43,697 nucleotides of DNA, taken from positions 1 through 43,697 of the forward strand of contig RECQ01000066.1 of assembly GCA_007693965.1 (NCBI GenBank), written 5' to 3'. The translations under genes and the position numbers were made by a program. The notes below the pieces were generated by a model. It was not told the DNA's origin. It saw only the letters and a list, made by a program, of their open reading frames with translations, and ran no database searches. Each line of letters opens with the position of its first letter. Position 1 is the stretch's first letter. The DNA is from Phycisphaeraceae bacterium (GTDB taxonomy: Bacteria; Planctomycetota; Phycisphaerae; Phycisphaerales; UBA1924). Positions 1 through 43,697 of this stretch are shown one piece after another.

Positions 1-62
1 GGGGGGCGGGTTTGGCTCTGTTTTGTGTTGTGGGGGCGGGGGGGGGGGGGGGGGCCCCCCCC
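1..62. repeat. G-rich start of window with a long G run followed by a C run
   Basis: Positions 38-54 are an uninterrupted run of G, directly followed by C at 55-62. The preceding bases are also G-rich. No coding sense is visible in 1-168. A G run joined head-on to a C run is a typical sequencing or assembly artefact at a contig edge, so this stretch is best treated as unreliable. Confidence 0.6.
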
Positions 63-168
63 GGCGACGGCATCGATATCGACGTCGAGGCGACAGCCAT
101 GTTCGGGCCGCTCGGGGGCTTCCGTATGGGCCCCCGACGCTCCGCCCGCGGAACACCGGCGCCGCGGG

Positions 169-477
169 CTACGTCTCGCTCATGTCGGCAGCGTTGTTCA
201 GTTCGCGCTCGGCCTGGAGCCAATCGGAGAGGGCGTCCCCTTCATGGGCGGCTCCGTCGCCTCCGCTGCTGCGTGAGAGGTGGATTTCGTGGGCCCGAGT
301 ATGGATGCGCTCGCGCAGCGTCTGGGCAGAGTCAGCGCGTGGATCCGCCGGAGTGCCCGCATTCGAGGCGGAGTCAGCGGTTTCGCGGCCGCTGCCGATC
401 TCCGCGCCGCCGCCGGACTGCGCCTTGCGATCGCGATCCGGAGCCTTCGCCTGATTCTTCTTTGTTCGTGTGCTCAT
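169..477 (-). CDS. DUF2934 domain small protein
   Basis: A 102-residue hydrophilic protein. The first 45 residues are charged and low in complexity (Lys, Gln, Asp, Ser). From about residue 55 it shows the DUF2934 pattern: an RIHTRAHEIHL helix, a Gly/Asp-rich turn, then DALSDWLQAERELN. DUF2934 proteins are short and of unknown function, and are common in proteobacteria and planctomycetes. The ATG at 477 is preceded by AAGGA about nine bases upstream, which supports this start. It lies just downstream of the CBS-pair gene on the same strand with an 80-base gap, so the two may be co-transcribed. No signal peptide or membrane segment is visible. Confidence 0.75.
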   Translation of the reverse strand: MSTRTKKNQAKAPDRDRKAQSGGGAEIGSGRETADSASNAGTPADPRADSAQTLRERIHTRAHEIHLSRSSGGDGAAHEGDALSDWLQAERELNNAADMSET

Positions 478-558
478 GGAAAGATCCTTCTTTGACCTGC
501 AAATGGTTGATCAGGGGAGTGAAGCGAAGGCCGGCGAATCCCGGCGCATCGCGTCCGT

Positions 559-1035
559 TCATCGCGAGCGCGAGACGACGCCGAGCAGGTCGAGGCTCGT
601 GATGATTCCCACCGGGAAATTCTCCTCATCTACGACGATCACGCGGTGGATGCGCCTTTCCACCATCTCCCTCGCCACCGCGGCCGCCTCGGCGTCCGGC
701 GACACCGTCACCGGATCCTCCGTCATGAAGTCTTCCACGACGGCGTCGGGCTCCGGTTCGATCTCGACGGCTTCCTCCTCGTCCTGCTGCTCTCTCAGAA
801 CCTCGAAGAGGTAGGCCGGCGGAATGTTGGCCGTCCCCCGCGAGCACTCCCGGATCAGATCGGTCTTGGAGACGATCCCGATGACGCTGCCCTGCTGATC
901 AACAACGGGAGCGCCGGAGATGCCGTTGTCCTCGAACAGCCGGGCGAGCTGCGCAATCGTCGTCGAGGGAGTGACGCACACGGGTTCGCGGGTCATGAAG
1001 TCTGCGGCTTTGAGTTCAGTTCTGACGGTTGGCAT
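559..1035 (-). CDS. CBS-pair domain protein
   Basis: A 158-residue protein made almost entirely of two CBS motifs. The first is around residues 9-65 (DFMTREPVCVTPSTTI ... GAPVVDQQGSVIGIVSKTDL). The second is around 96-155 (DFMTEDPVTVSPDAEA ... IHRVIVVDEENFPVGIITSLDLL). They are separated by an acidic linker. Stand-alone CBS pairs bind adenine nucleotides or related ligands and act as energy or ligand sensors; the ligand cannot be read from sequence. The reading frame stays open for another 100 residues upstream, but that part is arginine-rich and looks non-coding. The ATG at 1035 has GGAG seven bases upstream and begins just before the first domain, so I chose it. No effector domain is attached. 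Confidence 0.85.
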   Translation of the reverse strand: MPTVRTELKAADFMTREPVCVTPSTTIAQLARLFEDNGISGAPVVDQQGSVIGIVSKTDLIRECSRGTANIPPAYLFEVLREQQDEEEAVEIEPEPDAVVEDFMTEDPVTVSPDAEAAAVAREMVERRIHRVIVVDEENFPVGIITSLDLLGVVSRSR

Positions 1036-1307
1036 CGTGGGTCTCCGTACCGGTCTGTCGCGCTGTCGGCGCGCGGATCCGCCGTCCGGGGCCGCGAAAG
1101 CGCCATTTCCATCATTCTGGCAGGCCGCGTGCGCATATCCATCGGGAAACGCCCCTGTTTTGTCCCGCTTCCGCCGGGGAGTCGAGGCGCCCGTCGCGAG
1201 GGGGGCGCCGAGACGGAGGCGTGGTGAACGGGGCCGCATTCCTATGGAGATCGGGCGTCGCGCGTGGTTGAATGTGTGAGAACGATTACGAGGCAAGGAG
1301 AACAGAG

Positions 1308-1433
1308 ATGGCCCGATCCGAAAGATTCGATACACCCGCGGGCGTGCGGCTCGGCAGAATCAGCGCGGAGGCGTCCCTCACGATCGCGCTCTGGATATTT
1401 CCCGACCGGGACTTCGCGGCGGGGCGCCGCTGA
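1308..1433 (+). CDS. Possible small ORF in the gap before the SRPBCC-like gene
   Basis: The 545-base stretch 1036-1580 has no clear gene. A 41-codon ORF begins at an ATG with AAGGAG seven bases upstream (MARSERFDTPAGVRLGRISA ...). Another frame remains open downstream of its stop (about 1380-1575) and reads with plausible composition (AYLVSHPHNPAAFELP, then an acidic helix). This could be one small gene broken by a frameshift or by a sequencing error. I do not recognise a family. The good ribosome binding site is the main support. Confidence 0.3.
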   Translation: MARSERFDTPAGVRLGRISAEASLTIALWIFPDRDFAAGRR

Positions 1434-1580
1434 GGGCGTATCTGGTGTCGCACCCGCATAATCCGGCTGCGTTTGAGCTTCCAACACTGATCGAGGAAGT
1501 GGAGAGAGAAGAGCAGCATCTGGCGACTTCCCGCCGCGAACATAGGGCGGGATACGTGAGCGAGCCCGCGTCATAGACCA

Positions 1581-2333
1581 GTGGATCGGTCTCAGAGAGT
1601 GACGATCGGCGATTCGTTGATGAACAGCATGCATCAGTTCTGGCCTGTCGATGATCGCAGCTTTCGCGCTTGCCTTCAGAGCATGCACCGGACGCGCGTG
1701 CTGTTGACGGCGCTGAAGGGAGCGGAGCTCTTCACGCCTGGATCTGACGCGCGCGAGACAGAGGACCTTTGCGGCGGCGAGGCCGCTACGGTGATCGATG
1801 CGTCCAGAGAGCGCGTGTGGCCATGGATTGCACAGATGTTCCGCGGCGCCGGGATCTACAGCGCGCCAGGGCTGGAAACGAATACGTGCCGATCGGCGGA
1901 TTATCTGCTCGTGGACACTCCGGCGCCGACGCCGGGGGACCACATGGGCGAGATGATCGAGATCTGCCGCGCAATCGATGGCGAAGCCGTGGACTGGCGA
2001 GGAATGGACACGGTGGAGTTTCTCGGTTTTCCGATCACCGAGTTGTCGCTGCGATACTCGCTCGCATCGGCCGGTGAGCATCGCTGCATCCTGACCGCCT
2101 CGGCGCACGCCGAGTGCGCCGGCGTGACCGCGCAGGTGCGCCGGCACATCGGTGAGAGCCTCGTCGCGTTGTTCCCGGTGGCGCAGGCGCGGCGCCTGGG
2201 CGGCATGATCGCGGCGCAGGAGGCGCGGCTGGAGCGGGGACGAACGAACCATGGCCGGATCGATCGCCACCAGGCGCTCCCCTGGATTCCGGCGGGCTCG
2301 GGGGAGCGCTCAGGCTCTCGCAGCAGTCTGTGA
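1581..2333 (+). CDS. SRPBCC (START/polyketide cyclase fold)-like protein
   Basis: A 250-residue protein from a GTG at 1581; an ATG at 1620 is an alternative start. The segment around residues 70-95, ATVIDASRERVWPWIAQM followed by AGIYS, matches the entry strand and first helix of SRPBCC-fold proteins, where A-x-VW-PW-hQM is typical. These proteins bind hydrophobic ligands in a deep cavity, and the ligand is unknown here. The last 35 residues are Arg/Ser-rich and may be poorly structured. The gene ends six bases before the convergent response regulator gene. Codon use looks normal. The fold assignment is moderate; no function beyond ligand binding can be inferred. Confidence 0.55.
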   Translation: MDRSQRVTIGDSLMNSMHQFWPVDDRSFRACLQSMHRTRVLLTALKGAELFTPGSDARETEDLCGGEAATVIDASRERVWPWIAQMFRGAGIYSAPGLETNTCRSADYLLVDTPAPTPGDHMGEMIEICRAIDGEAVDWRGMDTVEFLGFPITELSLRYSLASAGEHRCILTASAHAECAGVTAQVRRHIGESLVALFPVAQARRLGGMIAAQEARLERGRTNHGRIDRHQALPWIPAGSGERSGSRSSL

Positions 2334-2339
2334 ACGATG

Positions 2340-3017
2340 TCATGCTTCGGCCACCCCCTCGCGGATGGCGAACCGCACCAGCTCCGCTACGGAGTGGATG
2401 TCAAGCTTCGCCATGATCTTCTCGCGGTGGCCGTCGACGGTCTTGGGGCTGCGGCTGAGCATCTCGGCGATCTGGGTCCGCGAGAGGCCGCGGCCGATGA
2501 GGCGGAGCACTTCCTGCTCGCGCTGCGTGAGCGAGTCGAGGCGCGAAACAGGCTTCGATTCCTGAACGCTGGCGACAAAGGGGTTCTTGCCGGGGCTGCG
2601 GCGTTTCGCCACTGCGGGCCCGAGGACGAACTCTCCATTCTTCACTTTGCGGATGCCGTCGATGAGTTCCTTCGCGCCATCGCTCTTGGAAAAATAGCCC
2701 CATGCCCCGGATCGGATCGCCGCGCTGATGTAGTTGTCGCGCACGTAGGCGCTGAGGAAGGCGACGCGGACGTCCTCGAACCGGCGCGCGATCTCTGCGG
2801 CGGCGTCGAAGGGATCCGGCCCCGGCATCTCGATGTCGAGCAGCACGACATCCGGTCTGATCCGTTCGATCTCATCAAGCAGTCGGTCGGCGGATTCGAG
2901 CTGGCCGACGCACTCGATGTCTTCCTCCAGCTCGAATCGGGCCCGGATGCCTTCGATCAGAAAGATGTGGTCGTCCACGCACAGCACGCGGATGGGCCCG
3001 GAGTTCGCTCGGCTCAT
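2340..3017 (-). CDS. FixJ/NarL-type response regulator
   Basis: A 225-residue two-domain regulator. The receiver domain (about 10-125) has the acidic pair D15/D16, phosphoacceptor D61 in LLDIEMPG, the switch serine S89 and the conserved K111 in YFSK. The C-terminal LuxR/GerE helix-turn-helix (about 160-225) carries SLTQREQEVLRLIGRGLS and the recognition part SPKTVDGHREKIMAKL. Its start codon overlaps the stop of the upstream histidine kinase by four bases (ATGA), so it is translationally coupled and is the obvious partner of that kinase. The kinase has a FixL-type haem PAS domain, so the pair resembles FixLJ. Target genes are not shown by the sequence; the respiratory genes in this window are candidates by inference. 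Confidence 0.9.
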   Translation of the reverse strand: MSRANSGPIRVLCVDDHIFLIEGIRARFELEEDIECVGQLESADRLLDEIERIRPDVVLLDIEMPGPDPFDAAAEIARRFEDVRVAFLSAYVRDNYISAAIRSGAWGYFSKSDGAKELIDGIRKVKNGEFVLGPAVAKRRSPGKNPFVASVQESKPVSRLDSLTQREQEVLRLIGRGLSRTQIAEMLSRSPKTVDGHREKIMAKLDIHSVAELVRFAIREGVAEA

Positions 3018-5557
3018 GTGCTCGGCTCCTGTACGGCGTCCGCGGCCGATTCAACAGCGCGGCGCAGCTGATCAAAGTCATCCGGGTTCTCGACGCGCAG
3101 CGCGCCGAGGCGTATCCATTCGGGCGAAGACGGTCCGACGGCGATCACGCGACGGTTCGATGGGGATTCGGACGCGTCATTCGAGGCAAGGAAACGCCGG
3201 GCCTCGTCGAGCCGCTCCTTCCGCGATTCGGTGACCCAGACCGCGCATTCGTCCGGCGCCGACCCGTCGTGGCGGCGGACGAGGAGGCCGTGCGCGACGA
3301 GCAGCGCCGAGATGAGCGATGCGGTCCGCTTGTCTTCGATGGTGATGGCGGCCTGCGCCGGCTCATGCTCGGGCGATGGCGCCTCGTCGACGGTCACGGG
3401 GAGAATGAGCGCGATGGTCGTGCCGGCGCCGGGCCGGGAATCGACCTCGACAGAGCCGCCGGCGGCCTGCGCAATGCCCTGCACGAGGGCCAGGCCTAGC
3501 CCGGTCCCCCGGCCGCGTTTCTTGGTGGTGAAGAAGGGATCGAGGCAGCGTCGGCGCACCTCTTCATTCATCCCGACGCCGTTGTCGGCGACGCTGATGC
3601 GCACGAGGCGCCCCCCTTCCAGCGATTCGGCGCAGAGGCGGATGCGCCCGTTGGTGTCGACGGCTTCGGCGGCGTTCAGGACGAGGTTGAGAACCGCCTG
3701 CGTCAGGCGGTGGGGGGGGACTGCGACAGAGACCGGAACGGCGGGAATGTCCGCCTCGAACGCGCAGTGATCCGGGACGGACCGCAGGAGCAGCGGCGCC
3801 ATGCGCTCCCACCACTCCTTCAACTCCACGCACGCCGTCGATGCCTCTTCGTCGCCGGCATCCAGCGCCATCAGGTGCAATCCGTCGGTCAGCTGCTGGA
3901 GATACTCGACCGAGCCCCGGATGGCCGAGACATCTTCGTGAGCCGCGTCATGCATGTGCGCCATCTCGACGGCGTCCAGCCGGCAGCGGAGCGCAAAGAG
4001 GACATTGTTCATGTCGTGGCCGAGGCCCGCGGCGAGCGAGCCGATGACCGCGAGGCGGTCCGCAACGCGGAGTTGATCGTGGGTCGTCTCCAGCTCTTCG
4101 GTGCGCTCCAGGACGAGGCGCTCGAGCTCCTCGCGCCGGCGCTCCCGCTCGTCCTCGTCACGGCGCTGTTCGGTGATGTCGACTCCGACCCCCGTGGCGC
4201 CGGCGACGCGCCCGTCGCGATCGAAGTTGAGGCAGTTGCTCCAGCGGATCCGGCGCCGTTCACCGGAGCTGGTCACGATGTCGTTCTCGTGGCGCTTCTC
4301 GATTTCTCGCAGGTGCACGCCGCGTCGGAAGAGATCGCCGATCGCTTCCTGCTGATCAGTCGGGATGAAGATTTCGAACCAGTTCTGCCCGAGAACTTCT
4401 TCCCGGCGCCGATCGACGAGGTTGAGGAGGGCGTCGTTGTAGAAGGTGATTTCTCCATCCTTGTCCATCACGACGGCGAGCAGGTCGACATTTTCCAGGA
4501 TTTCCCGGAATTGGCGCTGCGACTCGAAGAGGGCGTCCTCAACGCGTCGGCGGCGGATCGCCTGACCCAGCGGCGTCACAGCGGCGCCGACCAGTTCTTC
4601 GAGGTGTCGATCATGCTCGCGGGGCGCCCGAAGGAAGAACATCAGCACCGCGACGACGCTCTCGTCCGCCAGAATGGGGATTGCCAGCGCCCCCCTCATG
4701 CCGCACTTGTTGATCAGGTCGGTGCGGAGGAAGCGGCCCCGGCGCATCGCGGCGAGGTCCGGGATCCACTCCGGTCGCTTCGAGCTCCAGACGCGTCCGG
4801 GAAGGCTCTCGGCGAACCGTCGCTCGACGATCGGCGCGGCGGCGCGGAGAGCAGGTTCAAGGGAGCTTTCCCGCGGCGCAGTGCTGCACCAGATGGTGAG
4901 CTGGCGCGGGTTCTCGCCGTCCGGATCGGCGGTCCATGCCTCGCCGCAGGTCCACCCCGTCTCCTCGCAGATGCGCCGGATGGTGAATGCAACGGCGTCA
5001 TCGAGGTCCCGCGCCTCACCGATGCCGATCGCGAGACTGCGCAGAAGCTCCTTTTCGCGCTCGACACGTTTGCGCTCAGAAATGTCGCGGATGATGGCGG
5101 TGAAGTAGGGAAGCGGTTCGCCCGGGAGATCCACGCGCGTGACGGAGAGTTCGATGGGGAAGAGGGAGCCGTCCTTGCGCACCGCCTCGAACTCGCGCGG
5201 ACGTCCGATGATGTTCGTCCGCCCGGTCTCGCGGTGACGCGCCAGGTAGCCGTCGTGTGCGGAGCGGTGCGGCTCCGGCATCAGGACGCTGACGTTCTTT
5301 CCCGTGATTTCCTGCGGCGACCATCCGAAGACGCGCTCGACTGCGTCGCCCGCCCACTGGATGACGCCATGTGAATCGATGGTGATGATGGGGTCGAGAG
5401 CGCTCGCCACAGCGATCGAGTGTCGGAGAGTGGCTTCGGCGTCGAACTTCATCGGAGCCGTTTCGGGCGCTGCGCCTTCTTCGAAGGATGCAATCTGGTC
5501 GCCCTGGCTGCGCCGAACCCCGCCGCTTCCCACTTTCCACGTTTCACGTTCGTGCAC
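3014..5557 (-). CDS. FixL-like haem-PAS sensor histidine kinase with GAF domain and pseudo-receiver
   Basis: An 847-residue soluble kinase without membrane segments. The N-terminal PAS domain (about 45-160) matches the FixL haem PAS. It has MPEPHRSAHDGY with H101 at the position of the FixL haem-ligating His, R107 six residues on, and R121 twenty residues on, where the O2-contacting Arg of FixL sits. A GAF domain follows (about 165-335), then a second PAS (about 345-465), a coiled-coil linker, a dimerisation helix with phosphoacceptor H514 (GLGHDMNN), and the ATPase domain (N628, D658NGVG, G684-TGLGLA). Residues 735-847 look like a receiver without a phosphorylatable Asp. The start is uncertain: the GTG at 5557 makes the N-terminus run through a heptanucleotide repeat, while the ATG at 5452 lacks a clear ribosome binding site. 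Confidence 0.88.
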   Translation of the reverse strand: MHERETWKVGSGGVRRSQGDQIASFEEGAAPETAPMKFDAEATLRHSIAVASALDPIITIDSHGVIQWAGDAVERVFGWSPQEITGKNVSVLMPEPHRSAHDGYLARHRETGRTNIIGRPREFEAVRKDGSLFPIELSVTRVDLPGEPLPYFTAIIRDISERKRVEREKELLRSLAIGIGEARDLDDAVAFTIRRICEETGWTCGEAWTADPDGENPRQLTIWCSTAPRESSLEPALRAAAPIVERRFAESLPGRVWSSKRPEWIPDLAAMRRGRFLRTDLINKCGMRGALAIPILADESVVAVLMFFLRAPREHDRHLEELVGAAVTPLGQAIRRRRVEDALFESQRQFREILENVDLLAVVMDKDGEITFYNDALLNLVDRRREEVLGQNWFEIFIPTDQQEAIGDLFRRGVHLREIEKRHENDIVTSSGERRRIRWSNCLNFDRDGRVAGATGVGVDITEQRRDEDERERRREELERLVLERTEELETTHDQLRVADRLAVIGSLAAGLGHDMNNVLFALRCRLDAVEMAHMHDAAHEDVSAIRGSVEYLQQLTDGLHLMALDAGDEEASTACVELKEWWERMAPLLLRSVPDHCAFEADIPAVPVSVAVPPHRLTQAVLNLVLNAAEAVDTNGRIRLCAESLEGGRLVRISVADNGVGMNEEVRRRCLDPFFTTKKRGRGTGLGLALVQGIAQAAGGSVEVDSRPGAGTTIALILPVTVDEAPSPEHEPAQAAITIEDKRTASLISALLVAHGLLVRRHDGSAPDECAVWVTESRKERLDEARRFLASNDASESPSNRRVIAVGPSSPEWIRLGALRVENPDDFDQLRRAVESAADAVQEPST
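5524..5551. repeat. Four imperfect heptanucleotide repeats at the kinase gene start
   Basis: Four tandem seven-base units (CGCTTCC, CACTTTC, CACGTTT, CACGTTC) lie exactly at the 5' end of the kinase reading frame. The unit length matches the heptad arrays at 37907-37997 and 38438-38521, although the unit sequence differs. They overlap codons 3-12 if the GTG at 5557 is the start, which is a reason to suspect a downstream start. Confidence 0.55.
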
Positions 5558-5787
5558 GGTCGGACGCCCACTTCCGTAGAGAGGTGTGTGCGCTCCCGTC
5601 CGTGCGAGCGCGGGATGTGATCGCCATTGCGTCCCAAGGGTAGCCGCCCTGGAGGGCGGTCGGCAAGAGAAAGGGGTTGTTGGCCGGGCGATGTCCGCCC
5701 AGGGGCCCCAATCTGCGTCCGAACCGGAGGAGGTGTTTCCACACGCCCGTGAACGGGGTGGATTCCCTCTGGCTGCGGCAATGGACC

Positions 5788-5802
5788 TGTGATTGAATCA
5801 CA
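5788..5802. promoter_or_regulatory. Perfect 15-bp palindrome, Crp/Fnr-like half sites
   Basis: TGTGATT-G-AATCACA is a perfect seven-base inverted repeat around one central base. It lies between the divergent kinase gene and CBM48 gene. The half sites TGTGA and TCACA match those of CRP-type regulators, but the spacing is five rather than six bases, so the binding protein is uncertain. Confidence 0.5.
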
Positions 5803-5828
5803 TCGAAGCATGGGAGCATGGATCGACA

Positions 5829-5843
5829 AGCCATGACATGGCT
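5829..5843. promoter_or_regulatory. Second perfect 15-bp palindrome in the same gap
   Basis: AGCCATG-A-CATGGCT is another perfect seven-base inverted repeat with one central base. Its centre is 41 bases from the centre of the palindrome at 5788-5802, about four helical turns. No matching regulator family is recognised. The rest of the 5558-5939 gap shows no gene. Confidence 0.4.
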
Positions 5844-5939
5844 CAAAGTCCGTGCGAGAGCGGTGGGCGCTCTTTCCCTCAGGATTGTGGTCGCTTCGCG
5901 AGGGGCGGCCGTGACAGTGATAGAAAGGGGCCGCGCAGC

Positions 5940-6365
5940 ATGATTCAGGAACTCGGTGACCACCTCTATGTTTTCCGTGTCTATCTGCCGCACGCGAGCC
6001 AGGTGGAGCTTGTGGGCGACTTCACGGAGTGGCGCACCGCGCCGGTCCGCATGAGTCTTGGCAGAGACGGGTGGTGGTCGGTCCAGGTTCGGCTTCCGGG
6101 CGGTGTGCAGCGATTCAGTTACCTCGTGGACGGATGCGCCTGGCTGCCCGACTACAGCGCCCACGGCCTCGAGCGCAACAGCTATGGGGGATTTGTGAGC
6201 CGTGTGGACACTGGGCAGCGTCCGGCGCGTCGAGCGCGGACTGCCAATGGGACGCCGGCGCGAGAAGACATGGACGAAGGGCGATCCCGCCCCGTCGAGG
6301 CGGCGAAGACTCGGGCGCCGGCGGTCGGCGCGGCGGCCGCGCCGAGGCAGGACGCGGCGGCGTGA
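5940..6365 (+). CDS. Small CBM48 / AMPK-type glycogen-binding domain protein
   Basis: A 141-residue protein. Residues 5-85 form a CBM48 (isoamylase N-terminal/AMPK-beta type) domain: VYLPHASQVELVGDFTEW, then DGWWSVQVRLPGG, then FSYLVDG. This fold binds alpha-glucan, and the Trp and Phe residues at the expected ligand face are present. The last 50 residues are Arg/Ala/Pro-rich and probably disordered. There is no catalytic glycoside hydrolase domain, so it is a stand-alone binding or scaffold protein. The ATG at 5940 has GAAAGGGG about ten bases upstream; the frame stays open upstream but without domain sense. It is divergent from the kinase gene and convergent with the formate channel gene. 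Confidence 0.75.
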   Translation: MIQELGDHLYVFRVYLPHASQVELVGDFTEWRTAPVRMSLGRDGWWSVQVRLPGGVQRFSYLVDGCAWLPDYSAHGLERNSYGGFVSRVDTGQRPARRARTANGTPAREDMDEGRSRPVEAAKTRAPAVGAAAAPRQDAAA

Positions 6366-6449
6366 TGGTGTGTGGAGCGCGGTGGTCGCCAACCGAACCC
6401 GGTGCGGCGCATTCGCTTCGCATGCGCACATGCCGCACGGCGGGGCGGG

Positions 6450-7325
6450 CTAATTCTCAGAACCGGCCGCCGTGTGTCGGGGCCTGAGATAGATGAACCA
6501 GTAGACGACCCCCACCATCAGCCCGCCGCCGATGATGTTGCCGAGCGTGACCGGGAGCAGGTTGCGGAGGAGAAAGGCGCCCCAGGTCAGGCTGTCGTAG
6601 TCCGCCGAGGCCTGTCCGATCATCGTCCAGAACTCCGGCGTCGCCAGGTCGCGGATCAGGAGGCCGATGGGGATGAAGTACATGTTGGCCACGCTGTGCT
6701 CGAACCCGGCGGCGACGAAGGCGGTGATGGGGAACAGGATCGCCAGGATCCGGTCGGTCGTGGTGCGCGCGGAATAGGTCATCCACACCGCGAGGCAGAC
6801 AAGGGCGTTGCAGAAGATCCCGAGGGCGATCGCCTCGATGAAGCCGAGTTCGACCTTGGCCTTCGCCGTCGCCAGCGCCGCAGCGCCGACGGCGCCGGCG
6901 CCGAAGTTATGCTGGCCGGAGATGTGCATGATCACAACCGTCGCGAGCGCCCCGGCGAAATTGCCCACGAAAACGACGCCCCAGTTGCGCAACAGGCGGG
7001 TGATCGAGACCTTCCGGCTCGCCCACGCCATCACGATCAAATTGTTGCCGGTGAACAGCTCGGCGCCGGCGACGACCACCAAGATCAGCCCGAGACAGAA
7101 GACCAGCCCGGCCAGCAGCCTCGTGACTCCCCAAGGCAGAACCTCGGCGGCGCCCGCGGTCACGGTGGTGGCGAAGATGGCGCCGAGCGAGATGAACGCG
7201 CCCGCGAGCACGGCGAGCACGAACGTCGTAAGCGCGTCGAGGTTGGCTTTTCTGACGCCGATCTCCTCGGCGCGAACCGCCATCTCCGGCGGCATGAGGG
7301 CGTCGATCCTGATCTCGTTGCTCAT
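6450..7325 (-). CDS. Formate/nitrite transporter (FNT, FocA/NirC family)
   Basis: A 291-residue membrane protein with six predicted helices. The FNT signature GAELFTGNNLIVMAW lies in the third-helix break, and the second signature around WGVVFVGNFAGA is present. FNT channels conduct formate, nitrite or hydrosulphide as pentamers in the inner membrane. The divergent neighbour encodes formate dehydrogenase, so formate uptake or efflux is the likely role; nitrite is the alternative in this nitrogen-oxide context. The ATG at 7325 has AGGA upstream and precedes a soluble N-terminal segment (MSNEIRIDALMPPEM) normal for the family. An upstream extension of 21 residues is open but unlikely. Length is typical. 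Confidence 0.9.
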   Translation of the reverse strand: MSNEIRIDALMPPEMAVRAEEIGVRKANLDALTTFVLAVLAGAFISLGAIFATTVTAGAAEVLPWGVTRLLAGLVFCLGLILVVVAGAELFTGNNLIVMAWASRKVSITRLLRNWGVVFVGNFAGALATVVIMHISGQHNFGAGAVGAAALATAKAKVELGFIEAIALGIFCNALVCLAVWMTYSARTTTDRILAILFPITAFVAAGFEHSVANMYFIPIGLLIRDLATPEFWTMIGQASADYDSLTWGAFLLRNLLPVTLGNIIGGGLMVGVVYWFIYLRPRHTAAGSEN

Positions 7326-7380
7326 GGCCCTGTCCTCGCTCTGGATGCGGATGGTGTGGAGGTGTGGTCCGGAATTCTCA

Positions 7381-7407
7381 AGTCTCAATACTCAGGCGGT
7401 TGAGACT
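7381..7407. promoter_or_regulatory. 8-bp inverted repeat between formate channel and formate dehydrogenase genes
   Basis: AGTCTCAA and TTGAGACT form a perfect eight-base inverted repeat with an 11-base spacer, in the 241-base divergent promoter region 7326-7566. It is a candidate operator for either or both genes. No T tract follows, so it is not a terminator. Confidence 0.45.
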
Positions 7408-7566
7408 CACTCTCTTTTGCGGACTGGCGCGCCGCGGCGCTGTGATGCAGAGGATACTGCGTGGGCCGCAGCGCGGGACTCCGTGCGGAGCGGGCGCCCG
7501 CGTGAGCGGGAGCGCAGGGCTACGATATCGCTCATCTTCCTCGTAGCGTCTTTCCGAAAGTTGGCG

Positions 7567-9009
7567 ATGGGCAGAGCGATTCACGATCCCGGCGCCGTGG
7601 CCAGCTATCATCACCTGCACGGCGCGCCTCCGTCCGGCGCCGCCTGCCGCGGGCTGGCGTGTTTCGCGTGTCGCGCCGACAACCCGGAGCGTTGGGCGGA
7701 GGCGACGGCGCGTCGCAGTCCGATCTACTGCCTCGGCCTGTGCCACGTGTCACCCGCCGCGGCCGGCGAAACAGCGCGTCCATCTGTTCGCGTGGAGTCC
7801 GCCGAGCCTGTGCTACTCGAGAATATCGCGGCCGGAGGCGTGCGCGACCTTGCGACGTATCTCTCGCGCGGCGGGGGCGATGCGCTGAATCGGGCGCGGT
7901 CGATGTCGCCCGAGGCGCTGATCGAGACCATCGTGGAATCGGGTCTGCGCGGGCGCGGCGGCGCGGGGTTCCCCGCCGGGCGCAAGTGGGCCTCCGTGCG
8001 CGCCGCCGGCGGCGATCCTGTCATCGTCGTCAACGCGGACGAGGGCGACCCCGGCGCCTTCAGCGACAAGGCGCTGCTCGAGGACGATCCCTTCCGGCTG
8101 ATCGAGGCGATCGGCATCGCTGCGCACGCGATCGGGGCCCGCGAAGCCGTCATCTATCTGCGCTGCGAGTATCCGGAGGCCGGCGAGATCATCGGCGCGG
8201 CGCTGCGCGAAGCTGACGAGGCGGACTGGCCCGGCGCTGTGCGCATAGAACTGACGAACGGGCGCGGCAGCTTCGTCTGCGGCGAGGAGACATCGCTGCT
8301 GAATTCGCTGGAAGGCCGGCGCCCGATGGTGCGCATTCGCCCGCCCTATCCCAACGAGCAGGGCCTCTACGGGCGCCCCACGCTTGTGCAGAACGTCGAG
8401 ACGCTGTGCGCAGCGCCCTGGATCGTGGAGCGCGGCGGTGCGGCTTTCCGCGACCTTGGCGCAGACGCCGAGCCGGGCGTCAAGCTGATCTCTCTCAACG
8501 CGATGTTCCGCGAGCCGGGGCTGGTCGAGATCCCCATGGGGATTCCCGTGCGACGGATCGTCGAGGACATCGGTGGCGGCGTGAAGCGCGGCAGGTTGAT
8601 GGGCGTGATGATCGGCGGGCCTCTGGCCGGCCTGCTCCCGCCGCGCGCGCTCGACACGCCCTTCGCCCACAGCGCGCTGGCCTCCGTCGGCGGCGCGGTC
8701 GGGCACGGCGGCGTCATCGCCTTTGCGGACGACACGGATCTTGCGTCGCTCATCGCGGAGGTGTTCCGGTTCGGGGCTGGAGAGTCCTGCGGCCTGTGCG
8801 CGCCGTGCCGGCTGGGGACGGCCGAGCTGGCCGGGGCCTTTGAACGCCTGTGCGCAGGTGAACGGGGCGTCATCGACAGCACGGAATGGGGATCGCTCAT
8901 CGCGGCGCTCGAGCAAACAAGCCTCTGCGGCCACGGGCGCGGCCTGGCGGAGTTCGCGCGATCGCTTGAGAAGAACTTTCCCGAGGAGCTCGCTGCATGT
9001 CTTCGCTGA
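7567..9009 (+). CDS. fdsB: NAD-linked formate dehydrogenase, flavoprotein subunit (FdsB/NuoF-like)
   Basis: A 480-residue subunit that would pass electrons from the molybdenum subunit to NAD+. The N-terminal 65 residues hold C27-x4-C32 and C55-x3-C59, the pattern of a thioredoxin-like [2Fe-2S] domain (NuoE type), here very short. The NuoF part follows, with the glycine-rich FMN/NADH loop (GLRGRGGAGFPAGRKW, 126-141) and NADEGDPGAFSDK (156-168). The C-terminus has ESCGLCAPCRLGT and SLCGHG, ligands of a [4Fe-4S] cluster. The ATG at 7567 has only a weak GAAAG upstream; the frame is open much further upstream over the antisense of the formate channel gene, which I discard. It overlaps the alpha subunit gene by 13 bases, so the two are coupled. 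Confidence 0.9.
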   Translation: MGRAIHDPGAVASYHHLHGAPPSGAACRGLACFACRADNPERWAEATARRSPIYCLGLCHVSPAAAGETARPSVRVESAEPVLLENIAAGGVRDLATYLSRGGGDALNRARSMSPEALIETIVESGLRGRGGAGFPAGRKWASVRAAGGDPVIVVNADEGDPGAFSDKALLEDDPFRLIEAIGIAAHAIGAREAVIYLRCEYPEAGEIIGAALREADEADWPGAVRIELTNGRGSFVCGEETSLLNSLEGRRPMVRIRPPYPNEQGLYGRPTLVQNVETLCAAPWIVERGGAAFRDLGADAEPGVKLISLNAMFREPGLVEIPMGIPVRRIVEDIGGGVKRGRLMGVMIGGPLAGLLPPRALDTPFAHSALASVGGAVGHGGVIAFADDTDLASLIAEVFRFGAGESCGLCAPCRLGTAELAGAFERLCAGERGVIDSTEWGSLIAALEQTSLCGHGRGLAEFARSLEKNFPEELAACLR

Positions 9010-11696
9010 ACGGCGCTCTGTCGGTGACGATCAATGGAACACGACGCGAGGTCCCCGCGGTCGCGACGATGCTTGAGGCTCTTGACGCCGCGGGTGCGAG
9101 TGTGCCGCGGCTGTGCTTCGACGAGCGTGTGAAGCCGGTGGGCGCGTGCCGGCTGTGCGTGGTGAGCGTCGAGGGGCGGCCCCACCCGGTCGCGTCGTGC
9201 GCCGAGGCGCTCGAAGATGGCATGGTCATCGAGACGCACACGCCCGAGCTTGAAGGGTTGCGGCGGACAAATCTCGCTCTCATCGCGCATCGTTATCCCG
9301 CCGAGGCCGCCCGGGCGGAGCCGGATCAGGCGTTCCACCGACTGCTGGCGCGGTACGGCGTCGAGCCAGGTCGCGGCCGGCAGGATGTCTATCAGGACGA
9401 CTCGCATCCGTACCTGGGCCTGGAGATGGAGCGCTGCGTCAACTGCTATTTGTGCGTGAGCATCTGCGAAGAAGTGCAGGGCGCCGACGTGTGGCAGGTG
9501 TGGGAGCGCGGGCCGGAGACGAGGGTCGCTCCCCGGGAAGGCAAGAGCCTGCTCGACGCCGGATGCGTGAGCTGCGGCGCCTGCTCGGACGTGTGCCCCA
9601 CGGGCGCCATCTTCGACAAACGCGAGAAGCCGGCCGAGAAGTGGACACGCAGCACGTGCGTCTACTGCGGCGTCGGCTGCCAGCTCGATGTCGGCACTGC
9701 GAATGGAAAGGTGGTCGCGGTGCGACCTCCCTCGCCGGCGAAGTCGGCGCCGGTGAATGCGGGCCACCTGTGCGTGAAAGGGCGATACGCCTTTGAGTTC
9801 AATCACCACCCGGACCGTGTGACCACGCCGATGCTGCGCGGCTCATCGAAAGAATCCTGGCGCGAGGCATCGTGGGACGAGGCGCTGGACGAGACGGCGT
9901 CGCGCCTGCGGGCGATTCTCGAGCGCCACGGCCCCGACTCGATCGGCGTCCTCGGCTCGTCGCGGGCCACGAACGAGGAGAACTACTACGCGCAGAAGTT
10001 CGCCCGCGTGGTCCTCGGCACGCACAACGTGGACTGCTGCGCCCGCGTCTGCCACCAGCCGACCGCGACGGCGATGAAGACGATTCTCGGGACCGGCGCC
10101 GCCACCAACAGCTTCGACGACATCGAGCGAGCCCGGACCATCTTCATCTTCGGCTGCAACCCGACCGAGAACCATCCGATTGTCGGCGCGCGCATCGCAC
10201 AGGCCGTGCGTCGCGCGGTGAACGGCGCGCGGCTCATCGTCGCCGATCCCAGGCGCATCGAGCTCGCCGGGATCGCGGACATTCACCTGCAGGTCCGCCC
10301 GGGTGGGAACATCCCGCTGCTCAACGCGCTCGCGGCTACGATCATCGAGGAAGATCTGGTTGATCGCGATTTCATCGCCTCGCGCGTCGACGGCTTCGAT
10401 GCGTTCGCCGCGGCGCTGGCCGATTTCGCCCCCGAGGCGGCCGCCGAGGCCTGCGGCGTTCCGGCCGGGATGATCCGCGCCGCCGCACGGATGTACGCGC
10501 AGAACAGGCCGTCGATGTGCTTCCACGGCCTCGGAGCGACCGAGCACCTTCAGGGGACCGAGGGCGTCATGGCCCTGGTGTACCTCGCGCTGCTGACAGG
10601 GAACATCGGGCGTCCGGGGACGGGGATCAACCCACTGCGCGGCCAGAACAACGTGCAGGGCGCTGCGCACATGGGATGCGAGCCCGTCACGCTCCCCGGC
10701 GCCCAGTCGCTCGCCGACAGCGCGACACGCGAACGATTCGAGAAGGCGTGGGGCGCGAAGCTCTCACCCAGCCGCGGCCTTCACCTGCTCCACATGATGG
10801 ACGCGGCGCATAAGGGCGAGCTCAAGGCCCTCTGGATCATCGGCTACGACATCTATCTCACGCTCGCCAACGAGTCCGCGACGGCCGAGGCGCTCGAGAA
10901 GATCGATCTCGTGGTCATCCAGGATCTGTTCATGAACGTGACGGCAGAGCGGTTTGGCCATGTATTTCTTCCCGCGGCGTCAGTCTTCGAGAAGGATGGC
11001 ACGTTCATGAACTCCGATCGGCGCGTGCAGCGCGTCCGTGCAACGCTGCCGCCCGCCGGTCGATCGAAACCCGATGCCTGGATCATCGCCCAGATCGCCT
11101 CGCGATTGGATTTCGGCGACCAGTTCGCCCACGGGAGCGCGGAGGCGATCTGGGACGAGGTGCGCTCGCTCTGGCCCGGGGGCGCAGGGCTGAGCTACGA
11201 GCGCCTGAATCGCGGCGACATCCACTGGCCCTGCCCCGATGAGTCGCATCCTGGCACGCCCATCCTGCACGGCGAGCGCTTCGCCCACGCCGAGCGCACG
11301 GAGCTCCGCCCGATCCCCCATGCCCCCAGCCCCGAGACGACGGACGAGCGTTTCCCCTTCCGGCTCACGACGGGGCGCAACCTCTACCAGTTCAACGCCG
11401 GCACGATGACGCAGCGCACGGAGAACACCTCGCTGCGGTCGCGCGATGAGCTCGAGGTGGCGCCGCCGGATGCGGAGGCGCTCGGCCTGCGCGACGGCGA
11501 CATGGTCGCTGTCGAGAGCCGACACGGACGTATCGAGCTGTCCGTGCGCATCATGGACCGCATCCGCTCCGGGGAGCTGTTCACCAGCTTCCACCACCCC
11601 GACCTGTTCGTGAATCGCGTGACCTCGCCGGTGCGCGACCGGATGGTGCAGGCGCCGGAGTACAAGCTGACGGCCGTGCGCATCGCCCGGATCTGA
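8997..11696 (+). CDS. fdsA: Formate dehydrogenase, molybdopterin alpha subunit (FdsA type)
   Basis: An 899-residue cytoplasmic subunit that oxidises formate to CO2. Domains in order are: a plant-type [2Fe-2S] ferredoxin domain (C40, C51, C54, C68); a NuoG-like segment; two [4Fe-4S] motifs (CVNCYLCVSIC at 147-157 and CVSCGACSDVCP at 190-201); the molybdopterin N-terminal [4Fe-4S] motif (CVYCGVGC at 221-228 plus C259); and the bis-MGD domain to the C-terminus. The active-site motif CCARVCHQPT places a cysteine at 352, where other family members have selenocysteine. There is no Tat signal. The subunit pattern matches soluble NAD-dependent formate dehydrogenases. No fdhD or separate gamma subunit gene is nearby; the [2Fe-2S] function seems to be in the FdsB N-terminus. 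Confidence 0.93.
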   Translation: MSSLNGALSVTINGTRREVPAVATMLEALDAAGASVPRLCFDERVKPVGACRLCVVSVEGRPHPVASCAEALEDGMVIETHTPELEGLRRTNLALIAHRYPAEAARAEPDQAFHRLLARYGVEPGRGRQDVYQDDSHPYLGLEMERCVNCYLCVSICEEVQGADVWQVWERGPETRVAPREGKSLLDAGCVSCGACSDVCPTGAIFDKREKPAEKWTRSTCVYCGVGCQLDVGTANGKVVAVRPPSPAKSAPVNAGHLCVKGRYAFEFNHHPDRVTTPMLRGSSKESWREASWDEALDETASRLRAILERHGPDSIGVLGSSRATNEENYYAQKFARVVLGTHNVDCCARVCHQPTATAMKTILGTGAATNSFDDIERARTIFIFGCNPTENHPIVGARIAQAVRRAVNGARLIVADPRRIELAGIADIHLQVRPGGNIPLLNALAATIIEEDLVDRDFIASRVDGFDAFAAALADFAPEAAAEACGVPAGMIRAAARMYAQNRPSMCFHGLGATEHLQGTEGVMALVYLALLTGNIGRPGTGINPLRGQNNVQGAAHMGCEPVTLPGAQSLADSATRERFEKAWGAKLSPSRGLHLLHMMDAAHKGELKALWIIGYDIYLTLANESATAEALEKIDLVVIQDLFMNVTAERFGHVFLPAASVFEKDGTFMNSDRRVQRVRATLPPAGRSKPDAWIIAQIASRLDFGDQFAHGSAEAIWDEVRSLWPGGAGLSYERLNRGDIHWPCPDESHPGTPILHGERFAHAERTELRPIPHAPSPETTDERFPFRLTTGRNLYQFNAGTMTQRTENTSLRSRDELEVAPPDAEALGLRDGDMVAVESRHGRIELSVRIMDRIRSGELFTSFHHPDLFVNRVTSPVRDRMVQAPEYKLTAVRIARI

Positions 11697-11729
11697 TCTG
11701 CGCGCAGAACGGTCGGCGGCGCTGGGCGC

Positions 11730-14198
11730 TCACGGCTGGGCAAGCCTCTCCGCGACGCCCGCCAGTGAATCCGGGTTGAGGGACATCGAGTCGATGCCGA
11801 TCGAGGCGAGCCACTCGGCGAACTCGGGGTAATTGCTCGGCGCCTCGCCGCAGATGCCCACTTTGCGGCCTTTCTTGTGGGCACGTTCGACGACCATGGC
11901 GATCATCTCCTTCACGCCGGGGTCGCGCTCGTCGAAAAGGTGCAGCAGCAATTCGGAGTCGCGGTCGACGCCCAGCGTGAGCTGCGTCAGGTCGTTCGAG
12001 CCGATCGAGAAGCCGTCGAAGATGTCGCTGAACCCTTCGGCGAGGATGACGTTGTTGGGGATCTCGCACATGACCCAGATCTCGAGGTCGTTTTCGCCGC
12101 GCACGAGGCCGTGGCGGGCCATCTCCTCGATGACGCGCCCGCCCTCTCCCAGCGTGCGGCAGAAGGGGATCATCACCTTCACGTTGCGCAGCCCCATCGT
12201 CTCTCGCACTTTCCGGATCGCGGCGCACTCAAGGGCGAAGCCCTCGCGGTAACGGTCGTCGTAGTAGCGCGAGGCCCCGCGGAAGCCGATCATGGGGTTC
12301 GACTCGACCGGCTCGAACGCTTTGCCGCCCAGCAGGCCTGCGTACTCGTTGGACTTGAAGTCGCTCAGGCGCACGATGACCGGTCGCGGGTAGAAAGCCG
12401 CGGCGATCTGCCCCACGCCCATCGCCAGCCGGTCGATGAAGAATTCCTGCGGCTTCTCGAAGTTCTCCGTCCGCCTGCGGATCTCTTTCTGATCGCGCTG
12501 CGACTCGACGCGATCGGGGTGCACGAGCGCCATCGGGTGGATGCCGATCCAGTTGGTGACAATGAACTCGATGCGCATGAGCCCCACCCCCGCCGCGGGG
12601 AGGAAGGAAAGATCAAACGCCCGCTCGGGGTTTGCCAGGTTGAGCATGAGCGGGACGCGCGGCGTGGGCAGCGTCGCCGGATCGACCTCGGTGCGCGTGT
12701 GCTTGAGGAGGCCGTCGTACACGCGCCCCTCGTCGCCCTCGGCGCACGAGACCGTGACCTCCTGCCCATCGCGCAGGACGCCCGTCGCGTCGCCGCAGCC
12801 AACCACGCAGGGGATTCCCAGCTCTCGGGAGACGATGGCGGCGTGGCAGGTGCGCCCGCCGTGGTCCGTCACCACAGCCGCGGCGCGTTTGAGCACCGGC
12901 TCCCAGTCCGGGTCCGTCATTTCCGCAACGATTGTCTCGCCCGGCTGGAACTTGTGCAGGTCGGCGGATGAGTGGATGACGCGCACCGAACCGGCACCGA
13001 TGCGGTTGCCCACCGCCTTGCCGCGGACGAGGGCCTCGCCCTTTTCCTCGAGCTTGAAGAACTCGATGCGCGGCGTCTTCAGCTGCGAGTGCACCGTCTC
13101 CGGCCTGGCCTGGAGGATGAACAGTTCTCCCGTGCGCCCGTCCTTGGCCCATTCGAGGTCCATGGGCATGGGGCGGCCGGCGCGCTTCGAGTAATGATCT
13201 TCGATCGCGATCGCCCAGCGGGCGAGCTGGAGAGCCTCGTCGTCGCTGATGACAAGGCGCGTGCGGTCTTCACGACCGATGCGCACCTCCCGCACCGATT
13301 TCGTGCCGCCCTCGGCGTAGACGAGTTTGAGTCGCTTGTCCCCCGCCTCGCGCCGGATGATGGACCGGAATCCCTCCCGCGCCGTCGGCTTGTGGATGAG
13401 AAATTCGTCTGGGTTGACGCGCCCCTGAACGACCGTCTCGCCGAGGCCCCAGGAGCCGTTGATGAGCACCACATCGCGGAAGCCGCTCTCGGTGTCGAGG
13501 GTGAAGATCACGCCGGCCGAGCCCAGGTCGCTGCGGACCATCTTCTGCACGCCGACGGAGAGCCCGACGCCTCGGTGGGCTATGTTGTTCTGGGTTCGGT
13601 AGACGATGGCGCGGTCGGTGAAGAGCGAGGCCATGCACTTGCGCACGGCGTCCAGCAATGCCCGTTCACCGCTGATGTTGAGGTATGTCTCCTGCTGGCC
13701 GGCGAAGGATGCGGTGGGAAGGTCCTCGGCGGTGGCGCTGGATCGCACGGCGACGTCGACCGCGATCTCTCCGTGCTCTTCGCTCATGCGCCGGTAGGCG
13801 AGGCGGACAGCCTCCGTCACTTCATCGGGCAGCGGCGCCTCGGTGATGCGCGTGCGGATCGAGCGAGCGGTCTGCGCCAGCGCCTTGGTGTCGGCGACGT
13901 CGAGCCGCTCAAGCTCGCTGTAGATCGCCTCGTCGAGCTCTGCGCGCGCCAGGTGCAGGTGATGGGCGTCGACGGTGAGCGCGAAACCTCCGGGCACGCG
14001 CACACCCGCGCCCTTCAGCTCGCGCAGCATCTCGCCGAGCGAGGCGTTCTTGCCGCCGACGAGCGGCAGATCGTCCAGTGTCAGCTCGTGGAGTGGAACG
14101 ACAAGCGGCCTCTGGGTGTCCACATCCCCGCCCCCGGGCGCGCCCTTGCGAGAACGCTCCTGCGGCCCGGATGCGTGTGATGAGGAAGGTGATGCCAT
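11730..14198 (-). CDS. ppsA: Phosphoenolpyruvate synthase (pyruvate, water dikinase)
   Basis: An 822-residue enzyme from the ATG at 14198; a GTG at 14228 would add ten residues. It converts pyruvate, ATP and water to PEP, AMP and phosphate for gluconeogenesis. The N-terminal ATP-grasp region shows VGGKNASLGEML, AVRSSATAEDLP and SFAGQQETYLN. The swivelling domain carries the catalytic His in GGRTCHAAIVSRELGIP (residue 452 from the ATG). The C-terminal PEP/pyruvate barrel includes RIEFIVTNWIG, GFRGASRYY and GSNDLTQL. Length fits the family. It converges on fdsA with a 33-base gap. The first 35 residues are Ser/Gly-rich and lack family similarity. PEP synthase would support growth on small acids. 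Confidence 0.93.
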   Translation of the reverse strand: MASPSSSHASGPQERSRKGAPGGGDVDTQRPLVVPLHELTLDDLPLVGGKNASLGEMLRELKGAGVRVPGGFALTVDAHHLHLARAELDEAIYSELERLDVADTKALAQTARSIRTRITEAPLPDEVTEAVRLAYRRMSEEHGEIAVDVAVRSSATAEDLPTASFAGQQETYLNISGERALLDAVRKCMASLFTDRAIVYRTQNNIAHRGVGLSVGVQKMVRSDLGSAGVIFTLDTESGFRDVVLINGSWGLGETVVQGRVNPDEFLIHKPTAREGFRSIIRREAGDKRLKLVYAEGGTKSVREVRIGREDRTRLVISDDEALQLARWAIAIEDHYSKRAGRPMPMDLEWAKDGRTGELFILQARPETVHSQLKTPRIEFFKLEEKGEALVRGKAVGNRIGAGSVRVIHSSADLHKFQPGETIVAEMTDPDWEPVLKRAAAVVTDHGGRTCHAAIVSRELGIPCVVGCGDATGVLRDGQEVTVSCAEGDEGRVYDGLLKHTRTEVDPATLPTPRVPLMLNLANPERAFDLSFLPAAGVGLMRIEFIVTNWIGIHPMALVHPDRVESQRDQKEIRRRTENFEKPQEFFIDRLAMGVGQIAAAFYPRPVIVRLSDFKSNEYAGLLGGKAFEPVESNPMIGFRGASRYYDDRYREGFALECAAIRKVRETMGLRNVKVMIPFCRTLGEGGRVIEEMARHGLVRGENDLEIWVMCEIPNNVILAEGFSDIFDGFSIGSNDLTQLTLGVDRDSELLLHLFDERDPGVKEMIAMVVERAHKKGRKVGICGEAPSNYPEFAEWLASIGIDSMSLNPDSLAGVAERLAQP

Positions 14199-14383
14199 CG
14201 GCGTCTCGATTCCGTGTGGATTGTACACAGACGCAGCGACCCGGAATGATCCTCGCAGCAGGAGCCGGAGGCCATGATCCGGTCGGGACGGGTGTGACTG
14301 TGATCAATCTCGGTCGGAAAAACAACGGGGCGAATTGCTTGTTGTTCCGGACTCCGTGCGTCGCGGGGCGCCGATATTCAGAC

Positions 14384-15127
14384 TCATGCGCCCGGAGCCG
14401 CCGCGCTCCGAGCCGCGGTCATTGCGCGTGCGCCGGGGAACAGGATGTTGTTCTCCTTGTGGACATGCTGATGAATGTCGCGCTCGATGCCGGCGAGCGT
14501 GTCGATCATGACGCGGTAGGTGTTGCAGGCGCCGGGCGGGGGTGTGAAATCGTTCGTGAGCGCTCGCATTCTCTTCAGGGCCTCGCCGCTGTGGTCGTGC
14601 TCCTCCATCATCACACGGATGGGCGCCTCGATGGCGCAGCAGGCGCCCCCGTTCGCGTTTGAGCCAGCCGGTTTCTGCTCGATTGAGCGGATGGCGGGGA
14701 AGAGCACGCGCTCTTCCTTGAGCAGATGCATCTCGAGTTCGGACGCGAACGCGTCGAAGATCGCCGCCAGCTCGTGGAGGGTTGGGTCGCTCTCGCCATG
14801 GGCGCGCACGACGGCGCCGATGAGCTCGCGTGCCCGCGGCAGCTCGCTGCGCATCCTGGCGTGGTGGGTCGATTCGATGTGGTCGATCAGGTCGCTCATG
14901 CTTCGGCGACGCCAGTCGGTGTCGTCGGCGGCCGGCCCGGTGGCGAGGGCCTCTTCGAGCTCGTGAAGCACCTTGTCGAGGGGGGCGCCCCTTCGCTCGC
15001 AGGCGGTGGAGAGGGGGATGTTCCCGCCGCAGCAGTAATCGATCGCGTGACGCTCGAAGACTCTGGCCGCGGCGGGGCTTTCGGCGACGATCTCCCCGAC
15101 GGTCCGGGAAGCGATGGCGGTGCTCAT
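14384..15127 (-). CDS. ric: RIC / YtfE-ScdA iron-sulphur cluster repair di-iron protein
   Basis: A 247-residue protein that repairs iron-sulphur clusters damaged by nitric oxide or peroxide. The N-terminal DUF542/ScdA domain has the signature FERHAIDYCCGGN (C32, C33). The hemerythrin-like domain supplies di-iron ligands: STHHARMR, E-x-HLLKEERVLFP, MMEEHDHSG and HQHVHKENNILFP. The ATG at 15127 has AAAGGAG seven bases upstream, a strong start; the frame remains open upstream into the AT-rich promoter, which I exclude. A sigma70-type promoter with the shared regulatory motif in its spacer lies just upstream. Divergent genes for a hemerythrin-like protein and NnrS reinforce a nitric-oxide stress role. 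Confidence 0.93.
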   Translation of the reverse strand: MSTAIASRTVGEIVAESPAAARVFERHAIDYCCGGNIPLSTACERRGAPLDKVLHELEEALATGPAADDTDWRRRSMSDLIDHIESTHHARMRSELPRARELIGAVVRAHGESDPTLHELAAIFDAFASELEMHLLKEERVLFPAIRSIEQKPAGSNANGGACCAIEAPIRVMMEEHDHSGEALKRMRALTNDFTPPPGACNTYRVMIDTLAGIERDIHQHVHKENNILFPGARAMTAARSAAAPGA

Positions 15128-15187
15128 GGTCGGCTCCTTTTGTGTTCCGGGGGTTCCGGCGCCGGCGCTTGCCGGGCGGTCTCGGGC

Positions 15188-15216
15188 ATAATAGTATATC
15201 ATTATCCAATTATCAA
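15188..15216 (-). promoter_or_regulatory. ric promoter with embedded TGGAT-N4-ATATM operator
   Basis: Reading the minus strand, a -35 TTGATA (15211-15216) and a -10 TATTAT (15188-15193) are 17 bases apart, a near-ideal vegetative promoter. The spacer contains TGGAT-AATG-ATATA (15195-15208), the motif shared with six other promoters here. A protein bound there would block RNA polymerase, so repression is the simplest reading. The site may also serve the divergent hemerythrin gene. Confidence 0.7.
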
Positions 15217-15267
15217 GTTTTATCACGCCTCTTCCGCCGATGGTCATTCCAGCAGGATCCAGCCGCC

Positions 15268-15807
15268 ATGCCGCACAAGCAACTGAAACGTCATGACGCA
15301 CTCCAGCCGCTCTCGCGTGAGCATTTCAACGGGCTGGTCCTGGCCCGCAGGCTCCGCGAGGCGGCCGGGGGCGACGCCGAGGCGGGCCGGCGAGCCCTGC
15401 GCGAGCTCGACGCCGCCTGGCGGAACGAGCTCGAGGGCCACTTCGAGGATGAGGAGCGGCTGCTGGCCGGGCTCGTGCCCGCCGACATGGAGCGCCGACT
15501 GCACGACGAACACGCGGCGATCCGCACTCTGGCGATGCGTCTGCTGCGATCGTCGCCCGCCGCGAGCGAGGAGCTCACGCGGTTCGCGTCGATGCTGCAG
15601 AAGCACATCCGCTGGGAAGAGCGCGAGTTATTTCCCGCCGCGGAAGACGCCGCGACCGAGGAGCAGCTCGCGTTCATCGCCGAGCACACACAGCGTGTCG
15701 AGCGCGATCGGCCCGGCGCCCGCAAGCACAAGAGCGGCGTCGCGCCCTTCAGGCCGTGGGACCCGGGATCTTCAGACGAACTGAGCGACGCGGGAGGCCG
15801 ACCGTGA
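15268..15807 (+). CDS. Hemerythrin HHE cation-binding domain protein
   Basis: A 179-residue soluble helical protein with hemerythrin-like ligands: KRHDALQPLSREHFNG near the start, GHFEDEERLL, LHDEHAAIRTLAMRL and HIRWEERELFPAAE. Such proteins bind a non-haem di-iron centre and sense or bind O2 or NO. The ATG at 15268 has an AGGA-like element upstream. Its stop overlaps the GTG start of the following NnrS gene (GTGA), so both are made from one mRNA. It is divergent from the RIC gene across an AT-rich promoter region. The C-terminal 35 residues are charged and probably disordered. The exact ligand is not readable from sequence. Confidence 0.85.
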   Translation: MPHKQLKRHDALQPLSREHFNGLVLARRLREAAGGDAEAGRRALRELDAAWRNELEGHFEDEERLLAGLVPADMERRLHDEHAAIRTLAMRLLRSSPAASEELTRFASMLQKHIRWEERELFPAAEDAATEEQLAFIAEHTQRVERDRPGARKHKSGVAPFRPWDPGSSDELSDAGGRP

Positions 15808-17255
15808 CGACGTTGCACACCAGCGCGACCGATGGCGGACGTCTTCGCGTCGCGGGCTGGCTCCGCGGCGTTGTCTCGTGGATGGCGCCGCTCGACTCCG
15901 TCTACCGTCCGTTCTTCATCGCGGCGATCATCGCCGGCCTGACCGCCGGCGCCGCGTGGGGCGTGTGGCTGCTGGTCGAGATCGGGCGGACCGGCTCGTT
16001 CACCGGCGTTTCGATCCACACCGTCAATGCGCACGGACACGCGCAGATCTTCGGCTGGATCGGCCTGTTCGTGATGGGCTTCGCGTACCACGTCCTGCCG
16101 CGGCTGTGGAGGTCGGCGCCGGTCGCCCCGGTGGCGGCGGGGTCTAGTTTTCTGCTGATGATCGGCGGGCTGACGCTGTGTGTGATCGGCACCGCGCTTG
16201 CGACGCGGTGGGGGGCCGCGCCGACGGTCGCCGCGGCGGGCGGCGGGCTGATGTTCGGCGCGACGCTTGTCTTCTTCTTCTCGCTGCTCGGCGTGTTCCG
16301 CAGGTCTGAGGCGCTGCGGACGCCGTGGGTTGCGTTCGTCTTCGTCGGCCTGGCCTTCTTCGCGCTCTCGACGCTCTACAACGCCTGGCACGTCTGGATG
16401 ACCACCGCAGCGCCGAATCGCGAGGCGCTGCTCTACGCCGTGAGCACGCACCAGGGAGCGCTGCGGAACCTGCAGCTGCATGGCTTTGCGCTGTTCATGA
16501 TCCTGGGCATGTCGATGCGTCTCATCCCGCCGCTCTTCGGCGCGAGGCTGACGCCCGATCGGCCCGCGTGGATCGCGCTGTGGCTGCTGCTGGCGGCGGT
16601 GGTGGTCGAGACCGGCGCTTTCCTCGCGTTCCAGTGGACCGGCTCGCGCGTCATGGCGGGGGGGATGTGGATGGCGTGGCTGCTGCTGCCGATCGGCGTG
16701 GGGCTGGTCGCGCTGCCGTGGAGGCTGTGGGCGCCGCTGCCGCTGGGCGGACGGGCGAGCAAGTTCGTGCGGGCGGCGTACATCTGGCTGGCCGTCGCGC
16801 TGGCGATGCTCATCGCCTTGCCGCTGTACCAGTTCGTAAGCGGGCAGGCCTTCAGCCATGCCTATTACGGGGGCGTCCGCCACGCGTACACGGTGGGCTT
16901 CATGTCGATGATGATCATGGGGATGGCGGCGAAGGTCGTTCCCACGTTCCGGCGTGTTGATGAACGCGCGCTGACAAACCTGTGGGGGCCGTTCCTGCTG
17001 GTGACGATCGGCTGCGCCCTGCGCGTGACGCTTCAGATCGCGACCGACTGGCGCGACAGCGCGTTCTGGATCGTGCCGGTCAGCGGCGGGATGGAGCTGA
17101 CGGGGCTCACGTGGTGGGGGGCCCACCTGGCGACCCTGATGCTGCGAGACCCGGACCGGCGCCGGGGTGGGGACATCGCCCTGCCCATTGCGGACCAGAC
17201 CGACGCGGCGGCGGCGCCGGGATCGGGGCGAGAAAACGCCGGGAACCGGCCCTGA
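15804..17255 (+). CDS. nnrS: NnrS family haem-copper membrane protein
   Basis: A 483-residue polytopic protein with about twelve hydrophobic helices, starting from a GTG that overlaps the previous stop. The N-terminus YRPFFIAAIIAG is the typical NnrS entry. Histidines likely to bind haem or copper are in VNAHGHAQIFGWIG, LHGFALFMILGMSMR and RHAYTVGFMSMMIMGM, the last close to the NnrS consensus HA-TVG. NnrS proteins protect against nitric-oxide damage and are usually controlled by NO-sensing regulators. The neighbours RIC and hemerythrin fit this. A more distant relation to haem-copper oxidase subunit I is the alternative description. The C-terminal tail (about 35 residues) is cytoplasmic and Ala/Gly-rich. 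Confidence 0.82.
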   Translation: MTTLHTSATDGGRLRVAGWLRGVVSWMAPLDSVYRPFFIAAIIAGLTAGAAWGVWLLVEIGRTGSFTGVSIHTVNAHGHAQIFGWIGLFVMGFAYHVLPRLWRSAPVAPVAAGSSFLLMIGGLTLCVIGTALATRWGAAPTVAAAGGGLMFGATLVFFFSLLGVFRRSEALRTPWVAFVFVGLAFFALSTLYNAWHVWMTTAAPNREALLYAVSTHQGALRNLQLHGFALFMILGMSMRLIPPLFGARLTPDRPAWIALWLLLAAVVVETGAFLAFQWTGSRVMAGGMWMAWLLLPIGVGLVALPWRLWAPLPLGGRASKFVRAAYIWLAVALAMLIALPLYQFVSGQAFSHAYYGGVRHAYTVGFMSMMIMGMAAKVVPTFRRVDERALTNLWGPFLLVTIGCALRVTLQIATDWRDSAFWIVPVSGGMELTGLTWWGAHLATLMLRDPDRRRGGDIALPIADQTDAAAAPGSGRENAGNRP

Positions 17256-17319
17256 AGCGAGTCGGGACGGCCGCCAGGGCGGCGGGAGGGGATCTTCGAC
17301 CGTTCCACGCCTCAAGGAC

Positions 17320-17361
17320 TTGCCCGGCCCGTCCGAAAGAGATAAAATGGATAACAATATC
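17320..17361 (+). promoter_or_regulatory. nos operon promoter and TGGAT-N4-ATATC operator
   Basis: A -35-like TTGCCC (17320-17325) and a -10 TAAAAT (17343-17348) are 17 bases apart. The shared motif TGGAT-AACA-ATATC occupies 17348-17361, immediately downstream of the -10 and over the likely transcription start. The cytochrome c start codon is 48 bases further on. The local AT-rich composition is unlike the surrounding GC-rich DNA. Confidence 0.65.
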
Positions 17362-17409
17362 TAGATACCAACATATTGGCGCCGCCCGCGGCGCATTGGA
17401 GCGTGAGGC

Positions 17410-17949
17410 ATGACGAAGCATGGGCAGGCAGTCGGCAGGAATCGGAGCGAGGCCCGGGGCGACCAGGCGGAGACTGGCGGCGGCAGGACGCTACTCGCGT
17501 TTGGCGTGACCGTGGGCTTGCTGGTGTGCATGTTCACGTTCACCGCGGCCCTCGTCAGCGTGATGCAATGGTCGCTCAGTAGTGATGAAGTGACCGTCGT
17601 CGCGCGGCGCGTCGATCCCGCCATGGAGGCGCAGCGAATCGTGCAGTCTGATGCCTTCGCACGAGGCAAGGGGCATTACATGAACACCTGCACCGCGTGC
17701 CACACCCCGGAAGGCTACGGCATGCAGGGGCTGGGGCTGAACATCGTTCTCGGCGCCGTCTCCTCGAACTCCTCAGACCAGGAGCTGGCGGACTTCATCT
17801 GGCGCGGACGCAACCCCGGCGATTCGAGCAATCAGACCGGAAGGGACATGCCCTCGCGGGGCGGGAATCCGGCGCTGAGCAGGGACGACGTCCATGACAT
17901 CGTCGTATACATCCGCGGCCTGGAGGCGAAGGCGGAGGCGGGCATGTGA
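17410..17949 (+). CDS. Membrane-anchored monohaem cytochrome c of the nos operon
   Basis: A 179-residue protein. One transmembrane anchor (LLAFGVTVGLLVCMFTFTAA, about residues 33-52) follows a basic N-terminus and leads to a periplasmic class I cytochrome c domain. That domain has the haem motif CTACH near residue 94 and a likely axial Met in the RDMPSRGGNPALS segment. The C-terminal helix (DIVVYIRGLEAK) is typical. The position directly upstream of nosZ suggests it donates electrons to nitrous oxide reductase, like the NosC cytochromes of clade II operons. The ATG at 17410 has GGAG upstream. The gap to nosZ (17950-18073) shows no gene and no obvious promoter. Confidence 0.85.
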   Translation: MTKHGQAVGRNRSEARGDQAETGGGRTLLAFGVTVGLLVCMFTFTAALVSVMQWSLSSDEVTVVARRVDPAMEAQRIVQSDAFARGKGHYMNTCTACHTPEGYGMQGLGLNIVLGAVSSNSSDQELADFIWRGRNPGDSSNQTGRDMPSRGGNPALSRDDVHDIVVYIRGLEAKAEAGM

Positions 17950-18073
17950 GCGACTCGGACAAAGCACCGAAGCATCGCCTTCGCGCGATCGAGCAGAGAC
18001 ACCATTTCGGCAACCCAACGAAAACCGGAGTAGTCGGACAGATCGTCGCAGACACCGGGAAAGGATTATTGAG

Positions 18074-20074
18074 ATGCGGACATTGCTGATCATCGGAACC
18101 ACATTCGCGCTCGCGGGCGCCTGGCTTTCCGGCTGCGGCGGGGCCGACGAAACGAGACGGACGGCCAACGCCGCCGCCCTCGGCTCTAGCGCCGCCCGCA
18201 TCGTCGAGGCTCGGAATCTGACTCCGGAAAACGTCGAGGCGGCGCTCAAGACCTACATGCCGAGCGGACAGCACGACGAGTTCGTCATGTTCGCTTCCTC
18301 CGGGCACGCCGGGCAGATCATCGTCATCGGCATCCCGTCGATGCGGATCCTGCGCACCATCGCCGTGTACACGCCCGAGTCGTGGCAGGGCTGGGGCTTC
18401 GGCATGGGGAACGACGTCATCGCCGCGGGCGCTGTCGACGGGAAGACGATGACCTGGGGCGACACGCACCATCCAGCCATCAGCCGCAGGAACGCCGAAT
18501 ACGACGGCGAGTGGCTCTTCATCGCCGACAAGGCCCACGCGCGCATGGCCGTCATCGATCTGCGCACCTTCCAGACCAAGCAGATCGTGAAGAACCCCAT
18601 CGCGCTGAGCGACCACGGCGGCGCCTTCGTGACGCCGGACACCGAGTACATCATCCAGGGCGGCCAGTACGGCCACCCGCTGGGATGGGAGTACGCCCCC
18701 ATCGAGCAGTACGAGGAGATGTACCGCGGGCACGTCACCTTCTGGAAGTTCGACCGCGAGCGCGGGCGCATCGACATCGACAAGTCTTTCGCTCTTGAGC
18801 TGCCGCCCTACTGGCAGGATCTGGTGCAGGTCGGATGGGGGCCGAGCGACGGCTGGCTCTTCATGAACTCGATCAACACCGAGCTCCACACCGGCGGCGT
18901 GCTCGAAGGCGAGCCGCCCTTCGAGACCGGCGTGTCGCAGAGCGACATGGACTTCATGCACATCATTCCCTGGCGCAAAGCGGTCGAGACGTTCGAGGCC
19001 GGCAAGTTCGACCGCATCAAGGGCTTCCCCGTCATCAGCCTGGACACCATCCGCAGCGAGGAGCTGCTCTACTTCGCCCCCGAGCCCAAGAGCCCGCACG
19101 GCGTCGACCTCGCGCCCGGCGGCGAGTTCATCGTCGTCGCAGGAAAGCTTGATCCGCATGTCACCATCTACAGCATCGAGAAGCTCAAGCAGGCGATCAA
19201 TGAGCGGAACTACACGATCGATGAGAACTACGGCATCCCGATCCTCGATTTCGACTCGGTTGTCGAGGCGCAGGTCGAAGTGGGCCTCGGCCCGCTGCAC
19301 ACGCAGTTCGACGACAAGGGGTACGCCTACACCTCGCTCTTCCTCGACAGCGCCGTCGCCCGTTGGACGCTCGGAGGCCCGTACGCGGACAAGAACCCCG
19401 ATCAGCCGTGGAGCCTCGTCACCACAACGCCCGTGCACTACAACATCGGCCACCTCGCCACCGTCGCCGGCGACACCGCCAAGCCCGAGGGCAGGTATCT
19501 GGTGGCTCTGAACAAGTGGTCCGTCGACCGCTTCACGCCGGTGGGCCCGCTGCTGCCGCAGAACCTCCAGCTTCTTGACATCTCGCAGCCCGGCACGGAC
19601 ATGCCGGTGCTCTACGACATGCCTATGGGCATCGGCGAACCGCACTACGCCCAGATCATCCGCGCCGACAAGCTCAAACCCTGGCGCGTCTATCCGGAGA
19701 TCGGCTGGGAGGCTCTCAAGGGGGCCGTAAGCCCGAACGCCACCACACGTGGTCAGGAGCGCATCGAACGCGACGGCGATACGGTGCACGTCTACACCAC
19801 CGTGGTCAGGAGCACCTTCCGGCCCGATCGCGTGATCGTGCGCGAGGGCGATCGCGTCGTCTGGCATCTCACCAGCATCGAGCGCACCATGGATGCGATC
19901 CACGGCTTCACGATTCCCGGCTTCAACATCATGACCAGCATCGAGCCGGGCGAGTATCAGCGCCTCGAGTTCATCGCCGACAAGGCCGGCGTCTACCCCT
20001 TCTACTGCACCGAGTTCTGCTCGGCGCTGCATCTGGAGATGATGGGCTACTTCATCATTGAGCCGGCCTCCTGA
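18074..20074 (+). CDS. nosZ: Nitrous oxide reductase, clade II, lipoprotein form
   Basis: A 666-residue enzyme reducing N2O to N2 in the periplasm. The N-terminus is a Sec lipoprotein signal with lipobox LSGC (C21), not a Tat signal, which is a clade II trait. The beta-propeller supplies the CuZ histidines, including H78 (SSGHAGQ), H132/H133 (DTHHP), SDHGG and LHTQFD. The C-terminal cupredoxin domain has the CuA set C645-x3-C649-x3-H653-x2-M656. The ATG at 18074 is preceded by AAAGGA. It lies second in the operon behind a cytochrome c and ahead of nosDFYL. All catalytic ligands I can check are intact, so activity is expected. Lipid anchoring would keep the enzyme at the membrane near its cytochrome donor. 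Confidence 0.97.
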   Translation: MRTLLIIGTTFALAGAWLSGCGGADETRRTANAAALGSSAARIVEARNLTPENVEAALKTYMPSGQHDEFVMFASSGHAGQIIVIGIPSMRILRTIAVYTPESWQGWGFGMGNDVIAAGAVDGKTMTWGDTHHPAISRRNAEYDGEWLFIADKAHARMAVIDLRTFQTKQIVKNPIALSDHGGAFVTPDTEYIIQGGQYGHPLGWEYAPIEQYEEMYRGHVTFWKFDRERGRIDIDKSFALELPPYWQDLVQVGWGPSDGWLFMNSINTELHTGGVLEGEPPFETGVSQSDMDFMHIIPWRKAVETFEAGKFDRIKGFPVISLDTIRSEELLYFAPEPKSPHGVDLAPGGEFIVVAGKLDPHVTIYSIEKLKQAINERNYTIDENYGIPILDFDSVVEAQVEVGLGPLHTQFDDKGYAYTSLFLDSAVARWTLGGPYADKNPDQPWSLVTTTPVHYNIGHLATVAGDTAKPEGRYLVALNKWSVDRFTPVGPLLPQNLQLLDISQPGTDMPVLYDMPMGIGEPHYAQIIRADKLKPWRVYPEIGWEALKGAVSPNATTRGQERIERDGDTVHVYTTVVRSTFRPDRVIVREGDRVVWHLTSIERTMDAIHGFTIPGFNIMTSIEPGEYQRLEFIADKAGVYPFYCTEFCSALHLEMMGYFIIEPAS

Positions 20075-20208
20075 CGTGTTTCTCCTCCTCCCCAGAGCGG
20101 CCGCGGGGCGATCCCGGGGGCTTGCGCCGTGACGCGCTGAGCCCGCACACCCATCCGGGACGCCCCGGCGGGCCGGATGGTCCGCCGCACGCACACGGAG
20201 TTCGTCCG

Positions 20209-22296
20209 ATGAACAGCAGCTCGCGCCGACACACCGACGGGAAACGCACGAAGGCGTCGCCCCGGCGCGTTCCGCTCGCGATGGCTCGCGCGCTCTTCGC
20301 GGTCGCGGCCCTGCTGCTCATCGTCTCATTCTTCCAGCCCTACTGGAAGATGACGCTCCAGGCGCCGCAGTACCCCCAGGGCCTCACGGTGCAGGCCTAC
20401 CTGCATGGATTGACGGGCGATGTCGATGAAATCGACGGACTGAACCATTACATCGGCATGCGCCCATTGGAGGAAGCGGCGCAGCTCGAACGCCAATTCT
20501 CGCCCGTGATGATCGGCGTCATGTCGGCGATGCTGCTGGCAGCGATGTTCGTTCCGAGGGTGTGGGCGACGCTGCTGGCGCTGCCGGTCGTCTTCTTCCC
20601 ACCGGGATTTCTACTGGATCTGTTCTTCTGGCTGCACCACTTCGGGCAGAACCTCGATCCCACCGCGGCGTTGTCGAGCTCGGTCAAGCCGTTCACGCCT
20701 CCCGTCCTCGGCGTCGGCAAGGTTGGCAACTTCCGCACAGTGGCGGGCGCGGACACGGGGCTGTACATGGCCGCCGCTGCGTCGCTTCTGGTGATCGCGG
20801 GGATCGCGCTGCGGTGGCGGGCGCACGGGAAGAGCGCGCAGTCGGCCGCGGCGGCGCCGGCGGCGGGTCGCCTCGGCGCATCCGCAGTTGCAGCGTGCGC
20901 AGCGGTGATTGTGTTCAGTGTCTCGGCGCGCACTGGCGCCGATGGTGCGGCTCCTCGTTTCGACATCCACGAGGCGATCCGCGCCGCCGACGAGGGCGCC
21001 ACGATCGTGGCGCCCTCGGGCGTGTACGACGCCCCGATCATCCTCGATCGCTCCGTGAGGCTCATCGCCGAGCGGGGCGCCGTGATCGACGCCTGCGGCC
21101 GGGGAAACGGCGTGCGCATCACCGCACCGGGCGCCGAGCTGCACGGCTTCACGATCCGCAACACCGGCGCCAGCCTCCACGAAGAGAACACGGGCGTGCT
21201 CGTCCTGGCGCCTCGAGCGGTCATCGAGAACAACACGATCGAGAACGCCCTTTTCGGAATCAGCCTCAAGAACGCATCGGGCTCGATCGTGCGCGGCAAT
21301 ACGATCGTCGGCATGGACTTGCACGTGGCCCGGCGCGGCGACGGGATCCGCGCGTGGCACAGCAACGACCTCATCATCGAGGGGAACACCGTCCGGGCCG
21401 TGCGCGATGTGGTCGTGTGGTACTCCGAGCGGGTCGCTCTCACGGACAACCACATTGTGGACAGCCGCTACGGACTGCATTTCATGTACTGCCACGACAA
21501 TGTTCTCACAGGCAACCGCCTCGAAGGAAACTCAGTCGGCGCCTTCCTGATGTACAGCCGCAACATCATGGCCCGGCGCAATACGATTCTGAACAACCGC
21601 GGCCCCAGCGGCTACGGTATCGGCCTCAAGGACATGCAGGGCGTGACGATCGAGGAGAACGCCATCGTCGGCAACCGCGTTGGCATCTACTTCGACAATC
21701 CGCCCATGTTCGAGGCGGCGCACGACGAGTTCCGCGCCAACCTGATCGCATACAACGACGTCGGCGTGCTGCTCCAGCCGCTGGTGAGCCAGGTCGCGAT
21801 CTTCGAGAACAGCTTCATCGAGAACATCCAGCAGGTCGGCATCCGGGGCGGCGGCGAGCTGCGGGGCAACGAGCTGACGCGCGACGGCCGCGGCAACTAC
21901 TGGAGCGACTACCGAGGCTTCGACCTCGACGGCGACGGCGTGGGAGACCATCCCCACCGCGTCGAGGGGTTGTGGGACAGCCTGGTCGATCGCGAGCCGG
22001 CGCTCCGACTCTTCCTGTACAGCCCGGCGCAGCAGGCGGTCGAGTTCGCCGCTTCCGCGTTCCCCGTGGTCCGACCTCGACCGATCGTCTCGGACGGGGC
22101 GCCGCTGATGCGCCCGGCGCACACATCGCCGACGCCGGAAGACGAGAGCGATCCGCGCTGCTTCGCGCTGCTGGCCGGCGCTCTCCTGACCATCGTCGCC
22201 ATCACGCTCGTCGGCGCGATGACCTCCTTCGGTCCGACGCGCCGCGCCGGGCGCCCGACGAAATCGCACACACTGAAAGCCGAGGCGTCCCGATGA
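20209..22296 (+). CDS. nosD: NosD copper-site assembly protein fused to an N-terminal membrane domain
   Basis: A 695-residue fusion. Residues 1-240 are a membrane region with about four or five hydrophobic helices and a periplasmic stretch (FQPYWKMTLQAPQYPQGL ... LNHYIGMRPL). The family is not firmly known to me; it may correspond to the separate NosB-type membrane protein of other clade II clusters. From about 260 the NosD part begins: right-handed beta-helix CASH repeats with periodic Asn-Thr-Ile steps (ENNTIENALFGISLKN, GNTIVG, GNTVRAV) and the conserved GRGNYWSDYRGFDLDGDGVGD. A C-terminal helix re-enters the membrane. NosD works with NosF and NosY in CuZ assembly. The ATG at 20209 has GGAG upstream. 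The gap 20075-20208 shows no gene. Confidence 0.88.
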   Translation: MNSSSRRHTDGKRTKASPRRVPLAMARALFAVAALLLIVSFFQPYWKMTLQAPQYPQGLTVQAYLHGLTGDVDEIDGLNHYIGMRPLEEAAQLERQFSPVMIGVMSAMLLAAMFVPRVWATLLALPVVFFPPGFLLDLFFWLHHFGQNLDPTAALSSSVKPFTPPVLGVGKVGNFRTVAGADTGLYMAAAASLLVIAGIALRWRAHGKSAQSAAAAPAAGRLGASAVAACAAVIVFSVSARTGADGAAPRFDIHEAIRAADEGATIVAPSGVYDAPIILDRSVRLIAERGAVIDACGRGNGVRITAPGAELHGFTIRNTGASLHEENTGVLVLAPRAVIENNTIENALFGISLKNASGSIVRGNTIVGMDLHVARRGDGIRAWHSNDLIIEGNTVRAVRDVVVWYSERVALTDNHIVDSRYGLHFMYCHDNVLTGNRLEGNSVGAFLMYSRNIMARRNTILNNRGPSGYGIGLKDMQGVTIEENAIVGNRVGIYFDNPPMFEAAHDEFRANLIAYNDVGVLLQPLVSQVAIFENSFIENIQQVGIRGGGELRGNELTRDGRGNYWSDYRGFDLDGDGVGDHPHRVEGLWDSLVDREPALRLFLYSPAQQAVEFAASAFPVVRPRPIVSDGAPLMRPAHTSPTPEDESDPRCFALLAGALLTIVAITLVGAMTSFGPTRRAGRPTKSHTLKAEASR

Positions 22297-23183
22297 TCAC
22301 CGCCACGAACCTGACGAAGAACTTCGGCCGCTTCCGCGCCCTCGACGGCGCGAGCTTCCACGTCGGCGACGGCGAGGCGGTCGCGCTCTGGGGCGCCAAC
22401 GGCGCGGGCAAGACCACCGCGATCCGCTGCGCGCTCGGGTTGCTGCGGCATCGCGGGTCGGTGCGGATCGGCGGCGTCGATGTCCGCCGCGACCCGCGCG
22501 CAGCTCGCAGACAGGTGGGGTATGTGCCGCAGGAGCTGGCGTTCCACGACGACCTGCGCGTCATCGAGACCATGCGTTTCTACGCGCGACTGCGTCGGGT
22601 CCAGCGCGAGCGGATCGATGAATCGCTCGAGACCGTCGAGCTGGCGCGGCACGCTCGCAAGCGCGTCCGTGAGCTCTCCGGGGGCATGAAGCAGCGGCTG
22701 GCGCTGGCGCTCGCTCTGCTCTCCGATCCCGCCGCCCTGATCCTGGACGAGCCGACCTCGAACCTCGACGCGGCGGCCCGGCGCGACTTCACCGCGCTGC
22801 TGCGGGCCCAGAAACGATCCGGCAAGACGATCCTCTTCAGCTCGCACCGCATCGACGAGATCGAGGCGCTCGGCGATCGCGTGGTCGGTCTCGACCAGGG
22901 ACGCATCTCGTTCGAGTGCGCGCCGGGGGAGCTGGTCCGGGCGGCCGACCTGCGCTGCACGCTGCAGGTCGTCGTGCCGAGCGAGCAGCTCGACGAGGCG
23001 ATGCGGGTGCTTCGCGCCGGTGGGTATGCGGCGTCCCGCAATGGATCCGCGGTGTACATCGAGACGCTCGCCGACCGCAAGGCCGAGCCCATCATCGCTC
23101 TCGGCGCCGCGAGAATCTCCGTACGCAACTTCGACCTGAGCGCCGACGATCACTCGGCCCAGCTCTCCGGAGGTGAATCATGA
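22293..23183 (+). CDS. nosF: NosF ABC transporter ATPase
   Basis: A 296-residue ATP-binding subunit. Walker A is GANGAGKTT (about 34-42), the Q-loop is YVPQE, the ABC signature is LSGGMKQRLALA, Walker B is ALILDEPTSNLD and the switch His is in FSSHRIDE. About 80 residues beyond the nucleotide-binding domain form the C-terminal extension common in NosF. It powers the NosFY complex that, with NosD, supplies a sulphur species for building the copper-sulphur CuZ site. The start codon overlaps the nosD stop (ATGA) and the stop overlaps the nosY start (ATGA), so translation is tightly coupled. Confidence 0.95.
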   Translation: MITATNLTKNFGRFRALDGASFHVGDGEAVALWGANGAGKTTAIRCALGLLRHRGSVRIGGVDVRRDPRAARRQVGYVPQELAFHDDLRVIETMRFYARLRRVQRERIDESLETVELARHARKRVRELSGGMKQRLALALALLSDPAALILDEPTSNLDAAARRDFTALLRAQKRSGKTILFSSHRIDEIEALGDRVVGLDQGRISFECAPGELVRAADLRCTLQVVVPSEQLDEAMRVLRAGGYAASRNGSAVYIETLADRKAEPIIALGAARISVRNFDLSADDHSAQLSGGES

Positions 23184-24073
23184 CGCACATCGCCGCACGC
23201 ATGATCCGGATCGCGGGATGGGCCGCGCCGCGTCCGCTGCGCTTCTCGGTGCGCACGGTCGAGGTCTTTGCGCGCAAGGAGCTTCGGGACGCGCTGCGCA
23301 ACAAGTGGTTCGCCCTCTACGCCGCCGCGTTCACACTGCTGGCGCTGGCGCTCTCCTTCGTGTCGATGGGCGGGACCGGGGTCGAGGGTTTCGCCGGTTT
23401 CGGGCGCACCGCCGCGAGTATGGTGAACCTTGTCATTCTGATCGTGCCGCTGATGGCGCTCACGGCCGGGGCCTCCAGCCTCGCCGCGGAGCGCGAGCAG
23501 GGCGTGCTCTCGTACCTGCTCGCCCAGCCGGTCACGAGGCTGGAGGCGCTGCTTGGCAAGTACGTCGGGCTGGCGGTCGCGCTGATCGGCGCCATCGCGC
23601 TCGGGTTCGGGCTGAACGCCGCGTTCCTGGCGATCCGGGGCGGGACGGGGCAGATCGGGGGATTTCTCACGCTCATCGGCGCCGCGTTCGCGCTGGCGCT
23701 GGCGATGCTGAGCGTCGGTTTTCTCATCTCCGCGTGCGTGCGCCGCCAGAGCGTGGCGATGGGCGCGGCGCTGGCGCTCTGGCTGGTCTTCGTCTTTCTC
23801 GGCGACCTCGGGCTGATGGGCAGCGCCCTGGTCATGGGACTTCAGGCGCCGGACCTGTTTCACCTCTCGCTGCTGAACCCGCTCCAGGTCTTCAAGCTGC
23901 TGGCGATGGGCGGCCTGCACGCGTCGCTCGACATGCTCGGGCCGGCGGGCGTGTACGCGACACAGACCTACGGCGGCGCCCTGGGCTGGCTGCTGGCGGG
24001 CGTGCTGGCGGTGTGGATCGCGGCGCCGCTGGCGCTCGCGCAGCTCATATTCGCAAGGAGAGACGTGTCATGA
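23180..24073 (+). CDS. nosY: NosY ABC transporter permease
   Basis: A 297-residue permease with six hydrophobic segments. It follows the ABC-2 pattern: a cytoplasmic N-terminal amphipathic stretch (VEVFARKELRDALRNKWF), a first helix, then LAAEREQGVLSYLLAQPVTRLEALLGKYVG, the conserved coupling region of NosY-type permeases. The NPLQVFKLLAMGGL segment before the last helix is also typical. It pairs with NosF in the inner membrane for CuZ assembly of nitrous oxide reductase. It overlaps nosF and nosL by four bases on either side. Confidence 0.93.
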   Translation: MTHIAARMIRIAGWAAPRPLRFSVRTVEVFARKELRDALRNKWFALYAAAFTLLALALSFVSMGGTGVEGFAGFGRTAASMVNLVILIVPLMALTAGASSLAAEREQGVLSYLLAQPVTRLEALLGKYVGLAVALIGAIALGFGLNAAFLAIRGGTGQIGGFLTLIGAAFALALAMLSVGFLISACVRRQSVAMGAALALWLVFVFLGDLGLMGSALVMGLQAPDLFHLSLLNPLQVFKLLAMGGLHASLDMLGPAGVYATQTYGGALGWLLAGVLAVWIAAPLALAQLIFARRDVS

Positions 24074-24972
24074 TGCGCATCGACCGTGACATCCGCCGAC
24101 TCGCGACTGGGCTCATGGCGCCCGCGCTCCTGCTTGCGGCGTCGTGCGCCTCGGAGGATCCGGCGGCGCCTCCCAACGTCCATCTTGGCGACGACGTGTG
24201 CGCGGTCTGCCACATGATCGTCAGCGACGAGCGCTACGCCGCAGCCCTCTCGGTGCGCGACGAGCGCGGCCGCGTCGAGAAGCCCCTCTTCGACGACATC
24301 GGCTGCCTCTTCGAGCACGAGGCGTCGGCGCCGGATCAGGAGATTCTCGCCCGGCACGTCCGCCACGCCGATGCGGGCGTCTGGATCGACGCCGACGCGG
24401 CCGTCTACCTGCAAAGCCGCGAGCTGCACACGCCGATGGGCTTCGGAATCGGCGCCCTCGCGACGCGCGCCGAGGCCGAGTCGCTGCGCGAGCGATATCC
24501 CGGCGATGTGATCGACATCGAGGAGGCGCGCCGGCGCGTGCTCAGCGGCGAGGCGATGGCTGGCGCCGGCTATTTCGGCGGCTCGCAGACTGAAACCGGC
24601 GACGACGGCGAGGCGGTCATCGAGCTTGAAGACGGGCGCGCCCTGCGCCTCGCGCTGCGCACGCCGCGCGACATCGCCCTCGGCCGACGCCCGTTCGAGA
24701 TCGAGATCCATCAGCGCGGCGTCGGCGGCGCCTGGCGTCCGGTCGGCGGCGTGGACGTGCGGATCGAGCCCTGGATGCCCTCGATGGGCCACGGATCGCC
24801 GGGGAATGAACATCCGACTCGTGTCGAAGGGGCGCTTCATCGAGGCGTGGTGAACTTCTCGATGCCCGGCGACTGGGTCGTCCATGTCACGCTGCTGGAG
24901 GGCGGGCAGGAGCTGGCGCGGCGCTCGTTCGAGTTCGACGTGCGCCGGGCGAGCCCGGGAGGCTCAGACTGA
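24070..24972 (+). CDS. nosL: NosL copper chaperone fused to a YtkA/FixH-like domain
   Basis: A 300-residue lipoprotein with lipobox AASC (C26). The NosL domain (about 40-170) has the CxxCxM motif C44-A-V-C47-H-M49 followed by a conserved surface (FDDIGCLFEHE). NosL delivers Cu(I) to apo-NosZ in the periplasm. Beyond the usual NosL length there is an extra domain (about 195-295) resembling YtkA/FixH proteins, with WMPSMGHGSP, a Met/His-rich turn in the style of copper-binding members, and a beta-rich end (GDWVVHVTLLEGGQELARR). A fused second metal or assembly domain is thus likely. The ATG at 24070 overlaps the nosY stop. The gene ends the nos operon. Confidence 0.88.
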   Translation: MMRIDRDIRRLATGLMAPALLLAASCASEDPAAPPNVHLGDDVCAVCHMIVSDERYAAALSVRDERGRVEKPLFDDIGCLFEHEASAPDQEILARHVRHADAGVWIDADAAVYLQSRELHTPMGFGIGALATRAEAESLRERYPGDVIDIEEARRRVLSGEAMAGAGYFGGSQTETGDDGEAVIELEDGRALRLALRTPRDIALGRRPFEIEIHQRGVGGAWRPVGGVDVRIEPWMPSMGHGSPGNEHPTRVEGALHRGVVNFSMPGDWVVHVTLLEGGQELARRSFEFDVRRASPGGSD

Positions 24973-25015
24973 GCCCGGGGGCTCTGCGCTCTGCGCCGGG
25001 GCCGGGTGTACACTG

Positions 25016-25029
25016 GAGATCAGCATCCA
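25016..25029 (-). promoter_or_regulatory. Variant operator TGGAT-GCTG-ATCTC before the Rrf2 gene
   Basis: On the minus strand this 14-mer matches the shared motif TGGAT-N4-ATATC at nine of ten positions. It ends 18 bases before the Rrf2 start codon and follows a possible -10 TACACT (25009-25014). The orientation is opposite to the other sites relative to its gene. It suggests autoregulation. Confidence 0.5.
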
Positions 25030-25047
25030 CAAGGACAGGATTCCCAC

Positions 25048-25587
25048 GTGATCTCACAAACCACCGAGTATGCGCTGCGGGCCATCGTCGATCTCTCGTT
25101 CCACGCCGGCGCTTCGCGCACGACGCAGCAGATCGCCGAGGCCACGCAGGTTCCCGCCGGATATCTCTCGAAGGTGCTCAAGGAGCTGAGCAGGCAGGGC
25201 GTCGTCCGGGCGCAGCGCGGCCTGCACGGCGGCTTCACGCTCGAGATCGATCCAGAGGAGCTGACTCTGTACGACGTGATCGCCGCGGTCGATCCCCCCA
25301 AGCGCATCCATGAGTGCCCGCTGAAGCTCGAAGCCCACCGCCACAACCTCTGCCCGCTGCACCAACGCCTCGACGACGCGCTGGCGATGATCGAGAAGGT
25401 CTTCCGCGAGACCACCATCGCCGAGGTCACCGCCGATCCGACACGCGTGCCGCTCGGACGGCGCTCGAAACGCGGCGCCGAGTTGACCATCAGCGGCGGG
25501 CTGGCGCCGATCGCCTCCAACTCGCGCCCGAAGAAAGGCAAAGGGTCGGCCAAGGGGGCCGGAGGTCGCGGCGGCCGCAAGCGATGA
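25048..25587 (+). CDS. Rrf2-family transcriptional regulator
   Basis: A 179-residue DNA-binding protein. Residues 1-80 are the Rrf2 winged helix (ISQTTEYALRAIVDL, QQIAEATQVPAGYLSKVLKELSRQGVV, GLHGGFTL). The usual metal-loop region has only two Cys, C90 and C102, plus His 88, 97, 99 and 105, compared with three Cys in IscR, NsrR and RirA. An iron-sulphur cofactor with mixed ligands is possible. The tail from 135 on is Lys/Gly-rich and disordered. The start is a GTG with AAGGACAGGA upstream. It lies directly behind nosL. NsrR-type relatives sense nitric oxide, which fits the neighbourhood. A copy of the shared promoter motif lies just upstream, so it is the best local candidate for binding that motif. 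Confidence 0.9.
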   Translation: MISQTTEYALRAIVDLSFHAGASRTTQQIAEATQVPAGYLSKVLKELSRQGVVRAQRGLHGGFTLEIDPEELTLYDVIAAVDPPKRIHECPLKLEAHRHNLCPLHQRLDDALAMIEKVFRETTIAEVTADPTRVPLGRRSKRGAELTISGGLAPIASNSRPKKGKGSAKGAGGRGGRKR

Positions 25588-25600
25588 AGTCGGGCGCCGC

Positions 25601-27058
25601 TCATGTCCGCGGCGCTATCGCCTCGATCACGTCCCGGGCGTGATACGAAAGGCGCCCGGCCGAGATGAACGGCCTCACGCAGTCGATGTCGTCGCCCGCC
25701 GTCAGGAGCGGGGGCTCCCTGTACCCGTCCGCCCGCCGCTGCCCGAGGCCGATGTTCGCGACCAGGGCGTTGCACAGGCACTTGCGGCCGACGGTGTCTT
25801 CTACTTTGCCGCCCTTGCGGACATAGTCCTCCACGGGCTCGGCCGGACAAAGATACCCGAGCGTTCCGTCCGGCTTGCGGTAGGCGCGCCGCAGGTATCC
25901 AAGGTCGCACAGCCGCGGGCGCTCTTCGTAGACGGCCGCGTCCGACAGCGTCTCCGACAGCGCCGCCACCTTGAACGGGAAACTCGTCGGCGACGCGGCG
26001 GGGTCGGTGAAGACGCCGCCCTCGCCCCGCAGCACGCCCGCGAGATATCGGCGCCGGAGCTCGGGGTCCAGGCCGGACTCCTCGCAGAACGCGAACACCG
26101 TTCCCACCTGGACGCCGCGCGCGCCCGCGGCCAGCGCTGCGCTGAATTTCTCCTGCGAGGCGTGCCCGCCCGCGACCCAGAAGGGAACCCCCAGCGCGGC
26201 CATCTGCGCCAGGTCCACCTCGTCGCGCGGGCCGTAGATCGGCTCGCCATCGATCGACAACTGCTGCACGCCGCGCGGCGGGGCGTTGTGCCCGCCCGCG
26301 ATCGGCGCTTCGACGACGAAGCCGTCGATCCCGCCCGGGGCTTTCTTGAGCAGCGCGCGGGCGAGCGTCGTCGAGGACACGATCGCCAGAAACTGCGGGC
26401 GGCGGAGCGGCCGGTCGAGGACCGGGGTTTCCGCGCTCCACAGCGACGCGGGGTCGAACGACAGTGGATATCGCTCATCGTGCGCATCCTGCACGTCCAG
26501 CGCGATCTCGACCCTCTCGTGCCGGGCGAGCCGGTCGAGCACGGCCGGGATGTCGCCCGGGATTCCCGCGCCCATGATCACCACGTCCACGCCCGCCAGC
26601 ATGGCGCCGTACAGGCTCGGCAGCGTCGGGAACTGGATCTTGTGCAGGTAGTTGATGCCCACGACGCCCCCGTGGCCTTCCTTCGCGAGAAACACCTCGA
26701 CGAAGTTCGCCAGGATCAGCAGCCACTCTCGGGCCGGCTTCATCTTCGCGCGCAGCAGCGGCAACTGCCTGTAGCGATGGCGGGGGGCGTCTCCGTCAGC
26801 GGTCGGCGCCTCATTCTCGGCGTCATCTCTTCGGAAGAATTGTTCCAGCGTGTCGCGGACGATCCCCTGCGCGGGGAAGGCCGCCATGGCGCGGCGCAGA
26901 CTCCCGCCGGGATCGCCGCGGCCCAGCCGTCGAACAAGGATCGTGTCCAGCGCGGTTCCCGAGACCACGCCGAGCTGTCCGTGCGAAGCCACCTCGCGGG
27001 CCAGAGGCCAGCCGGAGACGCCCGCTCCCATTCCTCCCTGAATCAGTCTTGGAAGCAT
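25601..27058 (-). CDS. Nitronate monooxygenase / 2-nitropropane dioxygenase family flavoprotein
   Basis: A 485-residue FMN-dependent TIM-barrel protein. Recognisable segments are PRLIQGGMGAGVSGWPLA at the N-terminus, GVVGINYLHKIQFP, MGAGIPGDIPAVLDRLA, FVVEAPIAGGHNAPP with the His used by this family, VPFWVAGGHAS and RGVQVGTVFAFCEESG. The length is greater than classical nitronate monooxygenases (about 320-380) because of a longer C-terminus containing CLCNALVANIGLGQRR. That resembles the PfaD/enoyl-reductase-like branch, so nitronate oxidation is not assured. The ATG at 27058 gives MLPRLIQGG; a TTG one codon earlier is also open. It lies downstream of pdxH on the same strand and converges on the Rrf2 gene. 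Confidence 0.82.
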   Translation of the reverse strand: MLPRLIQGGMGAGVSGWPLAREVASHGQLGVVSGTALDTILVRRLGRGDPGGSLRRAMAAFPAQGIVRDTLEQFFRRDDAENEAPTADGDAPRHRYRQLPLLRAKMKPAREWLLILANFVEVFLAKEGHGGVVGINYLHKIQFPTLPSLYGAMLAGVDVVIMGAGIPGDIPAVLDRLARHERVEIALDVQDAHDERYPLSFDPASLWSAETPVLDRPLRRPQFLAIVSSTTLARALLKKAPGGIDGFVVEAPIAGGHNAPPRGVQQLSIDGEPIYGPRDEVDLAQMAALGVPFWVAGGHASQEKFSAALAAGARGVQVGTVFAFCEESGLDPELRRRYLAGVLRGEGGVFTDPAASPTSFPFKVAALSETLSDAAVYEERPRLCDLGYLRRAYRKPDGTLGYLCPAEPVEDYVRKGGKVEDTVGRKCLCNALVANIGLGQRRADGYREPPLLTAGDDIDCVRPFISAGRLSYHARDVIEAIAPRT

Positions 27059-27116
27059 CAATCTTCGCTCCGATGGCTTACCGGCGAGTAGAGTTCACGG
27101 GCAGCGGCCTGCGGCG

Positions 27117-27806
27117 TCAGGCGCCGAGGCGGCACGCGGACCAGCAGGGCGCGTCTGAATCCGGATCGCGACGCCACAGCGCGCGGTCGTGGAGCCTGCC
27201 GCTGGCGGCGGACCAGAGCTCGATGCGCTCTGGGATGATGCGGTAGCCGCCCCAGTGCGACGGGCGGCGCAGCTCGGCGCCCAGCGCGGCCTGCGCGCCG
27301 ATGCGCAGCGCCTCGCCGATCACGCCCTCGCGCGATTCGATCGCACGGCTCTGCGGGCTCACGTTGGCGCCGATCCTCGCGAGGAGCGGGCGCGTGCGGA
27401 AATAGGCGTCGCTCTCGTCGTCGGTGGTGCGCACGACGCGGCCCTCGACCCTCGCCTGGCGCATGGCGTGCGGCCAGTGGAATACCGCCGCCGCCCTGGG
27501 GTTGGCCTCGAGCTCCCCGCCCTTCCTGCTCTCGTAGATGGTGTAGAACACGAGCGCCGGGGGATCGAGCTCGAGCGCTTTGCACAGCACGATGCGGGCG
27601 GATGGGGCGCCGTCGGGCGTGGCGGTGGCGAGCGTCATGGCGTTGAAGTCGTCGTAGCGGCCGCTGTGTTTCGCGTCCTCGTACCACGCCGCCAGCAGCG
27701 GCATGGGGTCGGAGGGCAGCGGGTCGGGCAGGTCGTTGCACGCGACGAGGCTGGAGAGGCTGCTGATGATTCTGTTTGGCTTCACGGCGCGCGTGGTGGT
27801 TGTCAT
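27117..27806 (-). CDS. pdxH: Pyridoxamine/pyridoxine 5'-phosphate oxidase
   Basis: A 229-residue FMN enzyme making pyridoxal 5'-phosphate. Family segments are NAMTLATATPDGAPSARIVLCK, YTIYESRKGGELEANPRAAAVFHW, ARVEGRVVRTTDDESDAYFRTRP, SHWGGYRIIPERIELW and the terminal RLHDRALWRR, with the Arg/His residues that bind the substrate phosphate. It lies 48 bases downstream of the PLP-dependent lyase gene, so cofactor supply and user are adjacent. The ATG at 27806 is directly preceded by the palindrome GGATTAATCC, leaving little room for a standard ribosome binding site. The N-terminal 30 residues before the conserved region are normal for the family. Confidence 0.93.
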   Translation of the reverse strand: MTTTTRAVKPNRIISSLSSLVACNDLPDPLPSDPMPLLAAWYEDAKHSGRYDDFNAMTLATATPDGAPSARIVLCKALELDPPALVFYTIYESRKGGELEANPRAAAVFHWPHAMRQARVEGRVVRTTDDESDAYFRTRPLLARIGANVSPQSRAIESREGVIGEALRIGAQAALGAELRRPSHWGGYRIIPERIELWSAASGRLHDRALWRRDPDSDAPCWSACRLGA

Positions 27807-27816
27807 GGATTAATCC
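27807..27816. promoter_or_regulatory. 10-bp palindrome touching the pdxH start codon
   Basis: GGATTAATCC is a perfect palindrome immediately upstream of the pdxH ATG. Its half sites GGAT/ATCC are the same as the weak dyad in the shared promoter motif, but the spacing is two rather than six. It could be a translation or transcription control site, or chance. Confidence 0.3.
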
Positions 27817-27854
27817 CGGGTGCTGCGTTGTGTTCGGTCATGGATGCTGAAGCG

Positions 27855-29366
<1,512 letters not shown>

Positions 29367-29410
29367 CTACTATTGCCCGCCCGCGCCGCGGCGACGGGTT
29401 CCGCAGAGGC

Positions 29411-31381
29411 TTACCGACGGTCGCCGGAAGCCTGAAGCGACCTGAGCCGCCAGACTCGGGCCTCGGAGGCGCGGCCGGCGGCGTCGAGCATCTGGGCCCC
29501 GATCGCGTATCGCAGCGCCGCGGCGTCGGGCTCAAGCTCCGCCGCGCGCTCGAGGTGGACAAGCGCCTCGTCCGTCCGGCCTCGCTGCGAGAGCGCGATG
29601 GCGAGACGATGGGGGATGGACGCGTCCTGCGGCCGCAGTTTCTGCGCGGTCAGGAGCCGCCCGATTCCCTCATCGAGCCGCCCGGAGCGGAAGTACAGCG
29701 CCGCGAGCATCTCCTGCGACTCGTGGAGACGCGGGTTCGCCTCGACCGCTTCACGCAGGCGCTCGATCGCCACTTCATGGCGGCCCTGGAGCAGGATGAT
29801 CTCCGCGAGCCCGACGACGACCGCATCCGTCTCCGGCGCCCGCGACAGGGCCCGCTCCATCGCGGACTCCGCGCCGGGCAGGTCGCGCAGCGTCATGCTG
29901 AGCCATGCGATGCGCACATCGTTGGAGGGTGTGTCCGTCAGCCCGATCCCGCCGGAGCGCCAACCGGAGGCGCGCCGGTAATGGGCCAGCGCGCCCGCCG
30001 CGGCTCGGCGCTGCTCCTCCGGCACGCCGGCGCTCAGATCGAAGACCAGATCGCGAGAGACGGTGACGCGGTCGTCGTACATCGACGCCCGCCAGGTGTG
30101 GAATCGAACGAGCCCGCCCTGCGCCAGCAGTCCGGCGCCGAGGGCGCTGAGCGCGATGAACGCGAACCCCGCCGGTCTGAGGCGCCCCGCGCGCCGGAGC
30201 TGGAAGCGATGCAGACGGACGTTGTCATCCTCCGTGAGCCGGAGCAGCTTCCATCCGATCGGGAGCGCACAGATGGCGATGCCGACCGCGAAGAGGAGGG
30301 GGAAGATGTCGTACAGGCCGCGGAGGATGAAGAGCGTGAGCAGGAAGAACACGAGCAGAATCAGCTCTTCGGAGAGCGTGACATCCCGTTTCGGCTTCGC
30401 AGCGCCGGCCTGGCCTTGCGGGGCGGCGTTGCGGGCGCCCTGGCTTGAAGGCTTCTTGAAGCGGAACTTCAGCGCGTTCTGCGGGCAGACCATCACACAG
30501 TCGAGCGTGCGGACGCAGCGGCTGTCTGTCACGGCGCCGCCGACGCGGAGGTCGTCGAGCACGCGCACGCCGGAGGTGCAGTTGGCCGTGCACATGCCGC
30601 AGGCGTCGCATTTGTCCGGATCGACGATGATGCGGCCCGGCGCCAGCTTCGACACGGGCTTGAAGATTCCGCCATAGGGGCAGCCGTAGTTGCAGAATCC
30701 GCGCGCGCCGAGGAAGTAGACGGTCGCAAAGCCGCAGACCAGGAGGAAGGGGATCGCCACCAGGGCGTTCGGCAGCCCCGACCACATCTCGGTGGTCGTC
30801 CACAGCGCGCTCCAGCCCGGGAAGGGCTGGACGGGTCCGATCCACGCCAGGCCCGCCGGCCACACGCGTTCGAGCAGCGGCGCCAGCGCCTCGCGCCGAA
30901 AGGTCGGCCATGCGAACATGTACAGCGCGAGAAAAACGGGAATCCACGGCAGCAGCCGGGCGCGGAATGGCGCGGGGCGCAGGCCGAACTTGCGAAGGAT
31001 CCACAGGCACAGGTCCTGCAGCGCCGCCATGTGGCACGCCCAGCCGCAGAAGAATCGGCCGAAGAGAAGCGTTGTGAGAATCAGGATGCAGAAGAGGACG
31101 AAGGCGGGATTGATCTGCCCGAGCTCGAGCGTCTTCATGGCGTTGGAGAGCACGACGGGCGCCATGGTGCGCTCTGCGGTCAGCCAGTGGACCACGTGGA
31201 GCAGGATCAGGATGTGGACGGCGATCAGCGCGAGGGCTCGCCATCGCCCCAGTGGCCGGCGCCGCGGCTGGAGTGGTCGGCCGGACCGGCGGGGCGGGGG
31301 CTCCTTCAGCACGGTGAGCGACACGCGCCGTTCGCCGCGGCGTGAACGTCTCACGCTCGAACTTCCGGCGATCCTCCCCAT
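29411..31381 (-). CDS. NapH/NosR-like membrane polyferredoxin with C-terminal TPR domain
   Basis: A 656-residue membrane protein; residue numbers here count from the ATG at 31381. After an Arg-rich N-terminus come transmembrane helices with paired cysteine motifs CGWAC (112-116) and CNYGC (230-234), as in NapH and the NosR C-terminal half. A cytoplasmic ferredoxin module follows: CDACGMCTANC (258-268) is complete, while CVRTLDCVMVCP (289-300) lacks one of the four usual Cys. Two further helix regions lead to a periplasmic part and about four TPR units ending the protein. There is no FMN-binding domain, so it is not a full NosR. It probably passes quinol electrons to periplasmic reductases such as NosZ. 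An ATG at 31441 would sit almost against the operator, so I prefer 31381. Confidence 0.82.
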   Translation of the reverse strand: MGRIAGSSSVRRSRRGERRVSLTVLKEPPPRRSGRPLQPRRRPLGRWRALALIAVHILILLHVVHWLTAERTMAPVVLSNAMKTLELGQINPAFVLFCILILTTLLFGRFFCGWACHMAALQDLCLWILRKFGLRPAPFRARLLPWIPVFLALYMFAWPTFRREALAPLLERVWPAGLAWIGPVQPFPGWSALWTTTEMWSGLPNALVAIPFLLVCGFATVYFLGARGFCNYGCPYGGIFKPVSKLAPGRIIVDPDKCDACGMCTANCTSGVRVLDDLRVGGAVTDSRCVRTLDCVMVCPQNALKFRFKKPSSQGARNAAPQGQAGAAKPKRDVTLSEELILLVFFLLTLFILRGLYDIFPLLFAVGIAICALPIGWKLLRLTEDDNVRLHRFQLRRAGRLRPAGFAFIALSALGAGLLAQGGLVRFHTWRASMYDDRVTVSRDLVFDLSAGVPEEQRRAAAGALAHYRRASGWRSGGIGLTDTPSNDVRIAWLSMTLRDLPGAESAMERALSRAPETDAVVVGLAEIILLQGRHEVAIERLREAVEANPRLHESQEMLAALYFRSGRLDEGIGRLLTAQKLRPQDASIPHRLAIALSQRGRTDEALVHLERAAELEPDAAALRYAIGAQMLDAAGRASEARVWRLRSLQASGDRR

Positions 31382-31447
31382 GGGTCTGCTTGCGCCCTCC
31401 CGCCGCCCGGCGCGAGGGCGAGAACGCAGGCGCGGGGGCATAAAGTC

Positions 31448-31461
31448 AATATTTGAATCCA
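31448..31461 (-). promoter_or_regulatory. Shared operator before the polyferredoxin gene
   Basis: On the minus strand TGGAT-TCAA-ATATT matches the motif at nine of ten positions. A -10-like TATAAA lies directly upstream, so the site covers the likely transcription start, as in the nos operon promoter. Confidence 0.6.
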
Positions 31462-31633
31462 TTTATACTAATATACGCCCGCCGCAGGTCGAGCCCCGGC
31501 TCCCGAATCGGATGGAGATATTCGCCGGGTCGGCCGGCCCGGCCCGGGGCGGACGATTCCCGGACCGTGGCGGCCCGGGCGGGTGGCTGGGGAAAACCCC
31601 GGCAAAATCCGCGTCTTTCCCTTGCACAATATG

Positions 31634-31647
31634 TGGATGCATATATC
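31634..31647 (+). promoter_or_regulatory. Shared operator before the Reeler-like gene
   Basis: TGGAT-GCAT-ATATC is an exact match to the motif, and here it is part of a dyad GGAT-N6-ATCC. It lies 56 bases before the start codon, just downstream of an AT-rich CACAATAT that may be the -10 region. The region between the polyferredoxin gene start and this gene (31382-31703) has no other gene. Confidence 0.62.
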
Positions 31648-31703
31648 CTGTTTTATGCCTCCCGGCCGCAGGCTGGGGCCGGGAGAGGAGGGAGCTTCCG
31701 GAC

Positions 31704-32408
31704 ATGTCGTGCCGTTCGATCGCGAGTTTGGGATTGCTGGCGGGATTGGCGCTGACGTGGTTCGCGTCGCCAGCCTCCGGCTTCCGGGGCGGCGCCCCGT
31801 CGGGATTCACCGGCAGCCCCGGCGACGGCGCCTTCTCATGCAATTTCTGCCACACCGAGCCGCCGGGGTCGGGGCTCGTGCAGATTCTCGGCGTCCCTGG
31901 CGCCTACCAGCCGGGGCGGCTCTACACGCTCACGGTCCGCGTCTCCGACCCGGAGAAGTTCGGCGCCGGCTTCCAGATCACCGCCGAGAACGCGGAGGAC
32001 GAGAAGGTGGGCGGGTTCGAGATCATCGATCCCAACACGCTCTACGCCGACGGTCTGACCCCCTGGGTGACGCACAGCGCCGAGGGCGTGGACAATTCGG
32101 CCCAGCACTGGTCGTCGATGGGGGGCGCCTTCGAGTTCAAGGTGGGCTGGCGACCGTCCGCGGGCTCGACAGCCGGTCCGATCACATTCTACGCCGCGGG
32201 AAACGCGATCAACAACGACCAGTTCCACACCGGGGATCGCATCTACTTCGCCAGCGAGACCACGGAATACGGCGGATGCCTCTGGGACCTGAACGGAGAC
32301 GGGCGGATCGATTCGATCGACCTGACGACGCTGCTCCAGTCGTGGGGCGATCCTTACGGCGCGGCCGAGCTGGGGGAGATGCTGGGTAGCTGGGGCCCGT
32401 GCCCGTGA
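31704..32408 (+). CDS. Secreted Reeler-like protein with one haem-c motif and a dockerin-like tail
   Basis: A 234-residue exported protein with a Sec signal peptide (MSCRSIASLGLLAGLAL ... ASG). The mature part begins with FTGSPGDGAFSCNFCHTE, holding one CxxCH haem-binding motif. It continues as a beta-sandwich typical of Reeler or choice-of-anchor domains (YTLTVRVSDPEKFGAGFQIT ... ITFYAAGNAINND). The C-terminus has one EF-hand-like dockerin repeat (DLNGDGRIDSIDLTTLL) and ends GSWGPCP, a style frequent in Phycisphaerae-type planctomycetes. Its role is unknown. It sits between the polyferredoxin and NXR-like operons and carries the same promoter motif, so a periplasmic or surface electron-transfer role is possible. 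The ATG at 31704 has GGAGGGAG upstream. Confidence 0.75.
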   Translation: MSCRSIASLGLLAGLALTWFASPASGFRGGAPSGFTGSPGDGAFSCNFCHTEPPGSGLVQILGVPGAYQPGRLYTLTVRVSDPEKFGAGFQITAENAEDEKVGGFEIIDPNTLYADGLTPWVTHSAEGVDNSAQHWSSMGGAFEFKVGWRPSAGSTAGPITFYAAGNAINNDQFHTGDRIYFASETTEYGGCLWDLNGDGRIDSIDLTTLLQSWGDPYGAAELGEMLGSWGPCP

Positions 32409-32441
32409 GCCCGCACGCCCGCCAGATTCTGTGAGCGCGTC

Positions 32442-32489
32442 TTGACAGGCGGCCGATATCCTAGATACTGATAATTGGATGCAGATATC
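32442..32489 (+). promoter_or_regulatory. NXR-like operon promoter and shared operator
   Basis: A consensus -35 TTGACA (32442-32447) and a -10-like GATACT (32464-32469) are 16 bases apart. TGGAT-GCAG-ATATC (32476-32489) is an exact motif match just downstream. The preceding bases TGATAAT are identical to those before the ric site, so similarity extends beyond the core. The gene start is 26 bases further on. Confidence 0.68.
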
Positions 32490-32515
32490 TACTTCACTCT
32501 GAGCGAGGGTTCGCC

Positions 32516-34291
32516 ATGAGACCGAATCCGGCCGCCGCGGGTGTTGGAGGACAAGGCCATTTCTTCGTGCATGAACGCCGCCTCGCGCGCCGGGCCTGCC
32601 GTTGTGCGAAGTTCGCATCGCTGGCCGCCGCGGGCGCGCTCGTCTGCTTCGTGGGCGGATGCTCCGGGGGCGATGACGCGGAGGCGTCGTCCGTCGTGCA
32701 GCGTGTGCGTTACGAGATCGATGCAGAGAAGCTCCCACGCGCCCGCGAACTGTTCATCCGCCACTGCGCCGCATGCCACGGCGTCGACGGCCACGGAGAC
32801 GGGCCCGCCGCAGAGTTCGTCTTCCCCAGCCCGCGTGCCTTCGACGACAGCCCGATGCGGTTCGCGGCGACCGGGTCGGCGGAGATCGGCGAACGTCTCG
32901 ACGCGATCCACACCAACATCGCCCACGGCGTGCCCCGCAGTTCGATGGTGGGTTTCACCGGCGTGCTCACCGATGATGAGATCTCGCTGCTGACGCGCTA
33001 CGTGCGTCTGCTCACCGAGGAGAAGCACGACGGGCAGCGCCGGAATCGGCGCGGCGTCGCGGAGCCGCCGCGTTTCACCGATTATCTTGTCGACCGGGGC
33101 GCCCATCTCTATCGGATGTACGCATGCCACACCTGTCACGGCGAGACGGGCCGGGGCGATGGTCCGGCGGCGATCGCGATGGTCGATTCGATGGGCCGCC
33201 CGATCGCGCCGGGTGATCTTGCGTCGGGCGTGTACAAGTCGGGACAGCGTCCGCAGGACCTGTATCGCGCCATCGTCGAGGGCGTCCCGGGGACGCCGAT
33301 GATTGCGTACGGGCCTTCATTCATGCGCGCCGATGCGGATGCCTCCGATCTGCAGGACGCCTGGGCCCTGGTTGCGTACATCAAGACGCTGGCGAAGCCC
33401 GTCGGTCCGCGCGGGGTCGCCGCCGGCGCGGAGCTCCGGCTGCAGACGCTCGCTGATGAATCGGTGTTCCTTGATCCGTCGCGCGTCGAGTGGCTCCGCG
33501 TGGAGACCGAGCGGATCATGCTCAGGCCGCTGTGGCATCGCCCCGACGTCGCCCCGTCGCTTGATGTGGCGTTCGTGCGCGCCGGCGGGCGCATCGGCGT
33601 CTTCATGCACTGGGAGGACGACGCCCCGAACGTGCGGCGGAGCGTGGACGCCTTCCCGGATCAGGCCGCGGTCCTTTTCGCCCTTGGCGAAGAGGCGCCG
33701 GCGCTGCCGATGGGCGTCAGAATCGAAGAGCACGAGCCCGAAGATCCGGTGAACATCTGGCACTGGAAGGCGAATCGGCAGTTCGACGCGTCTTTCGGCG
33801 CTGCGAGCGAATCGCCCGAGGGCCGGACGCTGGAGGGCGGCGCCTACCACCTCTTCGCCATGACCGAAGACATGATCCGAGCGCGTGGGCCGGAGGCGCC
33901 GCCGGTACTGTCGATGCGCACGCCGCACGTCGACCGCGACCTGATGCATGACGACCCCGACTTCGACACCGCGTCATTCGCCGGCGCCGCGAGGAACGAT
34001 CCGAGGCTGCGGGCGCACGGGGCCCTGGAGGCGAACGCCCTCGGCTTCGGCACGCTGCAATACCAGCCGTTCGAGGAGCAGGGGGTCTACTCGTCTGCGG
34101 TGTGGAGCCACGGGAGATGGTTCGTGACGATGTTCCGCGACGTGGCGCCACGGGGCGGGCAGGACATTGACTTTGCGCCGGGAAACCGGATCCCGATCGC
34201 ATTCGCCGTGTGGGACGGCGAGCGGGGCGACCGCGACTCACTCAAGCAGATCTCCGGCTGGCACTGGCTGGTCGTGGACGGTTCTCAGTGA
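32516..34291 (+). CDS. Type II DMSO-reductase-family gamma subunit: dihaem c plus haem b (EB_dh) lipoprotein
   Basis: A 591-residue exported lipoprotein (lipobox VGGC, C49). Two cytochrome c domains follow, with CAACH (84-88) and CHTCH (204-208), each with a plausible Met ligand downstream. From about residue 325 the protein resembles the ethylbenzene dehydrogenase gamma-subunit fold that binds haem b by Met and Lys (VEWLRVETERIMLRPLW, GGRIGVFMHWEDD, ending SGWHWLVVDGSQ). In simpler enzymes of this family the gamma subunit has only the haem b part. Here the fused cytochromes could carry electrons between the catalytic complex and soluble or membrane partners. The ATG at 32516 has GAGGG upstream. 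It is the first gene of the operon. Confidence 0.82.
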   Translation: MRPNPAAAGVGGQGHFFVHERRLARRACRCAKFASLAAAGALVCFVGGCSGGDDAEASSVVQRVRYEIDAEKLPRARELFIRHCAACHGVDGHGDGPAAEFVFPSPRAFDDSPMRFAATGSAEIGERLDAIHTNIAHGVPRSSMVGFTGVLTDDEISLLTRYVRLLTEEKHDGQRRNRRGVAEPPRFTDYLVDRGAHLYRMYACHTCHGETGRGDGPAAIAMVDSMGRPIAPGDLASGVYKSGQRPQDLYRAIVEGVPGTPMIAYGPSFMRADADASDLQDAWALVAYIKTLAKPVGPRGVAAGAELRLQTLADESVFLDPSRVEWLRVETERIMLRPLWHRPDVAPSLDVAFVRAGGRIGVFMHWEDDAPNVRRSVDAFPDQAAVLFALGEEAPALPMGVRIEEHEPEDPVNIWHWKANRQFDASFGAASESPEGRTLEGGAYHLFAMTEDMIRARGPEAPPVLSMRTPHVDRDLMHDDPDFDTASFAGAARNDPRLRAHGALEANALGFGTLQYQPFEEQGVYSSAVWSHGRWFVTMFRDVAPRGGQDIDFAPGNRIPIAFAVWDGERGDRDSLKQISGWHWLVVDGSQ

Positions 34292-34370
34292 ATGAAGAGA
34301 GATGACAGACGGCGCGGATCGCCCGATTGACCGCGTGCGGCGAACGCCGGGCGCCGACCGGAGAACGACG

Positions 34371-37300
34371 ATGGCCGACGGAAACAACACACAGCGCGAC
34401 AGCAACGACTCGAACGTATCGCGTCGATATTTTCTCCAGTCGGTGGCCGTCTGCGGCGTCGGGCTGCTGGGATGGCGCGCGGGGCTGAGCGGACTCGCGG
34501 CGGTGGCCGGCGGCGCCGGGCCGCTCGGCGACTACCCGTCCCGCGGCTGGGAGCGCTTCTATCGCAACCAGTTCCGCTACGACGATTCCTTCACCTTCAT
34601 CTGCGCCCCCAACGACACCGCCAACTGCCGCCTGCGCGGTTTTCTCCGCAACGGCGTGCTGGTGCGCATCGAGCAGAACTACGACACGGGAAAGATCTCC
34701 GACCTGTACGGAAACTCGGCGACGGAGGTGTGGAGCCCGCGCGGCTGCGCCAAGGGCTACCAGATGCAGCGCCGCGTCTACAGCCGCCACCGCCTGCTCA
34801 CGCCGCTCATCCGCACCGGCTGGAAGAAGTGGGCCGACGACGGCTTCCCCTCCCTCACCGACAACCCGTCGCTGCGCGACACCTACCGCTTCAACACGCG
34901 CGGCGAGGACACGTTTGAGCGCGTCTCCTGGGACGAGGCGTATCGCTACCACTCGCGGGCGGTCATCGCCATCGCGCAGACCTACAGCGGCGACAAGGGC
35001 GCCGCGCGGCTGAAGGCCGACGGATACGAGCCCGAGATGATCGAGGCCTGCGGCGGCGCGGGGACGCGCACCATGAAGCTCCGGGGCGGGATGGGCCTGC
35101 TCGGCGTCATGGGCAAGTACGGAATCTACCGCTGGTCCAACATGCTCGCCCTGCTCGATCAGCGCATCCGCGGCGTCAAGCCCGACGACGCCCTCGGCGG
35201 ACGCATGTGGTCCAACTACACCTGGCACGGCGACCAGGCGCCCGGCATGCCCTTCGTCCACGGACTCCAGGCATCTGACATCGACCTCAACGACATGCGC
35301 CATTCCGGCCTGCACATCTCGGTCGGCACCAACTTCGTCGAGAACAAGATGCCCGAGGCGCACTTCTTCATCCAGCTCATGGAGCGGGGTGGGAAGATCG
35401 TCATGGTGCTGCCCGAGTATGCGCCCGGGTCCACCAAGGCCGACTATTCGCTGCACGTGCGCCCCGGCGTCACCGACACCGCCCTCTTCCTCGGCATCAC
35501 GCGCCTGATGATGGACCGCGGCTGGTATGACGAAGACTTTCTGCGCGGCTACACCGATTTCCCGCTGCTCATCCGCACCGACACGCTCAAGCGGATCCGG
35601 GCCCACGAGGTCTTCCCCGGATACAAGCTCGCCCTCCCGAAGGACGGCCCGTCATACGTCATCCAGAACATCACGGACGAGCAGTACGAGAAGATCGGCG
35701 ATTTCGTCGCGATCGACGACAAGACCGGCAAGCCGCGCCCGCTGACGCGCGACGACATCGGCGCCCGCATGACGAAATCCGGCGTGTCGCCGCGGCTGTC
35801 CTGGACCGGGACGATCACGCTCGCCGACGGCAGCGAGGTCGAGGCGACCACCATCTGGGACGCCTACAAGGTCAACCTGCGCGATTACGACCTGAAGACC
35901 GCCTCCGAGATCTGCGGCGCCGATGCGGGGCTGATCGAGCGGCTCGCCTCCGACATCTGGGAGACGACCAAACAGGGCCGCGCCGTGGCGATCCACATCG
36001 GCGAGGGGATCAACCACTGGTTCCACGCGACGGTGGCGAACCGGTCGTTCTACCTGCCGCTGATGCTGACGGGGCAGATCGGCCGTCCAGGCTCGGGCTG
36101 CCACACGTGGGCGGGCAACTACAAGGCGGCGCTCTTCCAGGGCGCCAAGGGCGTCGGCGCCGGGCTGGCCGCGTACCTGCTCGAGGATCCCTTCGCGCCC
36201 AACCTCGATCCGAACGCCGACGGATCGGAGATGAAGATCCGCAAGGCCGCGATGGACGAGGAGCCCGCCTACTGGAACCACGGCGAGCGTCCGCTGATCG
36301 TGGACACTCCGAAGTACGGGCGCATGAACTTCACGGGCGAGACCCACATGCCCACGCCCACCAAGTTCCTCTGGTTCACGAACGTGAACCTCTTCAACAA
36401 CGCCAAGCACGCCTACGACATGTTCTTCAACGTGAACCCGAAGATCGACTGCATCGTCGCGCAGGACATCGAATTCAATGCGAGCTGCGAATACTCGGAC
36501 ATCCTCCTCCCCGCTCTCTCGTGGCCCGAGTTCCGCACCCACGAGATGACGGCCTCGTGCTCGAATCCGTTCCTGCAGATCTGGCGCGGCGGCGTGCGCC
36601 CCGTCACCAACGGTCGCGACGATGTGGTCATCCTCGCCGAGGCCGCCGAGTCGCTCGCGAAGGAGACCGGCGACGCACGCTTCGCGGACCACTGGCGCTT
36701 CGTGCTCGACGACAAGCTCGAGGGCGTGAAGACCTACATCCAGCGCATCCTCGACGCCTCCATCACCACCCGCGGCTACGAAGTGGAGGACATCATCTCC
36801 GGCGCCTACGGCGAGCCCGGCGCTGCGCTGCTGCTCTTCCAGACCTATCCGCGCATCCCCTTCTGGGACTGCGTCCACCAGGACATCCCCTTCTGGACCG
36901 ACACCGGACGCCTCAACGCCTACTGCGACATCCCCGAAGCCATCATGCACGGCGAGAACTTCATCGTCCACCGCGAGGGGCCGGAGGCGACGCCGTATCT
37001 GCCCAACGTCATCATCTCCACCAACCCGCTGGTGCGCCCGGACGATTTCGGCATCGGCCCGGAGGCGATGCACTGGGATGAGCGCACCATCCGCAACATC
37101 GCCATGCCGTGGAGCGAGGCGAAGAAGACGAAGAACCCGCTCTGGGAGCAGGGATTCCATTTCTACGGGCTGACGCCGAAGGGGCGCCACCGCGTGCACT
37201 CGTCCTGGTCCGCGGTCGAGTGGACGCAGATCTGGGAGTCCAACTTCGGCGATCCGCACCGGCGCGACAAGCGCTCGCCCGGCCTCGGCGAGCACCAGCT

Positions 37301-37880
37301 TCACATCAACCCCGAAGACGCCGCCGCCCTCGACCTGAATACCGGCGACTATGTCTACGTCGACGCCAACCCCGCGGACCGCCCCTTCCGCAACTGGCAG
37401 AACGACCCCCGCCGCGCCAAGGTCGCGCGCTGCATGCTGCGCGTGACGATCAATCCCGCGTGGCCCCGCGGCGTGGTGATGATGAAGCACGCGCCGTGGA
37501 TCGCCACCGAGCGCAGCGTCCTCGCCCACGAAACCCGCCCCGACGGGCTCGCCCGCTCCGAAGACACCGGCTACCAGGCCAACCTCCGCTACGGCTCGCA
37601 GCAGTCGCTCACGCGCAACTGGCTCATGCCCATGCACCAGACCGACACCCTCTTCCACAAGGCCAAGGGCTCCATGTCGTTCATGTTCGGCGGCGAGGCG
37701 GACAACCACGCCGTGAACACCGTCCCCAAGGAATGCCTGGTGCGCATCGTCAAGGCCGAAGCGGGCGGACTCGGAGGCAAGGGCGTGTGGGCGCCCGCCG
37801 CGTCCGGCTTCGGCCCGACAGGCGAATCGGAGATCAACCTCGCGTACCTGAGCGGAGGGCTGACGACGGTTGAATCGTGA
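34371..37880 (+). CDS. NXR/NAR-type molybdopterin catalytic alpha subunit (periplasmic type II DMSO reductase family)
   Basis: A 1169-residue Tat-exported enzyme (SRRYFLQS, R18-R19). The sequence closely resembles remembered NxrA of Nitrospira and anammox bacteria: ICAPNDTANCRLRGFLRNG, NYDTG, RRVYSRHRL, GWKKWADDG, SNYTWHGDQ, NFVENKMPEAH, HTWAGNYKA, YWNHG and GRMNFTGETHMP. The N-terminal cluster pattern is C78-x3-D82-x3-C86 and C126, with Asp where NarG has Cys. D288 in WHGDQ is the expected molybdenum ligand. It should interconvert nitrite and nitrate in the periplasm; direction cannot be read from sequence. With nosZ and formate dehydrogenase nearby, nitrate reduction is plausible. The ATG at 34371 has GGAG seven bases upstream; the ATG at 34302 is an alternative. 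Confidence 0.88.
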   Translation: MADGNNTQRDSNDSNVSRRYFLQSVAVCGVGLLGWRAGLSGLAAVAGGAGPLGDYPSRGWERFYRNQFRYDDSFTFICAPNDTANCRLRGFLRNGVLVRIEQNYDTGKISDLYGNSATEVWSPRGCAKGYQMQRRVYSRHRLLTPLIRTGWKKWADDGFPSLTDNPSLRDTYRFNTRGEDTFERVSWDEAYRYHSRAVIAIAQTYSGDKGAARLKADGYEPEMIEACGGAGTRTMKLRGGMGLLGVMGKYGIYRWSNMLALLDQRIRGVKPDDALGGRMWSNYTWHGDQAPGMPFVHGLQASDIDLNDMRHSGLHISVGTNFVENKMPEAHFFIQLMERGGKIVMVLPEYAPGSTKADYSLHVRPGVTDTALFLGITRLMMDRGWYDEDFLRGYTDFPLLIRTDTLKRIRAHEVFPGYKLALPKDGPSYVIQNITDEQYEKIGDFVAIDDKTGKPRPLTRDDIGARMTKSGVSPRLSWTGTITLADGSEVEATTIWDAYKVNLRDYDLKTASEICGADAGLIERLASDIWETTKQGRAVAIHIGEGINHWFHATVANRSFYLPLMLTGQIGRPGSGCHTWAGNYKAALFQGAKGVGAGLAAYLLEDPFAPNLDPNADGSEMKIRKAAMDEEPAYWNHGERPLIVDTPKYGRMNFTGETHMPTPTKFLWFTNVNLFNNAKHAYDMFFNVNPKIDCIVAQDIEFNASCEYSDILLPALSWPEFRTHEMTASCSNPFLQIWRGGVRPVTNGRDDVVILAEAAESLAKETGDARFADHWRFVLDDKLEGVKTYIQRILDASITTRGYEVEDIISGAYGEPGAALLLFQTYPRIPFWDCVHQDIPFWTDTGRLNAYCDIPEAIMHGENFIVHREGPEATPYLPNVIISTNPLVRPDDFGIGPEAMHWDERTIRNIAMPWSEAKKTKNPLWEQGFHFYGLTPKGRHRVHSSWSAVEWTQIWESNFGDPHRRDKRSPGLGEHQLHINPEDAAALDLNTGDYVYVDANPADRPFRNWQNDPRRAKVARCMLRVTINPAWPRGVVMMKHAPWIATERSVLAHETRPDGLARSEDTGYQANLRYGSQQSLTRNWLMPMHQTDTLFHKAKGSMSFMFGGEADNHAVNTVPKECLVRIVKAEAGGLGGKGVWAPAASGFGPTGESEINLAYLSGGLTTVES

Positions 37881-37906
37881 AGGAGAGAGGAAGAGAGAGA
37901 AAGAAA

Positions 37907-37997
37907 GAGTTCTGAGTACCGAGTACCGAGTTCCGAGTTCCGAGTTCCGAGATTTGAGATTTGAGATTTCAAATCTGAAATCTGAAATCTGAAATTT
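37907..37997. repeat. Array of 13 heptanucleotide repeats
   Basis: Thirteen seven-base units in perfect register fill 91 bases. In order they are GAGTTCT, GAGTACC twice, GAGTTCC three times, GAGATTT three times, CAAATCT, GAAATCT twice and GAAATTT. The second half can fold on itself (AGATTT-C-AAATCT at the centre). Positions 37928-37951 are perfectly complementary to 38479-38502. The array lies between the alpha subunit gene and a small gene; the rest of 37881-38063 shows nothing else. Confidence 0.9.
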
Positions 37998-38063
37998 TAC
38001 CCCCGTTCCCCGCACAGTTTTCTTCGATCACCTCGTCACCGCATCACTTTTCCGGAGCACGCC

Positions 38064-38414
38064 ATGACCACGAACAAGCCGGAGAACATTCTGCCCTGGC
38101 AGCGGCCGGCGGAGCCTGAGCATCCGATGGTGGTCGAGGGCGGATTCGCGTCGGGCGATGCGCGTTTCATGCTCCGGTGTCTGTACGAGGAGCTGCTGCT
38201 CTCGGGCGTTGACCGCGAGACGCTGGCGGAGATGACGCGCGATCCGAACTACCAGGCCCTCTACGCCGCGCGTCACGCCATCGGCGACGAGGCGGCGACG
38301 GAGCTGCTCAATCAGGCCGCTGCGGCCGTCGGCGCGCTCCGCGTGACCCTCCACGAGTCAACCACAAGAAGCGATCAGGCGACACTCACCATCAGCGCGA
38401 AGACGAGCGAATGA
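38064..38414 (+). CDS. Small protein of unknown function between alpha and beta subunit genes
   Basis: A 116-residue soluble protein, not recognised. It begins MTTNKPENILPWQRP, continues with a helical middle (DARFMLRCLYEELLLSG, TLAEMTRDPNYQALYAARHAIGDEAATELLNQ) and ends in a short beta-like, Thr/Ser-rich tail. There is one cysteine, no signal peptide and no membrane segment. Its place inside the NXR-like operon suggests a cytoplasmic assembly or regulatory role for the complex. It is flanked on both sides by heptad repeat arrays. The ATG at 38064 follows a GGAGCACGCC element. Codon composition is like the neighbouring genes. Confidence 0.75.
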   Translation: MTTNKPENILPWQRPAEPEHPMVVEGGFASGDARFMLRCLYEELLLSGVDRETLAEMTRDPNYQALYAARHAIGDEAATELLNQAAAAVGALRVTLHESTTRSDQATLTISAKTSE

Positions 38415-38437
38415 AAAAGCGCCGTTTCAAATGACCC

Positions 38438-38521
38438 CCGCAACCTGACACCCAACACCCAGAACTCAGCACTCAGAACTCGGAACTCGGAACTCGGAAC
38501 TCAGAACTCAGAACTCAGAAC
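38438..38521. repeat. Array of about 12 heptanucleotide repeats, inverted relative to the first array
   Basis: Tandem seven-base units ending in AC run from 38438 to 38521. The core is TCAGAAC and TCGGAAC, with degenerate units at the left edge. Read as GGAACTC/AGAACTC, the units are the reverse complement of GAGTTCC/GAGTTCT in the array at 37907-37997. It sits just before the beta subunit gene and fills most of the 38415-38539 gap. Confidence 0.88.
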
Positions 38522-38539
38522 TCCCCAAAGGACACTCCC

Positions 38540-39841
38540 ATGCCCAGCGTGTACAACTGGCAACTCGGCAGACCGATGGAGTTTCCCTATCAGGAGAAGC
38601 ATCCGCAGCGTCAGTTCGCCTTCGTTTTCAACATCAACCGCTGCATCGCCTGCCAGACGTGCACCATGGCCTGCAAGAGCACCTGGACCTTCGGCCGGGG
38701 CCAGGAGCACATGTGGTGGAACAACGTCGAGACCAAGCCCTACGGCGGCTATCCCAAGAACTGGGACGCGAAGATTCTCGGCATGCTCGAGGCCGCCAAC
38801 CCCGGCGCCCAGCGCTGGAGCGCCTCGCCGAAATCGGACCAGGCGCCGTACGGGCGATTCGACGGCAAGACGATCTTCGAAGCCGCGGCGGGCCAGGTCG
38901 GCCCCGACGGACCCAAGCGCGCCATCGGCTACCTCCCAACCGAAGAGGAATGGGCCGGCCCCAACGTCTTCGAGGACCATGCCCTGCACGCAAAAGGCGG
39001 TTCCGGGGGTTCCGGGGGTTCCGGGGGATCCGACACGGTGTTGCCCGAGCACAAAGTCTGGTTCTTCTACCTCGCTCGTTTGTGCAACCACTGCACGTAC
39101 CCCGCGTGTCTCGCCGCGTGCCCGAGGCTTGCGATCTACAAGCGCCCCGAGGACGGCGTCGTCCTGATCGACCAGACGCGCTGCCACGGATACCAGCGTT
39201 GCGTCGAGGCGTGTCCGTACAAGAAGTCGATGTTCCGCCCCAGCACCGGCACGAGCGAGAAGTGCATCGCCTGCTATCCGCGTCTGGAAGGCCGCGACCC
39301 CGTCACCAGCCCCAACGGCGAGCCAGCCGAGACGAGCTGCATGACCTCGTGCCCGGGCAAGATCCGCCTTCAGGGACTCGTCGCCGTCGAGCCCGACGGG
39401 GAATGGACGCACGATCCATCGAACCCGATCTACTACCTCGTGCGCGAGCGCAAGGTTGCGCTGCCGATCTATCCGCAGTTCGGCACCGAGCCCAACGGGT
39501 TCTACATCCCGCCGCGATGGGTTCCGCGCCCGTACCTCGAGCAGATGTTCGGCCCCGGCGTCCGCAGCGCGATCGAGCAGTATGTTTGCCCCGATCGCGA
39601 GCTGCTCGCCGTGATGCAGCTCTTCCGCACCACGCAGCAGATCATCTTCCGCTACAAAATCGAGAAGGGTCCCAAGGTCGCCGAGATCGAGGTGACCATG
39701 CCGGACGGCTCCTCGAAGACGCAGGAGATCTTCAACGACACGGTGACGGGCTACAACAAGTTCGACCAGCCCGCCGTGCGCATCACCGTCGAGGAGCCGA
39801 TGTTCGAGCGGCCGGCGCACGTCGGACTCAACAGCATCTGA
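38540..39841 (+). CDS. NXR/NAR-type iron-sulphur beta subunit
   Basis: A 433-residue electron-transfer subunit, very similar in style to remembered NxrB proteins (MPSVYNWQLGR, FAFVFNINRCIACQTC, WWNNVETKPYGGYP, GTEPNGFYIPPRW, MFGPGVRSAIEQY). Four cluster motifs are visible: C35/38/41/45; C182/185/190/194; C215, C221 and C225 with Tyr218 in place of the second Cys, which implies a [3Fe-4S] cluster as in NarH; and CIACYPR (242-248) with CMTSC further on. There is no signal peptide; co-export with the Tat-bearing alpha subunit is expected. Residues 153-164 are a Gly-Gly-Ser repeat insertion. The start has AAAGGAC upstream. Confidence 0.9.
   Translation: MPSVYNWQLGRPMEFPYQEKHPQRQFAFVFNINRCIACQTCTMACKSTWTFGRGQEHMWWNNVETKPYGGYPKNWDAKILGMLEAANPGAQRWSASPKSDQAPYGRFDGKTIFEAAAGQVGPDGPKRAIGYLPTEEEWAGPNVFEDHALHAKGGSGGSGGSGGSDTVLPEHKVWFFYLARLCNHCTYPACLAACPRLAIYKRPEDGVVLIDQTRCHGYQRCVEACPYKKSMFRPSTGTSEKCIACYPRLEGRDPVTSPNGEPAETSCMTSCPGKIRLQGLVAVEPDGEWTHDPSNPIYYLVRERKVALPIYPQFGTEPNGFYIPPRWVPRPYLEQMFGPGVRSAIEQYVCPDRELLAVMQLFRTTQQIIFRYKIEKGPKVAEIEVTMPDGSSKTQEIFNDTVTGYNKFDQPAVRITVEEPMFERPAHVGLNSI
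38996..39031 (+). repeat. 9-bp tandem repeat encoding (Gly-Gly-Ser)4 inside the beta subunit
   Basis: Four units of a nine-base repeat (GGTTCCGGG type) encode Gly-Gly-Ser four times at residues 153-164, between FEDHALHAK and DTVLPEHK. The length is a multiple of three, so the frame is preserved. It looks like an expanded microsatellite in a surface loop. Confidence 0.88.
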
Positions 39842-39860
39842 CCACGCGGAGGCATGCGCC

Positions 39861-40724
39861 ATGATCGCCACCACAACGCACGCGAACATCGAAACGGACC
39901 CCGCCGCGCTTGAGGCCAGACGCGTCGTCGCCGCGGCCCTCGCCCTCGCGCTCCGCGATCCGCACTGGACCGTCGAAGCCTTCGACCCGCCTCCCGAGAA
40001 TCTGATCCGCTGCGCCTGGGCGCTCGCGGCCTCGAAGTGCTCCGGTGCGCCGCGATCCGGGCTCAGCCTCGGCGAGATCCCTCCCGACGAGGCCGACCCG
40101 ACGCCCCTCGCCCGCTGGCTTGCCTTGCCGCACGCGCGGCGCGAGCGCGCTTACAGGATCGTCTTCGGCCACGTCGCGCCCGCGGCGTGCCCGCCCACCG
40201 AGACCGAATACTGCTCGTCGAAAGACACGACCCACCGCGCCCAGCACCTCGCCGACGCAGCCGGCTTCTACAACGCCTTCGGCCTCGAACCCGATCGCGC
40301 CCGGCCCGAGCGGCACGACCACGCCTCGATCGAGATCGCCTTCGTCGCGTTCCTGCTCGAACACCGCATCAACGCCGCCGACCCCGAAGCGGCCGACGCC
40401 GAGCGGGAAACCATCTGCCGCGATGCTCAGCAGGCCTTCCTGCAGGATCACATCGTCTGGTGGATCCCCACCTTCGCCCGCCTGATGGAGGAGCGCATCC
40501 GACGCCTGCTCCAGCCGGTCGCGCAGCGCGACGACCTCGAAGTCCGCGATGACATCGAAACACTGGCGGCGGTCGGCCGGCTGCTGCGCGCCTGGACCGC
40601 GATCGAACGACAGGCCGAGGACATCGAGCCGCTCCACCGCATCATCGAACCAGCCGTCATGATCAACGACCCCGAGGACGACGCCTGCGGCGAGTGCTCA
40701 TCCTGCCAAGCGCCGCCGGAATGA
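39861..40724 (+). CDS. TorD/NarJ-type molybdoenzyme assembly chaperone
   Basis: A 287-residue cytoplasmic, mostly helical protein. The central region has the TorD-family pattern: CPPTETEYCSS, then QHLADAAGFYNAFGLEP, then ERHDHASIEIAFVAFLL, where the family often has an (E)R-x-DH segment. Such chaperones bind the Tat signal of the catalytic subunit and hold it until the molybdenum cofactor is inserted. The operon position after alpha and beta fits. The C-terminus has a small cysteine motif (CGECSSC) not needed for the family, perhaps binding metal. The ATG at 39861 has a GGAGG-like element upstream. It is the last gene of the operon. Confidence 0.82.
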   Translation: MIATTTHANIETDPAALEARRVVAAALALALRDPHWTVEAFDPPPENLIRCAWALAASKCSGAPRSGLSLGEIPPDEADPTPLARWLALPHARRERAYRIVFGHVAPAACPPTETEYCSSKDTTHRAQHLADAAGFYNAFGLEPDRARPERHDHASIEIAFVAFLLEHRINAADPEAADAERETICRDAQQAFLQDHIVWWIPTFARLMEERIRRLLQPVAQRDDLEVRDDIETLAAVGRLLRAWTAIERQAEDIEPLHRIIEPAVMINDPEDDACGECSSCQAPPE

Positions 40725-40763
40725 ACCGACAAAGCGCGAGCCCCGCATCGCGACGCGATGGCT

Positions 40764-40993
40764 CTACTCAAATGGGCGAGAAGCGAAGAGGTTCAGCCCC
40801 AGCCGAACCGAGAGAAACTGGCTGACGCACTGGCCCTTGACGCTGTTGCCGGCCTCGATGTCGGCGCGGAGCATCTCGACCGTCACACCTCACCCCCGGA
40901 AGATCCCCCAGCGCGCGACAGCAGCGCCGCCGCGGCCTCGACGGGCAGGGCGGCGGGATTCAGGGGGGCCGCGTTCGGCGCTTCTTCGGACAT
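40764..40993 (-). pseudogene. Two overlapping short ORFs, possibly one frameshifted small gene
   Basis: On the minus strand, ORF A (40993-40883, 36 residues, MSEEAPNAAPLNPAALPVE ...) ends in GTGTGA, where a GTG (40886) opens ORF B (to 40764, 40 residues, VEMLRADIEAGNSVKGQC ...). The peptide sense seems to continue from A to B, so this may be a single gene with a frameshift, or a coupled pair. I do not recognise the product. The surrounding 40725-41326 gap holds no other convincing gene. Confidence 0.3.
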
Positions 40994-41051
40994 GTCACGC
41001 CGCCTCCGCGTAGGCGCACCGCCGCCAGCGCCGCCCGGGCGCCGCCCGGGC

Positions 41052-41083
41052 GCCACACGGCGGCCCACGTTCGCCCGTGTGGC
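41052..41083. repeat. 9-bp inverted repeat in gene-poor gap
   Basis: GCCACACGG and CCGTGTGGC form a perfect nine-base inverted repeat with a 14-base loop. No T tract follows. It lies at the border between the NXR-like operon and the accessory block. Confidence 0.45.
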
Positions 41084-41326
41084 CAAGTGTGGCGAGGCGG
41101 CGCCGTTTCGGGCCATGCGCGCCCTGGCGCGACACGGGCCAACCTGCGCGAACCTCGCCCGGATTGGCGCAGTCGCCCCTGTTTCACAGGCATGTCCAGA
41201 TCCGGAACAAAGTGCGGAATCCTCTGGAATTGCAGCGTTTTCGACTGGATGTTCTCCGCGAGATGCCGCTTCATGTGCATGTGCGAAGGCCATTCCGGCC
41301 GCCGCCGAACGCGAAAGGACAAGGCC

Positions 41327-41596
41327 ATGAAGAGGACCAGGAGAAATCGCGGACGCAAGGCCAACGCGGCGGAGTACGCCGACGCCCGCAACGACATCGC
41401 CCGCCTGATCGATGTTCTGCAGATGGAGCTCGACAAGCACCACGAACTCGCCGCCGGACTGGTCGAGCGGAACTGGGGCTACGTCGGCGACCTCAAGGAG
41501 GTCCGCAGCAATCTGCTCAACACCGTCGCATTCATCAGCGGGATGGAGCTGGACGAGGTCCAGCGCTTCCTCGACGACGCCAACGAGAACGACTGA
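41327..41596 (+). CDS. Small hypothetical protein
   Basis: An 89-residue soluble protein, not recognised. A basic N-terminus (MKRTRRNRGRK) is followed by two or three amphipathic helices (DIARLIDVLQMELDKHHELA, LKEVRSNLLNTVAFISGMELDEVQRFL). It looks like a small nucleic-acid-associated or structural protein, but that is only composition. The ATG at 41327 has AAAGGAC about 14 bases and AAGG five bases upstream. It is followed 12 bases later by another small gene on the same strand, forming a two-gene unit with a terminator behind it. Confidence 0.65.
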   Translation: MKRTRRNRGRKANAAEYADARNDIARLIDVLQMELDKHHELAAGLVERNWGYVGDLKEVRSNLLNTVAFISGMELDEVQRFLDDANEND

Positions 41597-41608
41597 AAGG
41601 AGATCGCC

Positions 41609-41875
41609 ATGAGCGAGCGAATCGAACAGATCCTGAAGCAGCACGAGCTCAAGCGGTCCGCGGAGATCGTCCGCTGGACCGACACGATCATGGACGCCGA
41701 CCCCGAGGACCTGCTGGAGACGGCGATGCGCGTCCTCGACCTCGCCTACAGCCGCGGCTACGAGCGGGCGACCATCGAGCGTGATGTGCTCGACAGCGAG
41801 CGGGAGAAGACGCCGCCGCCCACGCGGCTGACCTGCCCCGCATGCAGCCGGGACATCGAGATCCGAGCCATCTGA
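41609..41875 (+). CDS. Small hypothetical protein with CxxC motif
   Basis: An 88-residue acidic, helical protein (MSERIEQILKQHELKRSAE, DPEDLLETAMRVLDLAYSRGYERATIERDVLD) ending in CPACSRDIEIRAI. The single CxxC pair could be half of a zinc knuckle used in dimers. The family is unknown. An excellent AAAGGAG ribosome binding site precedes the ATG. It is co-directional with the gene before it, and a rho-independent terminator begins right at its stop codon. Confidence 0.68.
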   Translation: MSERIEQILKQHELKRSAEIVRWTDTIMDADPEDLLETAMRVLDLAYSRGYERATIERDVLDSEREKTPPPTRLTCPACSRDIEIRAI

Positions 41876-41903
41876 CGCCCGCTTGTTGCGGGCGTTTTTA
41901 TTT
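41876..41903 (+). terminator. Rho-independent terminator
   Basis: CGCCCGC and GCGGGCG form a perfect seven-base stem with loop TTGTT, directly followed by TTTTTATTT. It ends the two-gene unit 41327-41875. Confidence 0.92.
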
Positions 41904-41929
41904 CCACGCCTCTTGAAAGGAGAGCCATC

Positions 41930-42616
41930 ATGGCCAAGAAGACCAGCGCGAAGAAGACCGCCACGAAGAAGAAGACGCCGAAGATGAGCGCCAGCGCCGC
42001 CCGCGCCGAGGGCGCTGCCAGGCAGAAGCGCGAGCGCGTCGCGAAGAAGACCGACGAGGCCGCTCACACCGGCACGGTGATCCGCGGCGACGGCAAGGCC
42101 GTCACCGTGACCGTGCCGCCCAATGAGAAGAGGCGAGAGCAGGCCGAGACGGCGGCGCCCGTCACCATCTTCCGCGACGGCCCCGGCATGGCCTACCGCT
42201 GGCGCCGCGGCGACAGCGTTTCCGCCAAGCGCTACATGGCCCGGGAGCAGGCAGAACGCGCCGCCCGCAAGGCCAACCCCGGCGCCGAGCTCATCCACGA
42301 GCCCGACCCTCCGAAGCCCGGCGCGAACAAGAAGAAGCCCGCGAAGCGCGCGAAGGCCGCGAAGGCCGACACGCCGAAGCGCATCAGCCTCCTCGACGCC
42401 GCGGCCATTGTCCTCAAGGACGCCAAGGCGCCCTTGCAGGCCAAGCAGATCGTCGAACGCGTCATCGAACGCGGCCTGTGGACGCCCGGCGCCGGCAAGA
42501 CGCCACACGCCACGCTCTACGCCGCCATGACGCGTGAGATCGCGACCAAGGGCGTGGACGCCCGTTTCCGTAAGGTCGAGCGGGGCCAATTTTCGCGAGG
42601 GAATGACGACCGCTGA
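41930..42616 (+). CDS. HARE-HTH domain protein with lysine-rich N-terminus
   Basis: A 228-residue basic protein. The first 60 residues are Lys/Ala-rich, histone-tail-like (AKKTSAKKTATKKKTPK). A small beta-rich middle (APVTIFRDGPGMAYRWRRGD) follows, then another Lys-rich linker. Residues 153-222 are a HARE-HTH winged helix (ISLLDAAAIVLKDAKAPLQA, KQIVERVIERGLW, TPHATLYAAMTREI, DARFRKVERGQF). This domain is known from restriction enzymes, RNA polymerase delta subunits and chromatin proteins, and recognises DNA. The Lys-rich tails suggest general DNA binding. AAAGGAG precedes the ATG. It lies between two terminators, so it is a single-gene unit. Confidence 0.82.
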   Translation: MAKKTSAKKTATKKKTPKMSASAARAEGAARQKRERVAKKTDEAAHTGTVIRGDGKAVTVTVPPNEKRREQAETAAPVTIFRDGPGMAYRWRRGDSVSAKRYMAREQAERAARKANPGAELIHEPDPPKPGANKKKPAKRAKAAKADTPKRISLLDAAAIVLKDAKAPLQAKQIVERVIERGLWTPGAGKTPHATLYAAMTREIATKGVDARFRKVERGQFSRGNDDR

Positions 42617-42637
42617 AAGCATGCCATCTCCGACCCA

Positions 42638-42667
42638 GCACCCTCGGCGCGGCCCGGGGGTGTTTTT
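42638..42667 (+). terminator. Probable rho-independent terminator
   Basis: GCACCC ... GGGTG arms with GC-rich inner pairing are followed by TTTTT at 42663-42667. It is placed 20 bases after the HARE-HTH gene. The stem is less regular than the one at 41876. Confidence 0.6.
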
Positions 42668-42721
42668 ACGGTTACGGTGGGCCGCTATATTCGCCGCTCT
42701 CACGCCGAATTGGAGCGACTG

Positions 42722-43585
42722 ATGAAGCAGCAGCCAATACGGCTGATCTCGTGGAATGTGGCCGGACGCGTCGCCAAACAGGCCGCCCAAGCCGATCATT
42801 TGAGCGCGCTCTCGCCCGACATCGTGGCGCTTCAGGAGATCACGCGCCGGACGCAAGAGCAATGGCACGGGATCCTCGAATCTCAACTCGGTCTGCCGCA
42901 CCTCGCGGATTCCTTCGAGTCGGCGCATGACCTCAGTGTGCTCACCGGGCCGCGGAAGTACGGGCAACTGTTCGCCTCTCGATTCCCGCTTCGATCGCTC
43001 CCACCGACCGACTTCCCCGTCCCCTGGCCTGAGCGTGTGCTGTCCGCCGTGATTGACTCCCCGGCCGGGCCAATCGAGGCCCACACGACGCACATTCCTC
43101 CGGGCGCGACGAATGAATGGATCAAGATCGAAACGCTGGAGGGGATTGCCCGGCGACTGGGGCGCCCGCACGAAGGTCACCGGTTTCTCTGTGGCGACTT
43201 CAACCTCCCGCAGCTCGAACCGTTGGATGAGCAGACTATCTACTGGGATATGCAGAGACGTCCCGACGGGTCTTACCGCCGTCGCCGCAAGCCGAGGTGG
43301 GGCGAGGGAGAACGCGGCGTGCATGAGGGACTGGCCACCAATGACCTGTGCGATGCGTACCGTGCGTTGCATGGCCGCGTAGACAGCGACGCCTACAGCT
43401 GGATCCCCAATCACGGAAAAGAACCGATTCCGCGTCGTTTCGACCATCTTTATGCGTCGCGGTCTCTGGGTGTCATACGCTGCGAGTATCAACACGCGCC
43501 CCGTCTTGAGAACCTCAGCGATCACTCGCTCGTGCTTGCTGAGTTCTGTCCGGATCGAACGTTGCAATGCGGGTTGAAGGCGTAA
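42722..43585 (+). CDS. Endonuclease/exonuclease/phosphatase (EEP) superfamily protein
   Basis: A 287-residue protein with the DNase I/ExoIII-type fold. Motifs are RLISWNVAGR near the N-terminus, DIVALQEI with the metal-binding Glu, HTTHIPPGATNEW, RFLCGDFNLPQ with Asp and Asn, FDHLYAS, and LSDHSLVLAEF with the catalytic Asp-His pair. The substrate may be DNA, a phospholipid or a phosphate ester; the absence of a signal peptide favours a cytoplasmic nucleic-acid substrate. GGAG lies eight bases before the ATG. Composition is slightly less GC-rich than the operons upstream. It converges with a DNA methylase gene, which suggests a defence or mobile-element context. Confidence 0.85.
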   Translation: MKQQPIRLISWNVAGRVAKQAAQADHLSALSPDIVALQEITRRTQEQWHGILESQLGLPHLADSFESAHDLSVLTGPRKYGQLFASRFPLRSLPPTDFPVPWPERVLSAVIDSPAGPIEAHTTHIPPGATNEWIKIETLEGIARRLGRPHEGHRFLCGDFNLPQLEPLDEQTIYWDMQRRPDGSYRRRRKPRWGEGERGVHEGLATNDLCDAYRALHGRVDSDAYSWIPNHGKEPIPRRFDHLYASRSLGVIRCEYQHAPRLENLSDHSLVLAEFCPDRTLQCGLKA

Positions 43586-43595
43586 ATCAGGCTCG

Positions 43596-43697
43596 CTACA
43601 CACCGGTTGTCTCCTTCGGCACAGACACAACCCGCTCCGCGCTCTTCCCCGTGAACTTCTCCCACCGCTCCACGATCACATCGCAGTACGCCGGGTC
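43596..43697 (-). CDS. C-terminal end of a DNA modification methylase (partial)
   Basis: Thirty-three codons and a stop on the minus strand, cut by the window end. The peptide begins DPAYCDVIVERWEKFTGK, which matches the C-terminal end of site-specific N4/N6 DNA methyltransferases, where D-P-x-YCDVI-x-RW is the last conserved block binding S-adenosylmethionine. The rest of the gene lies beyond 43697. Such methylases, often with an N-terminal ParB-like domain, are common in prophages. Confidence 0.75.
   Translation of the reverse strand, partial: DPAYCDVIVERWEKFTGKSAERVVSVPKETTGV

Follow-up and report, generated by a model that had tools for sequence, protein, structure and literature searches.

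What could bring the genes around a nitrous oxide reductase cluster under common control in a planctomycete? The question is raised by a contig of a Phycisphaeraceae bacterium (RECQ01000066.1), analysed over its whole 43,697 nucleotides and hereafter called the window. A sequence-only reading had proposed that a promoter motif, TGGAT-N4-ATATC, recurs at seven sites and unites the nitrogen-oxide genes in one local regulon. The nos operon (cytochrome c-nosZ-nosD-nosF-nosY-nosL, 17410-24972, plus strand) belongs to clade II (Sec-type), as it scores 812 bits against TIGR04246 (cut-off 625) and includes NosD besides a cytochrome c. Its nosF, nosY and nosL are presumed from the usual gene order, and homologues of the operon keep the same order in relatives. 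On the minus strand lie ric, for an iron-sulphur cluster repair di-iron protein (14384-15127, the ATG at 15127 being chosen as start; TIGR03652, 248 bits, cut-off 204.7), a tyrosine phenol-lyase gene (27855-29288; TIGR02618, 763.6 bits, cut-off 720.7) and a gene for a NapH-like ferredoxin with TPR repeats (29411-31381, ATG at 31381 chosen; Fer4 and TPR domains, TIGR02163 below cut-off). The plus strand carries a choice-of-anchor-V (Reeler-like) protein gene (31704-32408; NF041895, 82 bits, cut-off 42; a dockerin-like tail by eye) and an operon resembling nitrite oxidoreductase (NXR-like, 32516-40724). The latter encodes a cytochrome c/ethylbenzene-dehydrogenase-like protein (PF09459 and cytochrome c), type II DMSO-reductase-like alpha and beta subunits and a chaperone, with TIGR03479, TIGR03478 and TIGR03482 all below their cut-offs.

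The proposed motif is real, but its asymmetric 14-bp shape is not: in relatives' promoters the signal sits in even widths and forms a palindrome of about 24 bp (half-sites T[CG]GATATMTRKA and TMYAKATATC[CG]A) that encloses TGGAT-N4-ATATC. Since the element is palindromic, the orientation of a site says little. The letters agree with the three exact 14-mers (17348, 31634 and 32476) and with the three that match at nine of ten positions, ahead of ric (15195), the Rrf2 gene (25016) and the polyferredoxin gene (31448). The phenol-lyase site, by contrast, had been placed at 29348-29361 with seven matching positions; we count six, on either strand, and the true register lies 6 bp away at 29354-29367 (TGAATAAGTATATC), where nine of ten fit. 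Allowing two mismatches yields 32 matches in the window versus 12.9 expected (none of 100 shuffles reached 32), so that many of these loose matches are due to chance.

To score the sites independently of the window, a matrix was built by symmetric expectation maximization (EM) on the nos promoters of 13 other genomes, the window being left out. Its six best places in the window are six of the seven sites: the operators of the nos operon (17348-17371, plus strand, score 22.6, rank 1), tyrosine phenol-lyase (29346-29369, minus, 22.4, rank 2), the NXR-like operon (32468-32491, plus, 18.5, rank 3), ric (15193-15216, minus, a 24-bp palindrome, 16.2, rank 4), the anchor-V gene (31626-31649, plus, 15.6, rank 5) and, weakest of the six, the NapH-like polyferredoxin gene (31446-31469, minus, 13.3, rank 6). 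Thus six sites do share one pattern, but the seventh, ahead of the Rrf2 gene (25014-25029), is doubtful: it shows two mismatches to TGGATA-N4-TATCCA and its region scores 1.2. Over the seven regions the mean score is 15.7, compared with 4.5 for permuted matrices that keep the base composition, none of 1000 reaching the observed value.

The element is concentrated in this part of the genome. Hits at random genomic positions would have spoken against a local regulon, and the proposal withstood this test: with up to three mismatches, the relatives' consensus occurs four times in the whole 3.48-Mb genome, each time in the window (the nos, tyrosine phenol-lyase, anchor-V and NXR-like operators). 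The 16-mer TGGATA-N4-TATCCA, with up to two mismatches, has 34 sites genome-wide, seven of them in the window (647, 15193, 17348, 25014, 29354, 31634 and 32476) where about 0.43 are expected from length. Six of these seven precede genes named by the sequence-only reading, and the polyferredoxin site has three mismatches to the 16-mer. The 16-mer was chosen partly from window sites, a circularity to which the relatives' matrix, the consensus, the background and the new-locus tests are less subject. At 647-662 the site falls where ORFs cover the sequence, a long way from the regulon genes, and it is outside the best 16 places of the relatives' matrix. In 400 kb of other DNA from the same genome, four places score at least 13 and one at least 15, versus six and five in the window, and a background match (L136, 16.6) outscores three of the six operators. 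A profile model from the same sites gave no match in this genome at E-values up to 10.

A lack of conservation in orthologous promoters, which would also have contradicted the proposal, is not what we found. On the 13 relatives' nos promoters, EM reached a log-likelihood of 158 for the even 24-bp palindrome versus 49 ± 2 for six locally shuffled sets, while the odd widths 15, 17 and 19 gave 34, 42 and 53 versus nulls of 32, 34 and 39. When each relative was left out in turn, its site ranked first within the region in 11 and second in two. Of 20 new nos loci from planctomycetes, 19 had their best match no more than 2.2 kb upstream of nosZ, compared with 12 of 45 other loci, and none of 500 permuted matrices reached 19. 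The nos promoter of the closest relative (G046, whose Rrf2 protein is 67% identical) scores 7.7 with the relatives' matrix and 14.6, rank 1, with the window's own. Sites also precede some tyrosine phenol-lyase orthologues, whose promoters score moderately above permuted matrices (6 of 1000 reach the observed value), although at least five of 18 (L153, L154, L163, L166 and L169) have none. Only two of seven NXR-like loci in relatives carry a site above 10 (L184, 16.7; L188, 11.9). Conservation, judged for these three units, is strong at nos, moderate at tyrosine phenol-lyase and weak at the NXR-like operon.

The likely reader of the palindrome, judged from gene linkage and residue patterns, is the nos-linked Rrf2 protein (25048-25587, plus strand, GTG start at 25048), a winged-helix regulator by PF02082 (102 bits, cut-off 30) and the TIGR00738 superfamily (108 bits, cut-off 73). 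An Rrf2 gene is present in 22 of 25 nos regions of relatives and on 18 of the 20 new nos loci; in three loci (L245, L232 and L240) it comes immediately before nosZ and has a site close in front of it. In G039, G043 and G055 ric and the NXR-like operon flank an Rrf2 gene. Of the seven relatives' genomes with NXR-like loci, three show Rrf2 adjacency. Alignment of the window protein shows E7, R11, S41 in the recognition helix and C90-x6-H97-x4-C102-x2-H105. In 24 of 25 aligned rows, glutamate and arginine occupy the positions of the N-terminal carboxylate ligand and arginine of NsrR (aspartate and arginine in L107); these residues may bind metal. The residue aligned with Glu43 of IscR is serine or alanine in the 12 nos-linked proteins of group B (and two second copies), in the window and in G046, and glutamine or histidine in all nine group-A proteins, whose promoters bear a different even palindrome, TGGAYM-N4-KRTCCA. 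The two operator types overlap: with the B matrix, the group-A loci L094 and L098 score 15.7 and 14.1, and L255, which has glutamine, 21.4. Promoters of 17 Rrf2 genes unlinked to nos score 7.3 versus 2.9 for permuted matrices (none of 1000 reaching it), those of nos-linked Rrf2 genes in relatives 2.5 versus 1.1 (31 of 300, not significant), and the rrf2 promoter of the closest relative (L087, G046) has no site.

Three of the six operators also adjoin or overlap promoter-like sequences. Between 14800 and 33000 only three sigma-70-like consensus matches were detected, and all abut or overlap operators: that of ric begins exactly at the -35 hexamer of TTGATA-N17-TATTAT (15216-15188), that of nos begins where TTGCCC-N17-TAAAAT (17320-17348) ends, and that of the NXR-like operon covers the final two bases of the -10 hexamer in TTGACA-N16-GATACT (32442-32469). 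The nos and NXR-like operators end 38 and 24 bp before their start codons.

From these computed features (the palindrome, its concentration in the window, its conservation at nos, gene linkage, variation in the recognition helix and promoter-like overlap), we propose that the motif probably serves as operator for a local regulon whose regulator is the nos-linked Rrf2 protein, acting as an NsrR-like repressor that answers an NO-type signal through a metal site. A dimer would bind the palindrome next to or over core promoters and would thereby block transcription; this position is observed at nos, ric and the NXR-like operon, and the model takes it to hold at the other three units (tyrosine phenol-lyase, the NapH-like ferredoxin and the anchor-V gene) as well. 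NO, or a nitrogen or redox species related to it, is the most likely signal; it would damage a metal site, perhaps an Fe-S cluster, held by some of E7, C90, H97, C102 and H105; the damaged protein would release the DNA and the six units would be switched on together. The metal-site step is not general, because the window protein lacks the middle cysteine found in NsrR and IscR, and the Rrf2 proteins encoded directly before nosZ in L245 and L240 have neither cysteine of the pair. The proposal of one local regulon with a shared and locally concentrated operator is supported, but the label 'nitrogen-oxide genes' is too narrow, since the tyrosine phenol-lyase, NapH-like/TPR and anchor-V genes bear the operator too.

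Could the palindrome instead be read by a Crp/Fnr-type activator or another unlinked protein, the Rrf2 gene being linked to nos for some other reason? Crp sites have a 5-6-5 geometry, which the inner core TGGAT-N6-ATCCA shares; one HTH_Crp_2 match in this genome lies just over the family cut-off (30 versus 27 bits), and both the window and G046 have only weak sites ahead of rrf2. However, that match is itself incomplete (positions 25-61 of 70), and the genome's other two partial matches fall below the cut-off. Class II activators are centred near -41, unlike the nos and NXR-like operators, so close to their start codons and abutting or overlapping a -10-like hexamer. Together with the Rrf2 linkage (22/25 and 18/20) and the specificity residue that varies with operator type, this makes an unlinked reader unlikely. 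It is far less probable still that the motif is merely the AT-rich core promoter of a GC-rich genome. All sites do lie within AT-rich islands, and some of them touch or overlap -10-like hexamers, but composition-keeping permuted matrices never matched the real one (0/1000 and 0/500), the signal is carried by even widths, another 400 kb of this genome yields few matches although it too contains AT-rich islands, and the genome-wide consensus matches all fall in the window; this reading is largely refuted.

A reader other than a simple repressor deserves somewhat more thought, though it too is unlikely: the Rrf2 protein might be an activator or a dual regulator in the manner of IscR, which both represses and activates. 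Several group-B promoters show by eye a TTGAC hexamer upstream and the operator over the likely -10, while at ric it lies over the -35, and the operator position therefore differs between promoters. Nevertheless, a repressor would usually sit where the operator does at the three scan-detected window promoters and in L245, next to or over the core promoter or the likely start.

The operator is very probably the control point of N2O removal in these bacteria. Bacteria with clade II nosZ act as a sink for this greenhouse gas, and the switching of their nos genes seems little studied in the full-text literature searched. With the operator, its candidate binder and the residue predicted to set specificity all named, the question becomes testable. 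From the operator one can also predict new functional partners, namely tyrosine phenol-lyase, the NXR-like molybdoenzyme and the anchor-V protein; tyrosine phenol-lyase under a nitrogen-oxide regulator would suggest a new role, for example in dealing with tyrosine or with nitrated aromatic compounds during nitrosative stress. More tentatively, and with more doubt than confidence, most of the Rrf2 proteins linked to nos in planctomycetes might form a distinct sensor class dedicated to N2O/NO respiration, using a Cys-x6-His-x3/4-Cys-x2-His plus Glu metal site instead of three cysteines and having its own even-palindrome code in which one residue of the recognition helix switches between two operator alphabets; here it would gather N2O reductase, the NXR-like enzyme, Fe-S repair and tyrosine phenol-lyase in one regulon.

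The occurrence of Rrf2 genes beside clade II nos is already known; the operator with its candidate binder appears to be new. Regulation by the adjacent Rrf2/BadM gene has been suggested (PMC3534657) and Rrf2 regulators are enriched on clade II scaffolds (PMC6264515), the relevant passages of both giving no operator, regulon or specificity residue, and the literature excerpts retrieved describe no operator of this kind. The system resembles NsrR in its protein family, its palindromic operator at promoters and its nitrosative-stress targets (ric/ytfE-type). The GAT half-sites are almost equally spaced in the NsrR operator, the odd palindrome gATGyAT-N5-ATrCATc (PMC1274295), and here (GATAT-N10-ATATC), but the present palindrome is even, with one more base between half-sites and GATA for GATG; the odd-palindrome form failed here, even widths lying far above odd ones in relatives. 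E7 and R11 stand, in a register set by eye, at the places of Asp8 and Arg12 of ScNsrR (PMC5411485). Whereas NsrR has three cluster cysteines (Cys93, 99 and 105 in ScNsrR), the window protein has only C90 and C102, with H97 (C+7) near the middle position, and it scores 44.1 bits against the NsrR model NF008240 (cut-off 182). In IscR, of the same family and with type 1 and type 2 sites, Glu43 discriminates between operators (PMC5411485; PMC10783083), and it is this position that varies here with operator type. The window system nevertheless differs from IscR in operator, targets and its two cysteines, and IscR models fall below cut-off (TIGR02010, 49.5 bits versus 207.6). The best matches among solved structures are 6y45 (E = 1.6e-9) and 6hsd (E = 3.1e-9), which we take to be RsrR, a [2Fe-2S] Rrf2 regulator. 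The RsrR cluster has Cys, His and Glu ligands; the window protein differs in cysteine spacing, and its targets include N2O respiration genes. The founder of the family, Rrf2 of the Desulfovibrio hmc operon, is the repressor of an operon for electron transport (PMC1274295), and likewise in G001 an Rrf2 gene lies ahead of an NrfD/multihaem operon.

The element is an even-centred palindrome rather than the asymmetric unit first proposed. The sequence-only reading had described a 14-mer with three exact copies and several with one mismatch; these copies stand, but the asymmetric unit was dropped, since symmetric expectation-maximisation (EM) and imperfect palindromic copies show a palindrome in its place. 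Applied to the window promoters together with that of the closest relative, G046, the symmetric model returned TGGATA-N4-TATCCA at width 16, of which the window sites are imperfect copies, and ATATCTGGA joined to TCCAGATAT at width 18; at width 24, the nos promoters of 13 relatives, without the window, gave TCGATATMTAKA joined to TMTAKATATCGA. We read these results as overlapping pieces of a single even palindrome with the halves T[CG]GATATMTRKA and TMYAKATATC[CG]A. A perfect 16-bp palindrome, TGGATAAAAATATCCA, stands in the nos promoter of the relative G035 (locus L031). In the relatives, even widths far exceeded locally shuffled promoters (158 versus 49 ± 2 at width 24; 137 versus 40 ± 3 at width 20), whereas odd widths lay much nearer to them (34 versus 32 at width 15, 42 versus 34 at 17 and 53 versus 39 at 19), the nulls (six shuffled sets per width) being somewhat handicapped, as they were started from fewer seeds and iterated less often. 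With the window set, odd width 17 also rose above its null (50 versus 36), yet stayed under even width 16 (60 versus 34).

Sites precede ric, the nos operon, rrf2, the tyrosine phenol-lyase (TPL) gene, a NapH-like ferredoxin gene, an anchor-V gene and the NXR-like operon. Their placement in AT-rich islands, claimed from the sequence, was borne out when the flanks were printed, in a window of 67% GC. With the matrix built only from the nos promoters of the 13 relatives, the nos site (17348-17371) ranks first in the window with a score of 22.6, followed by those of TPL (29346-29369, 22.4), the NXR-like operon (32468-32491, 18.5), ric (15193-15216, 16.2), the anchor-V gene (31626-31649, 15.6) and the NapH-like gene (31446-31469, 13.3). 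These are the six top-scoring places of the 43.7-kb window, the seventh-best score being 10.0. The site in front of rrf2 itself is doubtful. The phenol-lyase copy had initially been placed 6 bp off; the nine-of-ten match lies at 29354-29367. Ric (TIGR03652), clade II NosZ (TIGR04246), tyrosine phenol-lyase (TIGR02618) and anchor-V (NF041895) all exceed their model cut-offs. Type II DMSO-reductase models match the NXR-like subunits below cut-off, so that the name signals kinship to this family rather than a demonstrated nitrite oxidoreductase.

An NnrS-family gene (PF05940, 15756-17255) lies between ric and nos, and no separate operator for it was found in the window; in L087, the locus of G046, a site stands between divergent nnrS and nos genes. 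Between rrf2 and the phenol-lyase gene are a nitronate-monooxygenase-like gene (25601-27061) and a pyridoxamine-5'-phosphate-oxidase-like gene (27117-27806), the latter possibly linked to TPL through PLP supply; pdxH homologues are also close to Rrf2 in four loci of relatives (L089, L100, L104 and L221).

Random scatter over the genome, named beforehand as evidence against a local regulon, was not seen. With up to three mismatches, GATATMTNKATMNAKATATC has four matches in the whole genome, all of them inside the window, and its reversed control has none; because the mismatch limit was known in advance to admit four window sites, the weight of this result lies in the absence of any match elsewhere in the genome. 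The 16-mer, a pattern picked after the window sites had been seen, has 34 genome sites with at most two mismatches, seven of which (647, 15193, 17348, 25014, 29354, 31634 and 32476) fall in the window, for which its length would predict 0.43. The palindrome match at 647-662, with two mismatches, is remote from the cluster, in DNA covered by ORFs, and is probably due to chance. Elsewhere in the same genome, 400 kb of DNA held four matches scoring at least 13, against six in the window, and the top background match (16.6) outscores three of the six window sites. Among the own-genome hit loci inspected, the strongest outside site (C73:81843-81866, 16.0/19.0) was set aside as lying inside a coding frame. 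R1, a profile model built from the 24-mers, proved too weak for E-values on a genome scale, giving no matches in the own genome at E up to 10; its nine rows in the window all fall on five known sites (E 0.39-8.4).

Conservation in orthologous promoters, which a shared operator would imply, was seen at nos. Scanning genome contigs with a single protein turned up no relative, and scanning with an alignment did. Of the relatives, 26 bear nos, and 25 regions were used, G007 being dropped because its contig begins within nosZ. On their nos promoters, the best scores of the matrix of the seven window sites averaged 11.6, compared with 5.5 for 300 column-permuted matrices, none of which did as well; the top match of the region fell within the nos promoter for 13 of the 25, the permuted mean being 5.4 and 9 of the 300 attaining 13; gene starts here are estimates from tblastn edges, with an error that may be tens of bases. 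Three of the loci scored in this way (L087, L088 and L097) stand outside both EM groups, L087 having joined the window EM set. From 80 loci, the removal of nine already used, identified by the length of their contigs, and six with short upstream DNA left 65 new ones. The best match lies upstream of nosZ in 19 of the 20 planctomycete loci, which are not fully independent (L276 is closely similar to L106), versus 12 of the 45 from other or unnamed bacteria (Fisher 2e-7); permuted matrices averaged 6.4 of the 20, with a maximum of 18. The nos site of G046 scores 7.7 with the relatives' matrix, yet matches nine of ten positions of the 14-mer. With this genome, from another family of the order, NosZ (17894-20074) shares 73% and Rrf2 67% identity, and NosZ is only 57-63% identical to those of its own family, which suggests horizontal transfer of the nos/rrf2 block.

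Concerning the protein that reads the element, a Fur-like reading, based on GATAAT repeats at ric, was rejected by eye, because Fur boxes are odd-centred and the signal here is carried by even widths. A Crp/Fnr-type reader is retained as a rival to the binder that we propose, the Rrf2-family protein encoded at 25048-25587. An Rrf2 gene is present in the nos regions of 22 of the 25 relatives, either before cytochrome genes (group A) or, as in the window, after nosL (group B). The Rrf2 tree, printed without support values, tracks operator type and not gene position. L092 thus has a group-A gene position, but a group-B Rrf2 protein and a GATATC-type promoter; it was assigned to group B after the tree, its promoter having already been seen. 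L111, a short contig without Rrf2, was also placed in group B. In group A, the promoters also have an even palindrome, TGGAYM-N4-KRTCCA, whose inner letters differ (61.6 versus 23.2 ± 1.9 at width 16).

The recognition-helix residue after Tyr-Leu is Ser or Ala in 12 group-B nos-linked proteins, two second copies, the window protein and that of G046, and Gln or His in 9 of 9 group-A proteins. It aligns with a Glu of chain 4cic, the IscR of T. potens. In PMC5411485 and PMC10783083, the matching positions are ScNsrR Ala44, enterobacterial NsrR Val43 and IscR Glu43, the last of which decides the site choice of IscR. At the new loci, Ser/Ala proteins score higher (n = 11, 13.4-29.4) than Gln proteins (n = 6, 8.6-21.4; one-sided p 0.004), with overlapping ranges, L282 being omitted (residue not read) and L240 entering via its second Rrf2 gene (Ala); the L240 copy before nosZ has Gly at this position. 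In four non-planctomycete nos loci (L285, L266, L271 and L263), Rrf2 carries Thr at the specificity position together with three cysteines, spaced C-x6-C-x5-C, possibly reflecting another operator alphabet. Taken together, the nos-linked rrf2 promoters of the relatives do not score significantly, 31 of 300 permuted matrices doing as well. Seventeen nos-unlinked Rrf2 promoters do (0 of 1000), these being the ones with upstream DNA out of 30 Rrf2 loci, chosen after the averaged-matrix scan had been seen.

In relatives, the linkage of Rrf2 reaches other targets as well. The order ric, Rrf2, NXR-like operon is found in G039, G043 and G055, which are three of the seven relatives where the NXR-like cytochrome is strongly matched and have no nosZ match save a short weak one in a single genome; Rrf2 adjoins ric in G015, G032 and G025. 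For Rrf2 neighbourhoods, the TPL and NXR-like ortholog scan and the site lists of new loci, the matrix was averaged with that of the window. Dense strong matches (22.5, 19.8 and 19.5) separate the Rrf2 gene of G001 from an operon for cytochrome c7/c3, 4Fe-4S, NrfD and multihaem cytochrome proteins (L211:1893-6456). In G005 and G022, which lack a nosZ match, the genes for Rrf2 and a fused COX1-FixO (cbb3-type) oxidase diverge, and strong operator-like sites lie in the gap (L213:5143-8244 and L214:4245-7364). At L245, L232 and L240, rrf2 directly precedes nosZ and is itself preceded by a site; at L245, TTGACA-N17-GATACT comes first and then a site that contains TGGATA-N4-TATCCA without mismatch. 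For 9 of 18 TPL orthologs, the best site of the locus stands in front of the gene, clearly so in L158, L160 and L167; at least five have no site, and the set as a whole scores moderately higher than permuted matrices (6 of 1000 reach the observed value). NXR-like promoters have sites above 10 in two of seven relatives. We regard nos and the window's own six units as solid, and the wider regulon as probable but patchy.

Between 14800 and 33000, a search by consensus detected three sigma-70-like promoters where 1.1 would be expected, at the NXR-like operon (32442-32469), ric (15216-15188) and nos (17320-17348), consensus matches not amounting to proof. The operator starts within the final one or two bases of the -10 hexamer at nos and the NXR-like operon, and exactly on the -35 at ric. 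Lying on or at core promoter hexamers, these predicted operators are in the place of a repressor. In the window protein, E7 and R11 stand at the positions of the ligand Asp8 and its partner Arg12 in ScNsrR, and C90 and C102 match the spacing of the first and last cysteines of NsrR, but the middle one is missing. Among 25 aligned Rrf2 rows, C-x6-H-x3/4-C occurs in 23 (exceptions L102 and L107), and every row has E/R or D/R; in other bacteria, 9 of 11 Rrf2 proteins from nos loci have C-x6-C-x5-C, so that the His occupies their middle-Cys position. The window Rrf2 may therefore hold a metal, perhaps Fe-S, sensor site; NO would be the likeliest signal, and damage to the site would lead to derepression. 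The cysteine pair is missing from the Rrf2 proteins encoded immediately ahead of nosZ at L245:2876 and L240:8285, though strong palindromes precede their genes, which raises the question whether proteins free of these cysteines read this operator too. The sensing step thus cannot be shared by all relatives.

Rrf2 genes adjoining clade II nos have already been published (PMC3534657 and PMC6264515), and the NsrR regulons, whose operator is an odd palindrome, are classical (PMC1274295). Judged by titles and abstract openings, the open-licence papers searched yielded no description of the present operator. The window regulator differs from NsrR in model, cysteine pattern and operator, and is thus not NsrR. 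We consider the system a variant of the Rrf2/NsrR kind, which probably works like NsrR.
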